From contig NC_091193.1 in assembly GCF_040958095.1 (NCBI RefSeq), positions 31,818,346 to 31,882,345 on the forward strand: DNA of 64,000 bases, written 5' to 3'. Position 1 is the stretch's first letter. Every line of letters starts with the position of its first letter. Below the pieces are notes generated by a model. It did no database searches, was not told the DNA's origin, and was given only the letters and a program-made list of their open reading frames with translations. The DNA is from Procambarus clarkii (taxonomy: Eukaryota > Arthropoda > Malacostraca > Decapoda > Cambaridae). A program made the position numbers and the translations under genes. Below, in pieces: positions 1 to 64,000 of the stretch.

Positions 1-3000
1 CTAAATCACATATCGTGATACTACATGAAATAGTATCGAAATATTGGTAAAAATGAATATATTTACGTAATATCAAACTACATGAAAAACGTGAAGAGAG
101 TCACTATTATTCCAAATTTGCTGATTTTAACTTCGAATCATAAAGCGAGGTTTCGTATTATTTAGATCCAAGAAAAGACATATGACAATGTTGTTTCCAA
201 TACAAATGATAAAAATCAATGTGTTTTCATTAGAATGAACTAAAATGTTCCTGATTTTCCGTTTATATTACCGATGGAAGAAGTACACGTAAATCCGCTC
301 TATTCCGGCTGAAACGTCGATATATGCAATAAAAACCGAACTTCTCCGCTTTTCAATATCCTACTCAGTATTTCAACGAGAAACAAATAGATGATTAAAG
401 ATGAAGTATTTAAGTTAATTATCTAATCAATTACGTGTTTGCTTCATTTTTATCGTATACTTAATGAATTAATACCAATTAACTTAAAATTCACAAAAAC
501 GTGGAAAAACGGCAAAATATTGCCTAATTCGATGATATTTTGTTTAAATCACATAAAGGAAAAGGGGATGATAAACGTCAAAATATTGCTAAATTCGATG
601 ATGTTTAGTATGAAACAAAATGCAAGAAAACGTGCTTAAAATGCAATATTATGGAAAAATCTGGGATATGAAGGCTAAATCACATATCGTGATACTACAT
701 GAAATAGTGTCGAAATATTGGTAAAAATGAATATATTTACGTAATATCAAACTACATGAAAAACGTGAAGAGAGTCTCTATTATTCCAAATTTGCAGATT
801 TTAACTTCGAATCATAAAGCGAGGTTTCGTATAATTTAGATCCAAGAAAAGACATATGACAATGTTGTTTCCAATACAAATGATAAAAATCAATGTGTTT
901 TCATTAGAATTAACTAAAATGTTCCTGATTTTCCGTTTATATTACCGATGGAAGATGTACACGTAAAACCGCTCTAATCCGGATGAAACATCGATATTTG
1001 CAATAAAAACCAAACTTCTCCCTTTTTCAATATCTTACTCAGTATTTCAACGAGAAACAAATAGATGATTAAAGGTGAAGTATTTAAGTTTATTATCTAA
1101 TCATTTACGTGTTTGCTTCATTTTTATCGTATATATATTGAATTAATACCAATAAACTGAAAATTCACAAAAACGTGGAAAAACGGCAAAATATTGCATA
1201 ATTCGATGATATTTTGTTTAAATCACAAAAAGGAAAAGGGGATGATAAACGTCAAAATATTGCTAAAATCGATGATGTTTAGTATGAAACAAAATGCAAG
1301 AAAAATTGCTTAAAATGCAATATTATGGAAAAATCTGAGATATGAAGGCCAAATCACATATCGTGATACTACATGAAATAGTATCGAAATATTGGTAAAA
1401 ATTAATATATTTACGTAATATCAAACTACATGAAAAACGTGAAGAGAGTCACTATTATTCCAAATTTGCGGATTTTAACTTCGAATCATAAAGCGAGGTT
1501 TCGTATTATTTAGATCCAAGAAAAGACATATGACAATGTTGTTTCCAATACAAATGATAAAAATCAATGTGTATTCATTAGAATTAACTAAAATGTTCCC
1601 GATTTTCTATTTATATTACCGATGGAAGAAGTACACGTAAAACCGCTCTAATCCGGCTGAAACATCGTTATATGCAATAAAAACCAAACTTCTCCCCTTT
1701 TCAATATCGTACTCAGTATTTCAACGAGAAACAAATTTATGACTAAAGGTGAAGTATTTAAGTTGCATCATTTTTATCGTATACTTAATGAATTAATACC
1801 AATAAACTGAAAATTCACTAAAACGTGGAAAAACGGCAAAATATAGCTAAATTCGATGATGTTTAGTACGAAACTAAATGCAAGAAACCTTGCTTAAAAT
1901 GCAATATTATGCGAAAATCTGAGATATGAAGCCCAAATCACATATCGTGATACTACATGAAATAGTATCGAAATATTGGTAAAAATGAATATATTTACGT
2001 AATATCAAACTACATAAAAAACGTAAAAAAAGTCAATATTATTCCAAATTTGAGGATTTTAAATTCGAATCATAGAGCGAGGTTTCATATTATTTAGATC
2101 CAAGAAAAGACATATGACAATGTTGTTTCCAATACAAATGATAAAAATCAGTGTGTTTTAATTAGAATTAACTAAAATGTTCCTGATTTTCTGTTTATAT
2201 TACCGACGGAAGATGAACACGTAAAACCGCTCTAATCCGGCTGAATCGTCGATATATGCAATAAAAACTTAACTTCTCCCCTTTTCAATATCTTACTCAG
2301 TATTTCAACGAGAAACAAATAAATGATTAAAGGTAAAGTATTTAAGTTTATTATCTAATCAATTACGTGTTTGCATCATTTTTATCGTATATTTAATGAA
2401 TTAATACCAATAAACTGAAAATTCACAAAAACGTGGAAAAACGGCAAAATATTGCCTAATTCGATGATATTTTGTTTAAATCACATGAAGGAAAAGGGGA
2501 TGATAAACGTCAAAATATTGCTAAATTCGATGATGTTTAGTATGAAACAAAATGCAAGAAAACTTGCTTAAAATGCAATATTATGGGAAAATCTGAGATA
2601 TGAAGGCTAAATCACATATCGTGATACTACATGAAATAGTATCGAAATATTGGTAAAAATGAATATATTTACGTAATATCAAACTACATGAAAAACGTGA
2701 AGAGAGTCACTATTATTCCAAATTTGCTGATTTTAACTTCGAATCATAAAGCGAGGTTTCGTATTATTTAGATCCAAGAAAAGACAAATGACAATGTTGT
2801 TTCCAATACAAATGATAAAAATCAAAGTGTTTTCATTAGAATTAACTAAAATGTTCATGATTTTCCGTGTATATTACCGATGGAAGATGTACACGTAAAA
2901 CCGCTCTAATCCGGATGAAACATCGATATATGCAATAAAAACCAAACTTCTCCCTTTTTCAATATCTTACTCAGTATTTAACGAGAAACAAATTTATGAT

Positions 3001-5976
3001 TAAAGGTGAAGTATTTAAGTTTATTATCTAATCAATTACGTGTTTGCATCATTTTTATCGTATACTTAATGAATTAATACCAATAAACTGAAAATTCACA
3101 AAAACGTAAAAAAACGGCAAAATATTGCCTAATTCGATGATATTTTGTTTAAATCACATAAAGGAAAAGGGGATGATAAACGTCAAAATATTGCTAAATT
3201 CGATGATGTTTAGTATGAAACAAAATGCAAGAAAACTTGCTTAAAATGCAATGTTATGGAAAAATCTGAGATATGAAGGCTAAATCACATATCGTGATAC
3301 TACATGAAATAGTATCGAAATATTGGTAAAAATGAAAATATTTACGTCATATCAAACTACATTAAAAACGTGAAGAGAGTCACTATTATTCCAAATGTGT
3401 GGATTTTAACTTCGAATCATAAAGCGAGGTTTCGTATTATTTAGATCCAAGAAAAGACATATGACAATGTTGTTTCCAATACAAATGATAAAAATCAATG
3501 TGTTTTCATTAGAATGAACTAAAATGTTCCTGATTTTCCGTTTATATTACCGATGGAAGAAGTACACGTAAAACCGCTCTATTCCGGCTGAAACGTCGAT
3601 ATATGCAATAAAAACCGAACTTCTCCGCTTTTCAATATCCTACTCAGTATTTCAACGAGAAACAAATAGATGATTAAAGATGAAGTATTTAAGTTAATTA
3701 TCTAATCAATTACGTGTTTGCTTCATTTTTATCATATACTTAATGAATTAATACCAATTAACTTAAAATTCACAAAAACGTGGAAAAACGGCAAAATATT
3801 GCCTAATTCGATGATATTTTGTTTAAATCACATAAAGGAAAAGGGGATGATAAACGTCAAAATATTGCTAAATTCGATAATGTTTAGTATGAAACAAAAT
3901 GCAAGAAAACGTGTTTAAAATGCAATATTATGGAAAAATCTGGGATATGAAGGCTAAATCACATATCGTGATACTACATGAAATAGTGTCGAAATATTGG
4001 TAAAAATGAATATATTTACGTAATATCAAACTACATGAAAAACGTGAAGAGAGTCTCTATTATTCCAAATTTGCAGATTTTAACTTCGAATCATAAAGCG
4101 AGGTTTCGTATTATTTAGATCCAAGAAAAGACATATGACAATGTTGTTTCCAATACAAATGATAAAAATCAATGTGTTTTCATTAGAATTAACTAAAATG
4201 TTCCTGATTTTCCGTTTATATTACCGATGGAAGATGTACACGTAAAACCGCTCTAATCCGGATGAAACTTCGATATTTGCAATAAAAACCAAACTTCTCC
4301 CTTTTTCAATATCTTACTCAGTATTTCAACGAGAAACAAATAGATGATTAAAAGTGAAGTATTTAAGTTTATTATCTAATCATTTACGTGTTTGCTTCAT
4401 TTTTATCGTATATATAATGAATTAATACCAATAAACTGAAAATTCACAAAAACGTGGAAAAACGGCAAAATATTGCCTAATTCGATGATATTTTGTTTAA
4501 ATCACAAAAAGGAAAAGGGGATGATAAACGTCAAAATATTGCTAAAATCGATGATGTTTAGTATGAAACAAAATGCAAGAAAAATTGCTTAAAAGTCAAT
4601 ATTATGGAAAAATCTGAGATATGAAGGCCAAATCACATATCGTGATACTACATGAAATAGTATCGAAATATTGGTAAAAATTAATATATTTACGTAATAT
4701 CAAACTACATGAAAAACGTGAAGAGAGTCACTATTATTCCAAATTTGCGGATTTTAACTTCGAATCATAAAGAGAGGTTTCGTATTATTAAGATCCAAGA
4801 AAAGACAAATGACAATGTTGTTTCCAATACAAATTATAAAAATCAATGTGTTTTCATTAGAATTTACTAAAATGTTCATGATTTTCCGTTTATATTACCG
4901 ATGGAAGAAGTACACGTAAAACCGCTCTAATCCGGATGAAACATCGATATATGCAATAAAAACCAAACTTCTCCCCTTTTCAATATCCTACTCAGTATTT
5001 CAACGAGAAACAAATTTATGATTAAAGGTGAAGTATTTAAGTTTATTATCTAATCAATTACGTGTTTGCATCATTTTTATCGTATACTTAATGAATTAAT
5101 ACCAATAAACTGAAAATTCACAAAAACGTAAAAAAACGGCAAAATATTGCCTAATTCGATGATATTTTGTTTAAATCACATAAAGGAAAAGGGGATGATA
5201 AACGTCAAAATATTGCTAAATTCGATGGTGTTTAGTATGAAACAAAATGCAAGAAAACTTGCTTAAAATGCAATATTTTGGAAAAATCTGAGATATGAAG
5301 GCTAAATCAAATATCGTGATACTACATGAAATAGTATCGAAATATTGGTAAAAATGAATATATTTACGTAATATCAAACTACATGAAAAACGTGAAGAGA
5401 GTCACTATTATTCCAAATTTGCAGATTTTAACTTCGAATCATAAAGCGAGGTTTCGTATTATTTAGATCCAAGAAAAGACAAATGACAATGTTGTTTTCA
5501 ATACAAATGATAAAAATCAATGTGTTTTCATTAGAATTAACTAAAATGTTCATGATTTTCCGTGTATATTACCGATGGAAGATGTACACGTAAAACCGCT
5601 CTATTCCGGCTGAAACGTCGATATATGCAATAAAAACCGAACATCTCCCCTTTTCAATATCCAACTCAGTATTTCAACGAGAAACAAATAGATGATTAAA
5701 GGTGAAGTATTTAAGTTTATTATCTAATCAATTACGTGTTTGCATCATTTTTATCGTATACTTAATGAATTTATACCAATAAATTGAAAATTCACAAAAT
5801 CGTGGAAAAACGGCAAAATATTGCCTAATTCGATGATATTTTGTTTAAATCACATAAAGGAAAAGGGGATGATAAACGTCAAAATATTGCTAAATTCGAT
5901 GATGTTTAGTATGAAACAAAATGCAAGAAAACTTGCTTAAAATGCAATATTATTCGAAAATATAAGAATATGAAGG
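1..5976 (+). repeat. Satellite block 1: irregular, 3.28-kb duplication
   Basis: Nine monomers. The monomers at 1 and 675 recur almost unchanged at 3280 and 3954, an offset of 3279 bp (five monomers, one of them short). The monomer at 2607 resembles the one at 5302. The third monomer (1349-1932) is the short 584-bp type, whereas its positional counterpart at 4628 is full length. The duplication is therefore not a clean higher-order repeat: units were shuffled or replaced, or this is the degraded edge of one. Confidence 0.85.
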
Positions 5977-8900
5977 CTAAATCACATATCGTGATACTAC
6001 ATGAAATAGTATCGAAATATTGGTAAAAATGAAAATATTTACGTCATATCAAACTACATGAAAAACGTGAAGAGAGTCACTCTTATTCCAAATTTGCGGA
6101 TTTTAACTTCGAATCATAAGCGAGGTTTCGTATTATTTAGATCCAAGAAAAGACATATGACAATGTTGTTTCCAATACAAATGATAAAAATCAATGTGTA
6201 TTCATTAGAATTAACTAAAATGTTCCCGATTTTCTATTTATATTACCGATGGAAGAAGTACACGTAAAACCGCTCTAATCCGGCTGAAACATCGATATAT
6301 GCAATAAAAACCAAACTTCTCCCCTTTTCAATATCGTACTCAGTATTTCAACGAGAAACAAATTTATGACTAAAGGTGAAGTATTTAAGTTGCATCATTT
6401 TTATCGTATACTTAATGAATTAATACCAATAAACTGTAATTCACTAAAACGTGGAAAAACGGCAAAATATAGCTAAATTCGATGATGTTTAGTACGAAAC
6501 TAAAGGCAAGAAACCTTGCTTAAAATGCAATATTATTCGAAAATATAAGATATGAAGGCCAAATCACATATCGTGATACTACATGAAATAGTATTGAAAT
6601 ATTGGTAAAAATGAATGTATTTACGTAATATCAAACTACATGAAAAACGTTAAGAGAGTCACCATTATTCCAAATTTGTGGATTTTAACTTCGAATCATA
6701 GAGCGAGGTTTCGTATTATTTAGAACCAAGAAAAGACATATGACAATGTTGTTTCCTATGCAAAAGATAAAAATCAATGTGTTTTCATTAGAATTACCAA
6801 AAATGTTCCTGGTTTTCCGTTTATATTACCGATGGAAAATGTACACGTAAAACCGCTGTATTCCGGCTGAAACGTCGATATATGCAATAAAAACCGAACT
6901 TCTCCCCCTTTAAATATCCTACTCAGTATTTCAACGAGAAACAAATAGATGATTAAAGGTGAAGTATTTAAGTTTATTATCTAATCAATTACGTGTTTGC
7001 ATCATTTTTATCGTATATTTAATGAATCAATAAACTGAAAATTCACAAAAACGTGGATAAACGGCAAAATATTGCCTAATTCGATGATATTTTGTTTAAA
7101 TCACATAAAAGAAAAGGGGATGATAAACGTCAAAATATTGCTAAATTCGATGATGTTTAGTATGAAACAAAATGCAAGAAAACTTGCTTAAAATGCAATA
7201 GTATGCGAAAATATGAGATATGAAGACCAAATCACATTTCGTGATACTACATGAAATAGTATCGAAATATTGGCAAAAATGAATATATTTACGTAGTATC
7301 AAACTGCATAAAAAACGTGAAGAGTCACTATTATCCAAAATTTGCGGATTTTAACTTCGAATCATAAAGCGAGGTTTCGTATTATTTAGATCCAAGAAAA
7401 GACATATGACAATGTTGTTTCCAATAAAAATGATAAAAATCAATGTGTATTCATTAGAATTAACGAAAATGTTCCCGATTTTCCATTTATATTACCGATG
7501 GAAGAAGTACACGTAAAACCGCTCTAATCCGGCTGAAACATCGATATATGCAATAAAAAACAAACTTCTCCCCTTTTCAATATCTTACTCAGTATTTCAA
7601 CGAGAAACAAATTTATGATTAAAGGTGAAGTATTTAAGTTTATTATCTAATCAATTACGTGTTTGCATCATTTTTATCGTATACTTAATGAATTAATACC
7701 AATAAACTGAACATTCACAAAAACGTGGAAAAACGGCAAAATATTGCCTAATTCGTTGATATTTTGTTTAAATCACATAAAGGAAAAGGGGATGATAAAC
7801 GTCAAAATATTGCTAAATTCGATGATGTTTAGTATGAAACAAAATGCAAGAAAACTTGCTTAAAAAGCAATATTATGCGAAAATCTGAGAGTTGAAGGCC
7901 AAATCACATTTCGTGATACTACATGAAATAGTATCGAAATATTGGCATAAATGAATATATTTACGTAATATCAAACTACATAAAAAACCTGAAAAGTCAC
8001 TTTTATTCCAAATTTGTGGATTTTAACTTCGAATCATAAAGCGAGGTTTCGTATTATTTAGATCCAAGAAAAGACATATGACAATGTTGTTTCCAATACA
8101 AATGATAAAAATCAATGTGTTTTCATTAGAATTAACTAAAATGTTCCTGATTTTCCGTGTATATTACCGATGGAAGATGTACACGTAAAACCGCTCTAAT
8201 CCGGCTGAAACATCGATATATGCAATAAAAACCAAAATTCTCCCCATTTCAATATCTTACTCAGTATTTCAACGAGAAACAAATTTATGATTAAAGATGA
8301 AGTATTTAAGTTTATTATCTAATCAATTACGTGTTTGCATAATTTTTATCGTATATTTAATGAATTAATACCAATAAACTGAAAATTCACAAAAACGTAA
8401 AAAAACGGCAAAATATTGCCTAATTCGATGATATTTTGTTTAAATCACATAAGGAAAAAGGGGATAATAAACGTCAAAATATTGCTAAATTCGATGATGT
8501 TTAGTATGAAACAAAATGCAAGAAAACTTGCTTAAAATGCAATATTATTCGAAAATATAAGATATGAAGGCCAAATCACATATCGTGATACTACATGAAA
8601 TAGTATCGAAATATTGGTAAAAATGAATGTATTTACGTAATATCAAACTACATGAAAAACGTTAAGAGAGTCACCATTATTCCAAATTTGTGGATTTTAA
8701 CTTCGAATCATAGAGCGAGGTTTCGTATTATTTAGATCCAAGAAAAGACATATGACAATGTTGTTTCCTATGCTAAAGATAAAAATCAATGTGTTTTCAT
8801 TAGAATTACTAAAAATGTTCCTGATTTTCCGTTTATGTTAGCGATGGAAAATGTACACGTAAAACCGCTGTATTCCGGCTGAAACGTCGATATATGCAAT

Positions 8901-11900
8901 AAAAACCGAACTTCTCCCCTTTTCAATATCCTACTCAATATTTCAACGAGAAACAAATATATGATTAAAGGTGAACTAATTAAGTTTATTATCTAATCAA
9001 TTACGTGATTGCATAATTTTTATCGTATATTTAATGAATTAATACCAATAAACTGAAAATTCACAAAAACGTGGATAAACGGCAAAATATTGCCTAATTC
9101 GATGATATTTTGTTTAAATCACATAAAGGAAAAGGGGATGATAAACGTCAAAATATTGCTAAATTCCATGATGTTTAGTACGAAACAAAATGCAAGAAAG
9201 CTTCCTTAAAATGCAATATTATGCGAAAATCTGAGATATGAAGGCCAAATCACATATCGTGATTACTACATGAAATAGTATCGAAATATTGGTAAAAATG
9301 AATATATTTACGTAATATCAAACTACATAAAAAACGTGAAAAAAGTCATTATTATTCCAAATTTGAGGATTTTAACTTCGAATCATAGAGCGAGGTTTCA
9401 TATTATTTAGATCCAAGAAAAGACATATGACAATGCTGTTTCCAATACAAATGATAAAAATCAGTGTGTTTTCATTAGAATTAACTAAAATGTTCCTGAT
9501 TTTCCGTTTATATTACCGACGGAAGATGTACACGTAAAACCGCTCTAATCCGGCTGAATCGTCGATATATGCAATAAAACTTAACTTCTCCCCTTTTCAA
9601 TATCTTACTCAGTATTTCAACGAGAAACAAATAGATGATTAAAGGTGAAGTATTTAAGTTTATTATCAAATCAATTACGTGTTTGCATCATTTTTATCGT
9701 ATATTTAATGAATTAATACCAATAAACTGAAAATTCACAAAAACGTGGAAAAAACGGCAAAATATTGCCTAATTCGATGATATTTTGTTTAAATCACATA
9801 AAGGAAAAGGGGATGATAAACGTCAAAATATTGCTAAATTCGATGATGTTTAGTATGAAACAAAATGCAAGAAAACTTGCTTAAAATGCAATATTATTCG
9901 AAAATATAAGAAATGAAGGCTAAATCACATATCGTGATACTACATGAAATAGTATCGAAATATTGGTAAAAATGAAAATATTTACGTCATATCAAACTAC
10001 ATGAAAAACGTGAAGAGAGTCACTCTTATTCCAAATTTGCGGATTTTAACTTCGAATCATAAAGCGAGGTTTCGTATTATTTAGATCCAAGAAAAGACAT
10101 ATGACAATGTTGTTTCCAATACAAATGATAAAAATCAATGTGTATTCATTAGAATTAACTAAAATGTTCCCGATTTTCTATTTATATTACCGATGGAAGA
10201 AGTACACGTAAAACCGCTCTAATCCGGCTGAAACATCGATATATGCAATAAAAACCAAACTTCTCCCCTTTTCAATATCGTACTCAGTATTTCAACGAGA
10301 AACAAATTTATGACTAAAGGTGAAGTATTTAAGTTGCATCATTTTTATCGTATACTTAATGAATTAATACCAATAAACTGAAAATTCACTAAAACGTGGA
10401 AAAACGGCAAAATATAGCTAAATTCGATGATGTTTAGTACGAAACTAAAGGCAAGAAACCTTGCTTAAAATGCAATATTATTCGAAAATATAAGATATGA
10501 AGGCCAAATCACATATCGTGATACTACATGAAATAGTATTGAAATATTGGTAAAAATGAATGTATTTACGTAATATCAAACTACATGAAAAACGTTAAGA
10601 GAGTCACCATTATTCCAAATTTGTGGATTTTAACTTCGAATCATAGAGCGAGGTTTCGTATTATTTAGAACCAAGAAAAGACATATGACAATGTTGTTTC
10701 CTATGCAAAAGATAAAAATCAATGTGTTTTCATTAGAATTACCAAAAATGTTCCTGGTTTTCCGTTTATATTACCGATGGAAAATGTACACGTAAAACCG
10801 CTGTATTCCGGCTGAAACGTCGATATATGCAATAAAAACCGAACTTCTCCCCCTTTCAATATCCTACTCAGTATTTCAACGAGAAACAAATAGATGATTA
10901 AAGGTGAAGTATTTAAGTTTATTATCTAATCAATTACGTGTTTGCATCATTTTTATCGTATATTTAATGAATCAATAAACTGAAAATTCACAAAAACGTG
11001 GATAAACGGCAAAATATTGCCTAATTCGATGATATTTTGTTTAAATCACATAAAAGAAAAGGGGATGATAAACGTCAAAATATTGCTAAATTCGATGATG
11101 TTTAGTATGAAACAAAATGCAAGAAAACTTGCTTAAAATGCAATAGTATGCGAAAATATGAGATATGAAGACCAAATCACATTTCGTGATACTACATGAA
11201 ATAGTATCGAAATATTGGCAAAAATGAATATATTTACGTAGTATCAAACTGCATAAAAAACGTGAAGAGTCACTATTATCCAAAATTTGCGGATTTTAAC
11301 TTCGAATCATAAAGCGAGGTTTCGTATTATTTAGATCCAAGAAAAGACATATGACAATGTTGTTTCCAATAAAAATGATAAAAATCAATGTGTATTCATT
11401 AGAATTAACGAAAATGTTCCCGATTTTCCATTTATATTACCGATGGAAGAAGTACACGTAAAACCGCTCTAATCCGGCTGAAACATCGATATATGCAATA
11501 AAAAACAAACTTCTCCCCTTTTCAATATCTTACTCAGTATTTCAACGAGAAACAAATTTATGATTAAAGGTGAAGTATTTAATGTTTATTATCTAATCAA
11601 TTACGTGTTTGCATCATTTTTATCGTATACTTAATGAATTAATAGCAATAAACTGAACATTCACCAAAACGTGGAAAAACGGCAAAATATTGCCTAATTC
11701 GATTGATATTTTGTTTAAATCACATAAAGGAAAAGGGGATGATAAACGTCAAAATATTGCTAAATTCGATGATGTTTAGTATGAAACAAAATGCAAGAAA
11801 ACTTGCTTAAAAAGCAATATTATGCGAAAATCTGAGAGTTGAAGGCCAAATCACATTTCGTGATACTACATGAAATAGTATCGAAATATTGGCATAAATG

Positions 11901-14900
11901 AATATATTTACGTAATATCAAACTACATAAAAAACCTGAAAAGTCACTTTTATTCCAAATTTGTGGATTTTAACTTCGAATCATAAAGCGAGGTTTCGTA
12001 TTATTTAGATCCAAGAAAAGACATATGACAATGTTGTTTCCAATACAAATGATAAAAATCAATGTGTTTTCATTAGAATTAACTAAAATGTTCCTGATTT
12101 TCCGTGTATATTACCGATGGAAGATGTACACGTAAAACCGCTCTAATCCGGCTGAAACATCGATATATGCAATAAAAACCAAAATTCTCCCCATTTCAAT
12201 ATCTTACTCAGTATTTCAACGAGAAACAAATTTATGATTAAAGATGAAGTATTTAAGTTTATTATCTAATCAATTACGTGTTTGCATAATTTTTATCGTA
12301 TATTTAATGAATTAATACCAATAAACTGAAAATTCACAAAAACGTAAAAAAACGGCAAAATATTGCCTAATTCGATGATATTTTGTTTAAATCACATAAG
12401 GAAAAAGGGGATAATAAACGTCAAAATATTGCTAAATTCGATGATGTTTAGTATGAAACAAAATGCAAGAAAACTTGCTTAAAATGCAATATTATTCGAA
12501 AATATAAGATATGAAGGCCAAATCACATATCGTGATACTACATGAAATAGTATCGAAATATTGGTAAAAATGAATGTATTTACGTAATATCAAACTACAT
12601 GAAAAACGTTAAGAGAGTCACCATTATTCCAAATTTGTGGATTTTAACTTCGAATCATAGAGCGAGGTTTCGTATTATTTAGATCCAAGAAAAGACATAT
12701 GACAATGTTGTTTCCTATGCTATAAGATAAAAATCAATGTGTTTTCATTAGAATTACTAAAAATGTTCCTGATTTTCCGTTTATGTTAGCGATGGAAAAT
12801 GTACACGTAAAACCGCTGTATTCCGGCTGAAACGTCGATATATGCAATAAAAACCGAACTTCTCCCCTTTTCAATATCCTACTCAATATTTCAACGAGAA
12901 ACAAATATATGATTAAAGGTGAACTAATTAAGTTTATTATCTAATCAATTACGTGATTGCATAATTTTTATCGTATATTTAATGAATTAATACCAATAAA
13001 CTGAAAATTCACAAAAACGTGGATAAACGGCAAAATATTGCCTAATTCGATGATATTTTGTTTAAATCACATAAAGGAAAAGGGGATGATAAACGTCAAA
13101 ATATTGCTAAATTCCATGATGTTTAGTACGAAACAAAATGCAAGAAAGCTTCCTTAAAATGCAATATTATGCGAAAATCTGAGATATGAAGGCCAAATCA
13201 CATATCGTGATACTACATGAAATAGTATCGAAATATTGGTAAAAATGAATATATTTACGTAATATCAAACTACATAAAAAACGTGAAAAAAGTCATTATT
13301 ATTCCAAATTTGAGGATTTTAACTTCGAATCATAGAGCGAGGTTTCATATTATTTAGATCCAAGAAAAGACATATGACAATGCTGTTTCCAATACAAATG
13401 ATAAAAATCAGTGTGTTTTCATTAGAATTAACTAAAATGTTCCTGATTTTCCGTTTATATTACCGACGGAAGATGTACACGTAAAACCGCTCTAATCCGG
13501 CTGAATCGTCGATATATGCAATAAAACTTAACTTCTCCCCTTTTCAATATCTTACTCAGTATTTCAACGAGAAACAAATAGATGATTAAAGGTGAAGTAT
13601 TTAAGTTTATTATCAAATCAATTACGTGTTTGCATCATTTTTATCGTATATTTAATGAATTAATACCAATAAACTGAAAATTCACAAAAACGTGGAAAAA
13701 CGGCAAAATATTGCCTAATTCGATGATATTTTGTTTAAATCACATAAAGGAAAAGGGGATGATAAACGTCAAAATATTGCTAAATTCGATGATGTTTAGT
13801 ATGAAACAAAATGCAAGAAAACTTGCTTAAAATGCAATATTATTCGAAAATATAAGAAATGAAGGCTAAATCACATATCGTGATACTACATGAAATAGTA
13901 TCGAAATATTGGTAAAAATGAAAATATTTACGTCATATCAAACTACATGAAAAACGTGAAGAGTGTCACTCTTATTCCAAATTTGCGGATTTTAACTTCG
14001 AATCATAAAGCGAGGTTTCGTATTATTTAGATCCAAGAAAAGACATATGACAATGTTGTTTCCAATACAAATGATAAAAATCAATGTGTATTCATTAGAA
14101 TTAACTAAAATGTTCCCGATTTTCTATTTATATTACCGATGGAAGAAGTACACGTAAAACCGCTCTAATCCGGCTGAAACATCGATATATGCAATAAAAA
14201 CCAAACTTCTCCCCTTTTCAATATCGTACTCAGTATTTCAACGAGAAACAAATTTATGACTAAAGGTGAAGTATTTAAGTTGCATCATTTTTATCGTATA
14301 CTTAATGAATTAATACCAATAAACTGAAAATTCACTAAAACGTGGAAAAACGGCAAAATATAGCTAAATTCGATGATGTTTAGTACGAAACTAAAGGCAA
14401 GAAACCTTGCTTAAAATGCAATATTATTCGAAAATATAAGATATGAAGGCCAAATCACATATCGTGATACTACATGAAATAGTATTGAAATATTGGTAAA
14501 AATGAATGTATTTACGTAATATCAAACTACATGAAAAACGTTAAGAGAGTCACCATTATTCCAAATTTGTGGATTTTAACTTCGAATCATAGAGCGAGGT
14601 TTCGTATTATTTAGAACCAAGAAAAGACATATGACAATGTTGTTTCCTATGCAAAAGATAAAAATCAATGTGTTTTCATTAGAATTACCAAAAATGTTCC
14701 TGGTTTTCCGTTTATATTACCGATGGAAAATGTACACGTAAAACCGCTGTATTCCGGCTGAAACGTCGATATATGCAATAAAAACCGAACTTCTCCCCCT
14801 TTCAATATCCTACTCAGTATTTCAACGAGAAACAAATAGATGATTAAAGGTGAAGTATTTAAGTTTATTATCTAATCAATTACGTGTTTGCATCATTTTT

Positions 14901-17810
14901 ATCGTATATTTAATGAATCAATAAACTGAAAATTCACAAAAACGTGGATAAACGGCAAAATATTGCCTAATTCGATGATATTTTGTTTAAATCACATAAA
15001 AGAAAAGGGGATGATAAACGTCAAAATATTGCTAAATTCGATGATGTTTAGTATGAAACAAAATGCAAGAAAACTTGCTTAAAATGCAATAGTATGCGAA
15101 AATATGAGATATGAAGACCAAATCACATTTCGTGATACTACATGAAATAGTATCGAAATATTGGCAAAAATGAATATATTTACGTAGTATCAAACTGCAT
15201 AAAAAACGTGAAGAGTCACTATTATCCAAAATTTGCGGATTTTAACTTCGAATCATAAAGCGAGGTTTCGTATTATTTAGATCCAAGAAAAGACATATGA
15301 CAATGTTGTTTCCAATAAAAATGATAAAAATCAATGTGTATTCATTAGAATTAACGAAAATGTTCCCGATTTTCCATTTATATTACCGATGGAAGAAGTA
15401 CACGTAAAACCGCTCTAATCCGGCTGAAACATCGATATATGCAATAAAAAACAAACTTCTCCCCTTTTCAATATCTTACTCAGTATTTCAACGAGAAACA
15501 AATTTATGATTAAAGGTGAAGTATTTATGTTTATTATCTAATCAATTACGTGTTTGCATCATTTTTATCTTATACTTAATGAATTAATAGCAATAAACTG
15601 AAAATTCACCAAAACGTGGAAAAACGGCAAAATATTGCCTAATTCGATGATATTTTGTTTAAATCACATAAAGGAAAAGGGGATGATAAACGTCAAAATA
15701 TTGCTAAATTCGATGATGTTTAGTATGAAACAAAATGCAAGAAAACTTGCTTAAAAAGCAATATTATGCGAAAATCTGAGAGTTGAAGGCCAAATCACAT
15801 TTCGTGATACTACATGAAATAGTATCGAAATATTGGCATAAATGAATATATTTACGTAATATCAAACTACATAAAAAACCTGAAAAGTCACTTTTATTCC
15901 AAATTTGTGGATTTTAACTTCGAATCATAAAGCGAGGTTTCGTATTATTTAGATCCAAGAAAAGACATATGACAATGTTGTTTCCAATACAAATGATAAA
16001 AATCAATGTGTTTTCATTAGAATTAACTAAAATGTTCCTGATTTTCCGTGTATATTACCGATGGAAGATGTACACGTAAAACCGCTCTAATCCGGCTGAA
16101 ACATCGATATATGCAATAAAAACCAAAATTCTCCCCATTTCAATATCTTACTCAGTATTTCAACGAGAAACAAATTTATGATTAAAGATGAAGTATTTAA
16201 GTTTATTATCTAATCAATTACGTGTTTGCATAATTTTTATCGTATATTTAATGAATTAATACCAATAAACTGAAAATTCACAAAAACGTAAAAAAACGGC
16301 AAAATATTGCCTAATTCGATGATATTTTGTTTAAATCACATAAGGAAAAAGGGGATAATAAACGTCAAAATATTGCTAAATTCGATGATGTTTAGTATGA
16401 AACAAAATGCAAGAAAACTTGCTTAAAATGCAATATTATTCGAAAATATAAGATATGAAGGCCAAATCACATATCGTGATACTACATGAAATAGTATCGA
16501 AATATTGGTAAAAATGAATGTATTTACGTAATATCAAACTACATGAAAAACGTTAAGAGAGTCACCATTATTCCAAATTTGTGGATTTTAACTTCGAATC
16601 ATAGAGCGAGGTTTCGTATTATTTAGATCCAAGAAAAGACATATGACAATGTTGTTTCCTATGCTAATAGATAAAAATCAATGTGTTTTCATTAGAATTA
16701 CTAAAAATGTTCCTGATTTTCCGTTTATGTTAGCGATGGAAAATGTACACGTAAAACCGCTGTATTCCGGCTGAAACGTCGATATATGCAATAAAAACCG
16801 AACTTCTCCCCTTTTCAATATCCTACTCAATATTTCAACGAGAAACAAATATATGATTAAAGGTGAACTAATTAAGTTTATTATCTAATCAATTACGTGA
16901 TTGCATAATTTTTATCGTATATTTAATGAATTAATACCAATAAACTGAAAATTCACAAAAACGTGGATAAACGGCAAAATATTGCCTAATTCGATGATAT
17001 TTTGTTTAAATCACATAAAGGAAAAGGGGATGATAAACGTCAAAATATTGCTAAATTCCATGATGTTTAGTACGAAACAAAATGCAAGAAAGCTTCCTTA
17101 AAATGCAATATTATGCGAAAATCTGAGATATGAAGGCCAAATCACATATCGTGATACTACATGAAATAGTATCGAAATATTGGTAAAAATGAATATATTT
17201 ACGTAATATCAAACTACATAAAAAACGTGAAAAAAGTCATTATTATTCCAAATTTGAGGATTTTAACTTCGAATCATAGAGCGAGGTTTCATATTATTTA
17301 GATCCAAGAAAAGACATATGACAATGCTGTTTCCAATACAAATGATAAAAATCAGTGTGTTTTCATTAGAATTAACTAAAATGTTCCTGATTTTCCGTTT
17401 ATATTACCGACGGAAGATGTACACGTAAAACCGCTCTAATCCGGCTGAATCGTCGATATATGCAATAAAAACTTAACTTCTCCCCTTTTCAATATCTTAC
17501 TCAGTATTTCAACGAGAAACAAATAGATGATTAAAGGTGAAGTATTTAAGTTTATTATCAAATCAATTACGTGTTTGCATCATTTTTATCGTATATTTAA
17601 TGAATTAATACCAATAAACTGAAAATTCACAAAAACGTGGAAAAACGGCAAAATATTGCCTAATTCGATGATATTTTGTTTAAATCACATAAAGGAAAAG
17701 GGGATGATAAACGTCAAAATATTGCTAAATTCGATGATGTTTAGTATGAAACAAAATGCAAGAAAACTTGCTTAAAATGCAATATTATTCGAAAATATAA
17801 GAAATGAAGG
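5977..17810 (+). repeat. Satellite block 2: hexameric higher-order repeat, ~3945 bp x 3
   Basis: Three copies (5977-9919, 9920-13865, 13866-17810) of lengths 3943, 3946 and 3945 bp. Each has six distinguishable monomers of about 584, 668, 672-674, 672, 674-675 and 673-675 bp. The first lacks about 90 bp. The second lacks a few bases, so that the usual AATGAATTAATACCAATAAA reads AATGAATCAATAAA. Between copies the sequence is nearly base-for-base identical. Differences seen include GATTACTAC at about 9260 against GATACTAC at 13209, an extra A at about 9750, and TGCTAAAG / TGCTATAAG / TGCTAATAG near 8772, 12720 and 16671. Near identity between copies with larger divergence between adjacent monomers is the defining pattern of a higher-order repeat. 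Confidence 0.93.
9920..10503 (+). repeat. Short satellite monomer (584 bp) with two deletions
   Basis: Example of the shortened monomer, also at 1349-1932, 5977-6558 and 13866-14449. Compared with a full unit it lacks two pieces. One is about 24 bp of the TTATTATCTAATCAATTACG segment, so AAGTATTTAAGTT runs straight into GCATCATTTTTATCG. The other is about 66 bp between two direct repeats inside the monomer: the copy near CGGCAAAATATTGCCTAATT and the copy near CGTCAAAATATTGCTAAATT. The 66-bp loss is what slippage or recombination between those repeats would give. Three of the four short monomers mark the start of a hexamer copy. Confidence 0.9.
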
Positions 17811-20800
17811 CCAAATCACATATCGTGATACTACATGAAATAGTATCGAAATATTGGTAAAAATGAATGTATTTACGTAATATCAAACTACATGAAAAAC
17901 GTTAAGAGAGTCACCATTATTCCAAATTTGTGGATTTTAACTTCGAATCATAGAGCGAAGGTTTCGTATTATTTAGATCCAAGAAAAGACATATGACAAT
18001 GTTGTTTCCTATACAAATGATAAAAATCAATGTGTTTTCATTAGAATTACCTAAAATGTTCCTGATTTTCCGTTTATATTACCGATGGAAGAATGTACAC
18101 GTAAAACCGCTCTAATACCGGCTGAAACGTCGATATATGCAATAAAAACCGAACTTCTCCCCTTTTCAATATCCTACTCAGTATTTCAACGAGAAACAAA
18201 TAGATGATTAAAGGTGAAGTATTTAAGTTCATTATCTAATCAATTACGTGATTGCATCATTTTTATCGTATATTTAATGAATTAATACCAATAAACTGAA
18301 AATTCACAAAAACGTGGATGAACGGCAAAATATTGCCTAATTCGATGATATTTTGTTTAAATCACATAAAGGAAAAGGGGATGATAAACGTCAAAATATT
18401 GCTAAATTCCATGATGTTTAGTACGAAACAAAATGCAAGAAAGCTTCCTTAAAATGCAATATTTTGCGAAAATCTGAGATATGAAGGCCAAATCACATAT
18501 CGTGATACTACATGAAATAGTATCGAAATATTGGTAAATAATGAATATATTTACGTAATATCAAACTACATAAAAAACGTGAAAAAAGTCATTATTATTC
18601 CAAATTTGAAGATTTTAACTTCGAATCATAGAGCGAGGTTTCATATTATTTAGATCCAAGAAAAGACATATGACAATGCTGTTTCCAATACAAATGATAA
18701 AAATCAGTGTGTTTTCATTAGAATTAACTAAAATGTTCCTGATTTTCCGTTTATATTACCGATGGAAGATGTACACGTAAAACCGCTCTAATTCCGGCTG
18801 AATCGTCGATATATGCAATAAAAACTTAACTTCTCCCCCTTTCAATATCCTTACTCAGTATTTCAACGAGAAACAAATAGATGATTAAAGGTGAAGTATT
18901 TAAGTTTATTATCTAATCAATTACGTGTTTGCATCATTTTTATCGTATATTTAATGAATCAATAAACTGAAAATTCACAAAAACGTGGATAAACGGCAAA
19001 ATATTGCCTAATTCGATGATATTTTGTTTAAATCACATAAAGAAAAGGGGATGATAAACGTCAAAATATTGCTAAATTCGATGATGTTTAGTATGAAACA
19101 AAATGCAAGAAAACTTGCTTAAAATGCAATATTATGCGAAAATATGAGATATGAAGGCCAAATCACATATCGTGATACTACATGAAATAGTATCGAAATA
19201 TTGGTAAAAATGAATATATTTACGTAATATCAAACTACATAAAAAACGTGAAAGAGTCACTATTATTCCAAATTTGCGGATTTTAACTTCGAATCATAAA
19301 GCGAGGTTTCGTATTATTTAGATCCAAGAAAAGACATATGACAATGTTGTTTCCAATACAAATGATAAAAATCAATGTGTATTCATTAGAATTAACTAAA
19401 ATGTTCCCGATTTTCCATTTATATTACCGATGGAAGAATGTACACGTAAAACCGCTCTAATCCGGCTGAAACATCGATATATGCAATAAAAACCAAACTT
19501 CTCCCCTTTTCAATATCTTACTCAGTATTTCAACGAGAAACAAATTTATGATTAAAGGTGAAGTATTTAAGTTTATTATCTAATCAATTACGTGTTTGCA
19601 TCATTTTTATCGTATACTTAATGAATTAATACCAATAAACTGAAAATTCACAAAAACGTGGAAAAACGGCAAAATATTGCCTAATTCGATGATATTTTGT
19701 TTAAATCACATAAAGGAAAAGGGGATGATAAACGTCAAAATATTGCTAAATTCGATGATGTTTAGTATGAAACAAAATGCAAGAAAACTTGCTTAAAATG
19801 CAATATTATGCGAAAATCTGAGAGTATGAAGGCCAAATCACATATCGTGATACTACATGAAATAGTATCGAAATATTGGTAAAAATGAATGTATTTACGT
19901 AATATCAAACTACATGAAAAACGTTAAGAGAGTCACCATTATTCCAAATTTGTGGATTTTAACTTCGAATCATAGAGCGAGGTTTCGTATTATTTAGATC
20001 CAAGAAAAGACATATGACAATGTTGTTTCCTATGCAAAGATAAAAATCAATGTGTTTTCATTAGAATTACCTAAAAATGTTCCTGATTTTCCGTTTATAT
20101 TACCGATGGAAAATGTACACGTAAAACCGCTGTATTCCGGCTGAAACGTCGATATATGCAATAAAAACCGAACTTCTCCCCCTTTCAATATCCTACTCAG
20201 TATTTCAACGAGAAACAAATAGATGATTAAAGGTGAAGTATTTAAGTTTATTATCTAATCAATTACGTGTTTGCATCATTTTTATCGTATATTTAATGAA
20301 TCAATAAACTGAAAATTCACAAAAACGTGGATAAACGGCAAAATATTGCCTAATTCGATGATATTTTGTTTAAATCACATAAAGGAAAAGGGGATGATAA
20401 ACGTCAAAATATTGCTAAATTCGATGATGTTTAGTATGAAACAAAATGCAAGAAAACTTGCTTAAAATGCAATATTATGCGAAAATATGAGATATGAAGG
20501 CCAAATCACATTTCGTGATACTACATGAAATAGTATCGAAATATTGGCTAAAAATGAATATATTTACGTAATATCAAACTACATAAAAAACGTGAAGAGT
20601 CACTATTATTCCAAATTTGCGGATTTTAACTTCGAATCATAAAGCGAGGTTTCGTATTATTTAGATCCAAGAAAAGACATATGACAATGTTGTTTCCAAT
20701 ACAAATGATAAAAATCAATGTGTTTTCATTAGAATTAACTAAAATGTTCCTGATTTTCCGTTTATATTACCGATGGAAGAATGTACACGTAAAACCGCTC

Positions 20801-23800
20801 TAATCCGGCTGAAACAGTCGATATATGCAATAAAAACTAACTTCTCCCCTTTTCAATATCTTACTCAGTATTTCAACGAGAAACAAATATATGATTAAAG
20901 GTGAAGTATTTAAGTTTATTATCTAATCAATTACGTGTTTGCATCATTTTTATCGTATATTTAATGAATTAATACCAATAAACTGAAAATTCACAAAAAC
21001 GTGGAAAAACGGCAAAATATTGCCTAATTCGATGATATTTTGTTTAAATCACATAAAGGAAAAGGGGATGATAAACGTCAAAATATTGCTAAATTCGATG
21101 ATGTTTAGTATGAAACAAAATGCAAGAAAACTTGCTTAAAATGCAATATTATGCGAAAATCTGAGATATGAAGGCCAAATCACATATCGTGATACTACAT
21201 GAAATAGTATCGAAATATTGGTAAAAATGAATATATTTACGTAATATCAAACTACATAAAAAACGTGAAAAGTCACTATTATTCCAAATTTGTGGATTTT
21301 AACTTCGAATCATAGAGCGAGGTTTCGTATTATTTAGATCCAAGAAAAGACATATGACAATGTTGTTTCCAATACAAATGATAAAAATCAATGTGTTTTC
21401 ATTAGAATTAACTAAAATGTTCCTGATTTTCCGTTTATATTACCGATGGAAGATGTACACGTAAAACCGCTCTAATCCGGCTGAAACGTCGATATATGCA
21501 ATAAAAACCTAACTTCTCCCCTTTTCAATATCTTACTCAGTATTTCAACGAGAAACAAATAGATGATTAAAGGTGAAGTATTTAAGTTTATTATCTAATC
21601 AATTACGTGTTTGCATCATTTTTATCGTATATTTAATGAATTAATACCAATAAACTGAAAATTCACAAAAACGTGGAAAAACGGCAAAATATTGCCTAAT
21701 TCGATGATATTTTGTTTAAATCACATAAAGGAAAAGGGGATGATAAACGTCAAAATATTGCTAAATTCGATGATGTTTAGTATGAAACAAAATGCAAGAA
21801 AACTTGCTTAAAATGCAATATTATTCGAAAATATAAGATATGAAGGCCAAATCACATATCGTGATACTACATGAAATAGTATCGAAATATTGGTAAAAAT
21901 GAATGTATTTACGTAATATCAAACTACATGAAAAACGTTAAGAGAGTCACCATTATTCCAAATTTGTGGATTTTAACTTCGAATCATAGAGCGAGGTTTC
22001 GTATTATTTAGATCCAAGAAAAGACATATGACAATGTTGTTTCCTATACAAAGATAAAAATCAATGTGTTTTCATTAGAATTAACTAAAAATGTTCCTGA
22101 TTTTCCGTTTATATTACCGATGGAAAATGTACACGTAAAACCGCTCTATCCGGCTGAAACGTCGATATATGCAATAAAAACCGAACTTCTCCCCTTTTCA
22201 ATATCCTACTCAGTATTTCAACGAGAAACAAATAGATGATTAAAGGTGAAGTATTTAAGTTTATTATCTAATCAATTACGTGATTGCATCATTTTTATCG
22301 TATATTTAATGAATTAATACCAATAAACTGAAAATTCACAAAAACGTGGATAAACGGCAAAATATTGCCTAATTCGATGATATTTTGTTTAAATCACATA
22401 AAGGAAAAGGGGATGATAAACGTCAAAATATTGCTAAATTCCATGATGTTTAGTACGAAACAAAATGCAAGAAAAGCTTCCTTAAAATGCAATATTATGC
22501 GAAAATCTGAGATATGAAGGCCAAATCACATATCGTGATACTACATGAAATAGTATCGAAATATTGGTAAAAATGAATATATTTACGTAATATCAAACTA
22601 CATAAAAAACGTGAAAAAAGTCATTATTATTCCAAATTTGAGGATTTTAACTTCGAATCATAGAGCGAGGTTTCATATTATTTAGATCCAAGAAAAGACA
22701 TATGACAATGCTGTTTCCAATACAAATGATAAAAATCAGTGTGTTTTCATTAGAATTAACTAAAATGTTCCTGATTTTCCGTTTATATTACCGACGGAAG
22801 ATGTACACGTAAAACCGCTCTAATCCGGCTGAATCGTCGATATATGCAATAAAAACTTAACTTCTCCCCTTTTCAATATCTTACTCAGTATTTCAACGAG
22901 AAACAAATAGATGATTAAAGGTGAAGTATTTAAGTTTATTATCTAATCAATTACGTGTTTGCATCATTTTTATCGTATATTTAATGAATTAATACCAATA
23001 AACTGAAAATTCACAAAAACGTGGAAAAACGGCAAAATATTGCCTAATTCGATGATATTTTGTTTAAATCACATAAAGGAAAAGGGGATGATAAACGTCA
23101 AAATATTGCTAAATTCGATGATGTTTAGTATGAAACAAAATGCAAGAAAACTTGCTTAAAATGCAATATTATTCGAAAATATAAGATATGAAGGCCAAAT
23201 CACATATCGTGATACTACATGAAATAGTATCGAAATATTGGTAAAAATGAATATATTTACGTAATATCAAACTACATGAAAAACGTGAAGAGAGTCACTA
23301 TTATTCCAAATTTGTGGATTTTAACTTCGAATCATAAGCGAGGTTTCGTATTATTTAGATCCAAGAAAAGACATATGACAATGTTGTTTCCAATACAAAT
23401 GATAAAAATCAATGTGTTTTCATTAGAATTAACTAAAATGTTCCTGATTTTCCGTTTATATTACCGATGGAAGATGTACACGTAAAACCGCTCTAATCCG
23501 GCTGAAATCGTCGATATATGCAATAAAAACCTAACTTCTCCCCTTTTCAATATCTTACTCAGTATTTCAACGAGAAACAAATAGATGATTAAAGGTGAAG
23601 TATTTAAGTTTATTATCTAATCAATTACGTGTTTGCATCATTTTTATCGTATATTTAATGAATTAATACCAATAAACTGAAAATTCACAAAAACGTGGAA
23701 AAACGGCAAAATATTGCCTAATTCGATGATATTTTGTTTAAATCACATAAAGGAAAAGGGGATGATAAACGTCAAAATATTGCTAAATTCGATGATGTTT

Positions 23801-26800
23801 AGTACGAAACAAAATGCAAGAAAACTTGCTTAAAATGCAATATTATGCGAAAATCTGAGATATGAAGGCCAAATCACATATCGTGATACTACATGAAATA
23901 GTATCGAAATATTGGTAAAAATGAATATATTTACGTAATATCAAACTACATGAAAAACGTGAAAAGAGTCACTTATTATTCCAAATTTGATGATTTTAAC
24001 TTCGAATCATAGAGCGAGGTTTCATATTATTTAGATCCAAGAAAAGACATATGACAATGTTGTTTCCAATACAAATGATAAAAATCAGTGTGTTTTCATT
24101 AGAATTAACTAAAATGTTCCTGATTTTCCGTTTATATTACCGACGGAAGATGTACACGTAAAACCGCTCTAATCCGGCTGAATCGTCGATATATGCAATA
24201 AAAACTTAACTTCTCCCCTTTTCAATATCTTACTCAGTATTTCAACGAGAAACAAATAGATGATTAAAGGTGAAGTATTTAAGTTTATTATCTAATCAAT
24301 TACGTGTTTGCATCATTTTTATCGTATATTTAATGAATTAATACCAATAAACTGAAAATTCACAAAAACGTGGAAAAACGGCAAAATATTGCCTAATTCG
24401 ATGATATTTTGTTTAAATCACATAAAGGAAAAGGGGATGATAAACGTCAAAATATTGCTAAATTCGATGATGTTTAGTATGAAACAAAATGCAAGAAAAC
24501 TTGCTTAAAATGCAATATTATGCGAAAATATGAGATATGAAGGCCAAATCACATATCGTGATACTACATGAAATAGTATCGAAATATTGGTAAAAATGAA
24601 TATATTTACGTAATATCAAACTACATGAAAAACGTGAAAAGAGTCACTATTATTCCAAATTTGATGGATTTTAACTTCGAATCATAGAGCGAGGTTTCAT
24701 ATTATTTAGATCCAAGAAAAGACATATGACAATGTTGTTTCCAATACAAATGATAAAAATCAATGTGTTTTCATTAGAATTAACTAAAATGTTCCTGATT
24801 TTCCGTTTATATTACCGACTGGAAGATGTACACGTAAAACCGCTCTAATCCGGCTGAATCGTCGATATATGCAATAAAAACTTAACTTCTCCCCTTTTCA
24901 ATATCTACTCAGTATTTCAACGAGAAACAAATAGATGATTAAAGGTGAAGTATTTAAGTTTATTATCTAATCAATTACGTGTTTGCATCATTTTTATCGT
25001 ATATTTAATGAATTAATACCAATAAACTGAAAATTCACAAAAACGTGGAAAAACGGCAAAATATTGCCTAATTCGATGATATTTTGTTTAAATCACATAA
25101 AGGAAAAGGGGATGATAAACGTCAAAATATTGCTAAATTCGATGATGTTTAGTATGAAACAAAATGCAAGAAAACTTGCTTAAAATGCAATATTATGCGA
25201 AAATATGAGATATGAAGGCCAAATCACATATCGTGATACTACATGAAATAGTATCGAAATATTGGTAAAATGAATATATTTACGTAATATCAAACTACAT
25301 AAAAAACGTGAAAGAGTCACTATTATTCCAAATTTGTGGATTTTAACTTCGAATCATAAAGCGAGGTTTCATATTATTTAGATCCAAGAAAAGACATATG
25401 ACAATGTTGTTTCCAATACAAATGATAAAAATCAATGTGTTTTCATTAGAATTAACTAAAATGTTCCTGATTTTCCGTTTATATTACCGATGGAAGATGT
25501 ACACGTAAAACCGCTCTAATCCGGCTGAATCGTCGATATATGCAATAAAAACTTAACTTCTCCCCTTTTCAATATCTTACTCAGTATTTCAACGAGAAAC
25601 AAATAGATGATTAAAGGTGAAGTATTTAAGTTTATTATCTAATCAATTACGTGTTTGCATCATTTTTATCGTATATTTAATGAATTAATACCAATAAACT
25701 GAAAATTCACAAAAACGTGGATAAAACGGCAAAATATTGCCTAATTCGATGATATTTTGTTTAAATCACATAAAGGAAAAGGGGATGATAAACGTCAAAA
25801 TATTGCTAAATTCGATGATGTTTAGTACTGAAACAAAATGCAAGAAAAGCTTGCTTATAATGCAATATTATGCGAAAATCTGAGATATGAAGGCCAAATC
25901 ACATATCGTGATACTACATGAAATAGTATCGAAATATTGGTAAAAATGAATATATTTACGTAATATCAAACTACATGAAAAACGTGAAAAGAGTCACTAT
26001 TATTCCAAATTTGAGGATTTTAACTTCGAATCATAGAGCGAGGTTTCATATTATTTAGATCCAAGAAAAGACATATTGACAATGTTGTTTCCAATACAAA
26101 TGATAAAAATCAGTTTGTTTTCATTAGAATTAACTAAAATGTTCCTGATTTTCCGTTTATATTACCGACGGAAGATGTACACGTAAAACCGCTCTAATCC
26201 GGCTGAATCGTCGATATATGCAATAAAAACTTAACTTCTCCCCTTGTCAATATCTTACTCAGTATTTCAACGAGAAACAAATAGATGATTAAAGGTGAAG
26301 TATTTAAGTTTATTATCTAATCAATTACGTGTTTGCATCATTTTTATCGTATATTTAATGAATTAATACCAATAAACTGAAAATTCACAAAAACGTGGAA
26401 AAACGGCATAATATTGCCTAATTCTATGATATTTTGTTTAAATCGCATTAAAGAAAAGGGGGATGATAAACTTCAAAATATTGCAAAATTCGATGATGTT
26501 TAGTATGAAACAAAATGCAAGAAAACTTGCTTAAAATGCAATATTATGGAAAAATCTGATATATGAAGGCTAAATCACATATCGTGATACTACATGAAAT
26601 AGTATCGAAATATTGGTAAAAATGAAAATATTTACGTCATATCAAACTACATGAAAAACGTGAAAAGAGTCACTATTATTCCAAATTTGCGGATTTTAAC
26701 TTCGAATCATAAAGCGAGGTTTCATATTATTTAGATCCAAGAAAAGACATATGACAATGTTGTTTCCAATACAAATGATAAAAATCAGTGTGTTTTAATT

Positions 26801-27242
26801 AGAATTAACTAAAATGTTCCTGATTTTCTGTTTATATTACCGACGGAAGATGTACACGTAAAACCGCTCTAATCCGGCTGAATCGTCGATATATGCAATA
26901 AAAACTTAACTTCTCCCCTTTTCAATATCTTACTCAGTATTTCAACGAGAAACAAATAGATGATTAAGGTGAAGTATTTAAGTTTATTATCTAATCAATT
27001 ACGTATTTGCATCATTTTTATCGTATATTTAATGAATTAATACCAATAAACTGAAAATTCACAAAAACGTGGAAAAACGGCAAAATATTGCCTAATTCGA
27101 TTATATTTTGTTTAAATCACATAAAGGAAAAGGGGATGATAAACGTCAAAATATTGCTAAATTCAAAGAAGTTTAGTATGAAACAAAATGCAAGAAAACT
27201 CTCTTAAAATGCAATATTATTCGAAAATATAAGATATGAAGG
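17811..27242 (+). repeat. Satellite block 3: no obvious higher-order period
   Basis: Fourteen full-length monomers starting at 17811, 18488, 19158, 19833, 20501, 21175, 21847, 22521, 23195, 23869, 24544, 25219, 25894 and 26570. The unit at 17811 sits where a fourth hexamer copy would begin, but it is full length (677 bp) rather than short, so the hexamer regime ends here. Units still share variants with the hexamer, for instance TGCTGTTTCC and the AATCAATAAACTG deletion. Several single-base indels are scattered here, such as CTCTAATTCC at about 18788, GACTGG at about 24818 and AGTACTGAAAC at about 25825. The 26570 unit begins the transition to block 4. Confidence 0.75.
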
Positions 27243-30200
27243 CCAAATCACATATCGTGATACTACATGAAATAGTATCGAAATATTGGTAAAATGAATA
27301 TATTTACGTAGCATCAACCTACATGAAAAACGTGAAGAGAGTCACTATTATTCCAAATTTGTGGATTTTAACTTCGAATCATAAAGCGAGGTTTCAAATT
27401 ATTTAGATCCAAGAAAAGACATATGACAATGTTGTTTCCAATACAAATGATAAAAATCAATGTGTTTTCATTAGAATTAACTAAAATGTTGCTGATTTTC
27501 CGTTTATATTACCGATGGAAGATGTACACGTAAAACCGCTCTAATCCGGCTGAATCGTCGATATATGCAATAAAAACTTAACTTCTCCCCTTGTCAATAT
27601 CTTACTCAGTATTTCAACGAGAAACAAATAGATGATTAAACGTGAAGTATTTAAGTTTATTATCTAATCAATTACGTATTTGCATCATTTTTATCGTATA
27701 TTTAATGAATTAATACCAATAAACTGAAAATTCACAAAAACGTGGAAAAACGGCATAATATTGCCTAATTCTATAATATTTTGTTTAAATCACATTAAAG
27801 AAAAGGGGATGATAAACGTCAAAATATTGCAAAATTCGATGATGTTTAGTATGAAACAAAATGAAAGAAAACTTGCTTAAAATGCAATATTATGGAAAAA
27901 TCTGATATATGAAGGCTAAATCACATATCGTGATACTACATGAAATAGTATCGAAATATTGGTAAAAATTAAAATATTTACGTCATATCAAACTACATGA
28001 AAAACGTGAAGAGAGTCACTATTATTCCAAATTTGCGGATTTTAACTTCGAATCATACAGCGAGGTTTCGTATTATTTAGATCCAAGAAAAGACATATGA
28101 CAATGTTGTTTCCAATACAAATGATAAAAATCAATGTGTATTCATTAGGATTTAACTAAAATGTTCCTGATTTTCCATTTATATTACCGATGGAAGAAGT
28201 ACACGTAAAACCGTTCTAATCCGGCTGAAACGTCGATATATGCAATAAAAACCAAACTTCTCCCCTTTTCAATATCTTACTCAGTATTTCAACGAGAAAC
28301 AAATTTATGATTAAAGGTGAAGTATTTAAGTTTATTATCTAATCAATTACGTGTCTGCATCATTTTTATCGTATACTTAATGAATTAATACCAATAAACT
28401 GAACATTCACAAAAACGTGGAAAAACGGCAAAATATTGCCTAATTCGATGATATTTTGTTTAAATCACATAAAGGAAAAGGGGATGATAAACGTCAAAAT
28501 ATTGCTAAATTCGATGATGTTTAGTATGAAACAAAATGCAAGAAAACTTGCTTAAAATACAATATTATGGAAAAATCTGAGATATGAAGGCCAAATCACA
28601 TATCGTGATACTATATAAAATAGTATCGAAATATTGGTAAAAATGAATATATTTACGTAATATCAAACTACATGAAAAACGTGAAAAGAGTCACTATTAT
28701 TCCAAATTTGAGGATTTTAACTTCGAATCATAGAGCGAGGTTTCATATTATTTAGATCCAAGAAAAGACATATGACAATGTTGTTTCCAATACAAATGAT
28801 AAAAATCAGTGTGTTTTAATTAGAATTAACTAAAATGTTCCTGATTTTCTGTTTATATTACCGACGGAAGATGTACACGTAAAACCGCTCTAATCCGGCT
28901 GAATCGTCGATATATGCAATAAAAACTTAACTTCTCCCCTTTTCAATATCTTACTCAGTATTTCAACGAGAAACAAATAGATGATTAAAGGTGAAGTATT
29001 TAAGTTTATTATCTAATCAATTACGTATTTGCATCATTTTTATCGTATATTTAATGAATTAATACCAATAAACTGAAAATTCACAAAAACGTGGAAAAAC
29101 GGCAAAATATTGCCTAATTCGATGATATTTTGTTTAAATCACATAAAGGAAAAGGGGATGATAAACGTCAAAATATTGCTAAATTCGAATGATGTTTAGT
29201 ATGAAACAAAATGCAAGAAAACTCTCTTAAAATGCAATATTATTCGAAAATATAAGATATGAAGGCCAAATCACATATCGTGATACTACATGAAATAGTA
29301 TCGAAATATTGGTAAAATGAATATATTTACGTAGCATCAACCTACATGAAAAACGTGAAGAGAGTCACTATTATTCCAAATTTGTGGATTTTAACTTCGA
29401 ATCATAAAGCGAGGTTTCAAATTATTTAGATCCAAGAAAAGACATATGACAATGTTGTTTCCAATACAAATGATAAAAATCAATGTGTTTTCATTAGAAT
29501 TAACTAAAATGTTGCTGATTTTCCGTTTATATTACCGATGGAAGATGTACACGTAAAACCGCTCTAATCCGGCTGAATCGTCGATATATGCAATAAAAAC
29601 TTAACTTCTCCCCTTGTCAATATCTTACTCAGTATTTCAACGAGAAACAAATAGATGATTAAACGTGAAGTATTTAAGTTTATTATCTAATCAATTACGT
29701 GTTTGCATCATTTTTATCGTATATTTAATGAATTAATACCAATAAACTGAAAATTCACAAAAACGTGGAAAAACGGCATAATATTGCCTAATTCTATAAT
29801 ATTTTGGTTAAATCACATTAAAGAAAAGGGGATGATAAACGTCAAAATATTGCAAAATTCGATGATGTTTAGTATGAAACAAAATGAAAGAAAACTTGCT
29901 TAAAATGCAATATTATGGAAAAATCTGATATATGAAGGCTAAATCACATATCGTGATACTACATGAAATAGTATCGAAATATTGGTAAAAATTAAAATAT
30001 TTACGTCATATCAAACTACATGAAAAACGTGAAGAGAGTCACTATTATTCCAAATTTGCGGATTTTAACTTCGAATCATAAAGCGAGGTTTCGTATTATT
30101 TAGATCCAAGAAAAGACATATGACAATGTTGTTTCCAATACAAATGATAAAAATCAATGTGTATTCATTAGGAATTTAACTAAAATGTTCCTGATTTTCC

Positions 30201-33200
30201 ATTTATATTACCGATGGAAGAAGTACACGTAAAACCGTTCTAATCCGGCTGAAACGTCGATATATGCAATAAAAACCAAACTTCTCCCCTTTTCAATATC
30301 TTACTCAGTATTTCAACGAGAAACAAATTTATGATTAAAGGTGAAGTATTTAAGTTTATTATCTAATCAATTACGTGTCTGCATCATTTTTATCGTATAC
30401 TTAATGAATTAATACCAATAAACTGAACATTCACAAAAACGTGGAAAAACGGCAAAATATTGCCTAATTCGATGATATTTTGTTTAAATCACATAAAGGA
30501 AAAGGGGATGATAAACGTCAAAATATTGCTAAATTCGATGATGTTTAGTATGAAACAAAATGCAAGAAAACTTGCTTAAAATACAATATTATGGAAAAAT
30601 CTGAGATATGAAGGCCAAATCACATATCGTGATACTATATAAAATAGTATCGAAATATTGGTAAAAATGAATATATTTACGTAATATCAAACTACATGAA
30701 AAACGTGAAAAGAGTCACTATTATTCCAAATTTGAGGATTTTAACTTCGAATCATAGAGCGAGGTTTCATATTATTTAGATCCAAGAAAAGACATATGAC
30801 AATGTTGTTTCCAATACAAATGATAAAAATCAGTGTGTTTTAATTAGAATTAACTAAAATGTTCCTGATTTTCTGTTTATATTACCGACGGAAGATGTAC
30901 ACGTAAAACCGCTCTAATCCGGCTGAATCGTCGATATATGCAATAAAAACTTAACTTCTCCCCTTTTCAATATCTTACTCAGTATTTCAACGAGAAACAA
31001 ATAGATGATTAAAGGTGAAGTATTTAAGTTTATTATCTAATCAATTACGTATTTGCATCATTTTTATCGTATATTTAATGAATTAATACCAATAAACTGA
31101 AAATTCACAAAAACGTGGAAAAACGGCAAAAAATTGCCTAATTCGATGATATTTTGTTTAAATCACATAAAGGAAAAGGGGATGATAAACGTCAAAATAT
31201 TGCAAAATTCGATGATGTTTAGTATGAAACAAAATGCAAGAAAACTCTCTTAAAATGCAATATTATTCGAAAATATAAGATATGAAGGCCAAATCACATA
31301 TCGTGATACTACATGAAATTAGTATCGAAATATTGGTAAAATGAATATATTTACGTAGCATCAACCTACATGAAAAACGTGAAGAGAGTCACTATTATTC
31401 CAAATTTGTGGATTTTAACTTCGAATCATAAAGCGAGGTTTCAAATTATTTAGATCCAAGAAAAGACATATGACAATGTTGTTTCCAATACAAATGATAA
31501 AAATCAATGTGTTTTCATTAGAATTAACTAAAATGTTGCTGATTTTCCGTTTATATTACCGATGGAAGATGTACACGTAAAACCGCTCTAATCCGGCTGA
31601 ATCGTCGATATATGCAATCAAAACTTAACTTCTCCCCTTGTCGAAATCTTACTCAGTATTTCAACGAGAAACAAATAGATGATTAAAGGTGAAGTATTTA
31701 AGTTTATTATCTAATCAATTACGTATTTGCATCATTTTTATCGTATATTTAATGAATTAATACCAATAAACTGAAAATTCACAAAAACGTGGAAAAACGG
31801 CAAAAAATTGCCTAATTCGATGATATTTTGTTTAAATCACATAAAGGAAAAGGGGATGATAAACGTCAAAATATTGCTAAATTCGATGATGTTTAGTATG
31901 AAACAAAATGCAAGAAAACTCTCTTAAAATGCAATATTATTCGAAAATATAAGATATGAAGGCCAAATCACATATCGTGATACTACATGAAATTGTATCG
32001 AAATATTGGTAAAATGAATATATTTACGTAGCATCAACCTACATGAAAAACGTGAAGAGAGTCACTATTATTCCAAATTTGTGGATTTTAACTTCGAATC
32101 ATAAAGCGAGGTTTCAAATTATTTAGATCCAAGAAAAGACATATGACAATGTTGTTTCCAATACAAATGATAAGAATCAATGTGTTTTCATTAGAATTAA
32201 CTAAAATGTTGCTGATTTTCCGTTTATATTACCGATGGAAGATGTACACTTAAAACCGCTCTAATCCGGCTGAATCGTCGATATATGCAATAAAAACTTA
32301 ACTTCTCCCCTTGTCAATATCTTACTCAGTATTTCAACGAGAAACAAATAGATGATTAAACGTGAAGTATTTAAGTTTATTATCTAATCAATTACGTGTT
32401 TGCATCATTTTTGTCGTATATTTAATGAATTAATACCAATAAACTGAAAATTCACAAAAACGTGGAAAAACGGCATAATATTGCCTAATTCTATGATATT
32501 TTGTTTAAATCACATTAAAGAAAAGGGGATGATAAACGTCAAAATATTGCAAAATTCGATGATGTTTAGTATGAAACAAAATGCAAGAAAACTTGCTTAA
32601 AATGCAATATTATGGAAAAATCTGATATATGAAGGCTAAATCACATATCGTGATACTACATGAAATAGTATCGAAATATTGGTAAAAATGAAATATTTAC
32701 GTCATATCAAACTACATGAAAAACGTGAAGAGAGTCACTATTATTCCAAATTTGCGGATTTTAACTTCGAATCATAAAGCGAGGTTTCGTATTATTTAGA
32801 TCCAAGAAAAGACATATGACAATGTTGTTTCCAATACAAATGATAAAAATCAATGTGTATTCATTAGAATTAACTAAAATGTTCCTGATTTTCCATTTAT
32901 ATTACCGATGGAAGAAGTACACGTAAAACCGCTCTAATCCGGCTGAAACATCGATATATGCAATAAAAACCAAACTTCTCCCCTTTTCAATATCTTACTC
33001 AGTATTTCAATGAGAAACAAATTTATGATTAAAGGTGAAGTATTTAAGTTTATTATCTAATCAATTACGTGTCTGCATCATTTTTATCGTATACTTAATG
33101 AATTAATACCAATAAACTGAACATTCACAAAAACGTGGAAAAACGGCAAAATATTGCCTAATTCGATGATATTTTGTTTAAATCACATAAAGGAAAAGGG

Positions 33201-36200
33201 GATGATAAACGTCAAAATATTGCTAAATTCGATGATGTTTAGTATGAAACAAAATGCAAGAAAACTTGCTTAAAATACAATATTATGGAAAAATCTGATA
33301 TATGAAGGCTAAATCACATATCGTGATACTACATGAAATAGTATCGAAATATTGGTAAAAATGAAAATATTTACGTCATATCAAACTACATGAAAAACGT
33401 GAAAAGAGTCACTATTATTCCAAATTTGCGGATTTTAACTTCGAATCATAAAGCGAGGTTTCATATTATTTAGATCCAAGAAAAGACATATGACAATGTT
33501 GTTTCCAATACAAATGATAAAAATCAGTGTGTTTTTATTAGAATTAACTAAAATGTTCCTGATTTTCTGTTTATATTACCGACGGAAGATGTACACGTAA
33601 AACCGCTCTAATCCGGCTGAATCGTCGATATATGCAATAAAAACTTAACTTCTCCCCTTTTCAATATCTTACTCAGTATTTCAACGAGAAACAAATAGAT
33701 GATTAAAGGTGAAGTATTTAAGTTTATTATCTAATCAATTACGTGTCTGCATCATTTTTATCGTATACTTAATGAATTAATACCAATAAACTGAACATTC
33801 ACAAAAACGAGGAAAAACGGCAAAATATTGCCTAATTCGATGATATTTTGTTTAAATCACATAAAGGAAAAGGGGATGATAAACGTCAAAATATTGCTAA
33901 ATTCGATGATGTTTAGTATGAAACAAAATGCAAGAAAACTTGCTTAAAATACAATATTATGGAAAAATCTGAGATATGAAGGCCAAATCACATATCGTGA
34001 TACTATATAAATTAGTATCGAAATATTGGTAAAAATGAATATATTTACGTAATATCAAACTACATGAAAAACGTGAAAAGAGTCACTATTATTCCAAATT
34101 TGCGGATTTTAACTTCGAATCATAAAGCGAGGTTTCATATTATTTAGATCCAAGAAAAGACATATGACAATGTTGTTTCCAATACAAATGATAAAAATCA
34201 GTGTGTTTTTATTAGAATTAACTAAAATGTTCCTGATTTTCTGTTTATATTACCGACGGAAGATGTACACGTAAAACCGCTCTAATCCGGCTGAATCGTC
34301 GATATATGCAATAAAAACTTAACTTCTCCCCTTTTCAATATCTTACTCAGTATTTCAACGAGAAACAAATAGATGATTAAGGTGAAGTATTTAAGTTTAT
34401 TATCTAATCAATTACGTATTTGCATCATTTTTATCGTATATTTAATGAATTAATGCCAATAAACTGAAAATTCACAAAAACGTGGAAAAACGGCAAAATA
34501 TTGCCTAATTCGATTATATTTTGTTTAAATCACATAAAGGAAAAGGGGATGATAAACGTCAAAATATTGCTAAATTCGATGATGTTTAGTATGAAACAAA
34601 ATGCAAGAAAACTCTCTTTAAATGCAATATTATTCGAAAATATAAGATATGAAGGCCAAATCACATATCGTGATACTACATGAAATAGTATCGAAATATT
34701 GGTAAAATGAATATATTTACGTAGCATCAACCTACATGAAAAACGTGAAGAGAGTCACTATTATTCCAAATTTGTGGATTTTAACTTCGAATCATAAAGC
34801 GAGGTTTCAAATTATTTAGATCCAAGAAAAGACATATGACAATGTTGTTTCCAATACAAATGATAAAAATCAATGTGTTTTCATTAGAATTAACTAAAAT
34901 GTTGCTGATTTTCCGTTTATATTACCGATGGAAGATGTACACGTAAAACCGCTCTAATCCGGCTGAATCGTCGATATATGCAATCAAAACTTAACTTCTC
35001 CCCTTGTCAATATCTTACTCAGTATTTCAACGAGAAACAAATAGATGATTAAACGTGAAGTATTTAAGTTCATTATCTAATCAATTACGTGTTTGCATCA
35101 TTTTTATCGTATATTTAAAGAATTAATACCAATAAACTGAAAATTCACAAAAACGTGGAAAAACGGCATAATATTGCCTAATTCTATAATATTTTGTTTA
35201 AATCACATTAAAGAAAAGGGGATGATAAACGTCAAAATATTGCAAAATTCGATGATGTTTAGTATGAAACAAAATGCAAGAAAACTTGCTTAAAATGCAA
35301 TATTATGGAAAAATCTGATATATGAAGGCTAAATCACATATCGTGATACTACATGAAATAGTATCGAAATATTGGTAAAAATGAAAATATTTACGTCATA
35401 TCAAACTACATGAAAAACGTGAAGAGAGTCACTATTATTCCAAATTTGCGGATTTTAACTTCGAATCATAAAGCGAGGTTTCGTATTATTTAGATCCAAG
35501 AAAAGACATATGACAATGTTGTTTCCAATACAAATGATAAAAATCAATGTGTATTCATTAGAATTAACTAAAATGTTCCTGATTTTCCATTTATATTACC
35601 GATGGAAGAAGTACACGTAAAACCGCTCTAATCCGGCTGAAACGTCGATATATGCAATAAAAACCAAACTTCTCCCCTTTTCAATATCTTACTCAGTATT
35701 TCAACGAGAAACAAATTTATGATTAAAGGTGAAGTATTTAAGTTTATTATCTAATCAATTACGTGTCTGCATCATTTTTATCGTATACTTAATGAATTAA
35801 TACCAATAAACTGAACATTCACAAAAACGTGGAAAAACGGCAAAATATTGCCTAATTCGATGATATTTTGTTTAAATCACATAAAGGAAAAGGGGATGAT
35901 AAACGTCAAAATATTGCTAAATTCGATGATGTTTAGTATGAAACAAAATGCAAGAAAACTTGCTTAAAATAAAATATTATGGAAAAATCTGAGATATGAA
36001 GGCCAAATCACATATCGTGATACTATATAAAATAGTATCGAAATATTGGTAAAAATGAATATATTTACGTAATATCAAACTACATGAAAAACGTGAAAAG
36101 AGTCACTATTATTCCAAATTTGAGGATTTTAACTTCGAATCATAGAGCGAGGTTTCATATTATTTAGATCCAAGAAAAGACATATGACAATGTTGTTTCC

Positions 36201-39200
36201 AATACAAATGATAAAAATCAGTGTGTTTTAATTAGAATTAACAAAAATGTTCCTGATTTTCTGTTTATATTACCGACGGAAGATGTACACGTAAAACCGC
36301 TTTAATCCGGCTGAATCGTCGATATATGCAATAAAAACTTAACTTCTCCCCTTTTCAATATCTTACTCAGTATTTCAACGAGAAACAAATAGATGATTAA
36401 AGGTGAAGTATTTAAGTTTATTGTCTAATCAATTACGTATTTGCATCATTTTTATCGTATATTTAATGAATTAATACCAATAAACTGAAAATTCACAAAA
36501 ACGTGGAAAAACGGCAAAATATTGCCTAATTCGATGATATTTTGTTTAAATCACATAAAGGAAAAGGGGATGATAAACGTCAAAATATTGCTAAATTCGA
36601 TGATGTTTAGTATGAAACAAAATGCAAGAAAACTGTCTTAAAATGCAATATTATTCGAAAATATAAGGTATGAAGGCCAAATCACATATCGTGATACTAC
36701 ATGAAATAGTATCGAAATATTGGTAAAATGAATATATTTACGTAGCATCAACCTACATGAAAAACGTGAAGAGAGTCACTATTATTCCAAATTTGTGGAT
36801 TTTAACTTCGAATCATAAAGCGAGGTTTCAAATTATTTAGATCCAAGAAAAGACATATGACAATGTTGTTTCCAATACAAATGATAAAAATCAATGTGTT
36901 TTCATTAGAATTAACTAAAATGTTGCTGATTTTCCGTTTATATTACCGATGGAAGATGTACACGTAAAACCGCTCTAATCCGGCTGAATCGTCGATATAT
37001 GCAATAAAAACTTAACTTCTCCCCTTGTCAATATCTTACTCAGTATTTCAACGAGAAACAAATAGATGATTAAACGTGAAGTATTTAAGTTTATTATCTA
37101 ATCAATTACGTGTTTGCATCATTTTTATCGTATATATAATGAATTAATACCAATAAACTGAAAATTCACAAAAACGTGGAAAAACGGCATAATATTGCCT
37201 AATTCTATGATATTTTGTTTAAATCACATTAAAGAAAAGGGGATGATAAACGTCAAAATATTGCAAAATTCGATGATGTTTAGTATGAAACAAAATGCAA
37301 GAAAACTTGCTTAAAATGCAATATTATGGAAAAATCTGATATATGAAGGCTAAATCACATATCGTGATACTACATGAAATAGTATCGAAATATTGGTAAA
37401 AATGAAAATATTTACGTCATATCAAACTACATGAAAAACGTGAAGAGAGTCACTATTATTCCAAATTTGCGAATTTTAACTTCGAATCATAAAGCGAGGT
37501 TTGGTATTATTTAGATCCAAGAAAAGACATATGACAATGTTGTTTCCAATACAAATGATAAAAATCAATGTGTATTCATTAGAATTAACTAAAATGTTCC
37601 TGATTTTCCATTTATATTACCGATGGAAGAAGTACACGTAAAACCGCTCTAATCCGGCTGAAACGTCGATATATGCAATAAAAACCAAACTTCTCCCCTT
37701 TTCAATATCTTACTCAGTATTTCAACGAGAAACTAATTTATGATTAAAGGTGAAGTATTTAAGTTTATTATCTAATCAATTACGTGTCTGCATCATTTTT
37801 ATCGTATACTTAATGAATTAATACCAATAAACTGAACATTCACAAAAACGAGGAAAAACGGCAAAATATTGCCTAATTCGATGATATTTTGTTTAAATCA
37901 CATAAAGGAAAAGGGGATGATAAACGTCAAAATATTGCTAAATTCGATGATGTTTAGTATGAAACAAAATGCAAGAAAACTTGGTTAAAATACAATATTA
38001 TGGAAAAATCTGAGATATGAAGGCCAAATCACATATCGTGATACTATATAAAATAGTATCGAAATATTGGTAAAAATGAATATATTTACGTAATATCAAA
38101 CTACATGAAAAACGTGAAAAGAGTCACTATTATTCCAAATTTGAGGATTTTAACTTCGAATCATAGAGCGAGGTTTCATATTATTTAGATCCAAGAAAAG
38201 ACATATGACAATGTTGTTTCCAATACAAATGATAAAAATCAGTGTGTTTTAATTAGAATTAACTAAAATGTTCCTGATTTTCTGTTTATATTACCGACGG
38301 AAGATGTACACGTAAAACCGCTTTAATCCGGCTGAATCGTCGATATATGCAATAAAAACTTAACTTCTCCCCTTTTCAATATCTTACTCAGTATTTCAAC
38401 GAGAAACAAATAGATGATTAAAGGTGAAGTATTTAAGTTTATTATCTAATCAATTACGTATTTGCATCATTTTTATCGTATATTTAATGAATTAATACCA
38501 ATAAACTGAAAATTCACAAAAACGTGGAAAAACGGCAAAATATTGCCTAATTCGATGATATTTTGTTTAAATCACATAAAAGAAAAGGGGATGATAAACG
38601 TCAAAATATTGCTAAATTCGATGATGTTTAGTATGAAACAAAATGCAAGAAAACTGTCTTAAAATGCAATATTATTCGAAAATATAAGATATGAAGGCCA
38701 AATCACATATCGTGATACTACATGAAATAGTTTCGAAATATTGGTAAAATGAATATATTTACGTAGCATCAACCTACATGAAAAACGTGAAGAGAGTCAC
38801 TATTATTCCAAATTTGTGGATTTTTACTTCGAATCATAAAGCGAGGTTTCAAATTATTTAGATCCAAGAAAAGACATATGACAATGTTGTTTCCAATACA
38901 AATGATAAAAATCAATGTGTTTTCATTAGAATTAACTAAAATGTTGCTGATTTTCCGTTTATATTACCGATGGAAGATGTACACGTAAAACCGCTCTAAT
39001 CCGGCTGAATCGTCGATATATGCAATAAAAACTTAACTTCTCCCCTTGTCAATATCTTACTCAGTATTTCAACGAGAAACAAATAGATGATTAAACGTGA
39101 AGTATTTAAGTTTATTATCTAATCAATTACGTGTTTGCATCATTTTTATCGTATATTTAATGAATTAATACCAATAAACTGAAAATTCACAAAAACGTGG

Positions 39201-40754
39201 AAAAACGGCATAATATTGCCTAATTCTATGATATTTTGTTTAAATCACATTAAAGAAAAGGGGATGATAAACGTCAAAATATTGCAAAATTCGATGATGT
39301 TTAGTATGAAACAAAATGCAAGAAAACTTGCTTAAAATGCAATATTATGGAAAAATCTGATATATGAAGGCTAAATCACATATCGTGATACTACATGAAA
39401 TAGTATCGAAATATTGGTAAAAATGAAAATATTTACGTCATATCAAACTACATGAAAAACGTGAAGAGAGTCACTATTATTCCAAATTTGCGGATTTTAA
39501 CTTCGAATCATAAAGCGAGGTTTCGTATTATTTAGATCCAAGAAAAGACATATGACAATGTTGTTTCCAATACAAATGATAAAAATCAATGTGTATACAT
39601 TAGAATTAACTAAAATGTTCCTGATTTTCCATTTATATTACCGATGGAAGAAGTACACGTAAAACCGCTCTAATCCGGCTAAAACGTCGATATATGCAAT
39701 AAAAACCAAACTTCTCCCCTTTTCAATATCTTACTCAGTATTTCAACGAGAAACAAATTTATGATTAAAGGTGAAGTATTTAAGTTTATTATCTAATCAA
39801 TTACGTGTCTGCATCAGTTTTATCGTATACTTAATGAATTAATACCAATAAACTGAACATTCACAAAAACGAGGAAAAACGGCAAAATATTGCCTAATTC
39901 GATGATATTTTGTTTAAATCACATAAAGGAAAAGGGGATGATAAACGTCAAAATATTGCTAAATTCGATGATGTTTAGTATGAAACAAAATGCAAGAAAA
40001 CTTGCTTAAAATACAATATTATGGAAAAATCTGAGATATGAAGGCCAAATCACATATCGTGATACTATATAAAATAGTACTATATAAATAGTACTTGGAT
40101 ACTATATAAAATAGTATCGAAATATTGGTAAAAATGAATATATTTACGTAATATCAAACTACATGAAAAACGTGAAAAGAGTCACTATTATTCCAAATTT
40201 GAGGATTTTAACTTCGAATCATAGAGCGAGGTTTCATATTATTTAGATCCAAGAAAAGACATATGACAATGTTGTTTCCAATACAAATGATAAAAATCAG
40301 TGTGTTTTAATTAGAATTAACTAAAATGTTCCTGATTTTCTGTTTATATTACCGACGGAAGATGTACACGTAAAACCGCTCTAATCCGGCTGAATCGTCG
40401 ATATATGCAATAAAAACTTAACTTCTCCCCTTTTCAATATCTTACTCAGTATTTCAACGAGAAACAAATAGATGATTAAGGTGAAGTATTTAAGTTTATT
40501 ATCTAATCAATTACGTATTTGCATCATTTTTATCGTATATTTAATGAATTAATACCAATAAACTGAAAATTCACAAAAACGTGGAAAAACCGCAAAATAT
40601 TGCCTAATTCGATGATATTTTGCTTAAATCACATAAAGGAAAAGGGGATGATAAACGTCAAAATATTGCTAAATTCGTTGATGTTTAGTATGAAACAAAA
40701 TGCAAGAAAACTCTCTTAAAATGCAATATTATTCGAAAATATAAGATATGAAGG
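27243..40754 (+). repeat. Satellite block 4: trimeric higher-order repeat, ~2.02 kb
   Basis: Three monomer types alternate. Type X carries GTAGCATCAACCTAC and a GTTGCTGATT variant (starts 27243, 29266, 31289, 31963, 34656, 36677, 38698). Type Y carries TTTACGTCATATC and GTGTATTCATTAG (27916, 29939, 32636, 35329, 37350, 39371). Type Z carries GATACTATATAAAATAG (28591, 30615, 33983, 36003, 38024, 40045). Successive X units are 2021-2023 bp apart. Order breaks in two places: X is present twice in a row at 31289/31963, and a Y/Z hybrid unit sits at 33309. Both are the products expected of unequal exchange between misaligned units. Confidence 0.9.
40045..40754 (+). repeat. Long monomer (710 bp) with duplicated dyad
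   Basis: This Z-type monomer is about 36 bp longer than its neighbours. The extra bases lie at roughly 40075-40115, where the dyad segment is repeated: GATACTATATAAAATAGTAC is followed by TATATAAATAGTACTTGG and then by GATACTATATAAAATAGTAT. The inserted piece contains a perfect inverted repeat, GTACTA (40077-40082) and TAGTAC (40089-40094). It looks like a local tandem duplication seeded in the hairpin-forming part of the monomer. Confidence 0.85.
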
Positions 40755-43700
40755 CCAAATCACATATCGTGATACTACATGAAATAGTATCGAAATATTG
40801 GTAAAATGAATATATTTACGTAGCATCAACCTACATGAAAAACGTGAAGAGAGTCACTATTATTCCAAATTTGCGGATTTTATCTTCGAATCATCAAGCG
40901 AGGTTTCGTATTATTTTGATCCAAAAAAAAGACATATGACAATGTTGTTTCCAATACAAATGATAAAAATCAATGTGTTTTCATTAGAATTAACTAAAAT
41001 GTTCCTGATTTTACGTGTATATTACCGATGGAAGATGTACACGTAAAACCGCTCTAATCCGGCTGAAACATCGATATATGCAATAAAAACCAAACTTCTC
41101 CCCTTTTCAATACTTACTCAGTATTTCAACGAGAAACAAATTTATGATTAAAGGTGAAGTATTTAAATTTATTTTCTAATTAATTACGTGTTTGCATCAT
41201 TTTTATCGTATACTTAATGAATTAATACCAATAAACTGAAAATTCACAAAAACGTAAAAAAACGGCAAAATATTGCCTAATTCGATGATATTTTGTTTAA
41301 ATCACATAAAGAAAAAGGGGATGATAAACGTCAAAATATTGCTAAATTCGATGATGTTTATTTAGTATGAAACAAAATGCAAGAAAACTTTCTTAAAATG
41401 CAATATAATGCGAAAATCTGAAATATGAAGGCCAAATCACATATCGTGATACTACATGAAATAGTTCCGAAATATTGGTAAAAATTAATATATTTACGTA
41501 ATATCAAACTACATGAAAAACGTGAAGAGAGTCACTATTATTCCAAATTTGTGGATTTTAACCTCGAATCATAAAGCGAGGTTTCGTATTATTTAGATCC
41601 AAGAAAAGACATATGACAATGTTGTTTCCAATACAAATGATAAAAATCAATGTGTTTTCATTAGAATTAACTAAAATGTTCCTTATTTTCCGTTTATATT
41701 ACCGATGGAAGATGTACACGTAAAACCGCTCTATTCCGGCTGAAACGTCGATATATGCAATAAAATCCGAACTTCTCCCCTTTTCAATATCTTACTCAGT
41801 ATTTCAACGAGAAACAAATAGATGATTAAAGGTGAAGTATTTAAGTTTATTATCTAATCAATTACGTGTTTGCATCATTTTTATCGTATATTTAATGAAT
41901 TAATACCAATAAACTGAAAATTCACAAAAACGTGGAAAAACGGCAAAATATTGCCTAATTCGATGATATTTTGTTTAAATCACATAAAGGAAAAGGGGAT
42001 GATAAACGTCAAAATATTCCTAAAATCGATGATGTTTAGTATGAAACAAAATGCAAGAAAAATTGCTTAAAATGCAATTTTATGAAAAAATTTGAGATAT
42101 GAAGGCCAAATCACATATCGTGATACTACATGAAATAGTATCGAAATATTGGTAAAAATTAATATATTTATGTAATATCAAACTACGTAAAAAACGTGAA
42201 AAAAGTCAATATTATTCCAAATTTGAGGATTTTAACTTTGAATCATAGAGCCAGGTTTCATATTATTTAGATGCAAGAAAAGACATATGACAATGTTGTT
42301 TCCAATACAAATGATAAAAATCAGTGTGTTTTCATTAGAATTATCTAAAATGTTCCTGATTTTCCGTTTATATTACCGACGGAAGATGTACACGTAAAAC
42401 AGCTCTAATCCGGCTGCATCGTCGATATATGCAATAAAAACTTAACTTCTCACCTTTTCAATATCTTACTCAGTATTTCAACGAGAAACAAATAGATGAT
42501 TAAAGGTGAAGTATTTAAGTTTATTATCTAATCAATTACGTGTTTGCATCATTTTTATCGTATATTTAATGAATTAATACCAATAAACTGAAAATTCACA
42601 AAAACGTGGAAAAACGGCAAAATATTGCCTAATTCGATGATATTTTGTTTAAATCACATAAAGGAAAAGGGGATGATAAACGTCAAAATATTGCTAAAAT
42701 CGATGATGTTTAGTATGAAACAAAATGCAAGAAAAATTGCTTAAAATGCAATTTTATGAAAAAATTTGAGATATGAAGGCCAAATCACATATCGTGATAC
42801 TACATGAAATAGTATCGAAATATTGGTAAAAATTAATATATTTACGTAATATCAAACTACGTAAAAAACGTGAAAAAAGTCAATATTATTCCAAATTTGA
42901 GGATTTTAACTTTGAATCTTAGAGCCAGAGTTTCATATTATTTAGATGCAAGAAAAGACATATGACAATGTTGTTTCCAATACAAATGATAAAAATCAGT
43001 GTGTTTTCATTAGAATTATCTAAAATGTTCCTGATTTTCCGTTTATATTACCGACGGAAGATGTACACGTAAAACCGCTCTAATCCGGCTGCATCGTCGA
43101 TATATGCAATAAAAACTTAACTTCTCACCTTTTCAATATCTTACTCAGTATTTCAACGAGAAACAAATAGATGATTAAAGGTGAAGTATTTAAGTTTATT
43201 ATCTAATCAATTACGTGTTTGCATCATTTTTATCGTATATTTAATGAATTAATACCAATAAACTGAAAATTCACAAAAACGTGGAAAAACGGCAAAATAT
43301 TGCCTCATTCGATGATATTTTGTTTAAATCACATAAAGGAAAAGGGGATGATAAACGTCAAAATATTGCTAAATTCGATGATGTTTAGTATGAAACAAAA
43401 TGCAAGAAAACTTGCTTAAAATACAAAATTATGGAAAAATCTGAGATATGAAGGCCAAATCACATATCGTGATACTATATGAAATAGTATCGAAATATTG
43501 GTAAAAATGAATATATTTACGTAATATCAAACTACGTGAAAAACGTGAAGAGAGTCACTATTATTCCAAATTTGAGGATTTTAACTTCGAATCATAGAGC
43601 GAGGTTTCGTATTATTTAGATCCAAGAAAAGACATATGACAATGTTGTTTCCAATACAAATGATAAAAATCAATATGTTTTCAATAGAATTAACTAAAAT

Positions 43701-46700
43701 GTTCCTGATTTTCCGTGAATATTACCGATGGAAGATGAACACGTAAAACCGCTCTAATCCGGCTGAAACATCGATATATGCAATCAAAACCAAACTTCTC
43801 CCCTTTTCAATATCTTACTCAGTATTTCAACAAGAAACAAATTTATGATTAAAGGTGAAGTATTTAAGTTTATTATCTAATCAATTACGTGTTTGCATCA
43901 TTTTTATCGTATATTTAATGAATTAATACCAATAAACTAAAAATTCACAAAAACGTAAAAAACGGCAAAATATTGCCTAATTCGATGATATTTTGTTTAA
44001 ATCACATAAAGGAAAAGGGGATGATAAACGTCAAAATATTGCTAAATTCGACGATGTTTAGTATGAAACAAAATGCAAGAAAACTTGCTTAAAATACAAT
44101 ATTATGGAAAAATCTGAGATATGAAGGCCAAATCACATATCGTGATACTACATGAAATAGAATCGAAATATTGGTAAAAATAAATATATTTACGTAATAT
44201 CAAACTACATAAAAAACGTGAAAAAATTCAATATTATTCCAAATTTGAGGATTTTAACTTCGAATCATAGAGCGAGGTTTCATATTATTTCGATCCAAGA
44301 AAAGATATATGACAATGTTGTTTCCAATACAAATGATAAAAATCAATGTGTTTTCATTAGAATTAACTAAAATGTTCCTGATTTTCCGTTTATATTACCG
44401 ACGGAAGATGTACACGTAAAACCGCTCTAATCCGGCTGAATCGTCGATATATGCAATAAAAACTTAACTTCTCCCCTTGTCAATATCTTACTCAGTATTT
44501 CAACGAGAAACAAATAGATGATTAAACGTGAAGTATTTAAGTTTATTATCTAATCAATTACGTGTTTGCATCATTTTTATCGTATATTTAATGAATTAAT
44601 ACCAATAAACTGAAAATTCACAAAAACGTGGAAAAACGGCATAATATTGCCTAATTCTATGATATTTTGTTTAAATCACATTAAAGAAAAGGGGATGATA
44701 AACGTCAAAATATTGCAAAATTCGATGATGTTTAGTATGAAACAAAATGCAAGAAAACTTGCTTAAAATGCAATATTATGGAAAAATCTGATATATGAAG
44801 GCTAAATCACATATCGTGATACTACATGAAATAGTATCGAAATATTGGTAAAAATGAAAATATTTACGTCATATCAAACTACATGAAAAACGTGAAGAGA
44901 GTCACTATTATTCCAAATTTGCGGATTTTATCTTCGAATCATCAAGCGAGGTTTCGTATTATTTAGATCCCAAAAAAAGACATATGACAAGTTGTTTCCA
45001 ATACAAATTATAAAAATCAATGTGTTTTCATTAGAATTAACTAAAATGTTCCTGATTTTCCGTGTATATTACCGATGGAAGATGTACACGTAAAACCGCT
45101 CTAATCCGGCTGAAACATCGATATATGCAATAAAAACCAAACTTCTCCCCTTTTCAATACTTACTCAGTATTTCAACGAGAAACAAATTTATGATTAAAG
45201 GTGAAGTATTTAAGTTTATTTTCTAATTAATTACGTGTTTGCATCATTTTTATCGTATACTTAATGAATTAATTCCAATAAACTGAAAATTCACAAAAAC
45301 GTGGAAAAACGGCAAAATATTGCCAATTTCGATGATATTTTGTTTAAATCACATAAAGGAAAAGGGGATGATAAACGTCAAAATATTGCTAAATTCGATG
45401 ATGTTTAGTATGAAACAAAATGCAAGAAAACTTGCTTAAAATACAAAATTATGGAAAAATCTGAGATATGAAGGCCAAATCACATATCGTGATACTATAT
45501 GAAATAGTATCGAAATATTGGTAAAAATGAATATATTTACGTAATATCAAACTACGTGAAAAACGTGAAGAGAGTCACTATTATTCCAAATTTGAGGATT
45601 TTAACTTCGAATCATAGAGCGAGGTTTCGTATTATTTAGATCCAAGAAAAGACATATGACAATGTTGTTTCCAATACAAATGATAAAAATCAATATGTTT
45701 TCATTAGAATTAACTAAAATGTTCCTGATTTTCCGTGTATATTACCGATGGAAGATGAACACGTAAAACCGCTCTAATCCGGCTGAAACATCGATATATG
45801 CAATCAAAACCAAACTTCTCCCCTTTTCAATATCTTACTCAGTATTTCAACGAGAAACAAATTTATGATTAAAGGTGAAGTATTTAAGTTTATTATCTAA
45901 TCAATTACGTGTTTGCATCATTTTTATCGTATATTTAATGAATTAATACCAATAAACTAAAAATTCACAAAAACGTAAAAAAACGGCAAAATATTGCCTA
46001 ATTCGATGATATTTTGTTTAAATCACATAAAGGAAAAGGGGATGATAAACGTCAAAATATTGCTAAATTCGATGATGTTTAGTATGAAACAAAATGCAAG
46101 AAAACTTGCTTAAAATACAATATTATGGAAAAATCTGAGATATGAAGGCCAAATCACATATCGTGATACTATATAAAATAGTATCGAAATATTGGTAAAA
46201 ATGAATATATTTACGTAATATCAAACTACATGAAAAACGTGAAAAGAGTCACTATTATTCCAAATTTGAGGATTTTAACTTCGAATCATAGAGCGAGGTT
46301 TCGTATTATTTAGATCCAAGAAAAGACATATGACAATGTTGTTTCCAATACAAATGATAAAAATCAATGTGTTTTCATTAGAATTAACTAAAATGTTCCT
46401 GATTTTCCGTGTATATTACCGAAGGAAGATGTACACGTAAAACCGCTCTAATCCGGCTGAAACATCGATATATGCAATAAAAACCAAAATTCTCCCCTTT
46501 TCAATATCTTACTCAGTATTTCAACGAGAAACAAATTTATGATTAAAGGTGAAGTATTTAAGTTTATTATCTAATCAATTACGTGTTTGCATAATTTTTA
46601 TCGTATATTTAATGAATTAATACCAATAAACTGAAAATTCACAAAAACGTGGAAAAACGGCAAAATATTGCCTAATTCGATGATATTTTGTTTAAATCAC

Positions 46701-47496
46701 ATAAAGAAAAAGGGGATGATAAACGTCAAAATATTGCTAAATTCGATGATGTTTAGTGCGAAACTAAATGCAAGAAACCTTGCTTAAAATGCAATATTAT
46801 GCGAAAATCTGAGATATGAAGCCCAAATCACATATCGTGATACTACATGAAATAGTATCGAAATATTGGTAAAAATGATTATATTTACGTAATATCAAAC
46901 TACATAAAAAACGTGAAAAAAGTCAATATTATTCCAAATTTGAGGATTTTAACTTCGAATCATAGAGCGAGGTTTCATATTATTTAGATCCAAGAAAGGA
47001 CATATGACAATGTTGTTTCCAATACAAATGATAAAAATCAGTGTGTTGTAATTAGAATTAACTAAAATGTTCCTGATTTTCTGTTTATATTACCGACGGA
47101 AGATGTACACGTAAAACCGCTCTAATCCGGCTGAATCGTCGATATATGCAATAAAAACTTAACTTCTCCCCTTGTCAATATCTTACTCAGTATTTCAACG
47201 AGAAACAAATAGATGATTAAAGGTGAAGTATTTAAGTTTATTATCTAATCAATTACGTATTTGCATCATTTTTATCGTATATTTAATGAATTAATACCAA
47301 TAAACTGAAAATTCACAAAAACGTGGAAAAACGGCAAAATATTGCCTAATTCGATGATATTTTGTTTAAATCACATAAAGGAAAAGGGGATGATAAACGT
47401 CAAAATATTGCTAAAATCGATGATGTTTAGTATGAAACAAAATGCAAGAAAAATTGCTTAAAATGCAATATTATGGAAAAATCTGAGATATGAAGG
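40755..47496 (+). repeat. Satellite block 5: mixed monomers between two trimers
   Basis: Monomers start at 40755, 41432, 42106, 42780, 43455, 44128, 44802, 45475, 46149 and 46823. The pair 42106 and 42780 are near-identical neighbours, sharing the unusual AGAGCCAG and TTTAGATGCAAG variants, so a recent one-unit duplication is likely. Units 40755 and 44802 share the TTATCTTCGAATCATCAAGC variant that marks type A of the next block. The monomer at 41432 has an extra TTTA (GATGTTTATTTAGTATG at about 41355). The block reads as precursors or recombinants of the trimer that follows. Confidence 0.75.
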
Positions 47497-50400
47497 CCAA
47501 ATCACATATCGTGATACTACATGAAATAGTATCGAAATATTGGTAAAAATTAAAATATTTACGTAATATCAAACTACATGAAAAACGTGAAGAGAGTCAC
47601 TATTATTCCAAATTTGCGGATTTTATCTTCGAATCATCAAGCGAGGTTTCGTATTATTTAGATCCCAAAAAAAGACATATGACAAGTTGTTTCCAATACA
47701 AATGATAAAAATCAATGTGTTTTCATTAGAATTAACTAAAATGTTCCTGATTTTCCGTGTATATTACCGATGGAAGATGTACACGTAAAACCGCTCTAAT
47801 CCGGCTGAAACATCGATATATGCAATAAAAACCAAACTTCTCCTCTTTTCAATACTTACTCAATATTTCAACGAGAAACAAATTTATGATTAAAGGTGAA
47901 GTATTTAAGTTTATTTTCTAATTAATTACGTGTTTGCATCATTTTTATCGTATACTTAATGAATTAATACCAATAAACTGAAAATTTACAAAAACGTGGA
48001 AAAACGGCAAAATATTGCCAAATTCGATGATATTTTGTTTAAATCACATAAAGGAAAAGGGGATGATAAACGTCAAAATATTGCTAAATTCGATGATGTT
48101 TAGTATGAAACAAAATGCAAGAAAACTTGCTTAAAATAAAAAATTATGGAAAAATCTGAGATATGAAGGCCAAATCACATATCGTGATACTATATGAAAT
48201 AGTATCGAAATATTGGTAAAAATGAATATATTTACGTAATATCAAACTACGTGAAAAACGTGAAGAGAGTCACTATTATTCCAAATTTGAGGATTTTAAC
48301 TTCGAATCATAGAGCGAGGTTTCGTATTATTTAGATCCAAGAAAAGACATATGACAATGTTGTTTCCAATACAAATGATAAAAATCAATGTGTTTTCATT
48401 AGAATTAACTAAAATATTCCTGATTTTCCGTGTATATTACCGAAGGAAGATGTACACGTAAAACCGCTCTAATCCGGCTGAAACATCGATATATGCAATA
48501 AAAACCAAAATTCTCCCCTTTTCAATATCTTACTCAGTATTTCAACGAGAAACAAATTTATGATTAAAGGTGAAGTATTTAAGTTTATTATCTAATCAAT
48601 TACGTGTTTGCATAATTTTTATCGTATATTTAATGAATTAATACCAATAAACTGAAAATTCACAAAAACGTGGAAAAACGGCAAAATATTGCCTAATTCG
48701 ATGATATTTTGTTTAAATCACATAAAGAAAAAGGAGATGATAAACGTCAAAATATTGCTAAATTCGATGATGTTTAGTGCGAAACTAAATGCAAGAAACC
48801 TTGCTTAAAATGCAATATTATGCGAAAATCTGAGATATGAAGCCCAAATCACATATCGTGATACTACATGAAATAGTATCGAAATATTGGTAAAAATGAT
48901 TATATTTACGTAATATCAAACTACATAAAAAACGTGAAAAAAGTCAATATTATTCCAAATTTGAGGATTTTAACTTCGAATCATAGAGCGAGGTTTCATA
49001 TTATTTAGATCCAAGAAAAGACATATGACAATGTTGTTTCCAATACAAATGATAAAAATCAGTGTGTTGTAATTAGAATTAACTAAAATGTTCCTGATTT
49101 TCTGTTTATATTACCGACGGAAGATGTACACGTAAAACCGCTCTAATCCGGCTGAATCGTCGATATATGCAATAAAAACTTAACTTCTCCCCTTTTCAAT
49201 ATCTTACTCAGTATTTCAACGAGAAACAAATAGATGATTAAAGGTGAAGTATTTAAGTTTATTATCTAATCAATTACGTATTTGCATCATTTTTATCGTA
49301 TATTTAATGAATTAATACCAATAAACTGAAAATTCACAAAAACGTGGAAAAACGGCAAAATATTGCCTAATTCGATGATATTTTGTTTAAATCACAAAAA
49401 GGAAAAGGGGATGATAAACGTCAAAATATTGCTAAAATCGATGATGTTTAGTATGAAACAAAATGCAAGAAAAATTGCTTAAAATGCAATATTATGGAAA
49501 AATCTTAGATATGAAGGCCAAATCACATATCGTGATACTACATGAAATAGTATCGAAATATTGGTAAAAATTAACATATTTACGTAATATCAAACTACAT
49601 GAAAAACGTGAAGAGAGTCACTATTATTCCAAATTTGCGGATTTTATCTTCGAATCATCAAGCGAGGTTTCGTATTATTTAGATCCCAAAAAAAGACATA
49701 TGACAAGTTGTTTCCAATACAAATGATAAAAATCAATGTGTTTTCATTAGAATTAACTAAAATGTTCCTGATTTTCCGTGTATATTACCGATGGAAGATG
49801 TACACGTAAAACCGCTCTAATCCGGCTGAAACATCGATATATGCAATAAAAACCAAACTTCTCCTCTTTTCAATACTTACTCAATATTTCAACGAGAAAC
49901 AAATTTATGATTAAAGGTGAAGTATTTAAGTTTATTTTCTAATTAATTACGTGTTTGCATCATTTTTATCGTATACTTAATGAATTAATACCAATAAACT
50001 GAAAATTTACAAAAACGTGGAAAAACGGCAAAATATTGCCAAATTCGATGATATTTTGTTTAAATCACATAAAGGAAAAGGGGATGATAAACGTCAAAAT
50101 ATTGCTAAATTCGATGATGTTTAGTATGAAACAAAATGCAAGAAAACTTGCTTAAAATACAAAATTATGGAAAAATCTGAGATATGAAGGCCAAATCACA
50201 TATCGTGATACTATATGAAATAGTATCGAAATATTGGTAAAAATGAATATATTTACGTAATATCAAACTACGTGAAAAACGTGAAGAGAGTCACTATTAT
50301 TCCAAATTTGAGGATTTTAACTTCGAATCATAGAGCGAGGTTTCGTATTATTTAGATCCAAGAAAAGACATATGACAATGTTGTTTCCAATACAAATGAT

Positions 50401-53400
50401 AAAAATCAATGTGTTTTCATTAGAATTAACTAAAATATTCCTGATTTTCCGTGTATATTACCGAAGGAAGATGTACACGTAAAACCGCTCTAATCCGGCT
50501 GAAACATCGATATATGCAATAAAAACCAAAATTCTCCCCTTTTCAATATCTTACTCAGTATTTCAACGAGAAACAAATTTATGATTAAAGGTGAAGTATT
50601 TAAGTTTATTATCTAATCAATTACGTGTTTGCATAATTTTTATCGTATATTTAATGAATTAATACCAATAAACTGAAAATTCACAAAAACGTGGAAAAAC
50701 GGCAAAATATTGCCTAATTCGATGATATTTTGTTTAAATCACATAAAGAAAAAGGGGATGATAAACGTCAAAATATTGCTAAATTCGATGATGTTTAGTG
50801 CGAAACTAAATGCAAGAAACCTTGCTTAAAATGCAATATTATGCGAAAATCTGAGATATGAAGCCCAAATCACATATCGTGATACTACATGAAATAGTAT
50901 CGAAATATTGGTAAAAATGATTATATTTACGTAATATCAAACTACATAAAAAACGTGAAAAAAGTCAATATTATTCCAAATTTGAGGATTTTAACTTCGA
51001 ATCATAGAGCGAGGTTTCATATTATTTAGATCCAAGAAAAGACATATGACAATGTTGTTTCCAATACAAATGATAAAAATCAGTGTGTTGTAATTAGAAT
51101 TAACTAAAATGTTCCTGATTTTCTGTTTATATTACCGACGGAAGATGTACACGTAAAACCGCTCTAATCCGGCTGAATCGTCGATATATGCAATAAAAAC
51201 TTAACTTCTCCCCTTTTCAATATCTTACTCAGTATTTCAACGAGAAACAAATAGATGATTAAAGGTGAAGTATTTAAGTTTATTATCTAATCAATTACGT
51301 ATTTGCATCATTTTTATCGTATATTTAATGAATTAATACCAATAAACTGAAAATTCACAAAAACGTGGAAAAACGGCAAAATATTGCCTAATTCGATGAT
51401 ATTTTGTTTAAATCACAAAAAGGAAAAGGGGATGATAAACGTCAAAATATTGCTAAAATCGATGATGTTTAGTATGAAACAAAATGCAAGAAAAATTGCT
51501 TAAAATGCAATATTATGGAAAAATCTTAGATATGAAGGCCAAATCACATATCGTGATACTACATGAAATAGTATCGAAATATTGGTAAAAATTAACATAT
51601 TTACGTAATATCAAACTACATGAAAAACGTGAAGAGAGTCACTATTATTCCAAATTTGCGGATTTTATCTTCGAATCATCAAGCGAGGTTTCGTATTATT
51701 TAGATCCCAAAAAAAGACATATGACAAGTTGTTTCCAATACAAATGATAAAAATCAATGTGTTTTCATTAGAATTAACTGAAATGTTCCTGATTTTCCGT
51801 GTATATTACCGATGGAAGATGTACACGTAAAACCGCTCTAATCCGGCTGAAACATCGATATATGCAATAAAAACCAAACTTCTCCTCTTTTCAATACTTA
51901 CTCAAAATTTCAACGAGAAACAAATTTATGATTAAAGGTGAATTATTTAAGTTTATTTTCTAATTAATTACGTGTTTGCATCATTTTTATCGTATACTTA
52001 ATGAATTAATACCAATAAACTGAAAATTTACAAAAACGTGGAAAAACGGCAAAATATGGCCAAATTTGATGATATTTTGTTTAAATCACATAAAGGAAAA
52101 GGGGATGATAAACGTCAAAATATTGCTAAATTCGATGATGTTTAGTATGAAACAAAATGCAAGAAAACTTGCTTAAAATACAAAATTATGGAAAAATCTG
52201 AGATATGAAGGCCAAATCACATATCGTGATACTATATGAAATAGTATCGAAATATTGGTAAAAATGAATATATTTACGTAATATCAAACTACGTGAAAAA
52301 CGTGAAGAGAGTCACTATTATTCCAAATTTGAGGATTTTAACTTCGAATCATAGAGCGAGGTTTCGTATTATTTAGATCCAAGAAAAGACATATGACAAT
52401 GTTGTTTCCAATACAAATGATAAAAATCAATGTGTTTTCATTAGAATTAACTAAAATGTTCCTGATTTTCCGTGTATATTACCGAAGGAAGATGTACACG
52501 TAAAACCGCTCTAATCCGGCTGAAACATCGATATATGCAATAAAAACCAAAATTCACCCCTTTTCAATATCTTACTCAGTATTTCAACGAGAAACAAATT
52601 TATGATTAAAGGTGAAGTATTTAAGTTTATTATCTAATCAATTACGTGTTTGCATAATTTTTATCGTATATTTAATGAATTAATACCAATAAACTGAAAA
52701 TTCACAAAAACGTGGAAAAACGGCAAAATATTGCCTAATTCGATGATATTTTGTTTAAATCACATAAAGAAAAAGGGGATGATAAACGTCAAAATATTGC
52801 TAAATTCGATGATGTTTAGTGCGAAACTAAATGCAAGAAACCTTGCTTAAAATGCAATATTATGCGAAAATCTGAGATATGAAGCCCAAATCACATATCG
52901 TGATACTACATGAAATAGTATCGAAATATTGGTAAAAATGAATATATTTACGTAATATCAAACTACATAAAAAACGTGAAAAAAGTCAATATTATTCCAA
53001 ATTTGAGGATTTTTACTTCGAATCATAGAGCGAGGTTTCATATTATTTAGATACAAGAAAAGACATATGACAATGTTGTTTCCAATACAAATGATAAAAA
53101 TCAGTGTGTTTTAATTAGAATTAACTAAAATGTTCCTGATTTTCTGTTTATATTACCGACGGAAGATGTACACGTAAAACCGCTCTAATCCGGCTGAATC
53201 GTCGATATATGCAATAAAAACTTAACTTCTCCCCTTTTCAATATCTTACTCAGTATTTCAACGAGAAACAAATAGATGATTAAAGGTGAAGTATTTAAGT
53301 TTATTATCTAATCAATTACGTATTTGCATCATTTTTATCGTATATTTAATGAATTAATACCAATAAACTGAAAATTCACAAAAACGTGGAAAAACGGCAA

Positions 53401-55580
53401 AATATTGCCTAATTCGATGATATTTTGTTTAAATCACATAAAGGAAAAGGGGATGATAAACGTCAAAATATTGCTAAAATCGATGATGTTTAGTATGAAA
53501 CAAAATGCAAGAAAAATTGCTTAAAATGCAATATTATGGAAAAATCTGAGATATGAAGGCCAAATCACATATCGTGATACTACATGAAATAGTATCGAAA
53601 TATTGGTAAAAATTAACATATTTACGTAATATCAAACTACATGAAAAACGTGAAGAGAGTCACTATTATTCCAAATTTGCGGATTTTATCTTCGAATCAT
53701 CAAGCGAGGTTTCGTATTATTTAGATCCCAAAAAAAGACATATGACAAGTTGTTTCCAATACAAATGATAAAAATCAATGTGTTTTCATTAGAATTAACT
53801 AAAATGTTCCTGATTTTCCGTGTATATTACCGATGGAAGATGTACACGTAAAACCGCTCTAATCCGGCTGAAACATCGATATATGCAATAAAAACCAAAC
53901 TTCTCCTCTTTTCAATACTTACTCAATATTTCAACGAGAAACAAATTTATGATTAAAGGTGAAGTATTTAAGTTTATTTTCTAATTAATTACGTGTTTGC
54001 ATCATTTTTATCGTATACTTAATGAATTAATACCAATAAACTGAAAATTTACAAAAACGTGGAAAAACGGCAAAATATTGCCAAATTCGATGATATTTTG
54101 TTTAAATCACATAAAGGAAAAGGGGATGATAAACGTCAAAATATTGCTAAATTCGATGATGTTTAGTATGAAACAAAATGCAAGAAAACTTGCTTAAAAT
54201 ACAAAATTATGGAAAAATCTGAGATATGAAGGCCAAATCACATATCGTGATACTATATGAAATAGTATCGAAATATTGGTAAAAATGAATATATTTACGT
54301 AATATCAAACTACGTGAAAAACGTGAAGAGAGTCACTATTATTCCAAATTTGAGGATTTTAACTTCGAATCATAGAGCGAGGTTTCGTATTATTTAGATC
54401 CAAGAAAAGACATATGACAATGTTGTTTCCAATACAAATGATAAAAATCAATGTGTTTTCATTAGAATTAACTAAAATATTCCTGATTTTCCGTGTATAT
54501 TACCGAAGGAAGATGTACACGTAAAACCGCTCTAATCCGGCTGAAACATCGATATATGCAATAAAAACCAAAATTCTCCCCTTTTCAATATCTTACTCAG
54601 TATTTCAACGAGAAACAAATTTATGATTAAAGGTGAAGTATTTAAGTTTATTATCTAATCAATTACGTGTTTGCATAATTTTTATCGTATATTTAATGAA
54701 TTAATACCAATAAACTGAAAATTCACAAAAACGTGGAAAAACGGCAAAATATTGCCTAATTCGATGATATTTTGTTTAAATCACATAAAGAAAAAGGGGA
54801 TGATAAACGTCAAAATATTGCTAAATTCGATGATGTTTAGTGCGAAACTAAATGCAAGAAACCTTGCTTAAAATGCAATATTATGCGAAAATCTGAGATA
54901 TGAAGCCCAAATCACATATCGTGATACTACATGAAATAGTATCGAAATATTGGTAAAAATGATTATATTTACGTAATATCAAACTACATAAAAAACGTGA
55001 AAAAAGTCAATATTATTCCAAATTTGAGGATTTTAACTTCGAATCATAGAGCGAGGTTTCATATTATTTAGATCCAAGAAAAGACATATGACAATGTTGT
55101 TTCCAATACAAATGATAAAAATCAGTGTGTTGTAATTAGAATTAACTAAAATGTTCCTGATTTTCTGTTTATATTACCGACGGAAGATGTACACGTAAAA
55201 CCGCTCTAATCCGGCTGAATCGTCGATATATGCAATAAAAACTTAACTTCTCCCCTTTTCAATATCTTACTCAGTATTTCAACGAGAAACAAATAGATGA
55301 TTAAAGGTGAAGTATTTAAGTTTATTATCTAATCAATTACGTATTTGCATCATTTTTATCGTATATTTAATGAATTAATACCAATAAACTGAAAATTCAC
55401 AAAAACGTGGAAAAACGGCAAAATATTGCCTAATTCGATGATATTTTGTTTAAATCACAAAAAGGAAAAGGGGATGATAAACGTCAAAATATTGCTAAAA
55501 TCGATGATGTTTAGTATGAAACAAAATGCAAGAAAAATTGCTTAAAATGCAATATTATGGAAAAATCTTAGATATGAAGG
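47497..55580 (+). repeat. Satellite block 6: second trimeric higher-order repeat, 2021 bp x 4
   Basis: Four copies begin at 47497, 49518, 51539 and 53560, each 2021 bp by my landmarks. Type A has TTATCTTCGAATCATCAAGC, GATCCCAAAAAAAG and the one-base-shorter GACAAGTTG. Type B has CTATATGAAATAG and ACCGAAGGAAG. Type C has GAAGCCCAAATC and GTGTTGTAATTAG, although the third copy reads GTGTTTTAATTAG. Adjacent types differ at many sites while the same type in successive copies differs at only a few. The diagnostic variants differ from those of block 4, so the two trimers were amplified independently from the same monomer pool. Confidence 0.92.
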
Positions 55581-55589
55581 CCAAATCAC

Positions 55590-56065
55590 CAACCCGTTCT
55601 CACACAAGACAGTACATATATGACTAGTGCTTAAAGTCAATATGTGGAATGTGATTTAGTACATATGTGATATATTCCCAGTTAACTTTTTTACCAAGGC
55701 TCAAACTCTTCCTCACGTACCAATTTACGTCTCACAGTACTCGTCCATCAACGTAGATAGCTGAATAGTCGTGATTGGTTCAATTATAACGAAAATTGTA
55801 GTTTTCAGGTCCCACATGGGTTGTGAAATTCACCTACTATTGTCCATGCTCTTATAATATTACAGATCAGCTACATCCTATTGAAGGCTCGTAGTTTTGT
55901 TTTGAGAAATATTAGTTGTTCTTAGTAAATTATAATAAGCACAATAAATTATTACATAGAATAAGTGCTTCACCAATCAATATTATATACCATAGTTTGT
56001 GCTTTAGAAATCTTTAAAGAATGTTTTGTAGGAACGCTAACAGAAAACGATGTTATGTTGGAATG
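55590..56065. other. Unique-looking AT-rich spacer, no gene seen
   Basis: The sequence leaves the satellite abruptly after CCAAATCAC at 55589. No satellite identity, long open frame, splice-bounded exon or RNA gene is evident here. It could be an old degraded repeat, but I cannot identify one. Confidence 0.6.
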
Positions 56066-57101
56066 TATATAGGGTAAACTACTGCAAACAGGATGGTATG
56101 GTGTGGATTATTGGAAACTATAGGATTAGTATAGGGTCCACTACCACCTGTTAGGTGGGTAAGGGGTCCAATAACACCCGCAGGATGAGTATGGGGGTCA
56201 CATCCACCCACAGGAATGGTATGGGGATCACTTCCACCCACAGGAAGGGTATGGGATCCAATACCATCCACTGGATGTGTATTGCGTCCACTACCACCGA
56301 CAGGATGGGTATGGGCTCACAACCACCCACAGGATAGGTATGGGGTCCAATACCACCCACAGGATGAGTATGGGGTCCACTATAACCCACAGGATGGGTA
56401 TGGCGCTCCAACCACCCACAGAATAAGTATGGGGTACAATAACACCCACTGGATATGTATGGCATCCATTGCCCCCACAGGATGACTATAGGGTACAGTA
56501 TCGCCCACAGGATTAGTATATAGGGTTCACTGCCGCCCACAGAGTCGGTATGGGGTCCACCGCCACCCACAGGGTCGGTATGGGGTCCACTACCGCCCAC
56601 AGGGTCGCTATGAAGTCAACTACCGTCCACAGGGTCGGTAGGGGTCCACTACCGCCCACAGGGTCGGCAGGGGGTCCACTGCCACCCACTGGGTCGGTAG
56701 GGGGTCCACTGCCGCCCACAGGATCGATAGGGGGTCCACTGCCGCCCACAGGGTCGATATGGGGGGGGTCCACTACCGCCCACAGGATCGATAGGGGGTC
56801 CACTGCCGCCCACAGGGTCGGTAGGGGGTCCACTGCCGCCCACACGTTCGGTAGGGGTCCACTGCCGCCCACAGGGTCGGTAGGGGGTCCACTGCCGCCC
56901 ACAGGATCGATAGGGGGTCCACTGCCGCCCACAGGGTCGATAGGGGGTCCCTTACCGCCCACAGGGTCTCTATGAAGTCAACTACCGCCCATAGTGTTTG
57001 TATAGTGTCCACTATCGCCCATAGTGTTATTATGGGGTCCACTACCCCTCATAGGGTCGGTATGGGGGTCCATTACTACCCACAGGGTGTGTCTGGGGTC
57101 T
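56066..57101 (+). repeat. 30-bp minisatellite, ~34 units
   Basis: Tandem 30-bp units. Left half (about 56130-56510): type ACCCACAGGATGGGTATGGG followed by GTCCACTACC. Right half (about 56520-57000): type GCCCACAGGGTCGGTAGGGG followed by GTCCACTGCC. Ends are degenerate, and the most homogeneous core is about 56640-56960. Because 30 is a multiple of three, the repeat opens reading frames on both strands (Pro/Gly/Val-rich on minus). These are not credible genes: they have no start context, no unique sequence and no splice logic. Related single motifs occur at 61771-61840, 62013-62036 and 62540-62575. Confidence 0.95.
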
Positions 57102-57172
57102 ATTTTGGCAATACTGCTTTTCCAATCTCATTTGTTGTTCAATGTAAAATATTTGTTGCTCGACTTGCAACA

Positions 57173-57175
<3 letters not shown>

Positions 57176-57223
<48 letters not shown>
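57176..57223. repeat. (TA)n microsatellite
   Basis: About 48 bases of perfect TA dinucleotide repeat, bounded by CAATT on the left and GTATAGT on the right. Confidence 0.98.
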
Positions 57224-57226
<3 letters not shown>

Positions 57227-57559
57227 TAGTGCCTTTGCAATAATGTACCAATGTGTGTATTTTCATAACTCGTTTTAAATTGTTGAAAAATAAATAACTA
57301 CATTGTGAATGCAAGTCAATGTTTACATGCTAAATCAGAGTTGCCAGATTCCGCTTAAAATAGCAAATTGTGCTTATTTTCAAAGCTTGAGAATTTAGCT
57401 TTAAAGTAGTTAAAAAACTACGAATTTCGCAATTTGCTATGTACTTTAGTGTACTATTTTAAAATAAGGTTGGTTTTTAAGCTGCAAGTCATATGAATCT
57501 CAAAAAAAGTATATTATTAACAATCTTATCTCCATAGTTCACTAGTTTCTGTAAATCAG
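57224..57559. other. Spacer with nested inverted repeats
   Basis: Contains an 11-bp inverted repeat, ATAGCAAATTG (57360-57370) and CAATTTGCTAT (57430-57440). It encloses a 6-bp hairpin, GTAGTT (57406-57411) and AACTAC (57416-57421). No gene is seen. The end of the interval (TTTCTGTAAATCAG at 57546-57559) is a plausible splice acceptor for the exon that follows. Confidence 0.5.
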
Positions 57560-57702
57560 ATCTGGTAACTGTAGGCCAAGTACTGGAAGACTCAAGACAC
57601 AATGTGTTGAAGCTATTCTCTTTGAAGAAGTCATCTCGACAGGATCTTCCAGCTCCAGCTATAAAACTTCACCAAACATGGATCTACCTAGTACATCAAA
57701 TG
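57560..57702 (+). CDS. Exon A of a spliced gene (Ser-rich, possible 5' exon)
   Basis: 143 bases, open in the frame that joins the next exon. The reading runs ..SGNCRPSTGRLK.. then a Ser-rich stretch (STGSSSSSYKTS) and MDLPSTSN. The donor AATG|GTAAGG at 57702/57703 is close to consensus and leaves one base of a codon (G). The next acceptor at 59051 supplies GT, completing GGT (Gly) with no frame break. The acceptor CAG|A at 57559/57560 is acceptable but has a weak pyrimidine tract. The exon may therefore be internal, or it may be a first exon with ATG at 57678. An in-frame TAA lies just upstream of the proposed acceptor. The protein segment itself is not recognisable. The gene begins about 2 kb from the satellite edge. 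Confidence 0.55.
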
Positions 57703-57828
57703 GTAAGGAATTACTAAACTGTACAAAGTTTTATGCTAGAACATTTGTTACAGTCCCCTGTTCTATGTGTACTCCATCACATAGTGACGGAGTATGTGGG
57801 AATAATTTTGTTAACACTGTCCATTTGA

Positions 57829-58357
57829 CATGGTGGTGGTGTATGGTGCTGGTGGTGTATGGTGCTGGTGGAGTATGATGCTGATGGTGTATGATGCTGA
57901 TGGTGTATGATGCTGATGGTGTATGATGCTGATGGTGTATGATGCTGGTGTATGGTGCTGGTGGTGTATGATGCTGGTGGTGTATGATTCTGGTGGAGTA
58001 TGATGCTGATGGTGTATGATGCTGATGGTGTATGATGCTGATGGTGTATGATGCTGATGGTGTATGATGCTGGTGGTGTATGGTGCTGGTGGTGTATGAT
58101 GCTGGTGGTGTATGGTGCTGGTGGTGTATGATGCTGGTGGTGTATGGTGCTGGTGGTGTATGGTGCTGGTGGTGTATGGTGTATGATGCTGGTGGTGTAT
58201 TATGCTGATGGTGTATGATGCTGGTGATGTATGATGCTGATGGTGTATGATGCTGGTGGTGTATGATGCTGGTGGTGTATGATGCTGGTGGTGTATGGTG
58301 CTGTTGGTGTATGATGCTGGTGGTGTATGGTGCTGGTGGTGTTTGATGGTGGTGGTG
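57829..58357 (+). repeat. 15-bp minisatellite TGGTGTATGATGCTG, ~35 units
   Basis: Tandem 15-bp units, mainly of the variants GGTGTATGATGCTGA, GGTGTATGATGCTGG and GGTGTATGGTGCTGG, with a few truncated units near 57945 and 58172. It lies in the intron between exons A and B. The unit length again opens frames on both strands (a minus-strand frame rich in His, Ser, Tyr and Thr). I treat that frame as spurious. Confidence 0.95.
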
Positions 58358-58369
58358 AATCTGACACTG

Positions 58370-58371
<2 letters not shown>

Positions 58372-58457
<86 letters not shown>
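58372..58457. repeat. (TA)n microsatellite
   Basis: About 86 bases of uninterrupted TA repeat directly between the 15-bp minisatellite and a dispersed-repeat-like segment beginning GAGGGGTACCACCTC. Confidence 0.98.
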
Positions 58458-58460
<3 letters not shown>

Positions 58461-58640
58461 GGGTACCACCTCTGGTGCAAGTGTAGGGACCCATAGCCTC
58501 GGAGAAGAAAATAAAGAGTACTCAGAGAAGACCTTGTGGATCCTCACTGAACACTTTCATATTTTCTTCTCCTACCACCCTTATTCTTTTGGTATGTGTG
58601 TATATTTATCTAACTTTATTTGAAAACGTCATTACACAAA
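58458..58640. repeat. Probable dispersed repeat flanked by TA tracts
   Basis: The segment starting GAGGGGTACCACCTCTGGTG and running through AAGACCTTGTGGATCC sits between two long TA tracts. I recall very similar sequence flanking TA microsatellites in crayfish genomic clones. I cannot check this. No coding potential or terminal repeats are visible. Confidence 0.4.
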
Positions 58641-58656
58641 AAAAGTTACAATATTG

Positions 58657-58658
<2 letters not shown>

Positions 58659-58713
<55 letters not shown>

Positions 58714-58742
58714 TATATATATAATATATATATATATATAAT
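58659..58742. repeat. (TA)n microsatellite with interruptions
   Basis: About 84 bases of TA repeat interrupted by two AA steps (TATAATATAT), so it is older or more mutated than the neighbouring tract. Confidence 0.97.
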
Positions 58743-58780
58743 TTGTTTTTCTTCCAATAATATAGTATTCGCTTGAAATT

Positions 58781-58804
58781 AACAGCCTGGTCAATCAGGC
58801 TGTT
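58781..58804. other. Perfect 9-bp hairpin
   Basis: AACAGCCTG (58781-58789), loop GTCAAT, CAGGCTGTT (58796-58804). It is intronic. The AGCCTGGT..TCAGGCTG core resembles a motif I associate with an abundant decapod SINE, but only this short piece is present, so it may be a fragment or chance. Confidence 0.5.
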
Positions 58805-59050
58805 GGATTCAACTCCTCTCAGTTTTGTTATACGAGTTACAGCATGGTTAATCACATCCAAAATTAAAGTTATTTCCAGATGCAGTCCTAAAATTTTTAA
58901 CATTGCTCTCACTAGTGTTAATGTAGATTATTTCATAATTTAAATAATATATTTAATTACTGTAGTACATTTTAACAACAATTTAACTTATAATTTTTGC
59001 AGCATAGGTCATTTGAATATAAGTATTTTATTAGAAACTATTTCCTTCAG

Positions 59051-59256
59051 GTCTTCAGGGAAAATTCTTGAGGAGATGCACAAACTGCAAACAATGTGTG
59101 CATGTCCGAAGCAATGTTTGCAAGTTCTGCCAGTGTGACTTCCGAAACAGTAGAGAATTAATGAAGAAAGAAGAGGAAGCCCGTTTTCTACTTAAAGGCT
59201 AGAAGGCTTTAGAACGAAATACAGCAAGCCGGGTTCTACGAAGGATTGAAAATCAG
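59051..59256 (+). CDS. Exon B: zinc-ribbon-like Cys cluster, with in-frame TAG
   Basis: Bounded by TTTCCTTCAG|GT (59050/59051) and AATCAG|GTATTG (59256/59257), both good sites. The reading continues in phase from exon A. Residues: GLQGKFLRRC, then TNCKQCVHVRSNVCKFC, then QCDFRNSRELMKKEEEAR. Cysteines at exon residues 10, 13, 16, 24, 27 and 29 make CxxC..CxxC pairs ending in CDF. This resembles short zinc ribbons of the C-x2-C-x(9-10)-C-x2-C type, perhaps for DNA or protein binding. After LLKG there is an in-frame TAG at 59200-59202, then an open KALERNTASRVLRRIENQ. A TAG there could be one mutation away from a Trp codon (TGG). If real, it would truncate the protein, so the copy may be a pseudogene or have an assembly error. 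The exon ends in phase 0, which does not match exon C. Confidence 0.6.
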
Positions 59257-59379
59257 GTATTGAAGTTTGTCTACATCTGTTGTATTCATTTGTATTCTTC
59301 TTATGCTGAACTTGCTTGATAAGGTATAGAATCAACATGAATAATGCTGTACAGTACTTACATACTATTTGTTTATTTA

Positions 59380-59947
59380 TTTATATACAAGTTAGCACAC
59401 TGGGATTATGAGAGTACATAGCATTGATGTTTTTACATTCTTGTAAAGCCACTAGCACACATAGTGTTTTGGGCAGGTCCTTAATCTAACAGATAATTTT
59501 AAATAGGCAATTTAAAGCTTAAATGGAAAAAAATTGGCTGGTACATTGTAAGAAAGTATCACAAAGATTACTATGTACATTAAAGTAAAATTTGAGGGTT
59601 ATCAACATATAAATTGTAGCATAATTTGAGGAATATTTCAAGGTATAATATAGTAAGATATGCATTCAATATAACAATCATGATATAAGGTGATAGCAAT
59701 GATTACAATGGAAAAGTTGTATGGTTTAGGCACATATATTCTGGCATTGGATTTCATAAGATACAGTGCGAGTTTAATACACTAGTTAGGAAACTATCAA
59801 GAAAAAATTTAGGTACTTTTTGGTTTTATTTTTTAAAATGGCAGAAGTTGGACAGTTTTTAAATTTGTTAGCGAGTGAGTTCCATAGACAAGGTCCCTTT
59901 ATTTGCATAGTGTATTTACACAGAATAACTTTGACTCTGGGGATATC
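59380..59947 (-). mobile_element. 3' end of a LINE-type retrotransposon (remnant)
   Basis: On the minus strand, 59947 to 59786 is an open frame of 53 codons ending in TAA. It contains [15 protein letters not shown] followed by a Lys-rich KNKTKKYL tail. The L-W-N-S-L motif with a short charged tail is typical of the extreme C-terminus of non-LTR retrotransposon reverse transcriptases. The bases beyond it (59785 down to about 59380) would be the 3' untranslated part, ending in a TAAATAAATAAA-like tail at about 59379-59389. The segment containing AAAGCCACTAGCACACATAG (59446-59465) is one I recall as common in decapod genomes. The 5' side is cut by the TA tract at 59952. It lies in the intron between exons B and C. 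Confidence 0.65.
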
Positions 59948-59949
59948 AA

Positions 59950-59951
<2 letters not shown>

Positions 59952-60043
<92 letters not shown>
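59952..60043. repeat. (TA)n microsatellite, left of the fold-back element
   Basis: About 92 bases of TA repeat that run straight into the left terminus (GTCGTACC) of the inverted-repeat element. Confidence 0.98.
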
Positions 60044-60046
<3 letters not shown>

Positions 60047-60429
60047 GTACCTAATAGCCAGAACGCACTTCTCAGCCTACTATTCAAGACCCGATTTGCC
60101 TAATAAGCCAAGTTTTCATGAATTAATGTTTTTTCGTCTACCTAACCTACCTAACCTAACCTAACCTAGCTTTTTTTGGCTACCTAACCTAACCTTACCT
60201 ATAAATATAGGTTAGGTTAGGTTAGGTAGGGTTGGTTAGGTTCGGTCATATATCTACGTTAATTTTAACTCCAATAAAAAAAATTGACCTCATACATAGA
60301 GAAAAGGGTTGCTTTATCATTTCATAAGAAAAAAATTATAGTAAATATATTAATTCAGGAAAACTTGGCTTATTAGGCAAATCGGGCCTTGAATAGTAGG
60401 CTGAGAAGTGAGTTCTGGCTACTAGGTAC

Positions 60430-60432
<3 letters not shown>
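60044..60432. mobile_element. Fold-back / MITE-like element with 84-bp terminal inverted repeats
   Basis: 389 bases starting GTCGTACCTAATAGCC and ending GGCTACTAGGTACGAC. The left arm (60044-60127) and right arm (60349-60432) are inverted copies differing at about four sites. It has no coding capacity. (TA)n lies on both sides, consistent with insertion at TA, although a target duplication cannot be told apart from the microsatellite. The interior holds a second, nested inverted pair of telomere-like repeats (see the separate entry). I recall near-identical sequence, also flanked by TA tracts, from crayfish genomes, so this is likely a high-copy decapod family. It has no transposase, so it would depend on a partner elsewhere. 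Confidence 0.85.
60141..60250. repeat. Inverted TTAGG/CCTAA telomere-like arms inside the fold-back element
   Basis: CCTAA-type repeats at 60141-60170 and 60183-60197 face TTAGG-type repeats at 60210-60240. They meet at a near-palindromic centre, CCTATAAATATAGG (60198-60211). TTAGG is the standard arthropod telomere repeat. Here it is interstitial, short, imperfect and head-to-head, so it is part of the mobile element and not a chromosome end. Confidence 0.85.

Positions 60433-60470
<38 letters not shown>
60433..60470. repeat. (TA)n microsatellite, right of the fold-back element
   Basis: About 38 bases of TA repeat immediately after the right terminus (GTACGAC) of the inverted-repeat element. 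Confidence 0.97.
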
Positions 60471-60473
<3 letters not shown>

Positions 60474-61060
60474 CAATTCAATCATCTCTGTCATTGATGT
60501 ATATGGCAAAAAGTGTGTGGCCCAATACAGCACTATGTCTTAACGTAATGGGTCCAAGGGCCCATAAGGTCTCGACAGCATTAAGGGCCCTTTAGCAAAC
60601 CAGTGTGCTGGGGCCCCTATGACACCCATGACGTCTTTGTATCATTTCAAGTTTGTACATGTACTTCTTAAGATATGGGCACCATACAACTGCTGCATAT
60701 TCTAGCTTTTGTCTAAAAAAATCATGAACAATTTATTTATTATTTATCCATGAATGCCAGAACTAAACCCTGTGGTACTCCACTCGTGACATTTCTCCAG
60801 TCCAATACATTGCCTCTGATTACTGCCCTCATTTTTCTGTCAGTTTGAAATTTTTTAATCCATGTTAGAAGCTTACCTGTCACCCCTCCAATATGTTCCA
60901 GTTTCCAGAACAAACTCTTATGTGGAATTCTGTTGAATGCCTCTTTTAGGTCCAGATAGATGCAGTCAACCCAACCATATCTTTCCTGTAAAATTTCTGC
61001 GGCTCGATCATAGTAACTGATTAAATTTGTTACACAGGATCTTCCATTTCAAAATTTTTT
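60471..61060 (-). pseudogene. Broken non-LTR retrotransposon reverse transcriptase
   Basis: Read on the minus strand, 61048 to 60743 gives about 102 open codons: GRSCVTNLISYYDRA, later CIYLDLKEAFNRIPHK (RT motif A; the usual second Asp of A-F-D is Asn here), WKLEHIGGVTGKLL, KMRAVIRG and TSGVPQGLVLA (motif B). It then breaks: the YADD region (motif C) is missing, and in another frame RQKLEYAAVVWCPYLKK and YKLEMIQRR appear (60714-60630), which belong to the RT C-terminal part. A third piece, VLGHTLFAIYIND, lies near 60525-60486. It would normally sit just after motif B, so either a second copy or a rearrangement is present. The pattern matches jockey/CR1-like LINE reverse transcriptases. With stops, a frame change and a lost catalytic block, it is dead. 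Confidence 0.85.
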
Positions 61061-61086
61061 ATTTTTTATTTTTATTTTTTTTCCAG

Positions 61087-61415
61087 CACGCACAAGGAAG
61101 CTTGATGCAGATAAACTTACATTAGGATCAGAAGGTGATAGCGATAATGCCTTGGAAAAAAATCCTGACGAGCTACAAGTGCAGCAGGTGCATAAAGTCC
61201 AAAAAGTACCGCAGGTGCAAGAAATTCAACAAGTACAAAAAGTTCCGCAGGTGGAACATTTACAAAAAGTTCCGCAGGTGCAACAAGGGCTACCATTAGC
61301 AATCATTCAGAAACAGCAAGAAGTACAAGTAGTAAAATTTGAACCACAGGGAACTACACCAGGAAAACAGTGTAGTAACAACGGAATGGGAATTTTAAAA
61401 TACCTGAGGAAACAG
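61087..61415 (+). CDS. Exon C: KVPQV-repeat, Gln/Val-rich segment
   Basis: The acceptor has an excellent pyrimidine tract (TTTTATTTTTTTTCCAG|CA at 61086/61087) and the donor AAACAG|GTAAAA (61415/61416) is good. It encodes RTRKLDADKLTLGSEGDSDN, then an imperfect repeat with three KVPQV units (VQKVPQVQE, VQKVPQVEH, LQKVPQVQQ), then LPLAIIQKQQEVQVVKF and GMGILKYLRKQ. The exon needs one base from the previous exon (phase 1) and ends in phase 0, which matches exon D. The preceding exon B ends in phase 0, so either an exon is missing between them (this intron is full of transposon remnants) or one copy carries a frameshift. No domain is recognised. If splicing is skipped, the frame stops at 61435. 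Confidence 0.65.
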
Positions 61416-62164
61416 GTAAAAAAGGACAAACAATAGAAATGGTTCCTTACACCTTATTATTTGGTAGTTTATAGGTATTTTACTTATAATACTTTATATT
61501 ATGTCTACAGTTTATAATTTAGTTTACAGTTAATTTACTTTTCAACTTCCATATCTTACATGAAGGATTTTTACTGTTTTTCATTTTTAAAACCTTATTA
61601 GTATCATTTATAGTTTAGTGTCAATTCACTTATAATACAATATATGGAATAATTTACTAAATTCATTTAACTATAATAAATTTAAATAAACATTTTTACC
61701 CCAGGATGAGTTTCAGTCACCCTACCCAAAAAATTAATGTTTCTTTATTACTAATCTTGTGAGAGGTAGCTTATTGTGCAGCCCATACTCATTCTGTGAG
61801 TGTTAGTTTATTGTGCACCCCATAGTCATCATGTCACCCAAGCCTGCTGCAGCTGCACCTGAGGGGTGGTGTAGGGAACCATTAGTGTACTATTATGATT
61901 TGAGAGAGAGAATGCTCTGTGGACAGAGCATCAATATGGCTTAAGGCATTGAGCTTTGCCTCAAGATGAAGCTTGGGCTGATCTCTGATTTGCTTCTTGG
62001 GAGTCTTCATTTACGTGCACCCCATACTCAACCACTTTGTAGTAATTAGCGACCATTTCCTTGAATTAACTGCTTGAACTTTTTCAATATATCAATAAGG
62101 TTAATTTGTATAAAGTATATAGTATTTAATTAACCTAAATGTATGATTCCGAGATATATCAAAT
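61416..62164. other. Intron C-D, left part: AT-rich with dispersed repeat motifs
   Basis: About 61416-61700 is AT-rich with nothing recognised. At 61771 and 61808 a 37-bp unit beginning TTATTGTGCA[CG]CCCATA is repeated in tandem, and a third partial copy (GTGCACCCCATACTCA) lies near 62017. A hairpin with 8-bp perfect arms, ATGCTCTG (61912-61919) and CAGAGCAT (61924-61931) with loop TGGA, is also present. No coding exon is evident. Confidence 0.55.
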
Positions 62165-62282
62165 GTGTTCACAGAGAAATCACAGTATCGTGATATATCA
62201 CGGGAACTGTGATGAGGGTTTGAACCCCATGCACTGAGTGCTCTCAGATGCATGCTCTAGTTCACTACGCCACGACATGGTC
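62165..62282 (-). mobile_element. tRNA-derived SINE-like element, minus orientation
   Basis: Read on the minus strand from 62282: CCATGTCGTGGCGTAGTGAAC, with a polymerase III A-box-like TGGCGTAGTGA (62272-62262), and about 36 bp later a B-box-like GGTTCAAACCC (62226-62216). It continues into TCATCACAG and GTGATATATCACGATACTG. The spacing is that of a tRNA-derived promoter. It shows no cloverleaf or aminoacceptor stem that I can fold by eye, so it is a SINE rather than a tRNA gene. It lies in the intron between exons C and D. Confidence 0.6.
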
Positions 62283-62624
62283 AGATGAATTGCAACTTGG
62301 AGTACTACTGCACCCACAAGGATCCCAAGGCTTCCACTGAAGCCAAACCAGGTTTCACACAATTCCCCCATGAACTCGGTCTCTGTCATTCAGTAGTTCT
62401 GCCTTTGATGCCCCCATTTCAATGTCTTTCTCCATGTATTGATATATCACAATAATATGAATTCTATGTGTATTGAAAGGGCCATCAGAGGTAAAACTAC
62501 TGGAGGACACAGACCAAGTACATGGGAAACTGCATGCACAACCGCCCATGGAATGGGTATGGGGGTGCATAATTAACAAAAATTGAATTGTGGGTTCATT
62601 AGTACCCTAGGTTGCAATTCTTTT
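62283..62624. other. Intron C-D, between two SINEs
   Basis: No exon with plausible splice borders is seen. At 62540-62575 the motif ACCGCCCATGGAATGGGTAT followed by GGGGGTGCATAATTAAC matches the 30-bp minisatellite unit and the inverted motifs at 61771-61840. Two modest open frames on the minus strand (62389-62198 and 62579-62355) have no recognisable protein and overlap repeat sequence, so I do not call them. Confidence 0.5.
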
Positions 62625-62712
62625 GACCATGTTGTGGCGCATTCAACTACAGCAAGCATCTGGGAATGCCAAGCCCATAGGTTCGAACCACTCATCACGG
62701 TTAATGTGATTT
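62625..62712 (+). mobile_element. tRNA-derived SINE-like element, plus orientation
   Basis: GACCATGTTGTGGCGCATTC with an A-box-like TGGCGCATTCA (62636-62646, degraded), and 34 bp later a perfect B box GGTTCGAACCA (62680-62690), followed by CTCATCACGG. It shares the CATG-T-GTGGCG head, the AGCATCTG(A/G)GA middle and the TCATCAC tail with the minus-strand element at 62165-62282, so the two are inverted copies of one family. Its end lies about 30 bp from the exon D acceptor, inside the region where the branch point would be expected. Confidence 0.65.
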
Positions 62713-62742
62713 GTTCATTAAATTTATTATATTTTCAAATAG

Positions 62743-62950
62743 GCCAGAGAGACGGAAATAACAGTTTCAAATGAGATCGACAAACTTGATGTTCAAAAGT
62801 CATTGATTCAAGAATGGCGATCTGACCTACAAATGATTTGTAAGGAGTTAGAGTTAAACACTGGAACAACCTCGAAGAACATAAAATATTCTATCGAGGC
62901 AGTTGCAGACTCTATCAGGCATCGCAAAAATCTGATTGCCACTGATGCAG
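62743..62950 (+). CDS. Exon D: helical region of a KDZ-transposase-like protein
   Basis: The acceptor is TTTTCAAATAG|GCC and the donor is GATGCAG|GTAGGC. 208 bases, fully open. It starts in phase 0, matching the phase-0 donor of exon C, and ends with one base of a codon. Segments: ARETEITVSNEIDKLDVQKS, LIQEWRSDLQMICKEL, then NIKYSIEAVADSIRHRKNL. It is charged and likely helical with a coiled-coil look. By itself it has no hallmark motif. Its place before exons E and F suggests the linker or coiled-coil region that follows the catalytic core in KDZ-type transposases, but no catalytic DDE core is visible in this window. Confidence 0.7.
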
Positions 62951-63083
62951 GTAGGCTTACTATTTCTTTGTTAACTCTGAAGCAATTTCTATTTAGCTCT
63001 TGTCTATAATTTCTATGTAGGTAAATGATGAGGAAATTTTTTTAACAACTTTAAAACTTTCAGCCAAAAAACTTTATTTGCAG

Positions 63084-63254
63084 CATCCAGTAAAATGCGC
63101 TCTTCACTCCGGCACAGAAATGAGTGTGATAGGAAAAAGCTTCAAGGCTTCATAAAAATCTACAATAGTGAAAACTCTGAAATTCTCAGTGAAAAGGATG
63201 CAATAGAAGGTATCCTGCCATGGCACAATTTATTGCCTCATCATAGCCAAAATG
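63084..63254 (+). CDS. Exon E: helical region, KDZ-transposase-like
   Basis: The acceptor is TTTATTTGCAG|CA (63083/63084) and the donor is AAAATG|GTATGT (63254/63255). The G left over from exon D plus CA makes GCA (Ala), so frame is kept. Encoded segments: SSKMRSSLRHRNECDRKKL, QGFIKIYNSENSEIL and AIEGILPWHNLLPHHSQN. A run of basic residues followed by an acidic helix and a (I/F)xPW motif is how I remember the C-terminal part of KDZ transposases, where a similar x-P-W occurs. This rests on memory of the family and has not been searched. The exon again ends with one base (G). Confidence 0.72.
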
Positions 63255-63534
63255 GTATGTAACTACATCTCATTTTATCAGGGGTTACAATTCGGCCTTA
63301 TCAAGATAACTAACATTTAGCATGCATAATGGATAAGCTTTACTTATTTTTGAAGTAAAATATCATCACTACTGTTTGTAAAATAGGTGCAGTATCATAA
63401 TCCGTAGGTTTTTATCAGGTTGATACTGCACAATAAACTATGTATAGTATGTATAATGCAAGTACCTAAACTGTAATTACATTAAATTGAGTTGTAGTTT
63501 ACTTGCAGTAAATATAATTTTCCTCTTTTATTAG

Positions 63535-63719
63535 TGTCCCTTGCTCAAAAAAAGAAGGCAGTAGAAGATGTGGAGCTTCAGAAGAGATCCAGAGAAGAGC
63601 AACAACACACTGTTCAAGAAATGCTGCATTATCTCGCATATTACAAGAATAAGAGAGAGATTTTAACCGAACATACTGAAGAGTTGTTATGTGGAATTTT
63701 TCCTTCATATCTAAGCAAG
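63535..63719 (+). CDS. Exon F: coiled-coil region, KDZ-transposase-like
   Basis: The acceptor is TTTTCCTCTTTTATTAG|TG and the donor is AGCAAG|GTAAGC, both strong. The carried-over G plus TG makes GTG (Val), in frame. It encodes VSLAQKKKAVEDVEL, QKRSREEQQHTVQEMLHYL, AYYKNKREILTEHTEEL and LCGIFPSYLSK. The pattern of K/R-R-x2-E-E, later x-E-M-x2-Y-L, and a final L-S is similar to the helical tail of KDZ transposases as I recall it. Strong splice sites and consistent phase at both ends make the exon call firmer than the family call. It ends in phase 0. Confidence 0.78.
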
Positions 63720-63978
63720 GTAAGCTAACAGCCTAAATGTGTGTTGCAATTCAGTTCTTCATAAACATTTATCCAGCAGAATTTTATACTTGAGTAAAGT
63801 CTTGCTATTTACAACTTTGACAGGTAGACAATTCCATGGTTTTCATATACTGTACTGGTGTGTTTTACATATATTTGAACTTTTACCGAAAACTTTATTT
63901 ATTTATTCTAATTTCTTTAGTATTTTCAGGGAAATTTGTAAATGTCTTAAACCCCATTAAATAGTCTATATATTACAG

Positions 63979-64000
63979 GATCCTAACAAGTACACTATTG
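63979..64000 (+). CDS. Exon G, 5' end (runs off the window)
   Basis: The acceptor TATATATTACAG|GAT at 63978/63979 starts in phase 0, matching the phase-0 donor of exon F. The visible reading is DPNKYTI plus one base. The exon and the rest of the gene lie beyond the right edge. Confidence 0.5.

Follow-up and report, generated by a model that had tools for sequence, protein, structure and literature searches.

The window analysed here, a stretch of 64,000 nucleotides on scaffold C44 of the crayfish Procambarus clarkii, consists of a long run of monomers of a 674-bp satellite followed by the left part of a transposon-like element. Monomers were delimited by a conserved 31-base anchor and are numbered from left to right. 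The features to which we refer are listed below.

1 to 55582, plus strand: array of the 674-bp satellite, with 83 monomers, M01-M83, arranged head to tail; M01 begins at base 3
1351 to 1934, plus strand: M03, a short monomer (584 bp) like M10, M16 and M22
5979 to 17812, plus strand: hexamer in three copies (M10-M27), the first monomer of each unit being the 582-584-bp form
17813 to 25895, plus strand: block M28-M39, with no clear regime
27245 to 40756, plus strand: first trimer regime (M42-M61, order a-b-c), with two hybrid monomers interrupting it
31291 to 31964, plus strand: M48, left part of type a, right part of type c
33311 to 33984, plus strand: M51, left part of type c, right part of type b
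40047 to 40756, plus strand: M61, a type c monomer enlarged by an insertion of some 36 bp
46151 to 55582, plus strand: second trimer regime (M70-M83), M70-M71 and then four complete units from 47499
55583 to 55589, plus strand: left copy of the 7-bp duplication (AAATCAC) of the target site; its right counterpart lies just beyond the end of the element (C44 31898145)
55590 to 64000, plus strand: left part of a 24.2-kb transposon-like element lying within the satellite (C44 31873935-31898145)
60740 to 61048, minus strand: reverse transcriptase fragment in the inserted element (PF00078, E 1.1e-7)

Segmentation with the anchor gave 83 monomers, every one on the plus strand, in agreement with the preliminary description, which had counted about 83 in a single orientation. 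Monomer length is 668-677 bp in 78 of the 83, 582-584 bp in four (M03, M10, M16 and M22) and 710 bp in M61. Alignment of M16 shows what the short kind is missing: 24 bp and precisely one sub-repeat of 66 bp. Pairwise identity among the window monomers averages 95.1% (range 91.2-100%), the aligned bases being identical in eleven pairs; adjacent monomers differ by about 5%, and GC content in 2-kb windows is 28-30%. No 30-bp stretch of the monomer is conserved beyond chance (425 of 2000 permutations were as low; units of at least 700 bp from a second contig, C7, were left out). The window had no match in Rfam at the gathering threshold, in a tRNA scan or in a plasmid collection.

Monomers cluster by their position in higher-order units. 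In a tree of the monomers 11 of the 12 higher-order positions are monophyletic, as is the twelfth once M41 is added, and the observed mean identity at an offset of three or six monomers was reached in none of 5000 shuffles of monomer order. Within the hexamer block identity is 99.85% at offset 6 versus 93.3% between neighbours; within M70-M83 it is 99.5% at offset 3 versus 94.7%. The hexamer of about 3945 bp in three copies and the different trimer of 2021 bp in four, both proposed in the preliminary description, are borne out, with units of 3943, 3946 and 3945 bp for the former and four units of exactly 2021 bp (M72-M83) for the latter. The other proposed trimer, of about 2022 bp, is also present, although it is not uninterrupted: its order in M42-M61 is abc abc (a/c) ab (c/b) c abc abc abc, where the bracketed members are hybrids. 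Similarly, the three regimes, described as nested and independent, do exist, but “independent” is too strong. M31 and M35, which lie outside the hexamer, have their best matches at hexamer positions 2 and 6 (99.1% and 99.7%) with the right spacing. The right part of M67 is of trimer type a. We considered M30-M35 as a whole diverged hexamer copy and rejected this, since M30 and M32-M34 are closer to non-hexamer monomers and only M31 and M35 fit. The satellite has a higher-order organisation of the alpha-satellite type, with diverged neighbours and near-identical corresponding monomers.

The first trimer regime contains two hybrids. M48 differs from its best single parent by 15 mismatches and from two parents by one (0 of 200 column shuffles were as low), and the corresponding values for M51 are 14 and one. 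They stand in the contexts c-(a/c)-a and b-(c/b)-c, so that each adds one monomer in register. Left/right hybrids of trimer members are the pattern expected from unequal exchange by one monomer; hybrid monomers would also be expected from gene conversion or break-induced copying, however, which counts against unequal exchange as their sole source.

The satellite was initially described as 55 kb long, a figure that has to be replaced: the plus-strand array extends from C44 31694304 as far as the insertion at 31873935, which makes about 180 kb with one 12.4-kb insertion counted in. Left of the window lie 105 kb more of satellite with inserts of at most 1.3 kb, then the 12.4-kb insertion and satellite beyond it. 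Position 55589 was rejected as the end of the array, because it is an insertion site and satellite resumes in phase behind the element. The element has long inverted ends in addition to its target duplication, and the satellite is in the right trimer phase on both sides. When six flank peptides were searched against Pfam, nothing but the reverse transcriptase fragment scored above the curated cut-off. Probes along C44 detected more satellite up to 32.30 Mb, giving a domain of about 0.6 Mb with breaks, in which the strand switches between probes at 31.95/31.97, 32.01/32.03, 32.03/32.11 and 32.27/32.30 Mb. One set of C44 units retained 215 of 227, four units of at least 1000 bp and everything before 31713597 being dropped. 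The family is also found on C7, where positive probes at 0.15 and 0.65-0.97 Mb place it close to the start of this 56-Mb contig. The 11 C7 units sampled all have M36 as their closest monomer; across these two sampled contigs they are 90-92% identical on average to C44 monomers. Among themselves, ten of the 11 are 93-99.7% identical and the eleventh (1121 bp) 86-90%. Genome-wide searches scored 40 of 2406 and 13 of 5254 candidates, and genome-wide counts are lower bounds.

Two further inserts, one of 186 bp bearing a hairpin and one of 1.33 kb resembling a reverse transcriptase, each occupy one constant monomer position in several units. The 1.33-kb insert has an 8-bp target duplication and is present in three units of the plus-strand copy, 3 to 6 mismatches apart; a piece of this size also occurs in three units of the inverted copy described below. 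Its match to PF00078 (E 0.0075) is under the Pfam cut-off, so “LINE-like” is a weak assignment. The duplication at the 186-bp insert is 13 bp in three of four closely examined units and 11 bp in the fourth, and the length class with this insert accounts for 49 of the 145 units left of the window. In a permissive Rfam search the 873-bp units (L012) gave 27 matches, none of which reached the gathering score and almost all of which resembled microRNAs (best E 7e-12); we rejected microRNAs here and attribute the matches to the long palindrome in the 186-bp insert.

About 0.3 Mb away on the same scaffold lies a second, inverted copy of the array with the marker monomers in the same order. Of its 48 monomers, 39 are at least 99% identical to some window monomer and the remaining nine only 96.6-98.7%. 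Its registers are different: an octamer in two copies (99.73% identity at offset 8) and a pentamer (99.39% at offset 5) are found where the window has the hexamer in three copies and the trimer. M51 is common to both copies (0 mismatches to unit J32182908), whereas M48 is absent from the second. The counterpart of M62 shows no mismatches and that of the 710-bp M61 two; over nine marker monomers, chosen as best matches, there are 14 mismatches in total, about 0.2% (units of at least 760 bp were left out of this matching and 57 kept). A gap of 500 Ns at C44 32165253 adjoins the inverted copy, and the contig that carries it was therefore probably placed by scaffolding.

Inside the monomer, sub-repeats with a period of 65.5-66 bp extend over about 396 bp, a region picked after internal matches had been seen and thus not blindly; none of 300 shuffles was as strong. 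Sub-repeat copies at 509 and 575 lie 66 bp apart, a natural 66-bp deletion occurs, and subtracting four sub-repeats of 65.75 bp from 674 leaves 411. Passages of PMC7859515 describe PlSAT75-664 as a 411-bp unit plus four direct sub-repeats of about 70 bp, and PlSAT3-411 as a satellite with a GC content of 26.8% that marks the pericentromeric heterochromatin of every chromosome in Pontastacus leptodactylus. In the corresponding passages of PMC13130569, a 2026 survey, PlSAT75-664 is named PlSAT57-664, and the 664 form is reported without similarity between species. In Cambaridae the 664 form is reported to exceed the 411 form in coverage, and in Procambarus to peak at 10-30% divergence from the published consensus. 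The 674-bp monomer fits this plan of 411 bp together with four direct sub-repeats of about 70 bp, in all about 664 bp, and shares with PlSAT3-411 and PlSAT75-664 a long AT-rich monomer with direct sub-repeats of about 66-70 bp. Comparison of the monomer with the two published PlSAT3-411 primers gave a weak signal: the observed score was reached in 21 (forward) and 144 (reverse) of 1000 shuffles, and primers for other satellites, used as controls, came close (PlSAT6F 59 and PlSAT14F 57 of 1000).

We read the locus as part of a large AT-rich crayfish satellite domain of (peri)centromeric type, on the plan of PlSAT3-411 and PlSAT75-664, in which repeated unequal exchange remakes the higher-order structure, and give this reading a probability of about 0.66. 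Successive local amplification by unequal exchange, as already suggested in the preliminary description, is supported by the two-parent hybrids M48 and M51 and by the second copy, in which shared monomers stand in other registers. Misaligned copies would recombine in register inside monomers, so that whole monomers are gained or lost, and a block, after a first duplication, could grow through misaligned pairing of its copies. Regimes would arise, take inserts with them, come to occupy stretches of a few to tens of kilobases, and then be replaced. With less certainty, the domain may lie in pericentromeric or centromeric heterochromatin, where such turnover might be tolerated or favoured. A pericentromeric role of the 674-bp satellite is plausible from its published relatives.

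A somewhat less than even chance goes to a heterochromatic satellite without any centromere role, which expands only because recombination there is not selected against. Searching with the core motif and allowing at most one mismatch, we found no CENP-B-box-like sequence in the satellite and a single match in the window, in the flank, against five expected by chance. The CENP-B box is present in some centromeric satellites; it is not known to be required for centromeres in general, a point against this reading. The monomer also contains no conserved stretch of the kind expected for protein binding, and the near-terminal position on C7 is ill-suited to a metacentric centromere, although an acrocentric chromosome or an error at the scaffold end could account for it. 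On the other hand, both plan and base composition resemble the pericentromeric family described in parts of PMC7859515, in favour of the (peri)centromeric reading.

That the inverted copy is a true inverted segmental duplication and not a retained other haplotype comes close to even odds without reaching them: the two copies share a scaffold at a short distance, and the further strand changes along the domain suggest that inversions may be a local feature, but the gap adjoins the inverted copy and the small marker difference could be explained by an unpurged second haplotype. Tentatively, the two copies might be the parental haplotypes of one crayfish, carrying a hexamer-plus-trimer array and an octamer-plus-pentamer array. 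If so, the higher-order period would be a fast-changing trait of alleles and not of the species, and single exchanges on either side of the split would be dated by two hybrids, the shared M51 and the private M48.

Amplification through excised circles with rolling-circle copying and reinsertion, or through break-induced replication, is unlikely to have replaced unequal crossing over. Near-identical units, such as those of the hexamer, lie beside regions of much lower order, and whole insert-bearing blocks recur, as such copying would predict; hybrids at single-monomer steps within the trimer run and related registers in the two copies (octamer versus hexamer) nevertheless fit step-by-step exchange, and a mixture of both processes is compatible with the data. 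An assembly artefact, in which similar reads were collapsed or chained and the inverted copy is a misplaced duplicate of the same reads, is improbable: although the gap beside that copy and the identical monomer pairs, which invite collapse, point that way, the copies have the private markers M51, M62 and M61 in common despite many site differences and different registers, and so look like two real, separately assembled sequences, and the element junction has a target duplication with the right trimer phase on both sides.

Primate alpha satellite combines diverged neighbouring monomers with near-identical multi-monomer units and chromosome-specific variant sets, and the origin and change of higher-order repeats have mostly been argued from its long-established arrays. 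The crayfish satellite shares the diverged neighbours and near-identical units, with a monomer of 674 bp instead of 171 bp and small units of 3-8 monomers. Unlike alpha satellite, its regimes succeed each other within tens of kilobases, and its monomers have no detected CENP-B-box-like sequence. The view that such organisation is less familiar in invertebrates is right in part, although higher-order arrays have been reported at least in root-knot nematodes, where, according to passages of PMC3694981, satellite monomers form simple and higher-order arrays with signs of array rearrangement. These are invertebrate satellites comparable to the crayfish array in both respects; in that unrelated lineage, however, complex units mix different satellites and carry a CENP-B-box-like motif (passages of PMC3694981). 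In mostly open-access decapod literature, including the relevant parts of PMC7859515, PMC13130569 and PMC10454600, we found no multi-monomer higher-order repeats beyond the internal “HOR” of PMC7859515. This published “HOR” of PlSAT75-664 is the internal 411 + 4 x 70 structure; the two copies analysed here show an additional level, with units of 3, 5, 6 and 8 monomers. The repeat type is therefore already known, and the crayfish array is an unusually readable example of it: several young regimes, recognisable hybrids that may record single exchange events, marker inserts and a second copy in other registers make the order of events readable from the sequence of a short array, and show how higher-order repeats of this kind are rebuilt.

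The higher-order satellite of the window is real and apparently young, and it contains captured mobile pieces. Cutting window bases 3-55582 at a conserved anchor gave 83 monomers (numbered M01-M83), arranged head-to-tail on a single strand, in agreement with the approximately 83 same-orientation 674-bp monomers of the preliminary description. Monomer length is 668-677 bp in 78 of the 83, 582-584 bp in four and 710 bp in one. All-against-all comparison showed a mean pairwise identity of 95.1%, with 11 pairs having identical aligned bases. Mean identity is 96.7% at offset 3 and 96.9% at offset 6, both exceeding 5000 of 5000 shuffles of monomer order. Clustering at 1.5% produced a readable string consisting of a hexamer repeated three times (M10-M27), an interrupted trimer (M42-M61) and a different trimer (M70-M83), and a FastTree tree recovered 11 of 12 higher-order positions as monophyletic, the 12th becoming so once M41 is included. 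Periodic order among monomers is thus seen in shuffles, clustering and tree alike, and the hexamer and two distinct trimers proposed earlier are confirmed, with the qualification that the first trimer is interrupted.

Monomer types were traced using a table of 196 informative columns, in which M48 is type a of the first trimer at its start and type c at its end, and M51 is type c on the left and type b on the right. With two parents allowed, a single mismatch is left in each hybrid, against 15 in M48 and 14 in M51 for the best single parent, and this lies below all of 200 column shuffles in both cases. Under a criterion applied to each monomer separately, uncorrected for their number, eight of 83 (M01, M09, M48, M51, M63, M64, M65 and M67) combined a gain of at least 5 with 0 of 200 shuffles as low. 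Writing hybrids as left type|right type, the contexts are c-[a|c]-a for M48 and b-[c|b]-c for M51, that is, one extra monomer each, in register. A misaligned exchange inside a monomer would yield a hybrid of this sort; gene conversion or break-induced copying could also be its source. The array was probably built step by step through unequal exchange, or through recombination of a closely related sort; single-monomer hybrid steps fit the amplification by unequal exchange suggested initially.

Features on the contig containing the window (NC_091193.1, C44) and in the window itself
C44 31700841-31713273 (stretches L010, L011): 12.4-kb relative of the transposon-like element, inserted in the 674-bp satellite
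C44 31.713-31.818 Mb (stretches L011-L021): units of ~873 bp mixed with 674-bp monomers, 49 of the 145 units left of the window
C44 31873935-31898145, starting at window base 55590 (left part 55590-64000): 24.2-kb DNA-transposon-like element
Window 56158-57100: GC-rich minisatellite of ~30 bp, within the element's inverted end
Window 57830-58357: 16-bp minisatellite, ATGCTGGTGGTGTATG, inside the element
C44 32.170-32.220 Mb, minus strand: second array copy

Of the 48 monomers in the window-equivalent part of the second copy, 39 are at least 99% identical to a window monomer, and the remaining nine are at 96.6-98.7%. Marker monomers keep the same order in both copies and show 0 (M51, M62), 1 (M02, M49, M50), 2 (M61, M63), 3 (M08) or 4 (M05) mismatches; the marker divergence of ~0.2% is a lower estimate, because markers were chosen as best matches. 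The counterpart of M64/M65 has at least nine mismatches. The three hexamers plus M28 and M29 of the window stand against two octamers in the second copy (hexamer positions h1-h6, M28 and an h6-like monomer; offset-8 identity 99.73%), and the window trimer against a five-monomer period (offset-5 identity 99.39%). The M30-M39 block is replaced by five monomers that lack close equivalents (97.8-98.7%). Because the M51 hybrid is common to both copies, the M48 hybrid is confined to the window and the M30-M39 block is replaced, M51 probably predates the split between the two copies, and the regimes now present are probably, at least in part, younger than that split. A 500-base assembly gap lies at C44 32165253 (the assembly has 4.03 Gb in 2308 contigs). 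Either the other haplotype, positioned during scaffolding, or a true inverted duplication could account for the second copy.

The array does not end at 55589, as had been described; the 24.2-kb element is inserted from 55590 and the satellite resumes behind it. The element is bordered by a 7-bp target duplication, AAATCAC, and followed by two monomers that are the next second-trimer members (99.7% to M81/M75 and 99.6% to M82/M79), the third departing from the trimer (98.1% to M35, 97.8% to M80). Its inverted end repeats are identical over 393 bp when ~400 bp are compared and 98.8% identical over 1705 bp, and the open frames of window 59035-61436 have inverted counterparts close to the other end. 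The inverted ends are 1.7 kb long or more; the recurring frames suggest about 6 kb. The C-terminal frames may resemble KDZ transposases; Pfam gave no match for them. The family moved recently: scoring 40 of 2406 genome candidates gave at least 40 occurrences of the first 521 bp, all of them 100% identical. Eighteen of these 40 end copies form nine inverted pairs, 14-26 kb apart, eight with a perfect target duplication of 7 or 8 bp and one with none. The 12.4-kb relative is flanked by the target duplication CAATATC, and its inverted ends (~2.2 kb) are 99.3% identical; a third family member lies inside 674-bp satellite on another contig, C7.

Leftward, the satellite extends on the same strand to C44 31694304, with the 12.4-kb element breaking the array. 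Its best higher-order offsets there range from 3 to 8; over 31740190-31753701, for instance, it forms an octamer at 99.4%. Within the ~873-bp units lies a 186-bp insert that contains a long palindrome and is flanked by a 13-bp monomer duplication in three of four closely inspected units and by 11 bp in the fourth. Three units left of the window carry a 1.33-kb piece with an 8-bp flanking duplication; its copies are 3 to 6 mismatches apart, and its open frame aligns weakly with the end of the reverse transcriptase profile PF00078 (E 0.0075). At 31694304 the domain is adjoined by a 168-169-bp satellite of different sequence (25 copies in L009:1-4306, 83% matches), which recurs at the 32.09 Mb probe (L037). 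Sampled with 800-bp probes, the 674-bp satellite was detected up to C44 32.30 Mb; probes at 32.05-32.09 and 32.34 Mb were negative. Its strand changes at least four times between probes at 31.95-32.30 Mb (L029-L045).

On C7, 7 of 20 probes detected the family, at 0.15 Mb and within 0.65-0.97 Mb, where the 0.77 Mb probe was negative; the C7 units average 90-92% identity to C44 units. Since M36 is the best C44 match for 11 of 11 C7 units, sequence comparison suggests that the least structured block, to which M36 belongs, is close to the ancestral sequence. A centromere function for the satellite is hypothetical.

Diverged direct sub-repeats, recurring every 65.5-66 bp, make up ~396 bp of the monomer. 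Their strength was unmatched in 300 dinucleotide shuffles at periods 30 to 75, for a region picked after internal matches had been noticed; the same test gave no signal in the rest of the monomer. Alignment of M16, a short hexamer monomer, shows loss of 24 bp plus exactly 66 bp, and 674 - 4 x 65.75 = 411. Among crayfish satellites, PlSAT75-664 is reported to consist of the entire 411-bp PlSAT3-411 unit plus four ~70-bp direct sub-repeats, and PlSAT3-411 to label pericentromeric heterochromatin of all Pontastacus leptodactylus chromosomes (PMC7859515). A 2026 survey reports that in Cambaridae, the family of Procambarus, the 664 form has higher coverage than the 411 form, which maps partially, that the 664 form diverges by 10-30% in Procambarus, and that it lacks similarity between species (PMC13130569). 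Judged by published description, our satellite is close to PlSAT3-411 and PlSAT75-664 in plan, size and base composition, a match that falls short of proving common descent: the two published primers scored little above control primers on the monomer. The satellite is of a known kind. Unusually much of its history is legible, through young regimes lying adjacent, single-step hybrids, and a second copy whose registers differ.
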